Positions 1-64,000 of a stretch of DNA of 64,000 nucleotides are shown piece after piece. The position numbers and the translations under genes were made by a program. The stretch lies in assembly GCA_948567375.1 (NCBI GenBank), contig OX419755.1:1369001-1433000 (forward strand). Direction: 5' to 3'. A model generated the notes under the pieces. That model was not told where the DNA came from, did no database searches, and worked only from the letters and a program-made list of their open reading frames with translations. Every line of letters starts with the position of its first letter. Within the stretch, counting starts at the first letter, position 1. The DNA is from Lunularia cruciata. Taxonomy: Eukaryota; Streptophyta; Marchantiopsida; Lunulariales; Lunulariaceae.

Positions 1-378
1 CACGAAGTTGATGTGAAGCAATTTCAATCGAGGAAGTTGTGCCTTCAATGGAGGGGTAGAACACAATTCTGAGGCAAATTTGTTCTTTGCAATGAAGTGC
101 CGTCTTTGGGAGAATCTGAATCATCACAATCAAGAGTTGTTTGGACAGAATTTGCTATTTTGTGATTATGTGTGTGTGTATTCATGACAAGTTGTCAAGA
201 TTATGAGCTTGTTACTCTCTTCTGGGTGTAGTTTCTAACTGAGAGATTAAAGAAGAAATCAAGAAGAACTACATTGTAACTTTTGACTTTGTATTTGGAC
301 ATTTCTGAATCGTATCTTTGTGGGAACAAACTTTACTTACTTGATTACCACAAAAGTGATATTTGCCGGGTTGTCACA
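1..378 (+). repeat. LTR-C family, terminal part in + sense
   Basis: This is the reverse complement of the left end of the giant LTR seen at 33191 and 43134. It finishes in TTGTCACA at 378, the sense 3' end of that LTR, and the body runs off the window to the left. It abuts 379-1466, an interior piece of the same LTR family in the opposite sense, so one copy inserted into another head to head. The insertion duplication cannot be checked because the other end is outside the window. Confidence 0.8.
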
Positions 379-1039
379 CCCACTCTTTGATGCAGACATT
401 TTGCCCAATCTACTGCCTCTCCTGCAAACATTTGGTGAAAGAATACCTCTTGTTGCACCATAACATAGGTGGTTTGCTCGAGCTTAAACATTGACATCAT
501 CGCACTTACAATCCCTCTCCGCTTGGGGTCTCTATAACTATCTACCTTATACCCATTCTTAGTTTGAGGTTGATTGAACAAATTCCTTACTTTGGGAGTC
601 TCTTCTGAAGCATCACACTTCCAATAGAAGGTGGCACCTCCTCTCTCTCCTGCCTCTCCCCTAAGACTACTCTCCAATCTAACTCCGTCTATCTCGCGGT
701 TTCCTCTCTTCCCCTCGTGCTTTGGTCCATCCTTGTTATTGCTTGTTGTGATTTCTACCATGAAACCTGGAAAACTGAAGTTCTAGTTCCAGGCCAAGAA
801 TGTGATACAAAGTCTCGCCAAGACCTTGATCTGTGATATTACTTCTAACCTACGAATGGCAAGTCACCTCACCGCACTCTACTTACTCACTTTTAGGGTC
901 ATCGTGTGTTTCCTCAACTTCTTCTTGTGGAAGATTGTTCTTGAGATCCTAACCTACTCTTCTTCCTGTGGATTTGCAATTTGCATTACTTTGGGTCCAC
1001 TCTAATAAGGATAGGGTAGCTACTTGACATTGCAATGCT
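379..1039 (-). pseudogene. LTR-encoded ORF, N-terminal fragment
   Basis: This is a degraded copy of the N-terminal third of the protein frame carried inside element C LTRs (see 43929-46502). Best preserved is 761 down to 379, where the translation shares GYKVDSYRDPKRRGIVSAMM with GYKVESYKDLVKRGIVSALM in the complete element, followed by a shared TTYVM block and an FAGE..WA.C..R block. Conservation is better at amino-acid level than expected for non-coding LTR. The family is not one I recognise, so no function is assigned. The C-terminal part is cut off at 379 by the inverted LTR. Confidence 0.6.
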
Positions 1040-1466
1040 TCCTCGCACAACTCTTGATTTTATAGTCCTGCGCTGATTGGTCATTCTTCAATTGTTTCTC
1101 CTCTCTTGTCACTATTTCTATGTGATTGGTTTCCTATCACTATCAAGAACTTCTTGATCCCAAGGCCATTACGTTCTTCCTATGTATTTCTTGATTGGGC
1201 CGACTCCAAAGAAGTTTGTTACAGGTTCTTTGGATCAGACCACACCGCCCAATACAAAGTCTTGCCTTCTTTGTCTTTGTGTCTTTGTCTTTGTGTTTTT
1301 GTCTTCTTAGGTCCTTTGATCTTGACCTAAGGTCAACTTTGGGTTTGCCCCAAACACACATTTCTTCTTATTTCTTTCCCATTTAGCCCTCTTTAGGCTT
1401 TACTCACGTACTTCTTCTTCAAATTTTCCTAAAACTATCCAAAACCCAAAAAATGTGGGTACCACA
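379..1466 (-). repeat. LTR-C family fragment (sense 5' part)
   Basis: On the minus strand this begins at 1466 with TGTGGTACCCACATT, matching the sense start of the element C LTRs (TGTGGTGCCCACATC). It continues through a TATA box (TATAAAA, complement of 1055-1061) into the LTR-encoded frame. It stops at 379 where the oppositely oriented copy is inserted. The LTR edge at 1466 directly meets chromovirus E sequence, so this copy had inserted into E. Confidence 0.8.
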
Positions 1467-1569
1467 ACAAACTAGGTCAGTCCTATGTCATCCTTGATGC
1501 TCTATCATGACGACTTGATTTGAAGTCTCTTCCTCTCATCACAATGGCAATTACAATGTTGGCAATTGA

Positions 1570-3003
1570 CTCCAAGGTCCAAAAAAATTTTGGTCAACTC
1601 TACAACAAAATCCTTTCTTCCAAATTGTACATAGTCATCTTATACCATGTGACAAGGACAACAACACCTTCTCCTTCAAGGAAGGCCTTATGTTCCATGA
1701 GGATCGGATCTATGTTCTAGCCAAAGGTGATCTCCAACTTGTGCATCTTCAAGAAGCCCATGATTTACCAATAGTTGGTCACACGGGTGTGGACAAGACC
1801 TTGGGTACCCTCTAATGCCAATGGTGGTGGCCCAATATGACACAAGATGTTTGAGAGTTTTTCCAATCGTGTGAAATCTGCCAATGAAACCAGGCCAACA
1901 ACCACAAGCCAAGTGGACTCTTCAACCACTCCCCATACCATCTACTCAATGGGAACATGTGAGCTTGGATCTCATCACATCCATACCCAAGACAAAGCAA
2001 GGACACACAACAATTGTGGTGTTTGTGGATAAGCTTAGTAAGAAAATCCATTTGGCACCAACCTTTGATACCATAGATGCTCCAACCTTGGTTTAACTCT
2101 ACTTCAATAATGTATTCAAGCATCATAGAATGTCGCGTGTACTCATCTCCAATTGTGATCCTTGCTTCACTAGAAAGTTTTGGCAAGTACTATTTCAAAT
2201 ACTTGGCACCAAGCTTGCTTTGTCCACAGCCTATCATCCTCAAACCAATGGACAAACTGAACAACGCAAATTGCACCTTGGAAGATATCCTTTGTGCCTT
2301 TGTCAATATCACCATACAAATTGGGATGAATGTCTTACAACTATGGAGTTTGCATACAACAATTCTAAACATGCAAGCATCAGATTTTTGCTTTTCTTTC
2401 TCAATTTTGGCAAAGACCCACTTGTTCCAGATTCCTTCTTGCTCCTCCCCTGTCTCATGTCTCTCATACTTCCACCTTCTTGACCACCATCTCCTAATCC
2501 TCCAACAAGCCAAATCTCATCTCCTTGTTGCTCAAAATTGGCAGAAACAATATGCGGATCACCATCACCGCAATCTCAGCTTTCAAGTTGGTGATAAGGT
2601 CATGCTCTCATCCAATAGCCTCCCTCTCCCACTTGATACCCAAGTTTGTAAACTCACCCCTAATTGGATAAGACCCTTTGAAATCACCCAAATTGTCTCT
2701 CTTGTTGCTTATCGACTTGCCTTGCCTTATCATATGCACATCCATTCTGTCTTTCATGTTTCTAAGTTGAAACCCTTTGTTCCTAGCCCCTCTTCTTTTT
2801 CCTCTCAAGTCCAACCTCTCCTTCCTCCTATCTTTATCAATGATTATGAGGAGTAGAAAGTTGATTGTATCCTTGCACGTTGCCACATTCAACAAAGCCA
2901 TCAACAACATATGAAGTACAAGGTCCTTTGGAAAGGGTATCCTCTTCATGATGCCACTTGGAAACCTCTTTTTCATCTCCAAAATGCACAATTGGCCATC
3001 TAG
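1570..3003 (+). pseudogene. Chromovirus E integrase with C-terminal chromodomain
   Basis: The integrase reads in several frames joined by frameshifts. From 1681 the HHCC zinc domain is visible (a GHTGVDKTLG block, then CEIC). Next comes the core with SLDLI, LISNCDPCF and AYHPQTNGQTEQ. The usual SDRDP second aspartate is Asn here, while the final Glu is kept. A GPY-like segment follows with FQVGDKVML and HSVFHVSKLKPFV at about 2580-2780. The end (about 2860-3003) is a chromodomain, recognisable by KYKVLWKGYP and DATWKP. In chromoviruses this domain targets integration to heterochromatin. Stops and frameshifts show the copy is dead. Confidence 0.85.
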
Positions 3004-3057
3004 GAGTCCAAAGCTTCATTGGCAATGAGGATGTCACCAACTAGCGGTGAAGGAATA

Positions 3058-3469
3058 TGTAACAATATGGAGTTTAGCAATGAAGTTAGTAGGTCTAACA
3101 CAGTAGCAAGTAAGACAAATTAGCCTAGAATATTCTAGAAGTATCTAGGAAGTTTCTTTGGAAGCTTCTTACCTAGCTTAGCTTGCACTCCAAGAAGCTA
3201 GCTTCTAGAAGCTTCCAACTAACTTAGCTTGCACGCCTAGTAAGCAATTCCTAAAAGGAAGATTCTTGAGAAGCTTCCCAATTAACTTGGCTTGCACTCC
3301 AAGAAAGTGGCTCAAGGCAGCTTCTTGAGAAGCTTCTCAAGAGCCTTGTATGATCCCTATAAATACAAGAGCCAAAGTTCATGCTAGGCATTTGGAGTTT
3401 TCCTACATTCAAGTGTCCCAATGTGAGTTTCCATTCTCTTATTTCTCTCCTTGGTCTTGGACTTTTACA
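3058..3469 (+). repeat. 3' LTR of chromovirus E
   Basis: This begins TGTAACAATATGG soon after the chromodomain stop and ends near TTTTACA. It contains repeats of a CTTGCACTCCAAGAA-type motif at roughly 60-90-base spacing in the U3-like part, and a TATA box (CCTATAAATAC) at 3356-3366. The right limit is approximate and the mate LTR is outside the window. Confidence 0.6.
3356..3366 (+). promoter_or_regulatory. TATA box of LTR-E
   Basis: CCTATAAATAC lies in the middle of the small LTR, followed about 30 bases later by ordinary leader-like sequence. This is the position expected for the U3/R boundary. Confidence 0.5.
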
Positions 3470-3477
3470 CTAAGTAA

Positions 3478-4842
3478 GAGGTTCATCCACCAAAGACAAA
3501 GATGATGAGCTTGCAATCCAACTTTAGCTACATCTAATAACATAGAAAGTCCCATCCAAGAATATACCTGATCTGTTCAAGAATCACCCATCAAAAGGGA
3601 CATTCTCCAAAATGTAGGCTAGAGAAACAACTTGATGAACCAAGATATTATAAAATACATAACATCTCCCAAAACATACCAGAAAAAAGATCTTGTAGAC
3701 TTTGACATTGGCTAATAAAAGTATTTCCTTCACATGGCCATCCAAAAATCATTAAATGAATAGGATGATGTCTTTCTAGATCCTATGCTCTTAGCAAAGA
3801 AATATCTATTGGTAGGATTGTTTTGTAACCCTTGATTGTTAACATTGATAATAACTCAAGATATCAACAAGCCAAGTGTCCCATATGATGTAGAGAGATT
3901 TTCCTATCAATCTCATCTCTCCTCACATACAAGTACCTCTAAACTCATATGCTTGCTTGTTGTACCACAACTAGTCCAGTGCTGATCCCACCAAAGAACT
4001 ATAATAAGCATACTCCCCTAGTTAGATATTACCAAGTAATAAGTATGATATCCAAAGGTGACTCTAATGGACTCTAGAAGTGCACTCTCAAACTGATCTC
4101 TTGGTGGTACAAAAGCTCCACTCCAAGCATGTTATACCAATTGATCCACATGATGCTACAACTTCTCATTAGGACTCCATAGTGGAATCTCCAAGGTGGA
4201 TAGAACAACTCAACTCATATTCCAAATCTGAGTGATCTCTTCTAGTATTGGGGTATCCTCCAAATGAACATTACACTCTAGTAACTCACCAAAGGAAGAA
4301 ACAAAACCAATGAAATTTGAGATTGATGCCATGGTTCTGAACTATAGTGAGGCAAAACTACCACTACTAAAGTGCATCAATAAGCAATATACACATCCCT
4401 CACCTGACAACCAACTTGGCATGTAGGAAGTTGTCTCCTCTCAATATTCAATGTTGAAACCCATGGAGTATAACATTGCTCTACCAACTAGCACATCATA
4501 TACCTCTACTACTATTGCAATGGCCTAAGCTTTCACCACAAAACTAAAATTTGGGTGACCAGATTGAAGTATGCACTATGTAGAACCATCCCTAAAGATG
4601 TTTGAATCTAAAGTAGGCACCTCTCCACACTGGTCTTCCATAGCCCAATATCAACAATTATAGCTATCTCCAACATAAGGGGCTACACACTAGAGTCTAC
4701 TAAGACCCTCTATGGTGTATAGACCTTCCTTAAAGATCTCACCAAGGGAAAAGCCTACTCTAGTTGTCCAATAGGACAACCCTAATTATGAACCTACCTT
4801 GCTCAAATGTGGTCTAATTGGTAATGCCTCCAACCTAGTAGT
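3478..4842 (-). pseudogene. A2: protease and cytosine-5 methyltransferase remnant
   Basis: On the minus strand this is collinear with A1 from about 18490 to 19905. The protease active-site stretch (A1 LLDSGA) reads as VDSS near 4700. Further left come the relics of methyltransferase motif I (LFGGISTGL near 3970-4010), motif IV (GWPCEG, Pro-Cys codons at 3732-3737), motif VI (LENV near 3598-3612) and motif VIII (about 3484-3540). The motif X end is missing, because chromovirus E sits at 3469. To the right the copy is interrupted at 4842 by a solo LTR-C and resumes at 27063. Many stops and frameshifts make it an old, dead copy, more degraded than A1. Confidence 0.8.
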
Positions 4843-6950
4843 TGTGACAACCAGGCAATTATCACTTTTGCGTGATCAGTAAGTAAATTTTGTTCCCACA
4901 GAGATAAGAGTCAAGAATGGTCAAATACAAAGTTAAAGTAATAATTCAGTTCATCTTGGTTGCACTCATCAAAAGAGAGTAACAAGCACTGATTCTCAAT
5001 CTTGTTATAAATTTACACTCCCATACTCACAACTTCATCAAATCTTTTGAAACAATCTTGATTGTGATGATTCAGATTCTTCTACTTTGCTACAAAAAAA
5101 TTTCAACTCAAAATTGTATTCAATCTCCTCCATTGAAGGCACAACTTCCTTGATCAAAATTGCTTCACGTCAACCCCGTATTTCACTCACCAATGCAGAA
5201 TACTACCAACACTACAATTCTTCTTAGATTTATCAAAATTGTGTTCAATCTCCTCCATTGAAGACACAATTTCCTTGATCAAAATTGCTTCACATCAACC
5301 CCGTATTACACTTACCAATGCAGAATACTACCAACACTACAATTCTTCTTAAATTTATGAAAGCATTGTTTTGATTGCTATTCACTAAGGATCAAACACA
5401 CAAAATGAAATCAGTATTGCATAATCCAACATCCAACTATCTCACTGACTTGCACTTTCAAATTCTCCAAACATTCACAAACACACACATAAGATTGATA
5501 CTCAAAATTATATTAAAAAAATGACAAGCACTAAGTTACAACACTTCACTTTACTCAACTTTGAAAATATGAATATTGAACAATAACACATTATGTATGC
5601 TTCCTTTAAATAGGTAGAGCACTTTGACAATGACTAATATACAATTTTCTAACAATCTCTAGATCCAAAATGGCAACCCACGCTTCATATCTGTTGATTC
5701 ATATCTCAAATTGGTTATGAGTTCAATCTGATGTCTACTTCTACTTCTTCTACACCTGATGTAATTTCCTTCACCTCTTGTACTTTGGACTTTTCTTCTA
5801 CAAATTCTTCCTCTTTTTCTATAATCTCTTCAGTCTAAACTGCAATTGAACTCATGGATATTCTATCTACCTTCTTATCTTCCGATCTACTTACTCCTAA
5901 TTGCTCAAATAACTCCTCTAAAGACAACTGCACTCCTACTTTTCCTACTTTTCCTTGGGTTCCTACCTTCATGTTACTCCAAATCTGCTCTAACTTGGAT
6001 TTAACTAAATCCAATCTAAGAGAAACATTGTCTCCTACCTCTATCATCTTTTTATCTACTTGGTCTCTCAAGCAAATCAAAAGATTGTTCAAATCTATAT
6101 CCTTTGCCTTTCCCCTTCTCATATCCTGCACTAACAACTTCAACTTGTACAAGCGTACTTCTTCTACCTTCACTTCAACATTGGCTTTTAGCATTGCGCT
6201 AAGCTTTTCTACTACTCTTCCTACTTGCTCCAATGTATGATCTCAAGCTCCCTCCACCTGCAATTGCTCTCACAATACATCTTCAATGCATCTTTGAACT
6301 CTACTTTCAATGCTTCCTTCTCTTCCATGTATTGGGCAAGTTGGGCTTTTATATGAATGACAAGTCCTTGCAATGGCTCTTCTTCTCTATTCCTCCACAT
6401 TAACTCATGCTGCTAGGCTTCATCCTTATGCACCGCCATCGACTTCAAACTTTCCAAATTCTGCTTCATAATTGTGGTGATTGCTTTTGGATGTATGACT
6501 TTGATACATGCTCATCAAATTCACCCTCAACTTTGCCCAAGCTATCTTCTACTTACTCAACTCTTCAGCTTGCCTCTCAAGCTTACTTCTTTGCTTTCAA
6601 AAGCCTCTTACAAGTTCTTAAATCTCTTTTGTTGAAGTACTTCATCTACCCAAAGCACTTTAGCTTGCTTCTCACCTTTGATTAATTTATCCTTCAATTG
6701 CACAATCTTTGCACTTAGACACTTCACAACATGGAGTTCATCCTTTACCTCCGAATGATCCCTCTTCATCTCTTCCTTCTTCTTCCTCAATACTCATAGT
6801 AATAGATAGACAATCTTAGATAAGTAGACTACTTCCCCAAAATCTTCTTCTTCTTCCTTGTCTTTGCCTTCACCTATTGCTTGCGTTGGTGCTTCTTTGA
6901 CTAGCACCTTACCCCAAAGTCTTGATCTTTTGATATCTTGTCAAAAGATC
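4843..6950 (-). repeat. Solo LTR-C, left half (split by A1)
   Basis: The left edge TGTGACAACC matches the left edges of both element C LTRs, followed by the same TATCACTTTTGCG-type sequence. The LTR is continued at 25262-27062, for about 3.9 kb in all, close to the 3.8 kb of the element C LTRs. The flanks are GTAGT (4838-4842) and ATAGT (27063-27067), consistent with a 5-bp target duplication carrying one mutation. No internal domain is present, so it reads as a solo LTR inserted in A2. The exact junction with A1 near 6950 is approximate. Confidence 0.8.
5715..6945 (-). pseudogene. LTR-encoded ORF, C-terminal half (solo LTR-C copy)
   Basis: This is homologous to the C-terminal half of the LTR frame of element C. 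The clearest open part is 6233-5835, with EVRLYKLKLLVQDMRRGKAK against ETRLHELKLLVQEMRQRQAK in element C, then a V.D.....RL.LVK pattern in both. A Lys/Glu-rich coiled-coil-like piece (6790-6608) lies upstream. The end corresponds to a conserved VDI.L ending. The copy diverges strongly in nucleotides from element C but keeps the amino-acid pattern. Function unknown. Confidence 0.6.
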
Positions 6951-8212
6951 CGCATCTAGATGCTCAAAGACTAGAGTTCTAGTGATAGTAGTTAGAAAAA
7001 TTACAGTAGTTTCTTAGGGACTACTTTCCGACGGTCAGATTTTGTGTTCGGGGTACTAACTTCATGGTGGGGCCCACTATCACTTTGCACCATTTGCACC
7101 GTCGAGTGTGCCGTAAGCAGGACCGTTAGGGTTTCAGTTCTAGCTCGAGTCCAGGGGGTATAGTTTCAAAGTGGGCTCCAGAGAGCTCAATTCTATGATG
7201 TTGAGCCTTCGAGTTCCTGGCTATGGTGGACAAAGGCCGGCGAGCATCACCTGGATTCTCTATGCTTGAGTGGGTGTGGCTTGAGTGTAATCAGTGCCCA
7301 ATTGTTGGCAGTTTATAGAGTGACAGATCAAGTACTGATCTGAGTTGAGTTGAGAGTGTTAAGCAATCTGATTACATCAAAGAAGTGAAGTCAGGGGGGA
7401 ATTGAGTGCAGGAATTTTGAGTGTTGGTGGTATCTCCAAGCTCGATGGATTGTTGGTAGCTTGATTCAAATTTTGTGTTTCCTTAGTGTGCAGAAGCTCA
7501 ATCGATTGATGCAGATTTGGCAATTAGGCAGACGGTGTGCGGATGCACTAGCCAAATTTTGAGCAAAGAAGGAGCAAATTTCGAGTAGTGGTTGTGATTT
7601 TGAGCTCAAGAGGTGAAGGCAAGACCAATTTGCTACGAGTTGGGCTCAGAAAGTCAAATTGAAGGTGAGTTAGGAAGCTCTTCTCATGAAATTGTGATTT
7701 GGAAAAACCCGTGTTGTCAATTTGGCTCGAGTGGAAAGTTAGCAGGGGATTTGGCGGACAGCCATCTTTAGGGTTTACGTCAGATTTTGGCCAGATTTAG
7801 AGGAGTTTTGCTGTTTGGCCAGATTTGGAGGAGTTTCAATAGTTTGGAGGAGTTTCACAGATTTGGAGGCTTCAAGGCATAGGGCTGTGGGCTATGAGAG
7901 GCTACAAAGGCCTAGAAGGACCAGCAAGCTAGCTTGCTGGCGTGAGGCTAGCTAGTTTAGAGTACATCTTGGTCATTGGTTGGCAAAATCTACCTTTCTT
8001 GCTAGATTATGCGCAACAGGGTTTGACCCCTAGATCTCTTGTTCCTAGACTGGTGCCCTAGCCAACTGGCCCACCCTCACTTGTTGTCCTAGTGACTGTG
8101 CCACTGTTATCTATACACATGTAGCTTTGGCTAGGAAAGGCAGTTTTATCCCATTCTTGGTGATCCTGGTAGCTTAGGACTTAGATCCAAACTTCTCTTA
8201 TGTCAAATGCCA
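6951..8212 (+). repeat. 5' LTR of A1 (start truncated)
   Basis: From CCGCATCTAGATGC at 6952 to about 7375 this aligns with the 3' LTR from 24725. The remaining part (7375-8212) is absent from the 3' LTR, but related sequence occurs in reverse complement at 27246-29600 (A2) and at 55838-56165. The LTR ends just before a tRNA-iMet-like primer site. At 7795-7925 lies one copy of a segment that is tandemly repeated in A2. Confidence 0.65.
8019..8084 (-). other. tRNA-like (SINE-head-like) sequence
   Basis: Read on the minus strand, GGCCAGTTGGCTAGGGC resembles a tRNA D-arm/A-box, and GGGTCAAACCCTG about 30 bases later resembles a TpsiC arm/B-box. The spacing fits a tRNA, but the anticodon and acceptor stems do not pair convincingly. 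It is probably a tRNA-derived relic inside the LTR rather than a working tRNA. Confidence 0.3.
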
Positions 8213-8214
8213 AA

Positions 8215-8228
8215 TGGTAGCAGAGTCA
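8215..8228 (+). other. A1 primer binding site (tRNA-iMet type)
   Basis: TGGTAGCAGAGTCA resembles the usual plant site TGGTATCAGAGCCA, complementary to the 3' end of initiator tRNA-Met, with two differences. It lies two bases after a CA dinucleotide taken as the LTR end. Confidence 0.6.
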
Positions 8229-8740
8229 ATCCCGTGTTGTGTTATGAGATGGACGGTTTTCATTTAGATTTCTTGTGATTGGACTCCCTCCATTTTCTAC
8301 TTCCTGTTTGTGCACCATGTTTGTGTGAGTTGCCCTGACTTTTGAGCGTTGGTGCACTGGTGTGCTCTCAATGGTGAGGCTGGAGTGATGACCAGTCAGA
8401 CTACCTTTGTTTCTCTCCGGTGAGGCATGAAGTGATGACCTACAAACAGTGAGAGTGTGTGTTATGATGGCAAGTTATAGGCTGCCCTTTCCTTTAGTGT
8501 AATTATCTTGGTTAGAGTAAGATTGTGGGTGGTGCTTAGTTAGTATTGGCACTTGGTGGTATTGGCACTTGGTGGGGTACTTGCGGTTGCGACTTGCGGT
8601 TGTAGTTGGTGGTTTGGGTTTGCTATTGCGGTTACTTTGTCACGACAGAGTTCTTTGGAGATTCTAGAGGAGTTAGCCCTGCAGTACACAGTGGGTTTAC
8701 TTGGAGTGGTGCTTGATATCAGCCTGTATCTTAGGTCCCA

Positions 8741-9312
8741 ATGAGGGAGGAGATTGACTCTAAGTTGGAGTTTGACATAAGAGCTGATTCAATTGAGAGT
8801 GCACTTGGTGTGTCCGCACCGTTGTTGTGGGACATGGACAAGATTTATGGAGCCTCCAAAGGCCCTAGGCGTTACTTTGGTACAGTGAAAACCATTGAGT
8901 TGGATGACTTCATCCAAGAGTTTGATAGTTGGTGTGATCTGCAGCAGATGCGGAACCCAACTTTGTTCACACCCTTCATGGCATGGAAGGGGTTGTTTCA
9001 GCACTTGGAGGGTCCGCCGATGGATGACTACCATGAGTTCAAGAGAGCTCATTTGGAGGAGATTGAGTTATAGAGACAATATTGGTCTCCACACTATGTC
9101 TCCATCACTTCAGGCTTGGTGGCCAGGAGTAGATTGGCTGAACCTATGAGTTCTAGCTCAAGTAGTGTGGGTGGAGCTAGTGGAGGTGCACAAGCTGGAG
9201 ATAGTGCTACTACGAGTGGAGGCACCGCTGTAGGAGGTGGTGTGGTACTGGGGTTTAACCCCATGGTAGAGTTCTTCTTGTGTTTGAGGCAGAACTACCA
9301 AGGAGTGCGGAC
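8741..9312 (+). pseudogene. A1 gag, N-terminal part
   Basis: The frame opens at ATG 8741 (MREEIDSKLEF) about 510 bases after the primer site. It reads 110 codons to a TAG at 9071, then continues in frame through a Ser/Gly-rich stretch to QGVRT at 9312, where element B is inserted. The same frame resumes at 17110 as DRQAEELV, so the reading frame crosses the insertion. Trp and acidic clusters such as DDFIQEFDSWC suit a gypsy capsid domain, though sequence resemblance is weak. As gag it would form the particle. The TAG makes this copy defective. Confidence 0.65.
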
Positions 9313-10034
9313 TGTGAGCCGGCCTGTCTCTCACTCAGGATGAACCTCTGATGGCTATTATGGTAGCGCACCATGGAAGGCAAGGAATGCAAGGAATCCA
9401 AGGAAGGCAATCAAGGCAAGGAATCCCAACTCCATCATACTCCTCCAAGGCTAACACTCCAAGACTCAAGATATTGCTCACTAGAAAACTCAATGTGAGA
9501 GAGATAGTTGCAAATGAAAGGATGATGAGTACCTCCTCACCCCTTTTTTATAGAATTGTGAAATAGTTACGTACCAAGGTTACTTATTACCGTAGTAACT
9601 CAAGTTACTAGACTAAAAGTCAAGTAAAGTCAAAAAGTAGAAAGGAATATCCATTCAGATGGGTATATTCCCCTAAGCATGTGGTCTTATCTTGACCCAA
9701 CCACTAAGTCAAGGATTCCTTCACATGGGCTATCCTTGGACTAAAGAAGAATCCAAAACAAAAAGGCTTGCGAGCCCAAGAGTTCTCAACTCTTTCCTCA
9801 AAGCCAAACACCTAGGAATAATACCAAGTCAACACACTAAAATCCAAAATAGTGGTGCTCATCTTTTCTACTTCCTCTAAAGTAAGGTCCCCTCTATCTT
9901 AGCTATGACTAACTTTAGCTAACCATGACTAATATAGAACCATCCTTTATCTTTATATAAATTATATCTCTTAAGTACTTGTAATACCAAGCTAAATATC
10001 ACAATACCACACACATGCACAAATGGGTGTTACA
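9313..10034 (-). repeat. 3' LTR of element B
   Basis: As displayed it runs from TGTGAGCCGGCC to GGGTGTTACA. On the sense strand it starts TGTAACACCC and ends GGCTCACA. It aligns along its length with 16419-17109, differing by small indels, including extra AGGCAAGGAATC-type short repeats near 9375-9425. A TATA box (TATAAAAA) lies on the minus strand at about 9544-9552. Confidence 0.93.
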
Positions 10035-10047
10035 TTTACCCCCGGAC
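10035..10047 (-). other. Element B polypurine tract
   Basis: The minus strand reads CCGGGGGTAAA immediately before the 3' LTR start TGTAACACC, the expected position for plus-strand priming. Confidence 0.75.
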
Positions 10048-10082
10048 TAAGTTTTCACTTTGTCCTCAAAGTGAAGGTCTCT

Positions 10083-11525
10083 CTACCTTTTATGGTACAT
10101 CTTCAACTTATCATGGTTAATCCTATCAAAGTGTCTTCCTCCCAACTCCTTGAGATCATAGGTGTAATTGCCCCACACCTTCTCCACTATGAAAGGTCCA
10201 AAGTACTTAGGCAAAAACTTCTTTTGCACTCTCTTGAATTGAATGGAATCAAACAACATTACCCAATCACCTTCTTTGAAAGTCTCCACCTTCTTCTTGC
10301 CTTGCCTCTTGTCATAGCTCTCCTTTTGTTTCCTTTGGGCTTGCTCCACTCGAACCATAGCAACTGCTCTTGCCTCTTCCAACTCCATGAGTTGATCCTT
10401 CCTTGACTTCTCTACATCACCTCCTTGTGCTTTCTTCAATCTCCTATGAATGCTTTGGAAGGTAGGAAGATCAAAGTGAATAGGTAAGGTAGACTCAATA
10501 CCAAACACCAATTGAAATGGAGAATATCCAGTGGAAGTCTTCATGGTTGTCCTATACTCCCACAAAACTGCATGAATTCTCTTGTCCCAATGATGTTTAG
10601 CCCCCTCCATTTCTGCATCTTTGGCCAACATCATGCACAAGGTCTGATTGGTTTTCTCTACCAAGCCATTGGAATTTGGCTTATAGGATGTAGTTACTCT
10701 ATGTGTGATAGAGAAATGTCGTAGCATGGCTGTAGTAATGCTTTTTGTAAACTCTCGTTCTCTATCAGAAACCAACTCCAAAGGGCATCCAAACCTAGTG
10801 ATAATGCGTTCATAAAGAAATCTACCCACTTCATCTTCATTCTTGTCCCTCAATGGTCTAGCCTCAACCCACTTGGTAAGGTAATCAGTAACTACCACAA
10901 TGTACCGATTGTTCTTTGGGGTTCTATTGAGAGGACCTACAAAATCAATTCTCCACTTCTCAAAAGGTCCTAGCAATGGAATTGATCTAAGTGGTGGAGT
11001 GGATGTAGACTTTCTAGCAAAAGCTTGACAAACATGACAAGTTTTGCAATAATCAAGACAATCCTTGAAAATCACTCTCCAATGGTAACTTGCATCTAGA
11101 ATCTTGAAAGCAGTCACCTTTCCTGCAAAGTGTCCTCCACATACTAAACCTTCATGAAACTCCTTTATGAGTAGGATAGACTCTTCCTTACCCACTACTC
11201 TTTGAAGTAGACCATCTGCTCCTTGGTGAAAAAGAATATCCTCCACCATTGTGTAAGGTCTAGATCTTGCTGCAAGGGCCTTCCTCTCCCTAGCATGCAT
11301 CCCTTCTGGATAGTTACCTCTTGCCACAAAATCCACAATCTCCTTGTACTCCATTGGAACCTCTTGAGTGATTGAGATTGTCATGAGCTCCTCATCCGAG
11401 AAGGAATCATCCACTGGCTCATCTCTATCATGATCATAGGCTCTAGATAACAAATCAGCATTTGCATATTTCTTTCCTGGCCTATCCTCAATGGTGTAGT
11501 CATACTCAACAAGAGTATCATCCAC
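10083..11525 (-). CDS. Element B: RNase H end and integrase
   Basis: This is a 480-codon open frame. It starts with the RNase H/connection end (EYDYTIEDRPGKKYANADLL), in a different frame from the RT ORF, so a frameshift separates them near 11525. The integrase zinc domain has HEGLVCGGHFAGK and CKTCHVCQ. The core keeps all three catalytic acidic residues in context: RIDFVGP, LVSDREREF and SNGLVEKTNQ. The C-terminal domain has FKEGDWVMLF and ends DKLKMYHKR just before the polypurine tract. There is no chromodomain, as in Tat/Athila elements. It would insert the cDNA into the host genome. Start of the mature protein unknown. Confidence 0.9.
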   Translation of the reverse strand: MDDTLVEYDYTIEDRPGKKYANADLLSRAYDHDRDEPVDDSFSDEELMTISITQEVPMEYKEIVDFVARGNYPEGMHARERKALAARSRPYTMVEDILFHQGADGLLQRVVGKEESILLIKEFHEGLVCGGHFAGKVTAFKILDASYHWRVIFKDCLDYCKTCHVCQAFARKSTSTPPLRSIPLLGPFEKWRIDFVGPLNRTPKNNRYIVVVTDYLTKWVEARPLRDKNEDEVGRFLYERIITRFGCPLELVSDREREFTKSITTAMLRHFSITHRVTTSYKPNSNGLVEKTNQTLCMMLAKDAEMEGAKHHWDKRIHAVLWEYRTTMKTSTGYSPFQLVFGIESTLPIHFDLPTFQSIHRRLKKAQGGDVEKSRKDQLMELEEARAVAMVRVEQAQRKQKESYDKRQGKKKVETFKEGDWVMLFDSIQFKRVQKKFLPKYFGPFIVEKVWGNYTYDLKELGGRHFDRINHDKLKMYHKR

Positions 11526-14146
11526 CTTGCTAGTCTCCCTTCAACATTAGGCTTGTTGAAGATGTACTTCAAAGCCTTGTGATCCATGACAATGGTGGCT
11601 TTCCCTCCAATCAAGTAGTGTCTAAACTTCTTGAGAACAAAGATCACTACCAACCCTTCTCTCTCCGTGACAGAGTAGTTCTTCTCTGCTGAAACTATCT
11701 GCCTACTAGCATAAGCTATTGGATGATCATGCCCATCTTGGTCTAATTGACTAAGAGTGCATCCTATAGCTACATTAGAAGCATCAGTGTAGAGGATGAA
11801 AGGCTTACTCCAATCAAGTTTAGCAAGAATTGGAGCTACAACAAGGGATTGCTTGAGCTCCTCAAAAGCTTTGAGAGCCTCCTTGTCCTCCAAAATCACC
11901 ATGTAATCTACACCCTTCTTCATGTAGATGGTAAATGCATAAGCCTTGTTGGAAAATGAGAAGATGAACCTCCTATAGTATCCACCCATCCCCAAGAATT
12001 GGCGTAACTTTGTCAAGCTTGAAGGGAATGGAAGGTCTGAGATTTTCCTCACCTTCTCAGGATCAACTGTTATTCCATCCTTGGAGATAATGTGCCCCAA
12101 AAGGAGACCTTCTTCACATCCAAAAATGCACTTCTCTGGATTGAGTGATGCATTTGCCTCATCCAAGCGTTGCAAGACTTTGATTAGGTGCTCAAAGTGC
12201 TCCTCCTTGCTCCCATAGACACAAAAGTCATCAATGAAGTCTCTCACAAATTTCCCAATGAAACGTTCAAATACCTTGTTCATGAACCGTTGGAATGTGG
12301 CTGGAGCATTGCAAAGCCCAAAAGACATGACCTTGAAAGCATAAGTTCCCCAAGGTGTGGTGAACGTAGTGAGTTGTTGATGCTCTGGTGCAATCTTGAT
12401 TTGGTTGTATCCACTATAACCATCTCCAAAACTGTACCTCTCATGACCTACAACCTCCTCCAAGATCTCATCAGTGAATGGCAATGGGTAATAGTCCTTC
12501 TTGGTAACAGCATTGAGCTTCTTGTAATCCACACATACCCAAAGCTTGCCATTCTTTTTCTTCACAATGACAATTGGAGACACCCATTCTAAATTCTCCA
12601 CCTCAAAGATAAATCCTGCCTCCTTGAGCTTATCAATCTCCTCCTTCACAACCAAAGATATTGGTGTGCTAATGCGACATTGCTTTTGGCGGATTGGTCT
12701 TGCATGTGACTCCACCTCTATCTTGTGCTCCTCCAAGGTGACTTCCTTCAAATCCTTGTAACTAAAAGTAAACACATGGATGAACTTGCGGAAAATCTCC
12801 TCAAATCTCACCTTCTCCTCCTTGGTAACATTTGGGCCATACTTGAGGGTAGCTAACCTTCTCTCTACCTCCTCAAGTGTCAATGGTGATTTGTCTGGGT
12901 CCTTCAAAACCTCTGGCTTAGGTGCAAAATCCATAGCACACAAAGGATACACATCTGAATCCGATTCAGATTCATCCTCCTCCGTGGAAGTCTCCTCTTC
13001 CATGCTTGTGTCCACACCTGAAGCTCCTTCTTCAAAATTTGATTCCCAATAATCAGAAGATGGTGTATCTGAATGTGAAGTGTTGGTGGTGTTAGTCACA
13101 GAAACTGTGACTCTATGGTTTGATGGCCCAATCCTCAAGTACCCTTTGTGCCATCGATCAGTTGTGCGTGCTACTCTCAACCATGGCCTCCCAAGAAGTA
13201 AGTCATAGCTTGAATCCTTCAAGACTTGGAAAGTCATGAGATTTTGAACTCCCATAACTGAAACTACCACTTTATCCATCACCCCTACTGGTCGAACTTG
13301 TTGCTTGTTTGCCATGCTCACCACAAATGTTGAAGGTCTTGAGGGTATCATACCCAACTTCTTCATCAACCTTTTTGACATGGCATTTACTGCTGATCCT
13401 CCACCAACCAATGCATCCTTGATGTTGTGACCATTCACCCTCACATCAATCTTGGAGGCATGTTCACAAGCCTCCCATGGTGCTAGCTTGGCATCCACCA
13501 CCCCCATTGATACTGGAAATTTTGCCTTCTTCTTCCTCTTGCTCCTTGTAGAACTCAAACCACCTCTAAGCTCCTTTCTCAAGGTAGGGTTCAAAGCAAT
13601 CAATTGGCCCACTGTGATGTTAGCCTTGTGACTACCAACATCCTCCAACACATTGTAGTTCCATTGTTGCTTTGAGATCAAGAAGTCCTCCATCCCCAAC
13701 TTCTTCCTTGGAGTCTTTGTTGTTGATGGTGTTGAGGTGCGAGTAATCCTAGTAGACATAGGAGTATCCTTGCTTGGAGGAAATCCTTGAGAAGAGTGAA
13801 CATCCTCTGCAAAATGAGCTCTCTTCTTCTCTTGTGCCAAAAGCTCCAAATTAAGACCCTTGGAGTTTGAGCACTCTCCCTTCTCATACTTGCTCTCAAC
13901 CACATCTATGGATGCTATCCCCTTACCTTTGTTGGGATTAGGAGCCACTTGGGTTTCAGTACCTCCCTCTTTCCTTCTATTGGCTCCCTCATAACCCCTT
14001 CCTCCATGGTAAGTAGAATTTGGGCAATTCCTTTGGATATGACCTCTTCCTCCACAACCAAAACAATTTCTATCATTGAAATTGTTGGCTGGTTGGCCTC
14101 CTCTATATGGATAGTTTCCATAACTCCTAGGCCCTCTCCCTACATT
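11381..14146 (-). CDS. Element B: CCHC knuckle, protease, RT and RNase H
   Basis: One open frame follows the gag TAG. It has a CCHC knuckle (CFGCGGRGHIQRNC, 14065-14024), then a retropepsin region with ALVGGGSAVNAM where ALVDGGSAVN is expected. The catalytic Asp codon is GGT (Gly) at 13403-13405, and LLLGRPWL follows. The RT has VCVDYKKLNAVT, MSFGLCNAPATFQRFMN and the catalytic FIDDFCVYG. RNase H has FILYTDASNVAIG and VTEREGLV. It would process the polyprotein and copy the RNA. The frame matches that of 14147-14866, so gag and pol are one frame separated by a single amber codon. The last ~45 codons before 11381 are out of frame with the true sequence after the frameshift. Confidence 0.9.
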   Translation of the reverse strand, partial: NVGRGPRSYGNYPYRGGQPANNFNDRNCFGCGGRGHIQRNCPNSTYHGGRGYEGANRRKEGGTETQVAPNPNKGKGIASIDVVESKYEKGECSNSKGLNLELLAQEKKRAHFAEDVHSSQGFPPSKDTPMSTRITRTSTPSTTKTPRKKLGMEDFLISKQQWNYNVLEDVGSHKANITVGQLIALNPTLRKELRGGLSSTRSKRKKKAKFPVSMGVVDAKLAPWEACEHASKIDVRVNGHNIKDALVGGGSAVNAMSKRLMKKLGMIPSRPSTFVVSMANKQQVRPVGVMDKVVVSVMGVQNLMTFQVLKDSSYDLLLGRPWLRVARTTDRWHKGYLRIGPSNHRVTVSVTNTTNTSHSDTPSSDYWESNFEEGASGVDTSMEEETSTEEDESESDSDVYPLCAMDFAPKPEVLKDPDKSPLTLEEVERRLATLKYGPNVTKEEKVRFEEIFRKFIHVFTFSYKDLKEVTLEEHKIEVESHARPIRQKQCRISTPISLVVKEEIDKLKEAGFIFEVENLEWVSPIVIVKKKNGKLWVCVDYKKLNAVTKKDYYPLPFTDEILEEVVGHERYSFGDGYSGYNQIKIAPEHQQLTTFTTPWGTYAFKVMSFGLCNAPATFQRFMNKVFERFIGKFVRDFIDDFCVYGSKEEHFEHLIKVLQRLDEANASLNPEKCIFGCEEGLLLGHIISKDGITVDPEKVRKISDLPFPSSLTKLRQFLGMGGYYRRFIFSFSNKAYAFTIYMKKGVDYMVILEDKEALKAFEELKQSLVVAPILAKLDWSKPFILYTDASNVAIGCTLSQLDQDGHDHPIAYASRQIVSAEKNYSVTEREGLVVIFVLKKFRHYLIGGKATIVMDHKALKYIFNKPNVEGRLARWMILLLSMTTPLRIGQERNMQMLICYLEPMIMIEMSQWMIPSRMRSS

Positions 14147-14866
14147 CTAATCCACCTCTCTCTTCTCCCATAGTTGCACCACATTGATCTTGAGATCTGC
14201 AAGTTGTTCTGTGATGGTTTGGAGTGGATCTTTTGGTGGAGGTGCAAGAACTGGAGCAACTACTACTTGTGGTGCAACCCTTGTCACCAAAGTATCAGAA
14301 GTTCCACCATACTTGTAGCCTTGAGGAGGATGCACAACCTCCTTCACCACCAAATCACTCTCATCCCCTTCCAAACTCTCCTCCATACGAATTGTGATCT
14401 TGATAGCTTCAACCTTGGAAGAAGGTTTCTCATATCTCACCTTGCTTCTAATTTGTGGTCTCAACCCTCCCACAAAATTCTTGGTGAGCATGGCCCCTAT
14501 GCCAATCATTGTAGTCTCCACATCATCCCCACCCTTCCTCAACACTATGCAAAATCTGGACTCCAACTTTTCCACTCTTTCCACATAGACTCTCACTTTC
14601 TCTCCATCTCTTTGCTTGAGAAATTTGACCTCACTCATCAATCTCTCATAACTCTCATCATGAAGAAAGTTCTCAATGAGTGCTGAAGTCAAAGTCTCCC
14701 AAGACTCCTCTTCCCCATCTCTTCTCTCTCTCTTTTGGTATTCTGACTCATACCATGTAAGTGCTACATCCTCAAAGAAATCTGGTAATAATGAGGCCCA
14801 CTCATTATTTCTCCTCTCATTGTTTCCTATGCAAGCTCTCTTGAAGTCTCTCACAAAGGCCTCCAC
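14147..14866 (-). CDS. Element B gag (capsid domain)
   Basis: This 239-codon frame ends in TAG at 14147-14149. It contains the Retrotrans_gag pattern: WASLLPDFFEDVALTWYE, then SWETLTSALIENFL, then FLKQRDGEKVRVYVERVEKL and FVGGLRPQIRSKV. This is the plant gypsy capsid domain that multimerises into particles. The frame is open upstream of the Met at 14866 to about 14910 (LLVFFGKDGEDVEAFVRDFK), so the true start may be further upstream or lost. Downstream, past the TAG, the same frame carries the CCHC knuckle and pol. Confidence 0.88.
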   Translation of the reverse strand: MEAFVRDFKRACIGNNERRNNEWASLLPDFFEDVALTWYESEYQKRERRDGEEESWETLTSALIENFLHDESYERLMSEVKFLKQRDGEKVRVYVERVEKLESRFCIVLRKGGDDVETTMIGIGAMLTKNFVGGLRPQIRSKVRYEKPSSKVEAIKITIRMEESLEGDESDLVVKEVVHPPQGYKYGGTSDTLVTRVAPQVVVAPVLAPPPKDPLQTITEQLADLKINVVQLWEKREVD

Positions 14867-15238
14867 ATCTTCTCCATCCTTGCCAAAGAAAACCAGAAGT
14901 TTCCCATCTTAACCTCTCACTATCTTTCTTTTCTCTCAATTTTTCTTTTTCTCTTTTCTTTTCTCTCACTCTATAACTAATAGAGTATATACATGACTAA
15001 CACCATTTGAGAGTAATCCACCCTAGAGAACACAAAAGGTTCAAGTTGCTCCAAGATTTCTATAGCAACATCAAATCCTAGAGTGCATATTAATCAAACC
15101 CTCATGGATAGTTTATCCATAAGTTGAAAGATTATCTCCATCACTAATCTTGAGAACTAGCTGATGAAGGTGGTAGTATTTCTATAGCCGTACTAAGACT
15201 CTCTCCAAGATCCTTCACCAAAGTCTCCAAAAGTGATT

Positions 15239-15514
15239 TTACTCCACTACACTCATGTCAAGTAAGCCTTTCCTTTCCCTCAATCTCCTGCTCTCAAAGG
15301 TCAATGGACATGAACTTGCCTTATGTCCCTTCTCTCCACACAGAAAGCACTTAGACTCACTCTTTCCTCCAAGTGGTGTAGGTTTTTGGAGCCTCTCAAT
15401 ACTCTCTTCAAATTCTATTATAAACTCTGTTTTCCTCAAATCCACCCCTACAATCATCTCAAACCCTTGAGGAACCTTGCATAATCTCAATTTCCACTCT
15501 TGATGACCCTCCAT
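15239..15514 (-). CDS. Small CCHC zinc-knuckle ORF in element B leader
   Basis: This 91-codon frame lies between primer site and gag. Residues 56-69 form a canonical CCHC knuckle (CFLCGEKGHKASSC), followed by a basic stretch (SRRLRERKG). The gag frame has its own knuckle at 14024-14065, so this is a second one, upstream and separate. It may be a leftover of an older or duplicated nucleocapsid, or part of a gag N-terminus broken by mutation. The first ~45 residues are not recognisable. Expression is unknown. Confidence 0.5.
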   Translation of the reverse strand: MEGHQEWKLRLCKVPQGFEMIVGVDLRKTEFIIEFEESIERLQKPTPLGGKSESKCFLCGEKGHKASSCPLTFESRRLRERKGLLDMSVVE

Positions 15515-16206
15515 GTTCCCAAGATGAATCTAAACACTCAAACATGCCTTTTGTTGATCTCAAACTCCTCATGCATGAGATCTCCACTCTGTAGAATTGA
15601 CCCTTCCTCACAATGTCATTCAAATCGCCCAACCAGTATATCAAAGTCCTCTGAAATTTTGCACACTTGATCACAACTCTAGAATATTCCTCCCTGCAAA
15701 ATTTCAGATCTTTTCATTGAGCCATTTGGCCTAGACATTTTTCTATTTGGCACACAAATTTCAGATTTGGTCTAAAAACCACCCCCTCACTTTAAAAACT
15801 CATAACGCCCTGTGCAAGAACAATCTCTCTCTAATTTTTGTGGCAGCAGGTAGTATACAATGCACTGAATTTTCTTGGAAATTTTTGGGACAATTCACTG
15901 AAAATTGAAGAAATGGCAGACTCTGTACAATTTTCCAGAGAGCACGCAGTTGTGGGAGCACTTTACCCTATCAACTTTCAAAAATTCTAGCCCAGTGCGC
16001 ATAGTAGCTCTCATAATAATTTCAAATGTGCTAACTAAAAGTGCACATAGTAGCTCTCATAATAATTTCAAGTGTGCAAACTGAAAGATAACCCAAGCTA
16101 TCATGTGTAGAAATTTCAAGTCCAAATCTCAAACTTGAGATTTTGCCCAAAATCACCTTAATCTCCAAAATCTGCAATCCACCTCACACAATCTCTCCAA
16201 TTCCTC
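15515..16206. other. Element B leader, no gene seen
   Basis: This is part of the 1.5-kb untranslated-looking leader. It has a short local duplication near 16000-16090 (GCACATAGTAGCTCTCATAAT-like text twice) and no long frame. Confidence 0.5.
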
Positions 16207-16440
16207 TCATGTGTACAAGATGTACGAAATCACCTCAAAGACATCATAATGAACTACAGGGTATACAAATGGATCTTGGTTCTCTAACATAAGTTCAGCC
16301 CTCTCCTCTCCTAATGTTCTCTCCAAGTGAGCTCTCATAGCCTCCTTCTGCCTAATGTAGAATTGAACACGGAACATTATCTTGCCATCTCGAGAGGTCC
16401 CGGCAACGGAACCAAAAATGTGAGCCGGCCTGTCTCTCAC
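16207..16440 (-). CDS. Small ORF across the element B primer site
   Basis: This 77-codon frame starts within the LTR end, reads through the primer site and continues as RVQFYIRQKEAMRAHLERTL. That is a charged, helix-prone segment. It may be the original first coding exon of the leader, since the start of retroelement gag often lies close to the primer site, or it may be chance. No family recognised. Confidence 0.3.
   Translation of the reverse strand: MRDRPAHIFGSVAGTSRDGKIMFRVQFYIRQKEAMRAHLERTLGEERAELMLENQDPFVYPVVHYDVFEVISYILYT
16398..16414 (-). other. Element B primer binding site (tRNA-Asp type)
   Basis: The minus strand reads TGGTTCCGTTGCCGGGA four bases after the LTR end. This resembles the TGGCGCCGTTGCCGGGGA site complementary to tRNA-Asp that is typical of plant Tat/Athila elements, with a few differences. 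Confidence 0.8.
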
Positions 16441-17109
16441 TCATGATGAACCTCTGATGGCTATTATGGTAGCGCACCATGGACTAAGAAGGCAAGGAAC
16501 CCCAACTCCATCATACTCCTCCAAGGCTAACACTCCAAGACTCAAGATATTGCTCACTAGAAAACTCAATGAGAGAGAGATAGTTTCAAATTAAAGGATA
16601 ATGAGTACCTCCTCACCACTTGTTTATATACTTGTGAAATAGTTACGTACCAAAGTTACTAATTACCGTAGTAACTCAAGTTACTAGACTAAAAGTCAAG
16701 TAAAGTCAAAAAGTAGAAAGGAATATCCATTCACATGGGTATATTCCCCTAAGCATGTGGTCTTAGCTTGACCCAACCACTAAGTCAAGGATTCCTTCAC
16801 ATGGGCTATCTTTGGACTAAAGAAGAATCCAAAACAAAAGGCTTGCGAGCCCAAGAGTTCTCAACTCTTTCCTCAAAGCCAAACACCTAGGAATAATACC
16901 AAGTCAACACACTAAAATCCAAAATAGTGGTGCTCATCTTTTCTACTTCCTCTAAAGTAAGGTCCCCTCTATCTTAGCTATGACTAACTTTAGCTAACCA
17001 TGACTAATATAGAACCATCCTTTATCTCTATATAAATAATATCTCTTAAGTACTTGTAATACCAAGCTAAATATCACAATACCACACACATGCACAAATG
17101 GGTGTTACA
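16419..17109 (-). repeat. 5' LTR of element B
   Basis: This LTR matches 9313-10034. In sense it begins TGTAACACCC at 17109 and ends GGCTCACA at 16419. A TATA box (TATATAAAC) lies on the minus strand at about 16622-16630. It borders A1 gag sequence GGACAGACAAG at 17110. Confidence 0.93.
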
Positions 17110-18119
17110 GGACAGACAAGCTGAGGAGCTTGTTGGAGTTCCAGTGGAAGGCTAGAGAGAGCCTACGCGAGGCATACACTTGCATGAGGCGGCTGATCAG
17201 TTTCACTCAAGGAGTTATTGAGGCCTAGGCAGTCCAGTTTTGGTATGGAATATTGGACAGGGAGTTACAACGTAGAGTTTGTGATGCTACGTTGTTGTAG
17301 GCTACTTCACCCACTTTGGCAGTAGTCTTTGGTTTGGCTGACCGTATTGAGCTCAACATGGTGGAGGAGAGAGTGGTGACATTTGGATTTGGTAGGGAGA
17401 TCTCATCCACGGTTGTGACTTCTTCTAGAGTGCGGCAGAGTGCACCATGCCCAGTTGGTTTTTGAGGATAGGGTGGACAGCCCAGATCCTATGGAACGAG
17501 TGGAGGGCCTAGTGGAGTTAGACTCTTACCCTCATTTTTGGGTCAGCAGTAGCTTGTGAGTGGTGGGGTCACTTGTTGGACTTGTAGTGGACCTCACCAT
17601 CGGAGAGAGTGTACTCATGGCAATGGACCTGATACCTCGGGTGCATCATAGCCATCACAGAGGTAGTGTGAGCATTGCCACAGATTTGGTCACACTAGTG
17701 ACCGGTGTTTTGACCTACACCCGGAGTTACGGAGTGGTAGGGCTGCTATGGTTGGTAGTAGAGGAGCTCCAGTTCATGGAGGACAAGGTGGTAGAGGTGG
17801 TGGTAGAAGATCTACACCTTGTAGGGGTGCAGTACCTGCCCTTACTTCTGACACAACTATGGCTACTTGGATTGAACAATTGGAGTAGAGATTGGCTAGT
17901 ATGGCTATTGCTCAGAGGAGATCAGATTTGGGTGCTAAGGCTTCCACCTCATATGCTGGTGATAGAGATGCTTTGGACTTCATGTGCGGAGCAGCACAGG
18001 TGGATGCATCTACAGCAATGACTAGGAGTGCAGTACATGCTCCAGAGCCTAGAGGAGCATCAATGGAGTTGGACCCACAAAGAGGAGAGGTTGGGAGACA
18101 AGTCAGACTTCCCTAGTCT
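17110..18119 (+). pseudogene. A1 gag, C-terminal part with two CCHC knuckles
   Basis: The gag frame resumes here after element B. Early on, FWYGILDRELQRRV (about 17231-17280) fits the end of a Retrotrans_gag domain. Two zinc knuckles follow in one frame: CWTCSGPHHRREC (17574-17612, with an atypical H-x3-C spacing) and the canonical CEHCHRFGHTSDRC (17667-17708). A Gly/Arg-rich stretch (GGQGGRGGGRRS) comes after. The knuckles would bind the RNA genome. Several TAG/TGA stops interrupt the frame, and most are one C-to-T change from CAG or CGA. Confidence 0.75.
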
Positions 18120-18122
18120 TTT

Positions 18123-18617
18123 ATGCTATCTGAGGCATTGCAGACAACGTCCATGGTTCCTAGATGTCCCAATGCAGGTGTGGTAGGTGGTGATGGAGTA
18201 CATAATGGACAACCTGCTAGTAAACTACCTGCTACTACACAGACTGAGTCTAGCATGATGTTGGGGGCGGCTCAGCTCATTATGCCTCATCCTTTGTTTT
18301 TAGCCAGTGACATGTTTACATTGGGAGTTGACCCAACCCCAATGTTTTGGTTGGCTGCAACGTTGTGTGAGAGTAGGGATGGTGTAGTTTGTACTACTAG
18401 AGCAGAGGTGGTTGGTAGTGGAGCTGACTTGGTTGAGGAGCATGGGATCCGTTCAACGACCAATGGTTTATGGCAGGCAGTGCCGGCTAGACTGGAGGAG
18501 TTGCCAGCTAGACCGGCCTTTGAGAGAGCATGGTCCACACCTGGTGTTGTCCTATTGGATAACCAAAGGGGGATTTTTTGTTTGGTAGGACCTTCAGGGA
18601 AGGTCTATACACCATAG
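18123..18617 (+). pseudogene. A1 unrecognised domain between gag and protease
   Basis: This 164-codon open stretch lies between the knuckles and the protease. It contains WLAATLCESRDGVVCTTRAE and GADLVEEHGI...TNGLWQ. The same block occurs in A2 at 27240-27063 (ATLCESRDGVV, GADLVEENGI, TNGLWQ), and those residues are identical, so it is conserved in the family. I do not recognise the domain. It ends LLDNQRGIFCLVGPSGKVYTP, which leads into the protease. It may be a protease N-terminal extension or a separate module. Confidence 0.55.
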
Positions 18618-19320
18618 AGAGTCTTGTTAGACTCTGGTGCATAGCCTCTTATGTTGGGGAAGGCTGTAGTTGTTGGTCTGGAGTTACGGAAGACCGATGT
18701 GGAGAGGTGTCCATTTCAGATCCAGACATCTTTAGGTGGTGGTTTGACATAGTACATCACACATGGGGAGCTTGTTGTCCAGGTTCAGCCTGGTCATCCA
18801 GCTGATAGCTCGGTGGTGAGAGCTCAGGCTATTGCGACAATAGTTGAGTCATATGATGTGCTAGTTGGGGGAGCAGTGTTATACCCCATGGGTTTCAGCA
18901 TTGACTATTGGGAGGAGACAGCCTCTTATAGACCTGGTTGGCAGTTTGGTGAGGGACGGGTATGTGGCCTACTAGTACGCTTCAGTAGTGGCAGTCTTGG
19001 CTCACTACTGTCCGGGACCATGGCAGCATCAGTTTTAGCTTTCAATGGTGCAATTATGTGGCATGGTGACTTGTTGGAGGGGAACGCCCATGTAGAGGAT
19101 ACTCCAGTACCAGAGAAGATCACTCGGCTTTGGAGTACGAGTGGGATTGTTCCATCCACCTTGGATGTTCCATTGTGGAGTTCAGAGGAGGCATTGCAGC
19201 AACATGCAGATCAGTTGGTGCAACAAGCTTGAGTGGAGCCTTCGTACCATCAAGAGATGAGTGTGAGGATGAGCCTCTATAGTTGTTTGCTATGACACCT
19301 TTGGATACCACACTCATTGC
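18618..19320 (+). pseudogene. A1 aspartic protease (retropepsin)
   Basis: The active-site triad is intact as VLLDSGA (Asp codon 18630-18632), followed at once by a TAG. Then come RCPFQIQTSLGG and the flap/psi-loop-like VLVGGAVLYPMGFSIDYWEE near 18856-18920. The remainder, to about 19320, is a less conserved linker towards the methyltransferase. It would cut the polyprotein. Two TAG codons and a frameshift disable it. Its order directly before the methyltransferase is repeated in A2. Confidence 0.75.
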
Positions 19321-19321
19321 T

Positions 19322-20302
19322 TGGCAGTATCCAATAGAGGGGATATGTCTATTGGAGTTGTTTGGTGGGATCAGCACCGGACTAGCTACGGTGTTACAGG
19401 CGGTATCCAGGTACAGAGGTACTTGTATGTAGAGAGAGATGAGACTGCTAGGCGAGTCTCTCTACATCATGTGGCACACTTGGCCTATCGATATCCAGAG
19501 TTATTACCAATGTCAGCAGTCAAAGGTTACCAGAAGGCCATACCAGGAGACATTTCCTTACTAGGGGCACATGACCTAGAGAGACATGGGCCTATTCACT
19601 TGGTGATTTCTGGATGGCCATGTAAGGGACATACACGTGCTGGTAGAGGATTGGGTCTTTAGAATCCTTGTTCTAGTGTGTTTTGGGAGATGTTAAGGAT
19701 ACTATGACATCTCCAGGTTCATCAGTCCGTTTCTCCAGCTTACCTTTTGGAGAATGTTCCTTTGATGGGTGATTCTTGCACCAGAGTGGTGGCAAGTACA
19801 CATCAGGTCCATTCTTGGATGGGACCTATTGTATTGTTAGATGCAGCCAGAGTGGGATCATGGGCTTGTTGTCTTCGTCTTTGGTGGACGAACCCTTAAC
19901 CCAGAGAGGTTCTACAGTGCGCTTATGATGGGATTCAGCGACTTGACCATATCCTTGTTGATGATATCTTGGATGTTGGGCGTTAGTCTCAGATAGTGGT
20001 AGTGGCTCACAGGTCACCTATGGCAATGGCGAACCTAGTTGGATAGCCTAGAGCCACATTTCCCACACTCATGAGTTTCCCAGGCTCTCATGCTTTTTGA
20101 GAGGGAGGACCTAGACTTGTTTGGGACTCACAGTTAGAGTAGTTGGTAGAGCCCAACACTGATGAGAGAGAGCGGGCGATGGGTTTTTGCACCGGTATTA
20201 CCGCTGTTCCAGTAGTGTCAAAGGCATCCAGGCGTCAGGTGTTAGGTCAGGCTATGGACCTGAACTGTTTGACCTGGATTGTGAGCCTTGGCTTGGCAGA
20301 GC
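19322..20302 (+). pseudogene. DNA (cytosine-5) methyltransferase domain in A1 polyprotein
   Basis: C5-methyltransferase motifs appear in canonical order over about 320 codons. Motif I is LLELFGGISTGLATVLQA (19349-19402), the cofactor-binding loop. Motif II/III is RYLYVERDETARR. Motif IV is LVISGWPCKGHTRAG, with catalytic Cys at 19621-19623. Motif VI is LLENVP (19744-19761). Motif VIII is LDAARVGSWACCLRLWWTN (about 19837-19893). A terminal block contains ERERAMGF and RRQVLGQAMDLNCLTWIV, matching motifs IX/X. The order is not the permuted DRM arrangement, and no target-recognition domain of normal size is seen. It would methylate cytosine in DNA using S-adenosylmethionine. One frameshift near 19400 and several stops (for example 19660 and 19912) kill this copy. 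It sits between protease and RT, continuous with both. Confidence 0.87.
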
Positions 20303-20988
20303 TATAACACCCATTTGTGCATGTGTGTGGTATTGTGATATTTAGCTTGGTATTACGAGTACTTAAGAGATATTATTTATATAGAGATAAAGGATGGTTT
20401 TATATTAGTCATGGTTAGCTAAAGTTAGTCATAGCTAAGATAGAGGGGACCTTACTTTAGAGGAAGTAGAAAAGATGAGCACCACTATTTTTGATTTTAG
20501 TGTGTTGACTTGGTATAATTCCTAGATGTTTGGCTTTGAGGAAAGAGTTGACAACTCTTGGGCCCGCAAGCCTTTTTGTTTTGGATTCTTCTTTAGTCCA
20601 AGGATAGCCCATGTGAAGGAATCTTTGACTTAGTGGTTGGGTCAAGATAAGACCACATGCTTAGGGGAATATGCCCATGTGAATGGATATTCCTTTCTAC
20701 TTTTTGACTTTACTTGACTTTTAGTCTAGTAACTTGAGTTACTACGGTAATTAGTAACTTTGGTACGTAACTATTTCACAAGTATATAAACAAGTGGTGA
20801 GGAGGTACTCATCATCCTTTCATTTGCAACTATCTCTCTCATTGAGTTCTCTAGTGAGAAATGTCTTGAGTCTTGGAGTGTTAGCCTTGGAGGAGTATGA
20901 TGGAGTTGGGATTCCTTGCCTTCTTAGTCCATGATGCGCTACCATAATAGCCATCAGAGGTTCATCATGAGTGATAGGCCGGCTCACA
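20303..20988 (+). mobile_element. Solo LTR-B in A1
   Basis: This is the plus-sense equivalent of the element B LTRs, from TATAACACCC (TGTAACACCC in B) to GGCTCACA, 686 bp with no internal region. GAGC flanks both sides (20299-20302 and 20989-20992). It interrupts A1 exactly after the methyltransferase end; the frame continues on the other side. It presumably formed by LTR-LTR recombination of a second B-type insertion. Confidence 0.92.
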
Positions 20989-21348
20989 GAGCAGCATAGG
21001 ATGTGCTTGATAGGCATCACCACTCGGAAACTTGTGAGCCCTGTGCCTATCGAGACGATTCAAGCACATGCTGGGGGCGATAGACCAAGTGGACATGGTA
21101 TTCTTGGGACACATCCAGTAGCTACTAGGGAGAATGGTCTACTTGGAGTCCATCCAGGTGAGCGTGGGCTACTTGGATTACACCCTTGGTCCACATGGGA
21201 TGCAGCCAGAGGACATGTGGAGCTTGCAGCCAAAGTGGAGGGAGTTGTTCACACAGAGGTTGGGACCTCTAGTGGTCGGAAGCATCACACTATTGCTCCC
21301 AAGGGCCCAGTGTAGCAGTCAGTCAGTACGTCTTCCACTCCTACTATA
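20989..21348 (+). pseudogene. A1 linker between methyltransferase and RT
   Basis: The frame from the methyltransferase runs on as EQHRMCLIGITTRKLV and stays open to 21315. It holds three spaced copies of a G-x-L-G-x-H-P motif (GILGTHP, GLLGVHP, GLLGLHP), followed by a basic, Gly/Thr-rich tail. No domain is recognised, and it may be a flexible spacer cleaved by the protease. Confidence 0.45.
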
Positions 21349-22790
21349 GTTACAGAGGATACTTGGGAGCCAAATCTTGGACCCAAGCTTACTGGAGAGG
21401 AAAGACGGAGGGTTTGGAGGTTCTTGAGGAGTCACACAAGTTGTTTTGCCTTCAGTATGAAGGATTTGGGTGCTCTGAAGGGACCTGGTATACGGATTGA
21501 GCTAACTTGCAACACACCAGTTTTCTGACGTCCTTATCGATATAGTGATATGGAGAGGACATTGATTCAGAGCCGGAGTAGTGACCTTTTTGAGGCTGGT
21601 TTGGTGGAGATTTCACATGGAGAGTATGCATCAACAATAGTGATGCCAGCCAAGAAGGATATGCATAACAACTATATAGATAAGCGGATGTGTAGAGATT
21701 ACCGTCCTATCAACCGACAGACAAGGGCTGATCGATATGTCATGCCTACATTGGAGGAGATTTTTGATGCGATTGGGCATGCAAAGATCTTTAGTACTTT
21801 GGATCTTCAAGCGGGATATCATCATTTGCCGATTAGGGAGGAGGATGAGTCCAAGACAGCATTCTGGGCTATTGATCCTCACGGTAAGGATGTGTTATAT
21901 CAATGGAGGTTCTTACCATTTGGGTTAAAGAATGCTCCTGTTGAGTTCCAGAGGGTCATGGATAGGATCCTAGCTAGATTGAATTTTGCTCGGTGCTATA
22001 TTGATGACATTTTGGTTTATAGCACTACTGTGGAGGAGCATGAGAGACAATTGTTGGAGGTGTTTGAGAGGTTGAGATCTCATGGACTCAAATTACATCC
22101 TGGGAAGTGTAGGTTCTTCCACAAGCAGGTTGAGTATTTGGGTCACACTATCTACCCCGGAGGACTTGGTGTTCAGCAGACCAAGGTGGAGGCTATTGCA
22201 CGTATTCCTTGGCCTACGGATGGGACCAGAGTGCAAGCATTCCTTGGGTTGGCAAACTTCTATTGCCGCTATGTTAGAGGATTTAGTGCCATTGCCAAGG
22301 CCTTGACAAAGCTGACCAAGCTTACACAAGAGTGGTGTTGGGGAGATGAGCAGGAGAGAGCTTTTGTAGAGCTCAAGGAGAAGTTGACATCTGCTCCTAT
22401 TTTGAGGAGACCGATCAAGGGACAACCATTTCAGGTTCACACTGATTGGAGTATGTTGGGGCTTGGAGCAGTGCTCACCCAACATGATGATGAGGAGAAG
22501 GAGTTTGTGGTGGCCTATGCTAGTCGCTCCAACAATTCAGTGGAGGCAAAGTATAGTTCATATGAGGGAGAGTTCTTGGTAGCAGTTTGGGCAGTAGTAC
22601 ATTCCGATGTTACCTATTTGGGAACCCCTTCACTCTCATCACTGATCATCAGCCGCTGAAGTGGTTGATGGAGTCCGACAAGCTTTCAAGGAAGCTTGCA
22701 TGATGGGCTCTGATTTTATAGGAGTATAATTTCACGGTTGTTCACAGACCTGAAATGGTGAACCATGATGCAGATGGGTTGAGTAGAAAC
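21349..22790 (+). pseudogene. A1 reverse transcriptase and RNase H
   Basis: From 21349 the frame reads a typical gypsy RT approach, has one TGA near 21526, and then is open 21550-22659. Motifs are ISHGEYASTIVMPAKKD, CRDYRPINRQT, STLDLQAGYHHLPI, FLPFGLKNAPVEFQRVMD and the catalytic CYIDDILVYS (YIDD codons 21997-22008). The RNase H start (FQVHTDWSMLGLGAVLTQHD) keeps its first Asp, while the usual Ala-Ser after it is Trp-Ser. A frameshift near 22610 is followed by ITDHQPLKWLM and HRPEMVNHDADGLSRNP, the normal end. It would make cDNA and remove RNA. The frameshift and stops are inactivating. Confidence 0.9.
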
Positions 22791-24288
22791 CCATGTCCCT
22801 GCCAGCAGGATCAGACCGGAGCACGTTGGCATGGTGAGACAAATGAGGAGATGGTGCCAGGTTGGCATGCATCGGCCTTTCTGTATATATTTGCAGAGGC
22901 TTTGGTGGTATCTCTCTCAGCGCATATAGGAGGAGTTATTGAGGTCACACATCCAGAGAGTGAAGATATTGGTATAGTTTAGCGAGACATTCATGATGAT
23001 GTCTTAGTGATGGACTATCTTTGCACGGGTGTTGTGGGTGGCACAGTTGGGGCCAAGGAGAGAGACCGTGTTCTTCAGCGAGCCAAACGGTTCAGATTGG
23101 AGGATAGACACCTTTTGCGTGTATGGGAGGATAGTAGAGTGCGAGTAGTACCACTTCCATCACAGAGACCACAGTTGGTCCATCATGCTCATGAGGAGCT
23201 AGGACATTTTGGAGTAAAGCATATGTATAGCTTACTCCAGAGTCATTATTGGTGGCACGGTATGTAGACCGAGGTACATTAGTTTGTTGCCATATGTGTG
23301 GTTTGTGACCGAGTTAGAGCATCATTCAATGCTCCTACGCCACAATTACACCCATTACCTATCATGGGATTGGGTTACCGTTGGAGTTTGGACTTCACCG
23401 GACCTTTACCGCCGACTATGAGACATCATCGGTATGTTTTGGTGATGGTGGAGCACTTCTCCAAGTGGATTGAGTTGGTGGCACTTCCTGACAAGTCTAG
23501 TGAAGGGACAGCTTACTCGTTCCTGGATCAAGTTCTTAGTCATTTTGGTGCACCAACTGAGGTTTTGACTAATCAGGGTACAGAGTTCTTGGGGGAGTTT
23601 CAGGTCTTGTGTGACAAGGCTTTGATTGATCATCGTACTACATCCCGAGATCACCTTGAGGCAGATGGATTAGCAAAGAGAGTGGTTCAGATGGTGAAGA
23701 GAGGATTGCAAAAGTATGGTTTGTAGAGAGGCCACTTGGGGAGATTGGGATCTCCAGTTACCTTGGTTGGCCATGGGCTATCGGTTTAGCCGGCAAGCCT
23801 CCTTAGCATCCTTCTCTCCATACTTTCTACTCTATGGACAAGATCCAGATTTACCTGCAGCCATTCACCAAGATGCTACTGTAGTTTTGGACTTGGATGA
23901 CCCTAATGTATGGATGAGTGCATGTTCTTAGCGGGTAGGGATCTTTTGGAGAGTGATGCCGATGGCCTTTGAGAACTTGGCGATTGCTCAGCATAGAGAT
24001 ACTTTATGCTATGCTACCATTTGAGGAGGACGTTATAGACCCTTGATCCGTTGATTTCATCCAGGTGACTATGTATATCTACAATAGACAGCACCGATGA
24101 CACTTGATGTTTCTACAAGCTGCACTATCTTGAGAATGCGCAAGGTTTTGCCATTTGGAGTCCTTGTGTTAGAAGGATGTGATGGTGTTGTTTGGAAGGA
24201 TCATGTGTGCAATTGTGCACCGTGCCACCTTCCAAACATTGATGGTTCTATGGACCCAAGCTTGGCACTTGTACGTGCAAGCTTGAGG
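22791..24288 (+). pseudogene. A1 integrase
   Basis: The zinc domain is HHAHEELGHFGVKHMYSLL and CVVCDRV (23179-23320), broken by TAG at 23265 and 23280, where A4 has CAG codons. The core has WSLDFTGPLPP, VLTNQGTEFLGEF and HLEADGLAKRVVQM. The second catalytic Asp is Asn and the final Glu is Lys, although A4 keeps both. FHPGDYVYL marks the C-terminal domain near 24057, and the frame continues as ILRMRKVLPFGVLVLEG into the PHD finger. Frameshifts after 23725 disturb the middle. This copy cannot have active integrase. Confidence 0.85.
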
Positions 24289-24429
24289 TGTATGTTATGT
24301 GGCTCTTCAAGTGGAGCTGCTACTATGTTAGTGTATGATAGCTGTTTGAGAGGATGGCATATGGCATGTATGACTCCTCCCCTCGTTGTGGTTCCTCAGG
24401 GATAGTGGTTATGTCCTAGATGTACTTGA
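24289..24429 (+). pseudogene. A1 C-terminal PHD finger
   Basis: This is a C4HC3 PHD finger appended to the integrase: CMLC, then YDSC (third zinc Cys replaced by Tyr), GWHMAC, and WLCPRC with Trp two residues before the seventh ligand. A TAG interrupts before WLCPRC, and the frame ends TGA at 24427. PHD fingers read histone H3 tails, methylated or not. In chromoviruses a chromodomain occupies this place. The A4 copy (51808-51942) has all eight ligands. Loss of one Cys and the stop show this copy is dead. Confidence 0.85.
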
Positions 24430-24584
24430 CCTTTAGCTAGTTCATTCTTGATATGGTATAGATTGCAGACAAGCAACTAACGATCGGGCTCCATAGCACC
24501 CGGCCTCCTGATCTTTGCCCATTAGAGGGTATATCATATACTTAGAGTAGATGGCTATCTGGAGTTAGAGGGACCTAACCGCCA
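24430..24584 (+). other. A1 3' untranslated part
   Basis: This lies between the PHD stop and the polypurine tract. A similar sequence follows the PHD fingers in A3 and A4 (the CCCGGCCT and TATACCATATAC words are shared). No frame. Confidence 0.6.
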
Positions 24585-24598
24585 GCTAGGGGGGCAAT
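24585..24598 (+). other. A1 polypurine tract
   Basis: GCTAGGGGGGCAAT immediately precedes the LTR start TGTGGCAC. The matching sites in A3 (GCTAGCGGAGCAAT) and A4 (GCTACGGGGCAAT) hold the same position. Confidence 0.75.
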
Positions 24599-25261
24599 TG
24601 TGGCACTTTAGAGTCTATGTATGACTTATGTGTGAGTTGTGCTTCTATAGTGCATGATGTTGACAGCGATGTATGTTGTGTAGCGATGTATATACGCACG
24701 ACAATTGTCACACCATTTGTACTTCCGCATCTAGATGCTCGGACACTGGAGTTCCAATGATAGTAGTTAGAGTTATTTCAGCTGTTTCTCAAGGACTACT
24801 TTCCGACGGTCAGATTCTGTGTTCGGGGTACTGACTTCACGATGGGGCCCACCGTCACTTTGCACCATTTGGATCGTCAAGTGTGCCGTCAGCAGGACCG
24901 TTAGGGTTTCAATGCTAGCTCAAGTCCAGGGGGTATAGTTTCAAAGTGAGCTCTAGAGAGCTCACTTCTCTGATGTTGAGCCTTCAAGTTCCTGGCTATG
25001 GTGGACAAAGGCCGATGAGCGTCACCTGGATTCTCTATGCTTGAGTGGGTGTGGCTTGACTGTAATCAGTGTCCTGTTGTTGGCAGTTTATAGAGTGATA
25101 GATCAAGTACTAATCTGAGTTGAGTTGAGTTGAGAGTGTTAAGCAATCTGATTGATTGTGGCACTTTAGAGTCTATGTATGACTTATGTGTGAGTTGTGC
25201 TTCTATAGTGTATGATGTTGACAGCGATGTATGTTGTGTAGCGATGTATATACGCACGACA
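24599..25261 (+). repeat. 3' LTR of A1
   Basis: This starts TGTGGCACTTTAG after the polypurine tract and ends near CGCACGACA. The first ~113 bases recur at its end (25147-25261), so the LTR carries a terminal direct repeat. The same arrangement is found in A3, A4 and the 60-kb fragment. Its middle (24725-25140) matches the 5' LTR 6952-7375. Confidence 0.8.
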
Positions 25262-26654
25262 ATCTTCCGAGTTGTCTTCCTCACCTTCTGCTTTACTTGG
25301 TCTTGCTATGGCCGGTTGCACACTCTTCTTCATTCTGGTTCCATGGAGAAATATCAATCTTGGCTCTTTGTCACTCTACGTTGCTATCCCCACCGCAAGC
25401 AACTCTAAACATGGAATTTCTCCTCCTTCCATATGATCCATTGCAGTATGGAACTCCCAATCCTCCTCCTCGGCCATTTCTTCCAGTGGTTGTTGCACCT
25501 CGGGTTCTCCATCACTCCCACTGCTCAACTCCTCACTTTGCAATATGAGTTTTGCTTCTTCTTTTTTTGTTGAGTCCTCTGACTTGTACACAACTTCTCC
25601 TTCTAAATCTTCTCCCAATGTCTGGACTCTCAAGATGACCTTATGCTTTGGCGTCAACTTTCTTGTTTTCCATGGCTGTACAAGGGTCCCCTATTTCTTT
25701 TGGTTGACTTTGCTTCTTTTTCTTTGAGATGTTCACCTCCACTCTCTTCTTCTGTCTTGTCTTGGCAAAATGATCATTGCTACTTTGAATCTGGTGGATG
25801 TACTACTCCTCTTCTACATCTGCTTCTCTTCTCAAGTTTGGGTGGAAGTGGAACACCATCTTTTGTCTCTCTTTTGCACTCAGCAGGTTCAGCCCAAGGT
25901 AAAAATGTGTTGCAAACAGCACTAGGTAGTGTGGCGGTGATCTATCTCTCTAATTAAAAACCATTTGCCTTGTTCACTAGTGGAAGCACTTTGCCCAATT
26001 CACCGGTTCTCTTGCAAACATCTAGTGAAAGAACGTGGCCTAGTACTTCATCACATAAGCGGTTTGCTCTGGCTTGAAGATTTCCATTATCACCTTGACA
26101 ATACTTTTCCTTACCGGGTCTCAATAGGTATCCACTTTGTACCCATTCTTTTGTACATGGAGCACTAAAGGAATTGCAGATTTCTATAGTCTCTTCTGCA
26201 AACTCTCCCTTCCCAAGGAATGTAGCTCCGGTTTCCTCACCATCCTCTTTTCATAGGACTAGTCTCCAATCTGACTCTATCCATCATGCTAGATTTCCTC
26301 TCTTCCCTTCTTCCTCTAGACCCTCCTCACAATTACTTGCAACTATTTCTGCCATGAAACCTACAAAACTCAAGTTCCAGTTCCAAGCTATAAAAGTGAT
26401 CAAAAGTCTACCCAAGACTTTGATCCTTGCTATGACATCTAATCTCCAAATCACTACAAGTGAGGGACTCTTCTTTCCACCCCTCCTCAGCATTGTGTAA
26501 TCTCTAACCCTTGGTATTTGGAAGATAATTCTTCCATCTCCTGGACGTGAAATTCTCATTCCCTCAAGATCTTAAAAATTAAACTCTTGGTTGGCTTCAT
26601 AATAAGCACTACTACAAGACAACTACTTAGTGGTATAGGATGCTTGCATGACAT
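25262..26654 (-). pseudogene. LTR-encoded ORF, N-terminal half (solo LTR-C copy)
   Basis: A possible ATG at 26654 lies about 30 bases after the TATA box. Recognisable blocks are WRLDVIARIKVLGRLLITFI and AWNWNLSFVGFM, against RRLDVIARIEVLSRLWITFL and AWNWNVSFPGFM in element C. A Glu-rich acidic region follows (25657-25376, with EEAKLILQSEELSSGSDGEP). Stops and frameshifts are frequent. With 5715-6945 it makes one full-length degraded copy of the frame. The function is unknown. Confidence 0.6.
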
Positions 26655-27062
26655 TTTGAAAGTCCCTTGACGAAGTCTCACTTTTATAGTTCTTTGCTAT
26701 GCGGTCATTCCTCAATCACTCTTCACTTGATGATTACACATTCTACATGCATTCCTCCTATCAGTTTCAATTTTATCTCGCTCATGCCTTAGCTATTTTC
26801 TTGCTTGTACATTCTTGGCTAGAAAGTTGTTACTCTGTCTCTCCATCAAGTTGATCACCCCGAGGTGAAGTTTCCTTACTTTGGGTTACTCCATTGACAA
26901 GTCCAATCAGAGTTCTTCTTTTCTTGACATGAAGCAAACTACTTTGGGTTTGCTTCCCTAAGACACAATTCTTCTTCTTTTGTCACCATTTGGGTTGAAT
27001 CCAACTTTGACTATACACTTCTTCTTAAAAATATAACAAAACCAAAAAATGTGGGTACCACA
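25262..27062 (-). repeat. Solo LTR-C, right half
   Basis: This continues the LTR split by A1. It ends at 27062 in GTGGGTACCACA, the sense start of the LTR, like 1466 and 46911. A TATA box (TATAAAAG) lies on the minus strand at 26682-26688, at the place conserved in the other copies. Flanked on the right by ATAGT. Confidence 0.8.
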
Positions 27063-27245
27063 ATAGTTGCTACTTGCCACAAGCCATTGGTAGCCAAATG
27101 AATCCCATTCTCTTCAACCAAGTCAGCACCACCATCAACTACCTTTTCTCTAGAAGCAAGAACCACTCCATCTCTACTCTCACAAAGTGTGGCAGTCAAT
27201 TGGAATAAGGGTGAGCTAAATTTTCCAAACAACTCCCAAAAACTC
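27063..27245 (-). pseudogene. A2: unrecognised pre-protease domain
   Basis: The minus strand reads TATLCESRDGVV, GADLVEENGI and TNGLWQ, the same block as A1 18355-18480. It connects across the solo LTR-C to 4842, where TRLEALPIRP follows, as RLEELPARP does in A1. To the right it joins LTR-type sequence directly, so the gag region is deleted in A2. Confidence 0.7.
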
Positions 27246-27259
27246 AACTAAATGCACTA

Positions 27260-29200
27260 GCTTCATGCTAAAAAGTTGTCCATTCTAGGTCTTTATAGCC
27301 TCTATAGCCACAACCCTATGACTCAAAGCCTTTAAACATCAAAATTCAGCCAAATAAGGCTTTTACTCTTGGCAATTCAAACCTTCTCCAAATGGGCTAA
27401 TGTAATACAAGTAGCTAAACATATTAGTTGGAGGTGAAAATTGGCTTGGTAACATTTAGAAGGATGTTGTGTACAATGGGCTAGGTAGATCAGACAAGTG
27501 TCACCAAAAGAGTACTTCTACTAATAGGACAGAAGCCAAAACTAGCCAAAAAACTTAAAGCTAAATTTGGAGCCCTAAATGGATGAATTAGGCCTCAAAA
27601 ATAAAATATAAAATTTTCATTTTTGCCTTCCCCCCAAATATTTGTCTCATTGAGATTTTTCCAATGGTACTTCACCCATGCAATTTTGAGCTCTTTACAA
27701 GAAGATTCCCTAAAGATTCCCTTGGTCAAACCTATTTGACCAACTAGATAGGACAAGGACTGACATGTCACCCATCCAAACAACTTATCCAAGGATGGAG
27801 CTCATTGACACATCACTAATCCATGTATCTAGTCCAAGGGTGGAGTTGTCTTTGAGTGGATCCTCTTTGCTATATAATTAAGAGAAGGATGCTCCTTTGT
27901 GGCATTGGAGTATTGAATGTGAAACTTTTGTTTTCTCTCTTGTATCTCTCTTGTAGAGTTCTCTTGTCCTTTGAGTATTACAACTAACCTTGACTAACTT
28001 GGCCACCAACTCCTTTGAGAGCTCTAGATGTCTTTCCAACTTTGGCCTACCTTCAATACTTGCTTTACATTGAGTTGAGGCCCCTAAATCAGACTAGCCC
28101 ATCAAAATTGAGAAAAATATAGCATTTCTCCTTGCCAATTTGAACATTTACCAAACTGGATAGCCTTGACTAACTTGGCAACCAACTCTCTTTGAGACCT
28201 CTAAACGTCTCTCCAACTCTAGCCTACCTCCAATATTTGCTTTACCTTGAGTTGAGCCCCTAAATCAGACTAGCCCATCAAAATTCAGCCAAATAAAGAT
28301 TTTCTTCTTGCCAATTTAAACATTCTCCAAATGAGCTAGTCTTGACTAACTTGGCCACCAACTTCCTTTGAGACCTCCAAATGTCTCTCAAACTCTAGCC
28401 TACCTCCAATACTTGCAATACCTTGAGTTTGAGGCCCCTAAATCAGACTGGCCCTTCTAGGCTTTGTAACCTCTAGCATATACCCTATACCTCAAAGTCT
28501 CTAAATGCTAAAATTTAGCCAAATGAGGCTTTTCTTCTTACCAATTTGAAACATTCTCCAAACATCAAAATTCAGCCAAATAAAGCCTTTCTTCTTGCCA
28601 ATTTAAACATTCTCCAAATAGAAAACCTTGAATATATCAACTACCAACTTCCTTTGAGAACTCCAAATGACTTTCCAACTTTGGCTAACCTCCAATACTT
28701 GCTTTACCTTAGGGTTGAGACCCCTAAATCAAACTAGCTCTTCTAGGCCTTTGTAACCTCTCTAGCCCACAACTCTATGCTTCAAAGCCTCTAAATGCCA
28801 AAACTCACCCAAATGTGACCTTTCTTCTTGCCACTTCAAACCTTCTCCGAGTTGGCTAACCTTGATTAACTCGGCCACCAACTCCCTTTGGGACCTCTAG
28901 ATGCCTCTCCAACTTTAGTTGACGTCCAATACTTGCTCTACCTTAAGGTTGAGGCTCCTAAATCAGACTAGCCCTTATAGGCCTCTTTAACCCACAACCC
29001 TATGCCTCAAAGCCTCTAAATGCCAAAATTCAATTGAATCAAGCCTGTCTTCTTGCCAAGTTTGCCCAACTTTTCAAATGGGCTAACCTTGACAGATTTG
29101 GCTAACAACTTTCTTTGAGATCTCCATATGCCTCTCCAACTTTGGACGACCTCTTATACTTGCTCTACCTTGGGGTTTAGGCCCCCAAATCAGACTTCCA
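27260..29200. repeat. Tandem array of LTR-A segment, 176-286 bp units
   Basis: Units share the phrases CCCCTAAATCAGACTAGCCC, CAAAGCCTCTAAATGCCAAA and CTTGACTAACTTGGCCACC. The CTAAATCAGACT mark occurs near 28081, 28257, 28435, 28721, 28956 and 29182, so spacings are about 176, 178, 286, 235 and 226. A partial unit before 27400 is separated by the solo LTR-D. There is no coding capacity. Confidence 0.8.
27401..27982 (+). mobile_element. Solo LTR-D inside the tandem array
   Basis: This 582-bp LTR starts TGTAATAC and ends GTATTACA, a perfect 8-bp inverted terminal repeat. Its reverse complement matches the chromovirus D LTR at 60603-61196. A TATA box (CTATATAATTAAG) lies at about 27870-27882. 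The flanks are GCTAA and ACTAA, a 5-bp target duplication with one difference. The array text continues uninterrupted when the LTR is removed. Confidence 0.88.
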
Positions 29201-29950
29201 TCAACTCTAAAGACCTCTGCAATAATTGGTTTACCTCTAAATCCTTAATTCAGGAAGATGATACTCAAATCTGACACTAATTTTTCCTTTCAAGTCCAAT
29301 TTGCAACACTTTGCCTCTAATTTTGCATCACTCAACCATAATTTCAACTCCTTGTGCTAAAATTGAGCTCAATTTCAATGTAGTTGAACATCCACAGACC
29401 TGATTTTAGAAATTTTAACAATATTTCCACATCAAGTCCAACAAATCTATCAAAATTTTTAACAAATTGAGTAGGACTTTGACACATGATCTACTCAACT
29501 GATATCAAACAACATTCAAAGGTACCATCATCAATTTGCTAAGCTTAGAAATACCACCAACCATCAATTCTTATATTTGATTTCTCTTCTCTCTTAATTA
29601 TTTGATGTAATTACTTTAGTTCACACACTCAATTGGATAACCAAGAGCTCAAATGCTCAACATAGATGTGAGCTCTCTAGAGCTGCATTGAAGATATACC
29701 CCTCTTGACTTGACCTAGCACTCCAACCCTAATGGCACGGCTGATGGCACAAATGGCATAATTGATGATAGCTCCAATAGTGTGATCAATAGCACTAACA
29801 CAAAACTTGGTCACCACTAACTAGTCTTTGAGCAACTACTTGTATAATTATATTGCCAAGGCTATCACTCCAACACCCCAGCAAAATAGCTTTGGCATGC
29901 AAATGTCATGACATACCAAACTTGGTGATCCAATAGTAACTTATATCTTC

Positions 29951-31029
29951 ATAACGATCATGATACAATAACTTGTGATGAGTTGCTATGATTTGCTTGG
30001 TTTTGTTATGCAATAGCTCCTTAGAGATATACAACATGCCCTAATGCTCAGTTTTTCTTATCCAATCAACTTGTATTGATAAGGACTATGGCAACTTCAA
30101 GGAATATCAATTTAGAAGGACTGTCAAGAAAGAAACATCCACAGATTGAAGAGTCCCATAAATGCATCAAAAGAACATACATGTTGGATGTAAAAGTCAA
30201 AATAAGGTAGACTCCACATACTTGAGAAGATCATCAAGAATACTATCCAAAATAAGGTTGATGGGATAATTTTCCTTGCTCACAAGAGATTGCTTTGCTC
30301 TCATAGAAACCCTTCAATTTATGGGATTTGTGTCCACTTGCATGTGACATTGGATTTGCTTAGAACTATGGATTTTCTCATGTGTAGAAGTGACTTTGCT
30401 CAAAGAAGAGGGATATTAAATCTCACAAGCAAGTGGGTTTTCTTGTGAGTAGATAGGTTTGCTTGCATAGAGTGACAAAGACAAATTTCAAGCATAACAT
30501 TCAAACATTCAATAATTTCATAATTGAACTCATTTAGGAGTTGAATGGAATTGAATGAAAGAATTGTATAGGAAGGAAGAATGCAATAAGGCTTACATGA
30601 AGAGATGGGTATTCCAAACTACAGTAGTCTTTTAAGCCCAATGCATCAAGGTAAGCCTCTCAAATCCCTTCAATGATAGCTTGCACTTGCATCTTGTAAA
30701 GCCAACCTTATTTGATCAGTACCATATTGTCTTCTCTTTGGTGAAACCTTGTCAACCAAGTTAGCTTCTTAATATCTTCCATGTTGGGAGAGTATCAAAA
30801 TCTCTCATTATTGGAAGTATTAACCTTTTTCCTTGTCCCTTGCACTCTTTGTGATTTTCTATCACTACCTAACTCTCTTCACAACTTGTGATCTGATTTG
30901 AAAATGTGAAAATATTGTCTCTACCCTCAAAACTAGTACTCTTCTTTTCCTAATAATTTTGATACTTTGCACAATCCTTAATTTCCAAAATCACTATTTC
31001 TTCCCAATATGCTCAATTTGGTATCTCAA
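29951..31029. other. No gene seen
   Basis: A+T-rich sequence with no frame of note and no similarity to other parts of the window that I could find. The last part grades into the pyrimidine-rich tract. Confidence 0.5.
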
Positions 31030-31760
31030 TCTCTTTGCACTCTCATAAAATTTTGAAATCTTGAACTCTCACTAAACTCTCAATGCTCTCTTTGATTTCT
31101 CATTAATCTCTTTGCTTCAATGCTCTCTTAAATTTCAAAACCATACACTCAAACTCTTTGCCTCTTCCTCATCCTTGGTTTTCAATAATCTCCCTACCTC
31201 TATCCTCTCTCCAAATTTCTCCTTGATTTTCACTACTCTCTTTGCCTTCTTCTTCTATCTTCTCCCAAATTTCCCTTCATTGTTGATCTCTCTCTTCTCC
31301 CAAATTTCCTCCCTTGTCTCCCCGTAACTTGTCATCCTTGCCTATCTCTCTTTCCTCAAATCTCCTTCATGCCTCTCCCTTAATTTCCTTCTTTATTTGT
31401 CTACCTCTCTTCCTCAGATTTTGTTTCCTTGTTTGTCTCTCTTGCATGTCTCTCCTTCCTCAAACTTTTTTATACCTCCTCCTTAATTTCCTTTTTTGTA
31501 TGTCTATCTCTCTTCCTCAGATTTTCCTTCCTTGTTTGTCTCTCTCCACCCCAAATTTCCCTATATGTCTCTCTCTCCTCTCCCTTGTAGTTTTGAAATG
31601 AGGCAACACTACCTTCTCTTCTCCTCACCTCTCTCCCCTTTCCAAATCAATCCCTCTCTCCTCCTTCCTTGTTTCAAAAATCCATGTCCTCTCTTTCTCT
31701 TCTATTTTCAAAATACATCTCTCTCCCTTCTTTGTTCCTTCTTGTAAATCCTCTTTATAT
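31030..31760. repeat. Pyrimidine-rich tract with degenerate repeats
   Basis: The + strand is overwhelmingly C and T, with scattered A and very little G. Words such as CTCTCTTCCTCAGATTTT and CCTTGTTTGTCTCTCT recur at about 50-120-base spacing. The apparent Ser/Leu/Phe-rich frames here are composition artefacts. It may be a decayed minisatellite. Confidence 0.65.
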
Positions 31761-33185
31761 TCCTTTACCCATTATTTTAAAAATCGTCCAAATTGCTTTC
31801 AACCTCTCAACCCGTCCACCTTATACTCAAATGTAAACTTCCCTTGTAACTAACTTGCCTTCTACCTTGGTCTAAACTCTCCTCCTCCATCCCCCAAACT
31901 TGTCCCTTCTTTTTGATTGAACCTAGACATGGAAATGTAAAATTTTAAACTTGAAACAACACTCTTTCTTGCAAGGTGACTCTTTGATTGATTCTTGACT
32001 CTCCTCTTTTAGCACTCTCTTCAATTTGCACATGTGAAGCTCCAATTGCAAAATGTGGTGTAGCAAGCAAAAGCAAGTTACACTACATTTTTATACTATG
32101 CAATCAAGATCATATGGAATACATTCATTCCTTAAAAAACTTAAAAGAATTTGTAATTCCATACATTTATCTAAATCTATAAATTGCCTTGCAAATAACA
32201 TTAAATCATAACTTGAGCTACAACTACACATTTACTTCTCTAGCTTACTACCTAAAATTTTAATCAATTTTGAGTTGCTTAAGACATTGTATGAGTACCA
32301 AGCAAACCCATTAATAAAAAAATTGAGCCATTATCAAACAAGCAACTTCAATGTACATAAATCCATTTATTAACAAGTGATCCCATTTTACAACCATGAG
32401 CAGACCCATTCATCACAATATTTAAAACAAGCAGACCCATTTATCAAAAACAAATAGACAAAAATGTTCTCACAAATGCAGCCATTTTTATATGAGCAAC
32501 CTCATCAATTTATTGAGCAAATCCATATAGCCCGATTAGAAACCATTTGAATTCCATGAGCAGATCCATGTTACAACCTAGCAAACCCATATACATGAAA
32601 AACATTTGATACACTTAAGACTTTTAAACAAAATAAATTTGAAAGCATTTGATACATTTAATACTTTTGTTAAAACATGTAATATGAAATACCCTAGAGT
32701 TGCCCAATTGAAGGCCAAGCAGATTACCACTAATTGCCTAGTCTCTTCTCTTAGAGGGAGAGCACTCGCTCCACTTGTCTCCTGATGAGTACTTGCTCCA
32801 TCAATTTCCTATTTGAAATTTACTTCCTTTGTTTCAATTGCTCTTTGCCTTCCCACATATCACATTTATTTATTAAAAATTTATGCAATATAGCAAAAGC
32901 ACCATTCCAACATAAGATATAAAAGTTTCTCACTTTATTATTTAATTAGGTTCTCAACTCACACAAAGAATGACACTGTACTTGTAATATACCTCTATAA
33001 TCTTCATTTAGTGAACTTGTCCAAGCAACACAAGGTTGAAGTCTTTCCTTGTGTTTATCCTTGTTTATACAAAGAACTGGGTGGCTCATGGGGCAAATAT
33101 CCAACATCAATTATTAATTATTGATGGCTTTCAAATGAAACACACGCTCTCCATTGATTAACTTTTGACTAAAGCTCCAATTATT
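31761..33185. other. No gene seen; weak short repeats
   Basis: A+T-rich. Between 32290 and 32600 a motif like AGCAGACCCATT recurs loosely (AGCAAACCCATT, GAGCAGACCCATT, AAGCAGACCCATT, GAGCAGATCCATG). Otherwise nothing is recognisable. Confidence 0.4.
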
Positions 33186-33983
33186 TTAGTGTGACAACCC
33201 GGCAAATATCACTTTTGCGGTAATCGGGTAAGTAAAGTTCATTCTCGTAGAGATACGAGTCAGAAATGTCCAAATACAAAGTCACACAGTAACACTGTAG
33301 TTCTTCTTGGTTGCGTCTTTAATCTCTCAGGTAGAAACCACACCCAGAAGAGAGTAACAAGCACTGATTCACAGTCTTGTCACGACTTAACACTCCTTAA
33401 TCACAACTCCATCAATTCTTTCCAAACAATCTTGATTGTAATGATTCAGGCTCTCCTAAAAACGGCACTTCATTGCAAAATGAATTTGCCTCAGAATTGT
33501 GTTCCACCCCTCCACTGAAGGCACAACTTCCTTGATCGAAATTGCTTCACATCAACCTTGCACTGCACTCACAAACGCAGAATACTACCAACACTACAAT
33601 TCCTCTCAGATCTGTCAAGGCATTGCTTTGATTGCACTTCACTCAAGATCAAACACACAAAATGAAGATCAAGGCTACGGAATCCAACATCCAACAAACA
33701 CACTTACTTGCACTTTGAATTTCTCCAAACACTCACAAACACAAGTACAATGTTGATACTCAGAATCAAGCTCAAGCAACGAGCACTTCTTCATAGCACT
33801 TTGCTTTATCTATTCTCAGAAATATGAGCACTAAACAACATCTGACTGCAAATGCCACTCTTAAATAGTGAACAAATTGATAGTTCTCACAACTATACCG
33901 TTCTACAACAACTCTTCTAACCTGCAGATCCAAAATGACAATGCACCTCTTTATATCTGCCTCTTCAAATCTCAAAACTGTTA

Positions 33984-36565
33984 CTACTCCAATCCGATGT
34001 CTACTTCGTCATCGGCTTTCAAACCCGAACCCGAAGTAAATTTACTTCCTACTACTCTATCCTCAGGTTTCACAACTTCTAATTCTTCTACCAGATCTAG
34101 CAATTCTCTTTCTTGATCTGAAATTACACTAGTGGGTAATCTATCTAACTCCTTATCTGCTCACCCACTCTTCTCCAATGTCTCCAATGGTAACTCCAAA
34201 GACATCTACACTCCTATGTTATCTACCTCGGGTTTGGCTCTAACATCCTTCCAAAGTTTATCTATCTCCAACTTGACTAAGTCTAATCTAATTGTGATAT
34301 TATCTTGTACCTCTAATATCTTCATATCTACACAAGTCTTGAGACTTATCAGCAGTGCATTCAAATCGGTATCTTTTGCCTATCTTCACCTCATCTCTTG
34401 CACCAACAATTTCAACTCGTGCAGCCTTGTCTCTTCAATTCAAACACTGGCCTCTGAACTCAACATTACGTTCATCCTGAGGACAATCTCCTTCAATGGC
34501 TCCAATCGCATTTTTCTTTCTCACTCTCGATCTGCAAGCCAATCCTCCCTATACATTGCCAACTCTGCTTTGAACTTGGCTTTCACCGTTTCCTTCTCCT
34601 TCTCCTTCTCCTTCCGTACAATCTTCTCCTCTTGATTACAAAGTAACTCTTGTAATCTTTCTTCTTCCCTATATCGTGCTGCTAACTCTCTTTGCCAGAG
34701 CTGCTTCTTCTCTTCTAACTCTCCATCACCCTATTGAGCTCTTGTTCCTTTGCCGCTACCCTCGCCATAGCATGGATAAGTTCTACTCATGAATCAGCAA
34801 ACTATTGCTTCAAAATCTCATATTTTGCTACTTGCCTTTCTCTTGCTATGTCACTCTTCTTAACAAGCTCTTCTCAATATCTCACTTCTCTCTTCAGGTC
34901 TTCAATTACCTGAGTTTTCACTACTGCCTTTGCTTGCAGTACTTCACTTTCCTCCTCTCCTTGGGTTATGATCTTCTTCAACTCCAAGTTCTCTTCTTCT
35001 AATCTTGCTAAGACCTGCAACACAATCTTCACTTCTGGACAAGTTGATTGCATTTCCTGCTTCTTGTGCTCCAATTTCATCAGCAGTGGACACACAACCT
35101 CCCGTAGATACTCTACTCCATTGCTCGTTACTACCTCTTCTTGCGTAGCAACTTCTCTTTGCACTTCGTGTTCATCCAATACTTGCCTTCTTCTCTGCAG
35201 TCATCATATTGGAACTGATGCCTTGCTTCCTAAGCTTTTGTTCACTTCTTCTTTTACTTTACTCGGACCTACATCACACTTCGCCTTGCATCTTGAGCAA
35301 ACTCCCCTCTAAACTGTGATCTTCTTCTCTTTGGCCTCGGATATCTCATCTTCCAATGTCGTATTGTCCTCCGCCTCGATCTCTGCCTACACTTCTTCTT
35401 TCTCCTCTGTAGCAGCTGGCACCAACGTCATTTCTCCACCCTCACTATTGTTGCTACTTGTATCTCCACTTTGTAGAGTTAGCTCGGGCTCGTCCTCACG
35501 TTCCTAATCTTTGGACTTGCACTCGGCTTCACCTTCCGAGTCTTCGTCTTTTGACTCGATCACCACCATTCCTCACCTCGGGTTTCCCCTCCTGGTCTTC
35601 CAAGGTTTTGTCTTGTCTTTGACTTCACCTTGCCGACTTCTCTTCTTTGATTTTGGAGTACTCACTTCTATCTCCACATTCTTCCCCGTCTTCTTGTAGT
35701 ACTCATCTGTGCTTTTGATTTGTAGGATGTACTACTGCTCCTCTATATCGACTTCTCTTCTCAAATTGGGATGGAAATGTGACACCATTCTACTGCGCTC
35801 CGCCAAGTTCAGCAAATTTAACCCAAAGTAGAAATGGGCTGCAAACAACACGATGTAATGTGGAGGCAATTTATCCCGCAGATTCCACACCATTTGTTGC
35901 GTTCTCCCATGAAAACACCTCGCCCAATTGATTGGTTCTCCTGCAAAAAATTTGTGAAAGAACAACGCTTGGTGTTTCATCACATAGGTTGTTCTCTTTG
36001 GCTTCAAGATTGGCATCAGAGCACTCACAATTCCCCTCTTGACAGGATCTTTATAACTCTCCACTTTGTACCTATTCTTTGTCAGATTTGACAAGAATGC
36101 ATCTCTCACTTCTTGGGTTTCTTTGGCTATCTCTCCCTTCCCCAAAAACGTGGCACCCTGCTCCGTGCCTGCTTCCTTCCAGAGTACTAATCTCCAATCC
36201 GACTCTGTCTAACGAGCCGGATTTCCTCTCTTCCCTTCTTCTTCAGGCCCATCAAGACACTTGCTTTCGATGATCTCAGTCATGAAACCTGGAAAACTAA
36301 CATTCCAATTCCATGCCAAGAATGTAATCCAAAGTTTGCTCAAGACTTCTATTCTTGCGATTACGTCTAACCTCCGAATCACATGATTCCTCACTGTGAA
36401 TTCGGAGTTCTTCTTTCCTCCTCCCATCTCTCTTGCTTTCTCACTGTCTCTCAATTTCACTCTCTCAACTTCTCCCTTACACACTAGCGCGTCTCCAACT
36501 CTATTTCCCTTCCCATGATCACTTGTAGGACAACTTCTCAATGGCAAAGGAAAATTGCTCGACAT
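33984..36565 (-). pseudogene. LTR-encoded ORF, 3' LTR copy
   Basis: This is homologous throughout to 43929-46502, starting MSSNFPLPLRSCPTSDHGKG and ending at the same TAG after VDIGLE. Open pieces are 36565-36209, 36145-35732 and 35179-34874. The last is a heptad-rich coiled coil (LARLEEENLELKKIITQ). Stops here are mostly at different places from those in the 5' LTR copy, so the shared ancestor was more open than either. No known family recognised. Confidence 0.65.
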
Positions 36566-36584
36566 TGCTTCGTTGCAAGCTCAA

Positions 36585-36592
36585 TTTTTATA
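36585..36592 (-). promoter_or_regulatory. TATA box of element C 3' LTR
   Basis: The minus strand reads CTCTATAAAAATTGAGC. The first ATG of the LTR frame (36565) is 27 bases downstream, the same distance as in the other LTR. Confidence 0.65.
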
Positions 36593-36978
36593 GAGTTTTG
36601 CTTTCTTTGTCTCTCTTTACTTTGAGTTTCTACCAAGAAATCACACCTCCTACATGCGCCTGTCACTGTCAATCGTACTTCGCGCGTATGGGCCGCCAGT
36701 TTTGAACGGTCCCTTCTTGAATTTCTTGCCCCAACAAAAGGTTGTTAGATAGACTTTGCCTTGGGTTGAGCTCCCCTCGATACAAAGACTCCTTACTTCA
36801 GGTTGTATGCTGACAATGCATTTCTGAGAACTTTGCCTTATGACCCGAAGTCACTCTACTTTGGGTTTCATCCCGAAGACTCTTTTCTTTGCCTTCTTCA
36901 GCCATATAGGTCCAATCTGACTTCTCTATACACTTCTTCTTCTCTATTTTGAAAAAAAATATAAATGTGGGCACAACA

Positions 36979-36992
36979 TACCCCCTCCCTCA
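36979..36992 (-). other. Element C polypurine tract
   Basis: The minus strand reads TTGAGGGAGGGGGTA directly before the 3' LTR start TGTTGTGCC. The integrase stop codon lies within or next to it. Confidence 0.9.
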
Positions 36993-38373
36993 AATGTGAG
37001 CGTCCCCACAAACATCGACCTTGAGTGTCTTAGAGACTTCCGAGTCTATGGTCCAATATCTCCGAACTCTCCACCCGTTTACTTGAGTGGCAAAAGGATT
37101 ACCTTCCAAGTCTACAAGCTGCATGGACCCATTTTCATAAAGATGAAGAACTCGATAGAGACCCATCCATCTCAAATGCAACTTGCCTGGAAAAAATATT
37201 TGGCGATTGTCATATAACAAAACCAAATCTCCTTCACATACAGCCACAAGCTTGATTTGCTTATTGTGCTTGACTTTCCTCTGTGCTTGTACTTCTTCCG
37301 TGGTTTGCATTGCATCATCTCTTTTCTCTTCTAACCACATCAGTTGATGAATCCGAAGATCCTGACTTTCTTTCTCCGACAATCGTTCTTCACAAAGAAT
37401 CCGATGTCGGTACTTCAAATTCAACTGGCAGTATGGGATGCAAGCCATTTGTCAAGAAGTATGGAGTTTGTTTGGTTGTAATCTTTTTTTTCGTTCGATA
37501 GGCCCACAATGCAGCTGGTAATTTTGTATCCCAGTCATAGGCATAATTGACAGTCACCTTATTCAAAATTTTGCAAAGTAACCCATTTGCCTTTTCCATT
37601 AAGCCATTTGCTTTTGGGTTATAAGGAGTCATCTTCCGATGTTTAATCTGAAAGTACTCGGTTAATGCCTCCATTACAGAGTTCAAAAAGTGTGTTCCTC
37701 GGTCACTGACCAATTCCAAAGGACACCTATATTGGGAGATGATGTTTCGAAAGAAAAATTCCGCCACAGTTTCAGCATCATCTCTGTGAGTTGCTTTAGC
37801 TTCAACCATTTTGGTAGCATAGTCAATGCAAACCAAAATGTATTGCTTTTTGGTGACTCGGATCACTGGTTGAATGGGACCCACAAAATCAATCCCCCAT
37901 TTCTCAAATGGGGCCAAAGGCAAAATTGGTCTCAAAGGCCATTGAGAAGTAGCCGTCGGCTTCCTCGTTCTTTGACAAGCATCACAGCTTCAGATATGAG
38001 CATGCACGTCTTTGTACATTGTAGGCCACCAATACCCTACCAAAAGAATTTTCTTTACAGTATTCTTCAGAGCATAGTGTCCTCTCGATGCTTTGGAGTG
38101 TAAAGATTCAATCACTCCTCCTACTTTGTATGACTCCAAGCATCACCGAAGTACTTCTTCTTTGCCCATCTTAAATAAAATGTTGTGTTTGAGCTGGTAC
38201 GGCCCCATTTTCCTAAGAAAGACTGCCCTCTGCTTTGGGTCCATCCCTTCAGGACAATGGAGAGTATGCAGATAGTGATATTCTGTTGCATACCTCGTAC
38301 TTTGCATTGCTGATAATTGATACAACTCTTCGTCAAGGAACCGATCATCAATTTCACACTCCTGGTCTTGAGT
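36990..38373 (-). pseudogene. Element C integrase
   Basis: The zinc domain is degraded near 38120-37975 (CDACQRTR remains). The core is open 37935-37390 and keeps the three catalytic acidic residues: WGIDFVGPI, LVSDRGTHFL and KANGLMEKANGLL. The C-terminal part (37448-36990) overlaps in another frame, with LVAVCEGDLVLLY and a GKLHLRWMGLYRV block, ending VNGWRVRRYW and a short tail. No chromodomain. Frameshifts near 37420 and upstream make it a pseudogene. It would catalyse cDNA insertion. Confidence 0.88.
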
Positions 38374-39667
38374 TTATAACCTGGACAGGAAGTCCGCATT
38401 TGAATGCAAAGCTCCCTTCCTTACTTGTACAGTATATGTGAATTCTTGTAACAACAAGATCCATCTTGCAATTTGCCTGGATAAATCTGCCTTTTTGACC
38501 AAATGTTGCAATGTGTAATGGTGTACATAGAAGACAAACTCGTATCCCAATAGATAATGGCAAAATTTCTTGCAGGCATACACCATTCCGAGTGCTTCTC
38601 TTTCAATCATTGAATAGTTCTTTTCAAAAACTGAAAGTTGGCGGCTGACATAATACACCGGGTAGTCCTTCTTCTTTTTGTCCTTTTGACTTAAGACAAC
38701 TCCGATGGCCATGGATGAAGTGTCCACATATACATGAAAAGGGACATCCCAATTTGGGGCCCTCATAAATGGTGTTTCAACCAGCTTCTTCTTCAACACC
38801 TGGAAAGCTTCTTCTTGATTTGCTTCCCATAGATAGTCTTCGGATTTCTTCAGAAGCTTTGTAAGTGGTGTAGCAAATGCTGCATAATTTGACATGAAGC
38901 GTCTGTAGTATCCGACATGTCCCAAGAAGGCTCTTAGCTCCCGGATGTTCTTCAGGGATTCCAAAGCTGCGATTATCTTAACCTTCTCACCGTCAACTTC
39001 AATACCTCAGCTTGACACCCGATGCTCCTGAAGAATTCCCTCCTTCATTGCGAAGAAGCATTTCTCCATGTGTAATGACAAGCCGGCAAAATGACACCTT
39101 TCAAAAGTTTGGCAAAGGTAATCTAAATGTACATCTCTTTGCCCGAACACACAAAAATCATCAATGAAAACTTCAACAAATTTGTGCAGGATATCTTTGA
39201 AGATTGAATTCATCATCCGTTGGAAAGTAGCGGGAGCATTACACAACCCAAAGGGCATTTGATTGTAAGTGAAAGTGCCCCAATCGGTTGTGAAGGTGGT
39301 CTTATCCTTGTCCTCTTCTCGAATAGATACTTGATTGTACCCTGAAAATCCATCAAGAAAGCTATAACAAGGATGACTCGCTACCTGATCTAAAATTGTA
39401 TCGATAAAAGGCAATGGATGGTGATCTTTCCTTGTGATTGCGTTCAACTTCCGGAAGTCTTGGCACACTCGGATCTTCCCTGTTTTCTTCTTCAGGACAA
39501 TGAAAATGAGGGAAACCCATTCATTGCTTAAGATAGGGAAGATGATTCTGGCTCCTAAGTACTTGTCGATTTCATCTTTCACCAAAAGCAAGTATTTTGG
39601 GTTCAGGCGGTATGGTTGCTGCCAAACCGGAATTGCACCTTCAACCAGATCAATCTGGTGTTCTCCA
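38374..39667 (-). pseudogene. Element C reverse transcriptase and RNase H
   Basis: The RT is open 39591-39007: WVSLIFIVLKKKTGKIRVCQ, FSGYNQVSI, QMPFGLCNAPATFQRMMNS and the catalytic FIDDFCVFG (residues 142-150 of that frame). A stop or frameshift near 39005 is followed by 38964-38374: IRELRAFLGHVGYYRRFM, FHVYVDTSSMAIGVVLSQ (RNase H, first Asp kept), MIEREALGMVYA and HSNADFLSRL. The frame then shifts into integrase. It would copy genomic RNA to cDNA. Confidence 0.9.
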
Positions 39668-39672
39668 AATTC

Positions 39673-40522
39673 TCATGGAATACCTGGCATTTGATCAATA
39701 GACCAGGCAAATACATCCTGGAATTCTATGAACAGGGCAGTGTATCCTGCCAACTCCTCCAAAGTGACTGTCTTCAAAATTTTCAAAATTTTTCCTTCCG
39801 TTAATAAAACATCTTGACAGTCATTGGGGTTCATGACGCCTTCAATGTGGCTTACTCGGCTTAACCCAAGGCGAGCTGCCATCAAACCTCCTTCCTCCAA
39901 GTCCGGTTCACCCAAGGCGAGGTCATATGGATCTTTGTCTTTGACATCCACCTCGTAGCATTCCAAATAGTTAACTTGGACTTTGTCTTCGGATTCATCT
40001 GAGGACAAAGACAATGAGTCTTTGGATTTGTCCTCCTCTTCCAACAAACTTGTTTCCCCAAGGTGGGGAACTTTTGTCCAACTCACAGTCACCAGCTTCT
40101 GATCTTTGAACGAAATGTCCTTGAATCTTAACTTCTGCTGATGCCAATCCACCACAACTTGGGCACTGTACAACCAAGGTCTTCCGATCAACAGAGGGTA
40201 ACCAGTCTTTCTCACTGGTCGCAACACAATGTAATTCAACTTGAAGGGAACCCCTCCAATGATCGTGGTTATGTTTGACAGCATGCCAAAAGGCCGTCCT
40301 GGTTTGGTCTGCAAACTTCAACACTCGGGGTGTTGGCTCAAATGTGTGATACCCCAGTCGATTTGCAGTATCTTCGGTCATGACATTCACACCGGAACCC
40401 AAATCAATGGGTATTAATGTGATCATGCACCCTACAATCTCCGCATCTACCTTGGGAGATCCCAAATCTTCTTGTTCAATATGATAGATAGCAAGCAGGT
40501 CCTTCTTTGACATCAACCTCAC
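39673..40522 (-). pseudogene. Element C aspartic protease
   Basis: The frame 40522-39995 has IPIDLGSGVNVMTEDTANRL, with catalytic Asp at residue 40 and the D-x-G-S-G form usual in Tat/Athila elements. A frameshift near 40310 continues in 40314-39673 with GGVPFKLNYIVLRPVRKTGY and PLLIGRPWLYSAQ, the retropepsin C-terminal signature. An acidic linker follows. It would cut the Gag-Pol polyprotein. Confidence 0.85.
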
Positions 40523-40543
40523 CTTCTTGAGTGCCGAATTCAG

Positions 40544-43045
40544 CTACTTCTTGTACAACTTGTTATCTTCCCACAATTGATTGAATGTGACGTTGGCATT
40601 TGTGGCTGCCAGATCTAAAACAATATCATATTGGGGTACTCCTCCCAATTTGACCATCTTTGCCTTCGGCTTTGGGTTCAAAGTCTCTCCATGTTCCATC
40701 TTGACTTCAAGACACTTCAAAATGGTGACAAGATTGCTAGTGGTCGTAACCCGAGGTTCCTCAGGTTGGCCCACCTCAGCTTGGATCAGACCCTTTACTT
40801 CGGATCGGATATCCACCGGAAAAATTGGAGACTTCGTCTTCGTCTCCTCTTCCAAACTCAGTTCCCAAGTCCTGAGTAGTGCCTCCTTTAGTTCTTTCTG
40901 CAAGGCTTTAGCTTTGGCTTTTGCGAGGATCTTTTCCTCCTTGGCAGAAAGAATTGCCTTTGGGTGCAATCTCTTTGCCTTTCTGGAAGACGACAAGGTC
41001 GTACTCAGCTCTTTGGGATCACGCTTCTTCTTGCTGGAGTGTGTCTCAACCTTCAAAATTTCAAGGTCCGGCCATTCTCTTTCCGAGGCTGGACTCCCTT
41101 CTTGAGGTCTCTCCTCCTCAAGCGGATACAATTTACATTTGTATCCCCCTTTGCCTGAATTGCTGCACACTCAGTGGGGGTTTGTACATATTTTATAGGC
41201 GGCTTCAGGTTCAGAGGGTGAGGACATTGGTTGCCTATATGCCCCGATCCTTTACAGTTTCCACATAGGGGAACATACCCAATTTGCCGTCTTGGCTCCG
41301 GACAGTTTGGAGACCAATGTCCCATCGAGCCACAATTATAATAGGCTCCGGGTGCAACATTCAGAGGGCAATTCTGGTTGCTCATTGGTGGTCTTCATGG
41401 AGGAGCATTGGGGTTATACTCCCTTGGTCCAAACCTTGGACCTTGGTACAATGTGCTAGCTTGAGGCTGTACTTCTTGTGTTTGGTACACAGCCTCTTCA
41501 TCCTCATCTTGGCTCCATCCCGGAACCCAATCAATTTGCTGCACCGGGAATGCATTACGAGTATAGCATCTTGTGTTTGCGTGGCCTGATTTGCCACATG
41601 CGGTGCACCATACATTTGATCTCCCAAATGCTGGGGCCTTCCTTTTGTCTTTGGCCCCAATGATCTGGATCTTGAAATCCAAAAACTCCTTGATGAGGGC
41701 ATCTAGCTTGGTATCTGCCTTATTTACACTCTTTGCTGGAGGAGTCACTGGTTTCTTACCCCCACGTCTTCTTACTCATCTTGGCTTTGATTCTTTGGAT
41801 TCCGAAGAAGAGCTAGAAGACGTGGAGGACTCTTTTGAAGAAGAGGATGTGCTGCACGAAGCTCTCCTTTTGGGCTTCTTGCCTTTCTTCTCCCAATTTC
41901 TCCGATTGCCGGCAAAGTGAGAGTGGGCCGCCTCGTAACGAGCAACATGTTTGAGTACTTTATCAAAGGAAGTTACATTCCTCTCCCTTGCAAAGATTTG
42001 TATCTTTGGTGAAAGTCCTCCAAGGAACCAGGTAATGGCTTGGACATTGGTGTAACCCACCACCCCCGATTGCTTGGGAACTCGGTGCAAAAGTGCCATG
42101 AACCGCTCAGAGTAGTCTCTCAACTTCTCCTTCTTGCCTTGGTCTAAATCGTTGAGTGTCGTGAAGACACTCATGTCATAATCAACCTCCCGGAATCGTT
42201 CCAAGAAGTTGTTTCTCAAGTCTGCCCAATCCGCTGGTACAAACCCCTTTTGGGTCACATGGGTGTACCAGCTCCAAGCTTTCTTTCAGAGCAGACTTAG
42301 GAAAATTCTCAGGCAATCTGTCGAGTCATGCTCCTTGTTAGCAAAGAGATAACTTCAAATTCTTCAATGAATTTGGGGTCTTTGTCTTGTTCTTTCCCCT
42401 TGTACTTTTGATAGGCGTGTCGGGTGACAGGCAACAAAGTCATCGTTTGATGCACTGGGATCGGCTGAGGTAGTGTTGAACTTGACGGAACTGAAGGATT
42501 GGCTAGTATCGATGTCGTGTTGTCAGCCCAAGGGTTCCAATTTGTCAAATTCAAGGTAGGGTCTTCTTTGAAAATTTCTGGTATAAGGGTGTCGACTTCA
42601 ACCCGAGTGGAAGATTTAGGATCCACACCTTTGATGTTTTCTTCCAAATTCCTTTGGGACAACCGAGGAATTGTTTGTAGAAGATGTTGGCCCTCTTCTT
42701 CCAGAAGTGTTCGTGTTGTCTTTTCTCAAACGAAGTTCTTCAAGGACACAACTTCCTTTACAACTCTAGGGGACGTTGGTGTACTGGGCCGCAATGCATA
42801 TGTTTGGCCACTCGAGTCTTTCTTCTTCTTTGACGAAGAGAGAGATGCAAAGTAGCCTTGCCGCCTTCACGTTTCTTGTGGTCAAGTTCTCACAAGGCTT
42901 CTTGCACTTTGTGAAGGAGTTGAAAGTCCAACGCCTCTCATTTGGTTTCGTCAACAGTGGATGGGACGTTCAGACGTTCATCTTCTTCACGCTGCAGTGC
43001 TTGTCTTTGAGCTCTCTCTTCCCGTTGTTCTCTCAATGCAGACAT
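40544..43045 (-). pseudogene. Element C gag
   Basis: A likely start is ATG 43045 (MSALREQREERAQRQAL), about 60 bases after the primer site. After several frame breaks the capsid domain is open 42258-41776 (DWADLRNNFLERFREVDYDM, TWFLGGLSPKIQIF) and ends in a Ser-rich tail. Zinc knuckles follow: CTACGKSGHANTRC (41607-41566), a damaged one with Tyr for the first Cys (YYNCGSMGHWSPNC), and CGNCKGSGHIGNQC (41265-41224). From 41170 to 40544 a Lys/Glu-rich linker (ILAKAKAKALQKELKEALL) joins protease. It would form the particle and bind RNA. At least four frame breaks. Confidence 0.85.
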
Positions 43046-43108
43046 TCATATTGCATTGATTCCCACTTTTGAGTTAGGCTTTGTATTCTTCCACTTCTGA
43101 GATTTGTA

Positions 43109-43126
43109 TCCCCGGCAGCGGTGCCA
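43109..43126 (-). other. Element C primer binding site (tRNA-Asp type)
   Basis: The minus strand reads TGGCACCGCTGCCGGGGA, two mismatches from the TGGCGCCGTTGCCGGGGA site complementary to tRNA-Asp. It lies seven bases inside the 5' LTR end. Confidence 0.92.
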
Positions 43127-43928
43127 AAAATCATATGACAACCCGGAAAATATCACTTTTGCGGTAATCGGGGTAAGTAAAGTTTGTTCCCGTAGAGATA
43201 CGAGTCAGAAATGTCCAAATACAAAGTCACACAGTAACACTGTAGTTCTTCTTGGTTGCGTCTTTAATCTCTCAGGTAGAAACCACACCCAGAAGAGAGT
43301 AATAAGCACTGATTCACAGTCTTGTCACAAATTAACACTCCTTAATCACAACTCCATCAATTCTTTCCAAACAATCTTGATTGTGATGATTCAGGCTCTC
43401 CCAAAAATGGCACTTCACTGCAAAACGACTTCGCCTTAGAATTGTGTTCCACCCCTCCACTAAAGGCACAACTTCCTCGATTGAAATTTCTTCACATCAA
43501 CCTTGCACTGCACTCACAAACGCAGAATACTACCAACACTACAATTCCTCTTAGATATGTCAAGGCATTGCTTCGATTGCTCTTCATTCAAGATCAAACA
43601 CACAGAATGAAGATCAAGGTTGCGGAATCCAACATACAACAAACACACTTACTTGCACTTTGAATTTCTCCAAACATTCACAAACACAAGTACAATGTTG
43701 ATACTCAGAATCAAGCTCAAGCGACGAGCATTGCTTCACAACACTTTGCTCTATCTATTCTCAGAAATATGAGCACTAAACAACATCTGACTACGAATGC
43801 CACTCTTAAATAGTGAACAAATCGATAGTTCTAACAACTATACCGTTCTACAACAACTCTTCTAACTTGCTGATCCGAAATGACAATGCAGCTCTTCATA
43901 TCTACCTCTTCAAATCTCAAAACTGTTA

Positions 43929-46502
43929 CTACTCCAATCCGATGTCTACTTTGTCATCGACTTTCAAACCCGAACCCGAAGTAAATTTACTTCCTACTAC
44001 TCTATCCTTGGGTTTCACAACTTCTAATTCTTCTACCAGATCTAGCAATTCTCTTTCCTAATCTGAAATTACACTAGTGGGTAATCTATCTAACTCCTTA
44101 TCTGCTCACCCACTCTTCTTCAATGTCTCCAATGGTAACTCCAAAGACATCTGCACTCCTATGTTATCTTCTTTGGGTTTGGCTCTAACATCCTTCCAAA
44201 GTTAATCTATCTCCAACTTGACTAACTCTAATCTAATCGTGATATTATCTTCTACCTCTAATATCTTCCTATCTACACAAGTCCTGAGACTTATCAGCAG
44301 CGCATTCAAATTGGTATCTTTTGCCTGTCTTTGCCTCATCTCCTGCACCAACAATTTCAACTCGTGCAGCCTTGTCTCTTCAATTCAAACACTGGCCTTT
44401 GTACTCAATATCACGTTCATCCTGAGGACAATCTCCTTCAATAGCTCCAATCGCATTTTTCTTTCTCGCTCTTGATCTGCAAGCCAATCCACCCTGTACA
44501 TTGCCAACTCTACTTTGAACTTGGCTTTCACCGTTTCCTTCTCCTTCTCCTTCTGTACAATCTTCTCCTCTTGATTACAAAGTAACTCTTGTAATCTTTC
44601 TTCTTCCCTATATCGTGCTGCTAACTCTCTTTGCCAGAGCTGCTTCTTCTCTTCTACACTCTCCATCACCCTATCGAGCTCTTGTTCCTTTGCCACTACC
44701 CTTGCCATAGCATGGATAAGTTCTACTCATGAATCAGCAAACTATAGCTTCAAAATCTCATATTCAGCTATACCTTTTTCTTGCTATGTCACTCTTCTTA
44801 ACAAGCTCTTCTTGATATTTCACTTCTTTCTTCAGGTCTTCAATTACATGAGTTTTCACTACTGCCTCCGCTCGCAGTACTTCACTTTCCTCCTCTCCTC
44901 GGGTTATGATCTTCTTCAACTCCAAGTTCTGTTCTTCTAATCTCACTAAGACCTGCAACACAGTCTTCACTTTTGGACAAGTTGACTGCATTTCTTGCTT
45001 CTTGTGCTCCAATTTCATCAACAGTGGACACACAACCTCCCACAGGTACTCTACTCCATCGCTTGCTTCTACCTTTTCTTGCGTAGCAACTTCCCTTCGC
45101 ACTTTGTGTTCATCCGATACTCGCCTTCTTCTCTGCAGTTGTCGTATCGGAACTGATGCATTGCTTCTTGAGCTTTTGTTCACTTCTTCTTTTACTTTAC
45201 TTGGACCTGCATCACACTTAGCCTTGTGTCTCAAGCAAACTCCCCTCTGAACTGCGATCTTCTTCTCTTCGGCCTCGGGTATCTCATCTTCCAACGTCAT
45301 ATTGTCCTCCACCTTGATCTCTACCTGCACTTCTTCTTTCTCCTCTGCAGCAGCTGGCACTGATGTCATTTCTCCACCCTCATTGTTGTCACTACTTGTA
45401 TCTCCACTTTGTAGTGTTAGCTCGGGCTCCTCCTCGTGTTTCAAATCTTTGGACTTGCACTCGGCTTCACCTTCCGAGTCTTCGTCTTCTGACTTGATCA
45501 CCACCATTCTTTGCCTCAAGTTTCCCCTCTTGGTCTTCCGGGGTTTCTTCTTGTCTTGGGCTTTGCCCTGCCAACTTCTCTTCTTTGATTTTGGAGTACT
45601 CGCTTCTATCTCCACATTCTTCCCCGTCTTCTTGTAGTACTCGTTTGTGCTTCTGATTTATAGGATGTATTGTTGCTCCTCTACATCAACTTCTCTTCTC
45701 AAATCGGGATGGAAATGCGACACCATTCTACTGCGCTCCGCCAAGTTCAGCAAATTTAACCCGAAGTAGAAATGGGCTGCAAACGGCATGATCTAATGTG
45801 GAGGCAATTTATCCCTTAGATTCCACACCATTTGTTGTGTTCTCCCATGGAAACACCTTGCCCAATTGATTGGTTCTTCTATAAACAATTTGTGAAAGAA
45901 CACCGCTTGGTGTTCATCACATAGGTTGTTCTCTCCGGCTTCAGGATTGCCATAAGAGCACTCACAATTCCCCTCTTGACAAGATCTTTATAACTCTCCA
46001 CTTTGTACCCATTCTTTGTCCGCTTTGATGAGAATGCATCTCTCACTTCTTGGGTTTCTTTGGTTATCTCTCCCTTCCCCAAGAACGTGGCACCCTGCTC
46101 CATGCCTGCTTCCTTCCCGAGTACTAATCTCCAATCCGACTCTGTCCAGCAAGCCGGATTTCCTCTCTTCCCTTCTTCCTTGGGCCCATCAAGACACTTG
46201 CTCTCGATGATCTCAGTCATGAAACCTGGAAAACTAACATTCCAATTCCATGCCAAGAACGTAATCCAAAGTCGGCTCAAGACTTCTATTCTTGCGATTA
46301 CGTCTAACCTCCGAATCGCATGATTCCTCATTGTGAATTTGGAGTTCTTCTTTCCTCCTCCCATCTCTCTTGCTTTCTCATTGTCTCTTTGTTTCACTCT
46401 CTTGACTTCTCCCTTACACACTAGCGCGTCTCCAACTCTATTTCCCTTCCCATGATCACCTATAGGACAACTTCTCAACGACAAAGGAAAATTGCTCAAC
46501 AT
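43929..46502 (-). pseudogene. LTR-encoded ORF, 5' LTR copy (about 858 codons)
   Basis: The frame starts MLSNFPLSLRSCPIGDHGKG 27 bases after the TATA box. It has open runs 46502-45879, 45615-44764 (283 codons) and 44708-44385, and ends VDDKVDIGLE-stop at 43929. In order one sees a basic N-terminus; conserved blocks RRLDVIARIEVL and WITFLAWNWNVSFPGFM; GYKVESYKD...RGIVSALM; a Ser/Lys/Glu-rich middle (STPKSKKRSWQGKAQDKKKP, then acidic); and a long coiled coil (LVRLEEQNLELKKIITRGEE). A helical C-terminal block (RLHELKLLVQEM) follows. I recognise no family. By position it would be the first cistron on genomic RNA, ahead of gag. Three other LTR copies preserve the pattern. Stops and frameshifts make this copy dead. 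Confidence 0.68.
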
Positions 46503-46521
46503 TGCTTTGTCGCAAGCTCAA

Positions 46522-46529
46522 TTTTTATA
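46522..46529 (-). promoter_or_regulatory. TATA box of element C 5' LTR
   Basis: The minus strand reads CTCTATAAAAATTGAGC. Transcription would be expected to start 25-35 bases later, that is, at or around the first ATG of the LTR frame (46502). The box is kept at the matching position at 36585, 26682 and 1055. Confidence 0.65.
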
Positions 46530-46916
46530 GAGTTGCGCTTTCTTTGTCTCTCTTCACTTTGAGTTTCTACCAAGAAATCATACCTCTTGCATGTGCCTGT
46601 CACTGTCAATCGTACTTCACGCATATGGGCCGCCGGTTTTAAACGGTCCCTGCTTGAATTTCTTGCCCCAATGAAAGGTTGTTAGATAGACTTTGCCTCG
46701 AGTTGAGCTCCCTCTGATACAAAGACTCCTTACTTTGGGTTGTATGCTGACAGGGCATTTCCGATTACTTTGCCTTATGACCCAAAGTCACTTTACTTCG
46801 GGTTTCATCCCAAAGACTCTTTTTTGCCTTCTTTTGTCATACAGGCGCAATCCAACTTCTCTATACACTTCTTCTTCTCTATTTTGAAAAAAAAAAGATG
46901 TGGGCACCACATTTAG

Positions 46917-47929
46917 CATGTCATGACAAGATCCATGCATTTCTATTCAAATGTTGAGTCAAACATCATTATGGTGGGAGACCATAGGAAACAAATATCA
47001 TCATGTGGGATTTATGTTTTTGATTAATTGTATATTGTTTTTGGGCATGTTGATGCTTGCATATAGTACTTGCAACAATTTTGACAATAACAAGTCATTG
47101 GGACCACTCATTTTGAGATAGAATGACATATCAAGCAAAGTGTAGGAGTGCCATCATGCAGACTATGCTATCAATGCATTTAATTAAGAAGATAAGGCAA
47201 TTATGTTACGATTAGCATTGATAGGAGTAGAGTTAATTAGGAGATGTTGATGGTACATGGTGATTGGATTTTCCCCATCATCATTGTTTAGCAAAGAGTA
47301 TAAGGGGACCAATCCCAAATAAAGTCATGTTCAAAATTTCATCTTTTTTTCCAATTTTATGTAAACTTAATTTACATATCTTTGTTTTCATGAATTGGGT
47401 TCTGTCACCAAAGTAGATGCATGGGGACCTCCAAGATCCTTAGGGCATCCATATGGGTGCTATGTATTGTTTTTGATGGCTTGATCAAGTAGTGGAAAGT
47501 AACTCAAAGTAGGTACTACAAAAGTGCATATGTGCCTGATTGGATCCCTAGGATTCCAAGGGCTGAAGGTGGTAAACTGAAAAGTCATAGAGCATTTGGA
47601 GTATCATGAAGTACCATGTATATAAAAAAATCTATCATATCACAAACCTATAAACATTGGGGCATTGGGGCCAATTGACCTTTAGTGTAGACTAGACAAT
47701 CCTCTTCAAGAGTCCATTTGTACCAAAGTGATTTTAAGTTTCTCTTTTCTATACTGTGCCACAATTGGTGACCCTACCCTCTTTTGGGATTGATCCTACC
47801 CAAGAGGTAAAATATGTAACAAGAAAAAATTTCCATAAGTGATACTTTCTCTTCCTTTCTAGTCATTTCCAACCCATATCTTCAAATGAATGATCTATTT
47901 TTATCATTTATACTATAGGTAGTCAACAT
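46917..47929. other. No gene seen
   Basis: This is sequence to the right of element C. It is A+T-rich, with no frame over 100 codons and no family resemblance noticed. Confidence 0.5.
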
Positions 47930-48125
47930 TAGGTTGTCACACTGGCCAATGTCCATCTCACAATGCAAATGGTAGCTTCAACAATGCAATCAATCAAACC
48001 TAATACTATATCTAGCTACAACTAAGTAGTCCGTGAGCAACTACTGATAATACGATGATCACAAAAACTAAAACTCTACCTTCTTAGCAAACTACCTTTG
48101 GCATTGCAAATGTTATGAGAACATC
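47930..48125 (-). repeat. LTR-A family fragment, antisense
   Basis: The phrases GAGCAACTACTGATAATA, CAAACTACCTTTGGCATTGC and AAATGTTATGA parallel GAGCAACTACTTGTATAAT, AAATAGCTTTGGCATGC and AAATGTCATGA at 29829-29910, the A2 LTR. Limits are approximate. Confidence 0.45.
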
Positions 48126-48771
48126 ATGATGAAAAAAATAAAGTCCCTTTTTATTAAACTTCAATTTGCAAAGATTAAATTGAACTTGACTGACTTTGGG
48201 GAAAAGCCTTAAATATATTTTTGCTTTGCCTCAAAGGGATTCAACATTTAAGTGGATTTTTTATAATCTTTAGGCATTCACTTTCTTTTAGACATTGTGT
48301 GCCTTTTTTATCTCTTCTTAGGCTTGGTTCTCCTTTGCTTTCCAAGTGTAGATCTCCTTGTGCATGTTGCTCACTAAGGTAGTATAGTCCAGTATCTTTG
48401 GTCACTCCTTCTAGTATTGAGGAAGAAAAACTTCCATGAGCTAAAGTGTTACCATCTCAAGTGTATGATAAGTACACCCTTTCTTTAATTGACACTTGGA
48501 TTGCTTGGACCAATCCTTCTTTGACTTATTTTCTGCACTTCTTTAGCTTCCTCCTCTACTTCCACTTGGGCTTCAACTTTGACTTCTTTAGGTTCTACTT
48601 TGGGCAAAAGTTCTTATGCTTGTTGGTCTTTGGTGTTTGTATGCTTCTCTTCTTGAACATCTATTTCTTGATTAGGGCTAGGAGGTTTTTTGGGGCAGCC
48701 CAATGTCTTTCCTTGTTATTTGTCTTTCTCCTCCTAACCTTGCCTTTGCTTGGGGTTTGGGGTAGATTGGG
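48126..48771. other. Unassigned stretch, possibly old coding on - strand
   Basis: The + strand shows a Phe/Leu-rich 133-codon frame that is a composition effect. Read on the minus strand, the same DNA is Lys/Glu/Val-rich (for example VEPKEVKVEAQVEVEEEAKE) and leads out of a poly-Glu run encoded by the (GAA)n strand. This resembles the acidic segment of the LTR-C frame but without convincing alignment. Confidence 0.3.
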
Positions 48772-48838
48772 CTTCTTCTTCTTCTTCTTCTTCTTCTTCT
48801 TCTTCTTCTTCTTCTTCTTCTTCTTCTTCTTCTTCTTC
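48772..48838. repeat. (CTT)n microsatellite
   Basis: About 22 uninterrupted CTT units lie immediately before the start of A3 integrase sequence at 48844, so the array sits on the truncation breakpoint. Confidence 0.95.
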
Positions 48839-48843
48839 ATAAG

Positions 48844-49861
48844 TTGACTGTGAGACATCATTGGTATGTTTTGGTGATGGTGGAGCACTTCTCCAAGTGG
48901 ATTAAGTTGGTGGCACTTCCTAACAAGTTTAATGAAGGGACAGCTTACTCATTCATGGATCAAGTTCTTAGTCATTTTGGTGTACCAGCTGAGGTTTTGA
49001 CTAACTTGGGTATAGAGTTCTTGGGGGAGTTTCAGGTCTTGTGTGACAAGGCTTTGATTGATCACCATACTACCTCCCAAGATCACCTTGAGGCAGATGG
49101 CTTAGCAAAGAGAGTGGTTCAGACAATGAAGAGAGGATTGCAAAAGTATGGTTTGTAGAGAGGCCCCTTGGAGGATTGGGATCTCCAATTACCTTGGTTG
49201 GCCATGGGCTATCGGTTCAGCCGGCCAGCCTCCTTAGCATCCTTCTCTTTGTACTTTCTACTCTATGGACAAGATCCAGATTTACCTACAGCCATTTGTC
49301 AAGATCCAACTATAGTCTTGGACTTGGATGATCTAGATGTATGGGTGAGCACATGTTCTCAATAGGCAGAGATCTTTTGAAGAGTGATGCTGATGGCCTT
49401 TGAGAACTTGGCGATTGCTCAGCATAGAGATACCTTACGCTATGCTACCATTTGAGGAGGAGGTTATAGACCCTCAATTTGTTGATTTCATCTAGGTGAC
49501 TATGTACATCTACAACAAACAACATTGATGACACTTGATGTTTTGATAGGCCGCACTATCTTGAGAGTGCGTGAGGTTTTACCATCTGGAGTTCTTGTGT
49601 TGGAAGGACATGATGGTGTTTTTTGGAAGGATAATGTGTGCAATTGTGTGCCACATTATCCTCCCAAACATTGATGGTACTATGGACCCAAGCTTGGTAC
49701 TTGTACGTGTAGGCTTGAGGTGTATGTTATTTGGCTCTTCTAGTGGAGCTACTACTATGTTAGTGTGTGATAGTTGTTTGAGAGGATGGCATATGGCATG
49801 TATGACTCCTTCCCTCACAATGGTTCCTCATGGACACTAGTTATGTCCTAGATGTATTTGA
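48844..49861 (+). pseudogene. A3: integrase core and PHD finger
   Basis: This is collinear with A1 from 23412. The core reads VLVMVEHFSKWIKLVALPNK, VLTNLGIEFLGEFQ (Asn for catalytic Asp, as in A1) and HLEADGLAKRV (Lys for catalytic Glu, as in A1). A stop follows KYGL. The rest continues in other frames: LASFSLYFLLYGQDPDL, then a PHD finger CMLF..., MLVCDSCLRGWHMACM, and LCPRC after a stop (49717-49855). The second Cys of the first pair is Phe (TTT). All parts before the core are missing, replaced by the CTT array. Confidence 0.82.
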
Positions 49862-50030
49862 CCTATAGCTAGTTCATTCTTTATATGGTATGGATTGCAA
49901 GCAAGCAACTAACAATGGGGCTCCATAGCACCCGGCCTTTTGATCTTTGCCCATCATAGGGTATACCATATACTTGGAGTAGATGTCTATCTGGAGTTAG
50001 AGGGACCTAACCACCAGCTAGCGGAGCAAT

Positions 50031-50690
50031 TGTGGCACTTTAGAGTTTATGTATGACTTATGTGTGAGTTGTGCTTCTATAGTGTATGATGTTGATAGCA
50101 ATGTATGTTGTGTAGTCATGTATAAATGCATAATAGCTATCACACCATTTGTAGTGTCGCATCTAGATTGCTCAAACATTGGAGTTCTAGTGATAGTAGT
50201 TAGAGTTATTTCAGCAGTTTCTTAGAGACTACTTTTTGATAGTCAAATTTCATGTTCAGAGTACTGACTTCATGGTGGAGCCAATTGTCACTTTGCACCA
50301 TTTGCACCATTGAGTGTGCCATCAATGGGACCGTTAGGGTTTCAGACCTAACTTGAGTCTAGGGGTATACTTTCAAAGTGCAGCTCTAAAGAGCTCACTT
50401 CTTTGATGTTGAGCCTTTGAGTTCCTAGCTATGGTGGACAGAGGCCGGTGAGCATCACCTAGATTCTCTTAGCTAGAGTGGATGTGGCTTGACTGTAATC
50501 AATGCCCAGTTGTTGGAAGTTTATAGAGTGATAGATCAAGTACTAATCTGAGTTGAGTGTATTTGAGAGTTGTAAACAATCTGATTATTGTGGCACTTTG
50601 GAGTCTATGTATGACTTATGTGTAAGTTGTGCTTCTATAGTGTATGATGTTGACAGCGATGTATGTTGTGTAGTGATGTATATACGTACA
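50031..50690 (+). repeat. 3' LTR of A3
   Basis: This LTR starts TGTGGCACTTTAG after GCTAGCGGAGCAAT and has the same layout as the A1 3' LTR, with the first ~110 bases repeated at the end (from 50587). It runs directly into A4 integrase sequence at about 50695. Confidence 0.82.
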
Positions 50691-50696
50691 ATATCT

Positions 50697-51948
50697 GTCA
50701 TGCTTATGAGGAGCTAGGATATTTTGGAGTAAAGCGTACATATAGCTTACTCCCCAGTCATTATTGGTGGCGCGGTATGCAGATTGAGGTACAGCAGTTT
50801 GTTGCCAGATGTGTGCTTTGTGACCGTGTTAGAGCATCATTCAATGCTCCTACGCCACAGTTACACCTATTACCTATCATGGGATTGGGTTACCATTGGA
50901 GTTTGGACTTTGCTAGACCTTTACCATTGACTATGAGACATCATCGGTATGTTTTGGTGATGGTGGAGCACTTCTCCAAGTGGATTGAGTTGGTGGCACT
51001 TCTTGACAAGTCTAGTGAAGGGACAGCTTACTTGTTCCTAGATCAAGTTCTTAGTCATTTTGGTGCACCAATTGAGGTTTTACTGATCAAGGTACAGAGT
51101 TCTTGGGGGAGTTTCAGTTCTTGTGTGACAAGGCTTTGATTGATCATCATACTACCTCCCAAGATCACCCTGAGGTAGATGGCTTAGCAGAGAGAGTGGT
51201 CTTGACAATGAAGAGAGGATTGCAAAAGTATGGTTTGAAGAGAGGCCACTTGGAGATTGGGAAGGTACCTTACCCGTTACCTTGGTTGGCCATGGGCTAT
51301 CAGTTAAGCCAACAAGCCTCCTTAGCATCCTTCTCTTTGTACTTTCTACTCTATGGACAAGATCTAGATTTACTTGCAGCCATTTGTCAAGATGCTACTA
51401 TAGTTTTGGACTTGGATGATCCGGATGTGTGGATGAGTGCATGTTCTCAATGGGTAAAGATCTTTTGGAGAGGGATGCCGATGGCCTTTGAGAACTTGGC
51501 AATTGCTCAACATAGAGATACCTTACACTATGCTACCATTTGTAGGAGGAGGTTATAGACCCCTGATCCATTAATTATATCCAAGAGATTATGTATATCT
51601 ATAGCAAACAACACCAACCACACTTGATGTTTTGATAGGCTGTACTATCTTGAGAGTGTGTGAGGTTTTGCCATCTAGAGTCCTTTGTTGGAAGGACATG
51701 ATGGTGTTGTTTGGAAGGATCATGTGCACAATTGTGCGCCACGCCACCTCCCAAACATTGATGGTACTATGGACCCAAGCTTGGCACTTATACGTGCAAG
51801 CTTGAGGTGTATGTTATGTGGCTTTTCTTGTGGAGCTGCTACTATGTTAGTGTGTGATAGTTGTTCGAGAGGATGGCACATGGCATGTATGACTCCTTTC
51901 CTCACAGTGGTTCCTAAGGGACAATGGTTATGTCCTAGATGTACTTGA
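50697..51948 (+). pseudogene. A4: integrase with intact PHD finger
   Basis: This begins within the integrase zinc domain (HAYEELGYFGVKRTYSLLPS, then CVLCDRV) with CAG codons where A1 has TAG. The core keeps WSLDF, TDQGTEF (after a two-base deletion near 51080) and PEVDGLAERV, so all three acidic residues are retained. Frameshifts follow near 51110 and 51560. The PHD finger at 51808-51942 is complete: CMLC, CDSC, RGWHMAC and QWLCPRC, with C-x2-C, x4-H-x2-C and a Trp two residues before the seventh ligand. It ends TGA at 51946. Confidence 0.85.
51808..51942 (+). other. PHD finger domain, intact copy (A4)
   Basis: This is the best copy of the family's C-terminal domain, with all eight zinc ligands of the C4HC3 pattern and about 45 residues. 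PHD fingers bind histone H3 N-terminal tails. I cannot see from sequence which modification state would be read; no obvious aromatic cage can be asserted. Confidence 0.88.
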
Positions 51949-52117
51949 CCTATAGCTAGTTCATCCTTTATATAGTATAGATTGCAAACATGCGACTAAC
52001 AATGGGGCTCCATAGCACCTGGCCTTTTGATCATTGCGCATCATAAGGTATACCATATACTTAGAGTAGATGGCTATTTGGGAGTTAGAGGGAACTAACC
52101 ACTAGCTACGGGGCAAT

Positions 52118-52755
52118 TGTGGCACTTTAGAGTCTATGTTTGACTTATGTGTGAGTTGTGCTTCAATAGTGTATGTTGTGTAGCGATGTGTATACTCACA
52201 ACAGCTGTAATGCCATTTGTAGTGTTGCATCTAGATTGCTCAGACATTGGAGTTGCAGTGATAGTAGTTAGAGGTATTCAGCAATTTCCCATAGACTACT
52301 TTCCGATGGTCAGATTGCATGTTCAGGGTACTGACTTCACGGTGGGGCCCATCATCACTTTGCACCGTCCACACCATCAAGTATGCCATTAGTGGGACCA
52401 TTAGGGTTTTAGACCTAGCTCAAGTCCATGGGTATACTTTTGAAGTGCAGCTCCAGAGAGCTCACTTCTCTGATGTTGAGCCTTTGAGTTCTTGGCTATG
52501 GTGGACAGAGACCGGCAAGCATCACTTGGATTCTCTTAGCTAGAGGCGTGTGGCTTGACTATAATTAGTGCCTAGTTGTTGGCAGTTTATAGATTGACAG
52601 ATCAAGTATTGATGAGAGTTTAGTTGATTTTAGAGTGGTAACCATCTGATTATTGTGGCACTTTAGTCTTGTATGACTTCTGTGTGAGTTGTGCTTCTAT
52701 AGTGTATGATGTTGACAACAATGTATGTTGTGTAGTGATGTATATATGCATGACA
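52118..52755 (+). repeat. 3' LTR of A4
   Basis: This starts TGTGGCACTTTAG after GCTACGGGGCAAT and ends near GCATGACA, with the terminal repeat of its first part at about 52654-52755. It is slightly shorter than in A1 and A3. Confidence 0.82.
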
Positions 52756-53526
52756 TACTCTCATATTTTCTAGTTTATTTTAGACAATGTATGTCCATTG
52801 CTCTACAAAGGGCAATGGTTGGTGCAATCCATAGGAGAGCAATCACACTAGGTGATGCTTCTTTGGATGCTCGAGTTGTTTGTAGACCATAAATTGCATT
52901 TAGATATCCTAGGTGCAGTAGGGTAGATTTCCTATATTGACTCTACTAGGGCTTAGCCTCATTTTACCTATTTTGTCTCACTCTTGTATAGCTTGATGGA
53001 GTCTTCCCATCCTTTGTGTTTCCTATGTGGTTGCCTCTTTTGTACTTATGTTGCCTTGTATCACTTCTTCCTCATTGACAAGTAGATCCTAAAGAGGGGA
53101 TCTTTATTTGCAATGGTTCACTTTAGAGCTCTCTTATCTACTATTTTGGCCATACCAAGTGTATATTTCTCTCCTTTGGAAATGATACACATGTTTTAGG
53201 CGCACCATAGATCCGATTAAGCAAAGCCTTTGACCACTTAACTTCCAAGCTTCATCTTGTAGGGTTGAGAGTTAAGGTGTGAAAGTGTAGATCATGGTCC
53301 ACTTCAAGTATTCTCCCTCATATCCAACTTCTAGAGAAGTGTATAACATCTATAGATAGTCTATGTATTCTTGGAATTCCAATAGAATACAAGGATTTTG
53401 TCACATAATTCTTAAACTTAGCTCTTGTAGATGATATTCTTCATGTGGATGACCTCCTTCTACTAGGAGATCCACATATTTTGGAGATCTAAATGACTCT
53501 TTGGGAGCAAAGGTGTTTCCTTATCC
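52756..53526 (+). other. No assignable gene; possible RT scraps
   Basis: A few short translated phrases, KAFDHL near 53223 and HVDDLLLLGDPHI near 53438-53476, recall RT motifs. They are too short and scattered to name an element. Otherwise unrecognised. Confidence 0.25.
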
Positions 53527-53770
53527 CTCTCTTGTTTGTCTCATTGAGATCTTCCCAATAGCACCTCTTCCATGTGGTTCTGAGCTTCATAGAGAAAGAT
53601 TTCCCAAAAATTCTCTTTGGTCAAACTTGTTTGACCAACCAAATAGGACAAGGATCAACAGATCAGCAATCCATATAATCTACATTTCCCATTAAGAAGA
53701 TCCTCTTTGCTATATAATAAAAGCAAGGTGCTCCTTTTGGGCATCAGAGATTTTTGAGAGTTCAAATTTA
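53527..53770 (+). repeat. LTR-D family fragment
   Basis: The phrases TTGTCTCATTGAGATCTTCC, TTTGGTCAAACTTGTTTGACC and GATCCTCTTTGCTATATAAT match the solo LTR-D at about 27640-27885. The TATA box is at about 53710-53720. The LTR ends are missing. Confidence 0.7.
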
Positions 53771-55837
53771 GTATTAATTCTATTAAAATAGATTTGAGGT
53801 TATTGTTACTAAAACAAGGAAAAATACGATGGTAAAATAAAAAATTTGAGGGAATCAATATGTTCAAATTTTTGTTGATGAATTATTGGATGATGGGTCT
53901 TTTGAAGAAATAACCTCCACCTTAGTTTTCCCATCCAAATGTCCAAATGCTTGTGCTTCTTTGCATCATTTGAAAGTTTTTCAAATAATAGAACCCATCA
54001 GCAATCATTGAGCAGCCAAAAGGAAGAGTACATAGCAGAGAAGTGAAGAATATATGTTGAGAAAATTTCACCAAAGTCTTAGAGTCTAGAGCACTTAGTA
54101 ATATCCATGAAAAGTAGTTTGAAAGATCTATTGCTTATACTTATATCCAAGAAAAAAATGTTATGCTCATCCCTCACTATGTACTTCCTTATGTGTAAAC
54201 CTATTACTAGTAACATCTAAGCCCTATTACTAGCACATGACATTCTTGGGAGGTTTTATGCTCTTCTCTTGGGTGAGTAAACCTTCCAATAGTAGTATTT
54301 AGCACTAGTACTAATGTATGACACTACTAGGTTTTATTCCATTTACTTATCTACAAATTTGGAATGCTCATTTTGATTCATATATATAGAAATATTATCA
54401 CCATCTCACAATTTATTGGAAATGGCTAATTGAATCCAATAAAGAAAGAACATCTTTAGTCAAATGAAAGGTCTTTTGTGTTATTATTTCAATCTTTGCT
54501 ATTTCTTCAATTTTTGCTTAGTTCCATCATTTTTATATTCCCTTGTTTATAGTTATATGTTCTTTCCCACTAGATAAAAGGAAATCAATCAAGATAAGTA
54601 ACATATATATACCTGGATTTCCCATCAAATTGAGGAGTTCTTAGACTATGGAAAAATCAAAATAGTAAATTAATTTCAAGTTTATATGCATAATCTATCT
54701 ACCTTACTTTCTTTACATCTCTAGCTAGAACTTTCTCTTGGTTATCTTCTTATATAAATCATATAAATACTTTTGTATTATTCTACCAAAACTGACTTTG
54801 TAGTATATCATGTGCATCCATTCCAAGTTGAAAGCACCACAATATTTGGAAGTAACACATTTCTAGATACATGCTTTATGTTCTTCATCTTTATAAGGGA
54901 CTTGACTTCCACTTGTTTGGAGTTTTGTAATTAGAATACAACCTTACAAACGCCTTTTTTCTATTTCTACAATCTCTTTTTACGGGTGGAATCTTTATTG
55001 AACTGTATATGTGTATATTTAGTGTATATTATTATTAATCAGATATTATCAATAACTCTTGTAAGGTCAAATTTTTATCATCACTTTCAAACATTGAACC
55101 CTTTTCTATTATGATTATTTTTTAATATATTTAAATATTCCATTCATTTAAATGCATATTTTTATTTTTTGAATCTATATTTAGGAAAGTAAAATTTAAA
55201 AGATTGACATGTGATTGAAAATTAATTGAGATTCATTTTTTACTTAAGAGTGTATTTCCTTGAGATATCTCAAAGAAAACTTTATGACAAACATCCGTAC
55301 ATAAATTTTCTATTTATTTTAGCATACAAACATGTGCATATTCAAGAAATAATATCTCTCATATCCCATGGATTCCATCTAAATTTACATGGAATAAATT
55401 ATTCTTACATGGAAAAGGAAAAAAACTTATTAAGTTTGAAATTTTCAACCCAATCCAAAGAAAAAGGTGGCTAAATCTAGACATATTTTAATTAATTAAT
55501 GTGAAAAAGATAAGGGCAAGTACATAATAATTTAGTTTCTCAAATGCTTTTTATAAATTCCAAACCTACCAGACCTAATTTTGATATATCAATTATTGTA
55601 CCAACAATGTTTCTATCATAATGATATGGTGTTTATTCTTTGTTAGTAACTGCAATAGAAGTCAAGAGACCCCCTCACCAAGTACACTTAAAATGTTTGC
55701 AAGTATTTTACACTTAAAATTTCATTTAGTTATTCCTCATGTTTTACAGATGATAGAGTGCTCTCCTTACCATGACACTATCTCCATAAACAAAGCAGAG
55801 CATTAGTGTGAAAAGTGCACATTGTTGAAGAAAGAAG
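53771..55837. other. No gene seen
   Basis: Strongly A+T-rich, with only short frames and no recognised repeat. ATATATATA-type runs occur near 54379 and 54605. Confidence 0.5.
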
Positions 55838-56165
55838 AACCCATTATTGAAAGAAAGAGGTGAAATTGGGTGTAAGAGTTGAGGATGTTGGTGGTATTTC
55901 AAAGCTTGGCAAATCAATGGTACCTTTGATTGTTGTTTCATTTCAATTGAGTGCATTGTGTGCAAAATCCCTACTCAATTTGCTACAGTTTTTTGCTAGA
56001 CCTGATGCAAAAGCATTGCTAAAAGTTCCAAAATCAGTTTTGTAGGTGTTCAATTGCACTAAAATTGGGTTTGATTGGAGCACAAGGCAATGAAATAAAG
56101 GTTGAGTGATGCAAAATTTGAAGCACTATTGTTGTTGATGAAGAAGTTATATGTTCCTAATCTAG
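55838..56165 (+). repeat. LTR-A family internal fragment
   Basis: GATGTTGGTGGTATTTCAAA, GCTTGGCAAATCAATGGTAC and GTTGAGTGATGCAAAATTTG match, in reverse complement, the A2 LTR at 29330-29600 and, more weakly, A1 7420-7480. No LTR ends visible. Confidence 0.55.
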
Positions 56166-57224
56166 GCTTGTCCTTGTACTTGGTGATGTCTCAAATCAAT
56201 AGGGGGTTTCATAAATAAAGTTACAAAAATTCATATATTTTCTAAATTGTATTTTCAAAGCCTCTAAAGTCTCTATGGGGCCACATAAAAAGTACATTTT
56301 GGCAATTACAAAGGTCCATCAAAGTTCCTTATTTTTTGCAAACTCCATAATAGGTGGTTTATAGGAAATAAGGAATATGGAGTTTATGTCAAAACATCAT
56401 AAAGTATTAATTTTAGTTTTAGGTTAATATTGGATTGACTTATTTGAAAATAAACCTTCAACTTAGACGTGGAATCTACTTGAGGCTTGTGTGTAAATAT
56501 CATGAAGAGCTCTTGATTTCTTTGCTTGAGCTCTCAATTTCTCTCTCCTTGAGCTCTCCATTTCTAGATGTTTGAGAGGGAATTCATTGGAAGGCCAATG
56601 TGTGAATATCATGAAGAGCTTTATTCTCCATGAGGTCTCAATTTCTCTTTGCTTGAGCTCTCCATTTTTAGATATTTGGTTTCTCTTCTTTATCTTTTAG
56701 TGTTGCCATGAGATGATTTATTTCTTGTTTGACTTCTCTACGGAGGAGGTGCTCCTTCAATTTCTCCTCTTCAAGAGTACCCTAATTTCTCTTCTCAAAA
56801 GCACCTTGTTGTTTAGTTTAGTGTTTCTCCAAGCTGATTATGCTCTTTATTTCTCTTCTTGAGAGCACATGGTGGAGTATGGAGGTGCCATTCTAATTTG
56901 CATGTGAGCAATTTATCAAGCATGAGAGTGTTATATCAACTTGAAAATTTGTGAATTTCACATGGTATAGATTTGAGCATGCCATGGTGTACTACCTATA
57001 AAGAACTCACAAGAAACATAAAAAGTATACAATGGAGTATCTAAAATAGATTTGGATACATATGAGGATTACTAGTTTCTCCACACTAAAAATGAAAATG
57101 AAGAGGGATTATGATATGTTTGAACTATTGCTTATGTGGTGAGGATATGCACATTTCCATATGTAATTAGAACCAATAGTTACATATCCTCATAATAGGG
57201 AATTTGTAATCAAATATTTCAAAG
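56166..57224. other. No gene seen; includes a local duplication
   Basis: No frame of note. Around 56487-56695 a segment of about 119 bases is duplicated: AATATCATGAAGAGCT, then GCTTGAGCTCTCCATTT, occur twice in the same order. Confidence 0.45.
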
Positions 57225-58255
57225 GCCTAGATGTTGGGGCTTTCAAAAGCTAACTAGAATGGATGTTGAGTCTTTTCACACATTAGTAGACCTTATAAAG
57301 GTCAAGGAGTATTTAAGAAGAACTATAGGTGGAAGCAAACATCTATGTGGATCCAAGTAGCTTTGGCTCCTGATTAATAGGGTTGTGATTGCCATATTAA
57401 AAATTATATGGAGTCAAGTGACAAGGCCAGAATAAGATAAGAGAAGGAGGATACCTATGGTTTTTCCAAAAAAAGGTTTCCTTGGTTGTGTAGATTTGGT
57501 ACATGGAACACTTTTCCTTCTTGCAACACAACCTACAATGGATTCAGAAATATATTTCAGTAGGAAGGACTCTTATTCAATAATAGGCAAGTGATTTGTG
57601 TTGATAAAAGACAAATTGTTCATTTTACATAGATGTAAGTGTATAGATGTTTCAATATGTAATTCTATTCTTTAATTCAGGTTGTGAGCAATGGATTGAG
57701 GTTTTAATATTGAAATTTTATTAACTTGCAGGTATACCTAAGTCATGCCATGACATGAGCTTGTTTGAAAAAGTCATCATTTGAAGAATGATTTGAACAA
57801 AAGAGGAGGTTGCAATAGTTTTGAGGCCAAAGAATATCTTCTAAATAATTTTGGTTATATCTCAATCCATTACCTGGTCCCAACCTTCAAGCAAGATATT
57901 ATTCATCTGATCAATACTTATTGGCAAAGACAAATTGATAAATGAGCATTGTATAATAGTATCCAAGTCTAGATTGCATTCTCTCCAAGAGTTGAGAGCT
58001 CAACTTAAAGATAGAAGTAAAAATGCATATTTTTTGGAGTGGGTTAGTGTTTGTATTATTTTACACAACTTTTGTATAGATAGATCATATGTTTGGGTAT
58101 GAGATGATGGTGGTTTAACCAAGGAAACTCAATGAGATACAAAAACAATTCTTTGAATGGGTGGAGTTTGATAGAGAGGAAAGTAGGTCAAGGGTGATGC
58201 AACATTGACTTGCTTATCATCAAAAGGAAGAGGAAGAAGAACCTGTTACTCCAAT
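57225..58255 (+). pseudogene. PIF/Harbinger-type transposase remnant
   Basis: Translated pieces in shifting frames fit the DDE_Tnp_4 (HARBI1-like) transposase in order. RMDVESFHTLVDLI (57256-57297) is the N-terminal 'R...FxxLVxxL' segment. YFSRKDSYSIIG near 57555 stands where the KDxxS...Q block lies. FEAKEYLLNNFGYISIHYLV near 57822-57880 is the EYLLADsaY block. LQELRAQLKDRSKNAYFLEW and VSVCIILHNFCID (about 57988-58080) are the C-terminal 'LHN' block. It would cut and paste a DNA transposon. No terminal inverted repeats or TTA/TAA duplications were located, and frameshifts and stops abound. Confidence 0.55.
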
Positions 58256-59814
58256 ATGAATAAAAATATCCTTGTAAAAGTGTAAATTAAAAAAATTATT
58301 GCATGTCTTATTTCTTATGTCTTTCAAGCATGTTTATCTCATATATCACATAATGCTTGTAATCCAATTTATCATGCACCAAGCACTAATAGTGGGTCAA
58401 GTTGGCATAAGTTGTACCTTGAGTCTATTGGTCATTGGTTGGCACCAATGGTTCTAGTTAGCAATGTGAGGCTTTGGATGCCTTGCAAAGGTGCTGGTTG
58501 GTGCTCTTGGTTTGGCAATTGTCAATTTCAGTCAGTGAGGTTAGCACCCATGGGCATTGAGTGTATTGTGATATGTTGTGCCACATGGTGGCATTGGTTG
58601 GTGATGGTTGTTGCTATTAATTTGAGGAATTCAAAGTTTTCAAGAAGAGATTACAAATGTTCATAATTTAGGATGTTTTGCAAGAGAGGAATGAGTTAGA
58701 AATAAGGATCACAATAGAGGAATGAGTTAGAAATAAGGATTACAAGAGAGGAGTGAGTTCAAAACAAGGAGAGAGCATCTTATAGGAGATGAGTGGGAAG
58801 AAGAGAGTATTTTGGAGGAGATCAAATTGTTCAAAGTTGAGAGAGTGTATAAAATATGGTAAAAATTTGGGGTTATCAAATGATTATTGATGGTGAGGAC
58901 ATGAAAAATACCCATGAAGGAGATTGGCTCCTTGGATTCCATACAATTGAAGAGAAGGTGACCTTCATCAAATATTCATGGTTGGAAAAAAACCAAATCT
59001 GATCATCAATTGTTGCAATTTGGAAGGTGGATCTTGATGTTCTAAGCTTGAAGATAACACTTGGTTTCCATAACCCTTGTCAAGAAGTAAGAGTTTTCTA
59101 TTCTATTCTATTTTCTTGAATCCCTATTCTTTTTTATTGATATTTCTTAGTTCTAGAACTTCAATAATCAATGCCAACCAATGCTATTCAACCCCCTCTC
59201 TCTCCAAAAAGATCCCCAATGCCACCTATTGGTGGCACCTAGTTTCATCATCTCTAGGCATTGTCTAGTGCCATCCAACACTATCTGGCACCTATAACAT
59301 GTGCCCCAATGTCAGCCAACTTTGTGCAGTGTTGTCTAGCAAATTTGGCACCTATAACTTTTACTACAATGCCAATTAGTGTTGCCTAGCATCATTCTAT
59401 GCCTTTTTATTAATTTTCTTTTTCTTTTTCTTTTTGCTAGGTTCTTGCTTGCATGAAATTTGTGTGGTCTTGGGACAACAATATTTTGAGAGGGATTGTT
59501 AGGGAGAGGTAGTTTTAACTCACTATAGAGCCAATTTGTGATGTGCTTGTAGTAGGAGGGTGGAATCCAAGAAGGAGGATATTGCTTTATAGAGCAATTT
59601 TGGATTGGTTCTCTTTGAGAGATCAGGTTAAAAAGAGGTATTTAGCAAGGCAATGTGTATATCTTATACTTAGATCATTTTTTATATGATAGGTGCACTT
59701 GTGGCATCTACCTATAACCTCAGATTGTACATGGGTGTTTGGTCTCAACATTAAGACAAAGTTGAGGGGATTTGGTGTAGAGGACTACAATTGGAGCATC
59801 ACGATATTTGTAGC
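58256..59814. other. No gene seen
   Basis: This holds only short frames. At 58683-58760 a ~32-base unit (AGAGGAATGAGTTAGAAATA...) is repeated about 2.5 times. At 59210-59400 the words TGGCACCTATAAC and AATGCCA recur loosely. Confidence 0.45.
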
Positions 59815-60298
59815 ACCAAAGCTAGTTTGCTTGGACGTTGGAGTGCTATTGTAGTCATAGTTATTTTGGTAGTTGCTCATATATTACGTGATGGTGGTCA
59901 TATTTCATGATAGGGATACTGATCACATGGTGGGACCCACCATCACTTGGACCATTCACATTGTCAGGTGTACCGTTAGGGTTAGAGACCTATGTTGAGC
60001 AGAGTGGTATACTTTCAAAGTGCAGCTCTAGAGAGCTCACTTCTTTGATGTTGAGCCTTCAAGTTCTTGACTATGGTAAATAGAGGCTGATGAGCATCAC
60101 CTAGTTTTGCTTAGCTAGAGTGGGTATGGCTTGATTGTAACCAATGCCTGATTGTTGAATGGAGAATTGAGTCCAAATTAAATTTGAATGCGATTCAAGT
60201 GGAAGAGTGAGTAGATTATTGTGGTACTTTAGAATTCATGTATATGTGAGTTGTGCTTCTATAGTGTATGATGTTGACAACAATCTATATGTGCACAA
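59815..60298 (+). repeat. LTR-A family fragment with LTR end
   Basis: From TTGGAGTGCTATTGTAGT to GTGCACAATA this follows the A1 3' LTR: GTGGGACCCACCATCACTT, CCGTTAGGGTT, TGCAGCTCTAGAGAGCTCAC, then ATTATTGTGGTACTTTAGAA (the repeated LTR start) and GTGTATGATGTTGACAAC. This is the fourth copy showing the terminal repeat. The LTR start is missing. Confidence 0.7.
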
Positions 60299-60602
60299 TA
60301 GGGGTGTGTTAGCCTTTCAAGCCATTACCAACAAGGTGGGGAATTTGTAGGGGCTGAGATATCCTAATGGGCATAGGATCAAGGTCACCTTTCTTGAGCG
60401 GATCCTCACATACTTTTTGTGGAGAGAGGATACATTCTTGGGAAAGAGGTGTCCTACTTGAGTGAGGAAGAGGAGTAGTAGGGTATTATTGATGGAGAGG
60501 ATGATGAGTGATTGATCATTTTAGTTGAGTTTTGGTAAATTGAGTTCTGGTGTATTTTTGTATGCTTTCTTTGTTGAAAAACATACAAGATATTTATTGT
60601 AT
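60299..60602. other. No gene seen
   Basis: This short stretch lies between an LTR-A fragment and element D. A plus-strand reading such as YPNGHRIKVTFLERILTYFL looks faintly protein-like but is too short to assign. Confidence 0.35.
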
Positions 60603-61196
60603 TGTAATGATCCAAGGATGGGAGACCTGAAGAGAAATGCAGAATAAGAAACACACAATTTCACACTCAATCCTCCGATGCCCCAAAGGAGCACCTTGAC
60701 TTATTATATAGCAAAGGGGACTACCTCAAAGGAAGCTCTACCCTTGGATCAGATACATGGATGGGTGACATGTGAATGATCTTTACCTTTTGATTAGTTG
60801 CATGCATGGGTGACATGTTGGTCTTGATCCTATCTGGCTGGTCAAACCACCTTTGACCAAAGGGAATCTTTAGGGAATTTTCTTGTAGGAATCTCCAAAT
60901 CCCATGAGTGAGGTACAGTTGGAAAGGTCTTGGTGAGACAAATCAGGGGGAGGCAAGGTTGGCCTTTATTTTATTGGGAAAGAATGTGCACATTTTTTAG
61001 GCCTAATTCATCCATTTAGGCCTCTAAATTTGGCTTTGAAGTTTCTAGGCTATTTTTGGCTCCTACCTTATTAGTGGAAGTCCTCTTTTGGTGACACCTC
61101 TATCTGATCTACCTAGCACATCATACATAACATCTTTCTAGATGTTACCAAGCCAATTTTCACCTCTAGCTAATATGTCTAGCTATTGGTATTACA
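60603..61196 (-). repeat. 3' LTR of chromovirus D
   Basis: In sense this begins TGTAATACCAATAGC at 61196 and ends near ATCATTACA at 60603. It is the reverse complement of the solo LTR at 27401-27982. A TATA box (TATATAATAAG) lies on the minus strand at about 60700-60710. Confidence 0.88.
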
Positions 61197-61212
61197 AACC
61201 TCTCCCCTTTTA
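61197..61212 (-). other. Chromovirus D polypurine tract
   Basis: The minus strand reads TTAAAAGGGGAGAGGTT directly before TGTAATACC. Confidence 0.85.
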
Positions 61213-61254
61213 AGACGTACGTCCTCATTGCAAATCTATTGCTCAAAATATTTC

Positions 61255-62565
61255 ACTAACATTGGTGCATTGCTCAAATTAGCTGATGGTTCCCATGTTG
61301 CCTTGTACAGGAGATACCCTTTCCAATGTACTAGATATTCCCTATGCTGTTGGCGAGTGCCCGGATGCATTTTTGGAGAATGTGTTTGACCTCATATTCC
61401 TCTACTTCATCCACAAGTGTTGAACAAGGTTGGCTTTCTGGTATGGGAGAGAAGCGAGGCGGTCGGAGAGCATATCGCCATAGTAAGGAAACATGGAGCA
61501 TTGGGTGGATCTTCATATGCGGTGGTAGCTTGAGGTGATAGGCCACTACGCCAATGCAATAAAGGATGGAAAAAGGTCCAATAAAACAAGGTTTGAGCTT
61601 ATAGAGGCCAACTAACGTGAGGTTGGTTGTTGACAGCCAAACTTGCTCCCCAACATTGAACATGTACTAGCAATGAGCATCTACATAATATTTTTGTTAA
61701 TTTTGGGCAATCTGCAACCTATTTTTGGCATGCTCTACTCCTTGTTGGATTCTAGAAACAAAAGTGTTGACAATCTCTACCTTGGTATCCATTGGACGGA
61801 TCTTCATCAAGCTCAAAGGTGTGAAAGGATGCTCTTTGTGCACGAGGAAGGATGGTGTGACTTGTGTGGATGTATTCACTGAATTGTTATATGCAAATTC
61901 CACCAATGGGAGTAAGGTCTCCCACCTTTCTTGCTCCTCTAGGGTGAAGCTCCAGAGCATGTCTTCAATAGTGTGATTATCCCACTCTATTTGTCCATTA
62001 TTTTGTGAATGGTAAGCCATTGACATGGCCAATTTGGTTTTGAAGAGACCAAGGTGTACTCAAGACAAGCTATGGTGAAAAAAGATTGCATCTAAGTACA
62101 ATTGAGCTAATTGTTGAGCAATCACATACTTGTTGGTGAGATGCTCATGAATCATTTTGCTATGGTGGTTGACAAAGACTACAATGGAGTCAAACCTTGA
62201 GGTGGTCTTGGGCAATTCACAAACCAGGTCCATGCTTACTTGTTCCTAATGTTGTGTAGGAGTAAGAAGGGTTGAAGGAGTCCTATAGGAGGTTGATTTG
62301 AAGCTTTATTTTGTTGACAGAGTAGGCAACTTCAAACCTACTCCAACACATCCTTGCTCATCTTGGGCCAATAATAATAGCATTTGGCTGCATCCAAGGT
62401 CTTGTCCACTCCTACTTGACGTACAATGGCAAAATCATGACATTCTACTAGGATGGTGGTTCTTATGGCAATGTCTTTTAGGATTCATAACCTTCCATTA
62501 TGAAAAAAAGTCCTTAGGTACTAGTGCCACCTTTGGATGATATAGCTCCTACAATCTATGGGTCA
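61255..62565 (-). pseudogene. Chromovirus D integrase and chromodomain
   Basis: The zinc-domain and early-core region is degraded (62565-62040), with frame breaks. The later core is open 62032-61697: MAMSMAYHSQNNGQIEWDNH (catalytic Glu kept as IEW; usual QTE/VN context altered) and TLLPLVEFAYNNSVNTST. The C-terminal part (61663-61331) has MFNVGEQVWLST, KLKPCFIGPF and HPMLHVSLLW. After YEVKHIL and one frameshift near 61335 the chromodomain continues as YLVHWKGYLLYKATWEP and SANLSNAP (61335-61270). The chromodomain would direct insertion to marked chromatin. Confidence 0.85.
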
Positions 62566-62825
62566 GTTTTTATAGAAGGAAGAATTCTTGGCCAAAATCA
62601 AAGGTTCATCTTGACTTCTACCACCAGATTGTTTACCATAGGCATTTAGGTAAATGCATCTGCAAGTTGCTTTTTGCCTTCCACATATGTGATTGTCATG
62701 TTGAACCTTTGTCTCCACTCTGCCAACCAAATCTATTAACAAGATAGATCTTTTTGTGTCTCTAAGTAGACTAGAGGTTTATGATCTATCTCTACTACAT
62801 ATGCCTTCTTGCCTAGATAATGCTT

Positions 62826-64000
62826 CTAATGATTGGTTGCAAGGACAATGGCTAACTCTTCTTGTTTGGTGGTGTGATAATTATGCTCCATTGGTAATAG
62901 CTTCCGAGAGAAATGTGCAATTGGGTGCCAACCGTTATGCCACTCTTGTTGTAAGACTGCTCTTATTGCTATGCCTGATGCATCTATAGCCAACTTGATT
63001 GGATGTTTTAAATCATACCATTTCAAGATTGTGGCATGTAGTAGTGCATCTTTCAATTCCTAAAAAGCAAATTCTTGTGTAGTTCCCCACATCCACTTCT
63101 TCTCCTTGCCAAGTACTGCCATTAGAGGTTGTGTAATCTTAAAGTCTTTGACAAACTATTGATAGAACCTTGTTAATCCCAAGAAACTCTTGATTTGAGT
63201 CTGGTCTTTTGGAGCACTTCACTTTTGAATGACCTCTATTTATCTATTAACACTTGGATACCTTTTGCACTTACTCTATGCCCTAAGTAGTCTACTTCAG
63301 ACTTGCCAAATTCACAACTTTGAGATTTTGGCGTATAATTGGTTTTGCCGTAGAGGGTGGAGAACTTCTTGCAGATGTTGCTTGTGTTCCATCATTGTCC
63401 TACTATAGACAAGGATGTCATCTAGGAAAAAAATAAAAAATTTATTTAAGTATGGAAAAATACATCATTCATCAAACTCATGAAAGTGGCTTGTGCATTG
63501 GTGAGACCAAATGACATACTCAAAGTAACCATACCTTGTTCAAAAGGCAACCTTATGGATGTCGTCTTTTGCAATCCAAATTTTGGTTATAACCACTCTG
63601 TAGATCAAGCTTGGTGAAGTGTTTTGCCCCATTGAGTTGATCAAATAGGTCATCCATGCGGGGTAAGGAGTATTTATTCTTCACCATTTGTTGATTTATG
63701 CCTCGATAGTCAATGCTCATATGCATTGTACCATCCTTCTTCACAAACAAAAAAAAGCCCCATATGGTGATATGCTAGGTTGGATAAACCCTGTTTGCAT
63801 CATATCCTCAAGTTGAGCCTTACACTCCTTGAACTCATGAGGTGATAGACGATATGGGGCCTTACAAGGAGGTGTCTTCCCAAGGATTATCTCAATTTTA
63901 AGATCCACTCTCCTTTTTGGTGGTAATCTTGAGGGTAGGTCATATGAGAAAACATTTTGAAACTCCTTGATCACATCTCTCAATTTCTTAGCAACTTGTC
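62826..64000 (-). pseudogene. Chromovirus D reverse transcriptase and RNase H (partial)
   Basis: The RT N-terminus is open 63983-63741: YDLPSRLPPKRRVDLKIEII, then KAPYRLSPHEFKECKAQLED and [12 protein letters not shown]. After a small frameshift, 63750-63553 gives [20 protein letters not shown] and [13 protein letters not shown]. The catalytic YxDD region (about 63400-63430) is in a damaged frame. RNase H is open 63056-62826: IKLAIDASGIAIRAVLQQ and TTKQEELAIVLA, with its first Asp intact. The reading continues beyond the right edge of the window. Confidence 0.88.

Follow-up and report, generated by a model that had tools for sequence, protein, structure and literature searches.

A 64,000 nt stretch of the Lunularia cruciata genome (contig OX419755.1), referred to below as the window, contains a single decayed retroelement with a Gypsy-type pol at positions 6939–25261. 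Its identity and architecture mark it, almost certainly, as a dead copy of a large retroelement family. The family carries both a Dnmt3-type C5 DNA methyltransferase (DNMT) and a PHD finger.

Organization of the element in the window

The coding sequences of the element follow the order gag, protease, DNMT, reverse transcriptase (RT)–RNase H, integrase and PHD (Table 1). The element is interrupted by two nested LTR insertions. The series from protease to PHD, the presence of two nested insertions and the right-hand limit at 25261 had all been recognized in the original prediction, whereas the start given there, 6951, was wrong. The element is flanked by a 4 bp target-site duplication, ATCT, at 6935–6938 and 25262–25265. 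Pfam searches identified RT (PF00078, E=9.4e-33) and integrase (PF00665, E=4e-13), and protease profiles matched at the corresponding place in relatives and in 19 other copies from the same genome.

Table 1. Features of the retroelement family in the window
Feature	Position	Strand	Remarks
Left terminal repeat A1	6939..7374	+	Starts TGTC; core 6949–7373, 89% to 24724–25153; no B repeat upstream
gag, first part	8735..9340	+	Ends at nested insertion; matches gag of other copies
Nested Ty3 element, different family	9413..17126	-	Approximate limits from LTR repeats 9413–10034 and 16489–17126
gag, second part	17103..18600	+	Two CCHC-like knuckles near 17.55–17.71 kb, from translation
Aspartic protease region, decayed	18600..19300	+	DSGA, later YDVLVG; assigned by eye and position
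Dnmt3-type C5 methyltransferase	19325..20303	+	One frameshift, seven stops
Solo LTR of nested family, between DNMT and RT	20286..20983	-	Inverted repeats
UAG between gag–PR–DNMT frame and pol frame	21313..21315	+	Followed by CAGTCA (fits CARYYA)
RT and start of RNase H	21529..22656	+	Profile search
Integrase core	23283..23723	+	Profile search
PHD finger, decayed	24280..24420	+	Translation and Pfam
Repeat B1	24597..24703	+	Directly 3′ of polypurine tract AGGGGGG
Repeat A2	24706..25154	+	Separated from B1 by 2 nt spacer AT
Repeat B2	25155..25261	+	Right terminus, ending CA
Second copy, 5′-truncated	48846..50695	+	Integrase end, PHD, B-A-B
Third copy, 5′-truncated	50698..52757	+	Integrase, PHD (51808–51942), B-A-B
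A-B unit without B1	59828..60288	+	Form expected from A1 × A2 recombination

The methyltransferase motifs occur in canonical order, as predicted: I (19343), IV (19612), VI (19744), VIII (approximately 19876) and X (approximately 20149–20250). Pfam searches with the unjoined open pieces of the domain gave no match. Read through the frameshift, which lies after motif I, and through the seven stops, the domain matched PF00145 at E=1.5e-4 and 21.7 bits, just below the cut-off of 22 bits, and matched DNMT3A among PDB sequences at 7.8e-9. The window block itself was sub-threshold in the profile check proposed with the original prediction, but a copy from the same genome (L038) passed it (3.4e-7, 30.5 bits). 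DRM, HaeIII and HhaI matched the DNMT of the family more weakly than DNMT3 did. An AlphaFold2 model of the DNMT domain of a related locus, L015, had a mean pLDDT of 93.4, and the 50 PDB matches listed for it were all DNMT3A, 3B or 3C entries, some with DNMT3L. The linear motif order from I to X, with DNMT3 as the best match among solved structures, places the domain in the Dnmt3 group.

The PHD finger of the window element (about 24.29–24.42 kb) has lost one zinc-binding Cys to Tyr and contains one stop, and its match to PF00628 (E=4.7e-4, 20.6 bits) falls under the 24-bit cut-off. The finger at 51808–51942, for which the prediction had proposed a profile search, exceeded that cut-off (E=9.3e-10, 38.8 bits). 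A repeat search did not find the DNMT in either of the two 5′-truncated window copies (48846–50695 and 50698–52757). The C4HC3 spacing pattern was present in 57 of 59 database proteins. The PHD model resembles the fingers of UHRF1, DPF3, BAZ2, BHC80, ATXR5 and ORC1b, several of which were solved with unmodified H3. Some of the similar fingers listed from the PDB were solved with H3K4me1 or K4me3 (9vno, 3sow), so that a preference for K4-unmethylated tails is a guess.

Conservation of both modules across the family

Twenty other copies from the L. cruciata genome were selected by their match to the DNMT, favouring long frames. In all 20 of these DNMT-selected copies, gag precedes the DNMT and RT follows it, and an intact C4HC3 PHD follows the integrase in each of the 12 right ends read. 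The family has two frames, gag–CCHC–protease–DNMT and RT–RNase H–integrase–PHD, divided by one in-frame UAG. This UAG stands at the DNMT/RT border, in frame with the DNMT, in 20/20 copies, and is followed by CARYYA in 19 of them, as well as in the window element and L015. On this context, the stop codon is a putative leaky-type UAG. The pN/pS ratio of the DNMT was 0.43 (0.28–0.68) among the own-genome copies, above those of protease (0.23) and RT (0.24); integrase gave 0.47. The PHD ratio was 0.21 (0.02–1.78), an interval too wide to prove within-genome selection.

Genome-wide junction counts, all of them lower bounds, were at least 2,954 for A|B, at least 2,692 for polypurine tract|B1 and at least 2,157 for B-NN-A, and the reversed-pattern controls gave 0. 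More than 2,600 right-end junctions were present at ≤2 mismatches, a strong amplification of the family.

Beyond L. cruciata, the family was found in liverworts, Sphagnum and chlorophytes. DNMT and PHD occur on one ORF in 27 of 106 database relatives, including a Marchantia remnant and Chlamydomonas eustigma, and the DNMT-side and PHD-side ORFs of L015 are both stop-free. The prediction of a single retroelement family with both modules is borne out by these relatives, by L015 and by the own-genome copies. Relatives from Marchantia (P0004, P0012), Sphagnum (P0025) and metagenomes have the protease on one side of the DNMT and RT on the other; this shared place, with that in the 20 own-genome copies, led us to reject the idea that the methyltransferase block is an unrelated insertion. 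Among the sequences compared, the nearest integrase was that of Riccia sorocarpa, at 83% across 189 alignment columns, and the nearest DNMT and RT were from Marchantia (69 and 72%, respectively). L015 was the sole locus recovered from the genome-contig scan; it is filed in a cyanobacterial bin, yet its content is that of a retroelement.

In relatives at 33–68% identity to the window, the catalytic and zinc-binding residues are nearly invariant. In a set of 56 DNMT domains, each about 280 residues long or longer, the motif IV Cys was present in 55, the Glu and Asn of ENV in all 56, and the motif VIII His, Arg and Arg in 56, 55 and 56, respectively. The DNMT occupies two positions in the family (layouts A and B), which separate alike in the DNMT, integrase and RT trees. 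The RT tree nests layout B in A and the integrase tree nests A in B; support is weak in each, and each has a single distant outgroup. The motif IV Pro is replaced by Glu or Ser in 6/34 layout-A and 15/22 layout-B domains, and DNMT activity is, for this reason, not certain in every member.

No PHD is seen in nine of the 36 database proteins that have both a DNMT and an integrase, some of the nine being truncated. P0028, P0085 and P0086 have long C-terminal ends without a PHD, P0073 has a diverged Cys/His tail, and P0067 has a PHD and no DNMT. Neither module is therefore indispensable in every lineage. The pairing nevertheless seems to be ancient and conserved, not a chance local event, and we infer from the sequences compared that it was probably ancestral to the lineage and has been maintained by selection.

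An origin of the DNMT from phages or bacteria is disfavoured by the DNMT3 matches in PDB searches and by the DNMT tree, which was built without plant host Dnmt3 and in which the position of DNMT3A, on a long branch, is unsure. A single capture from a host Dnmt3 is thus a tentative reading. A scan of viral contigs with P0037 returned no relative, and a scan with alignment A2 gave 14 loci with short matches of 26–64% identity, which we took for phage-type methyltransferases, and no family copy.

Split repeats with integrase-type ends

The repeat plan of the family is A ... B-NN-A-B, with TG...CA ends and 4 bp target-site duplications. B preceded A at none of 18 left termini of own-genome copies, and we rejected the possibility that the missing left B is a truncation peculiar to the window copy. 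B-NN-A-B was found at 11 of 12 right ends. Duplications of 4 bp flanked eight of the ten own-genome copies with both ends read, as well as the window copy.

These features divide the element between two established classes. The order protease–RT–RNase H–integrase, with the DNMT inserted between protease (read by eye in the window) and RT, the DDE integrase, the short duplication and the TG...CA ends are those of Ty3/Gypsy elements. The terminal repeats are not identical, with A alone on the left and B-NN-A-B on the right, and on account of this we call the pol Gypsy-type but do not class the element among canonical LTR retrotransposons. Inspection by eye showed no primer site starting with TGG immediately 3′ of A1. 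The split direct repeats, A-coding-B-A-B, are those of DIRS/PAT elements, but instead of a tyrosine recombinase without a DDE integrase the family has a PF00665 integrase and 4 bp duplications. To our knowledge, target-site duplications are not expected for DIRS elements, including SymbioDIRS.

The arrangement could be a genuine product of DIRS/PAT-type replication, the DDE integrase merely inserting a preformed linear molecule, as the same order of repeats in DIRS and in KnitGypsy-Dnmt3 (described in PMC5890265) would allow. We consider this rather unlikely. The polypurine tract is followed immediately by B, and A stops at the left internal start, the configuration that joined ends of conventional LTRs would give, and the 4 bp duplications and TG...CA ends are marks of an integrase. 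Such ends on split repeats suggest that the integrase may open a joined-LTR molecule inside the LTR, a step to which we give an even chance. Reverse transcription would yield conventional LTRs (B-NN-A), the LTR ends would be joined, and integrase would open the molecule at CA-NN-TG inside one LTR to leave A-coding-B-NN-A-B.

Possible functions and relation to known elements

The explanation that we favour, with slightly better than even confidence, combines the identity of the element with cDNA methylation, PHD targeting and joined-LTR opening. The DNMT would be produced together with gag, an abundant product, and enter the particle, where, or on nuclear entry, it would methylate CG sites of the new cDNA. 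UAG readthrough would produce pol–PHD, and the PHD at the integrase end would tether the integration complex to the tail of histone H3, K4-unmethylated tails being the likelier partners. New copies would then arrive already methylated, in chromatin favoured by the PHD. The original prediction had likewise proposed that the two modules might serve to label the element's own copies or to select targets. Targeting through H3, suggested by the structural resemblances of the finger, is a little short of evenly balanced, and methylation of the cDNA is more tentative.

The DNMT could instead act as a brake, methylating integrated family copies for silencing by the host and so reducing damage, with the PHD in the readthrough polyprotein bringing the enzyme there. 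Conservation of the two modules together would fit, and slower retrotransposition is among the options discussed by de Mendoza et al. (PMC5890265). Three of the 20 left parts, as a raw count, lie within another family copy, as attraction to own chromatin would predict, but self-insertion is also expected of any abundant repeat. The strong amplification also speaks against a brake, which we regard as improbable. Less probable again is that both domains are non-catalytic binders of nucleic acid and histones, serving packaging or cDNA binding, with the motifs kept for the fold. Many layout-B members have lost the motif IV Pro, and the Klebsormidium domain was inactive, inconclusively, in yeast (PMC5890265); binding alone, however, would not require the nearly invariant catalytic Cys and ENV Glu. 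That the modules are functionless passengers captured by chance is very improbable. The window copy is dead, with a broken DNMT and a damaged PHD, and some members lack one module, but residues are conserved across distant relatives, frames are long and open, and the upper bound of the DNMT pN/pS is 0.68.

Chromoviruses are Ty3/Gypsy elements with a histone-reading chromodomain fused at the integrase C-terminus. The present family likewise places a histone reader there, but the PHD replaces the chromodomain. P0103, probably a fused gene model, has a second integrase fragment, behind which a weak chromodomain and a Tf2-1 SH3 domain are found. We know of no chromovirus with a DNMT.

The closest known system is KnitGypsy-Dnmt3 of Klebsormidium nitens (de Mendoza et al. 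2018, PMC5890265). By its published description, it shares the Gypsy pol, a polyprotein with an unrearranged Dnmt3-type DNMT and DIRS-like A-coding-B-A-B repeats. The main text of that paper does not use the word PHD, treats the K. nitens DNMT as an independent acquisition in that lineage, and reports no methylation in yeast by such a DNMT from Klebsormidium, a result its authors call inconclusive. A K. nitens pol protein, P0054, carries a PHD and groups with the family's unlinked pol–PHD proteins; it likely belongs to the published KnitGypsy-Dnmt3. SymbioDIRS-Dnmt3 of Symbiodinium, as described in PMC5890265, also has Dnmt3 in pol, split repeats and two domain orders but uses a tyrosine recombinase in place of a DDE integrase, and its DNMTs performed de novo CG methylation in yeast. 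The methyltransferase retroelements of Klebsormidium and dinoflagellates had been correctly named in the original prediction. CR1/L2 LINEs also carry a PHD finger, with a proposed targeting role, but are non-LTR elements with the PHD usually in ORF1, and the accessible text of PMC4120745 mentions no DNMT; that of PMC6453930 and PMC3286476 holds nothing on elements of the DNMT/PHD type. The original prediction named no described land-plant element with both modules, and our literature search found none. As far as searched, the following are new: the PHD on such DNMT elements, their spread to liverworts and chlorophytes, the two DNMT positions, the putative leaky-type UAG that separates DNMT from RT, and split repeats that combine TG...CA ends with 4 bp duplications.

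Previously, DNMT-bearing retrotransposons had been reported from dinoflagellates and one charophyte. A single genome is now seen to hold over 2,600 right-end junctions of one lineage, which has members across several green groups, many with both a writer and a reader module. We speculate, as an unlikely synthesis, that an ancient green-plant lineage predating the liverwort/charophyte split, and perhaps the chlorophyte/streptophyte split, combined Gag-level Dnmt3 methylation of cDNA, PHD-steered integration and opening of joined LTRs at CA-NN-TG as a DDE-integrase route to DIRS-like repeats. DIRS-like repeats are assumed to imply a tyrosine recombinase; the split repeats with integrase-type ends call this into question and suggest an unusual integration substrate. 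Marchantia and other tractable hosts now offer a way to test why a transposon would carry a silencing enzyme.

Methyltransferase and PHD modules of the focal element

The original prediction, made from the sequence alone, was that one retroelement carries both a C5-methyltransferase and a PHD finger. This combination is real, and is now more strongly supported than could have been known at that stage. In the focal element, gag (with two CCHC-like knuckles), protease (DSGA) and methyltransferase all lie between two nested insertions, and the reverse transcriptase (RT)-RNase H, integrase and PHD regions lie 3' of the solo LTR.

Features of the focal element
Feature	Position	Strand	Remarks
Focal element	6939-25261	+	ATCT flanking both sides
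A1 core	6949-7373	+	Left end of focal element; 89-90% like A2 core
A2 core	24724-25153	+	Right end, within B1-AT-A2-B2
B1 / B2	24597-24705 / 25155-25263	+	99% alike
Full Ty3 element, different family	about 9413-17126	-	Nested insertion in focal element
Solo LTR of same different Ty3 family	20286-20983		Nested insertion in focal element

The methyltransferase of the window contains one frameshift and seven stops. Read through, it scored 21.7 bits (E=1.5e-4) against PF00145, just below the cut-off of 22 bits; against solved structures, it matched DNMT3A at 7.8e-9, DRM entries at 0.03-0.05 and HaeIII at 0.13. A profile built from 15 relatives of the first ORF gave DNMT3A at 3.5e-20, a DRM at 4.1e-8, HaeIII at 6.1e-8 and HhaI at 5e-5. 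We also modelled the stop-free domain of L015 (contig CADCWO010000201.1, from another source) with AlphaFold2, with a mean pLDDT of 93.4, and the 50 PDB matches listed were DNMT3A, 3B or 3C throughout (TM-scores of 0.66-0.74, by query length). Because its motif order is linear, the methyltransferase (DNMT) is Dnmt3-like rather than DRM-like.

The PHD finger of the focal copy is decayed. The best finger in the window, at 51808-51942, matched the Pfam PHD profile with E=9.3e-10, and an intact C4HC3 finger was present in 12/12 right parts of other copies from the same genome. The model of the L015 finger reached a pLDDT of 73 overall and 85-90 within the finger, and its nearest solved structures include the UHRF1, DPF3, KDM5-type, BAZ2B, BHC80, ATXR5 and BAZ2A fingers. 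Several of these structures hold unmodified H3, alongside UHRF1 with H3K4me3 and Ehd3 with H3K4me1; any histone state assigned to the retroelement finger would be a guess.

Elsewhere in the window, two truncated integrase-PHD-B-A-B copies lie head to tail, the second starting mid-integrase right after the B2 of the first (50695-50698). Direct repeats of roughly 3.1 kb (33226-36382 and 43171-46319; pieces 92-98% alike, spacing 9.94 kb) resemble the LTR pair of a further large element.

Copies in the Lunularia genome and their split terminal repeats

A PF00145 scan of the genome (565.8 Mb, 74 contigs) scored 123 of 2,161 first-look candidates, giving 123 matches, possibly including host genes. 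Of these, 20 copies were hand-picked among those whose open frames were long (623-1,428 aa), and 9-kb left parts of all 20 and right parts of 12 were analysed. The DNMT lay between gag and RT in 20/20 left parts, the copies having been chosen for possessing a DNMT and not for its place, which counters the possibility that the methyltransferase block is an unrelated insertion without counterpart in other copies. The first frame spans 1,428 aa in L029 and L038, where it reads gag-CCHC-protease-DNMT. Judged by their left flanks, 3/20 copies (L025, L026 and L040) sit within another family copy: after the PHD, in the leader and in the DNMT.

The left terminus was visible in 18/20 left parts, with B before A in none of the 18. 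Right parts showed B1-A2-B2 in 11/12 cases, with a B1-A2 spacer of two bases in 11/11, and B1 alone in the remaining copy (L047). The element ends in TG...CA, and a 4-bp duplication flanked 8 of the 10 copies with both ends read, being absent from L027/L052 and L040/L049. In 8/10 of these copies, there were at most 10 differences between A1 and A2 and at most one between B1 and B2, the exceptions being L040 (44 A and 10 B differences) and L038 (A1 damaged). Such near-identity within copies indicates that the complete split structure arises at insertion. In the focal copy, B1 and B2 differ at 1/109 sites and A1 and A2 at ~10%, possibly reflecting gene conversion between the closely spaced B copies.

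Searching the genome with 27-base patterns, allowing up to two mismatches, we found 2,157 B-NN-A, 2,954 A-B and 2,692 polypurine tract-B junctions (lower bounds, with truncated copies included), and 0 matches genome-wide to reversed-pattern controls. An A-B junction does not occur in a plain LTR element. The structure of the ends leads us to propose that B-NN-A would be a conventional LTR, that the cDNA ends would become joined, and that the joined molecule would be cut open by integrase at CA-NN-TG inside one LTR; opening of joined LTRs in this manner would account for the observed repeat boundaries.

The first frame stopped at a UAG, in frame with the DNMT, in 20/20 copies, and in nine of them an open frame of >250 aa begins directly past the UAG in the same frame. 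The six bases 3' of the UAG match the leaky stop context of TMV type, CARYYA, in 19/20 copies (all but L026), as well as in the window and L015 (CAATCA). The arrangement fits a UAG in a candidate readthrough context between the DNMT and pol frames.

Summed over copy pairs, pN/pS came to 0.23 in protease and 0.24 in RT (19 copies each), 0.43 in the DNMT (20 copies; codon bootstrap 0.28-0.68), 0.47 in integrase (12 copies; 0.31-0.75) and 0.21 in the PHD (12 copies; 0.02-1.78, not informative). Stops occurred in 9/20 DNMT, 8/19 RT and 5/12 integrase domains, so these values reflect both pre-insertion selection and post-insertion decay.

Relatives and two positions of the methyltransferase

Three protein searches returned 31, 44 and 55 rows, the last scoring only the 7,985 candidates that shared most words, and together yielded 106 different proteins. 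Family members came from Marchantia polymorpha, Sphagnum fallax, Riccia sorocarpa, Calypogeia fissa, Klebsormidium nitens, Chlamydomonas eustigma, Monoraphidium neglectum, many metagenomes and one EukProt record, which looks like a transcript. A DNMT was found in 71 proteins and a PHD in 59, with both on one ORF in 27, DNMT alone in 44, PHD alone in 32 and neither in 3; these are single ORFs or fragments retrieved with DNMT or integrase-PHD queries, and the shares are not element frequencies. Both modules occur in a Marchantia remnant with an internal gap (P0032) and in C. eustigma P0103, where the DNMT was found by the family profile and not by Pfam. The gene model of P0103 apparently joins part of a chromodomain-bearing Gypsy element to this one. 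Other Marchantia proteins, Sphagnum and Monoraphidium have a DNMT without a PHD, a K. nitens protein has the reverse, and the Riccia and Calypogeia pol pieces have neither. P0014 (DNMT) and P0037 (PHD) carry the same figure, 8,955, for longest contig of origin, which suggests that they share one contig.

The L015 contig holds a CCHC-protease-DNMT frame running off its start and an RT-RNase H-integrase-PHD frame, both without stops, with an identical 127-base overlap between the two contig ends, the pattern of a circle or a collapsed repeat. This eukaryotic-type retroelement contig lies in a genome bin labelled cyanobacterium, which is probably contaminated.

Layout A (4 of the 27 two-module ORFs) has the DNMT between protease and RT, and layout B (23) has it between RNase H and integrase. 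The two layouts fell on opposite sides of one branch in the DNMT tree (33 + 22 rows), the integrase tree (7 + 24) and the RT tree (10 + 17, quick method), and this split points to a single change of DNMT position in this sample. The common ancestor of both layouts probably already had both modules. Root placements conflict, with B inside A in the RT tree and A inside B in the integrase tree, weakly in both, and the family may also have undergone horizontal transfer. The PHD was not seen in 9/36 proteins with DNMT and integrase, among which P0028, P0085 and P0086 have long C-terminal ends without it and P0073 has a diverged tail; P0067 has a PHD and no DNMT. Two layout-B proteins, P0026 and P0030, share a similar-looking extra stretch beyond the PHD, in which a Pfam scan of P0026 named nothing. 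In motif IV of the database relatives, Glu or Ser takes the place of Pro in the catalytic Pro-Cys pair in 6/34 layout-A and 15/22 layout-B domains, an unusual replacement among C5 methyltransferases.

Relation to known methyltransferase-bearing retroelements

This kind of element is already known from one charophyte. De Mendoza et al. (2018) described KnitGypsy-Dnmt3, a Gypsy element that carries Dnmt3 in its pol, has a Ka/Ks below 0.2 and shows DIRS-like repeats, and they regarded it as acquired independently in the K. nitens lineage (PMC5890265). Its DNMT was inactive in yeast, a result termed inconclusive by the authors, and SymbioDIRS DNMTs showed CG activity there (PMC5890265). The word PHD is absent from the main text of that paper, of which Fig. 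4c may show more. A 2025 paper places DNMT3 members within LTR Copia and DIRS retrotransposons, citing earlier streptophyte and dinoflagellate reports (PMC12344493), and PHD fingers are known in LINE ORF1 (PMC4120745). No report of a DNMT-plus-PHD element was found in the literature searched, in which few subscription journals are represented. As far as that search extends, the novelty lies in the PHD reader module, the taxonomic depth of the family, a stop codon that separates the DNMT from pol, and split repeats whose ends are of integrase type. Both the DNMT and the PHD may serve roles for the element itself.
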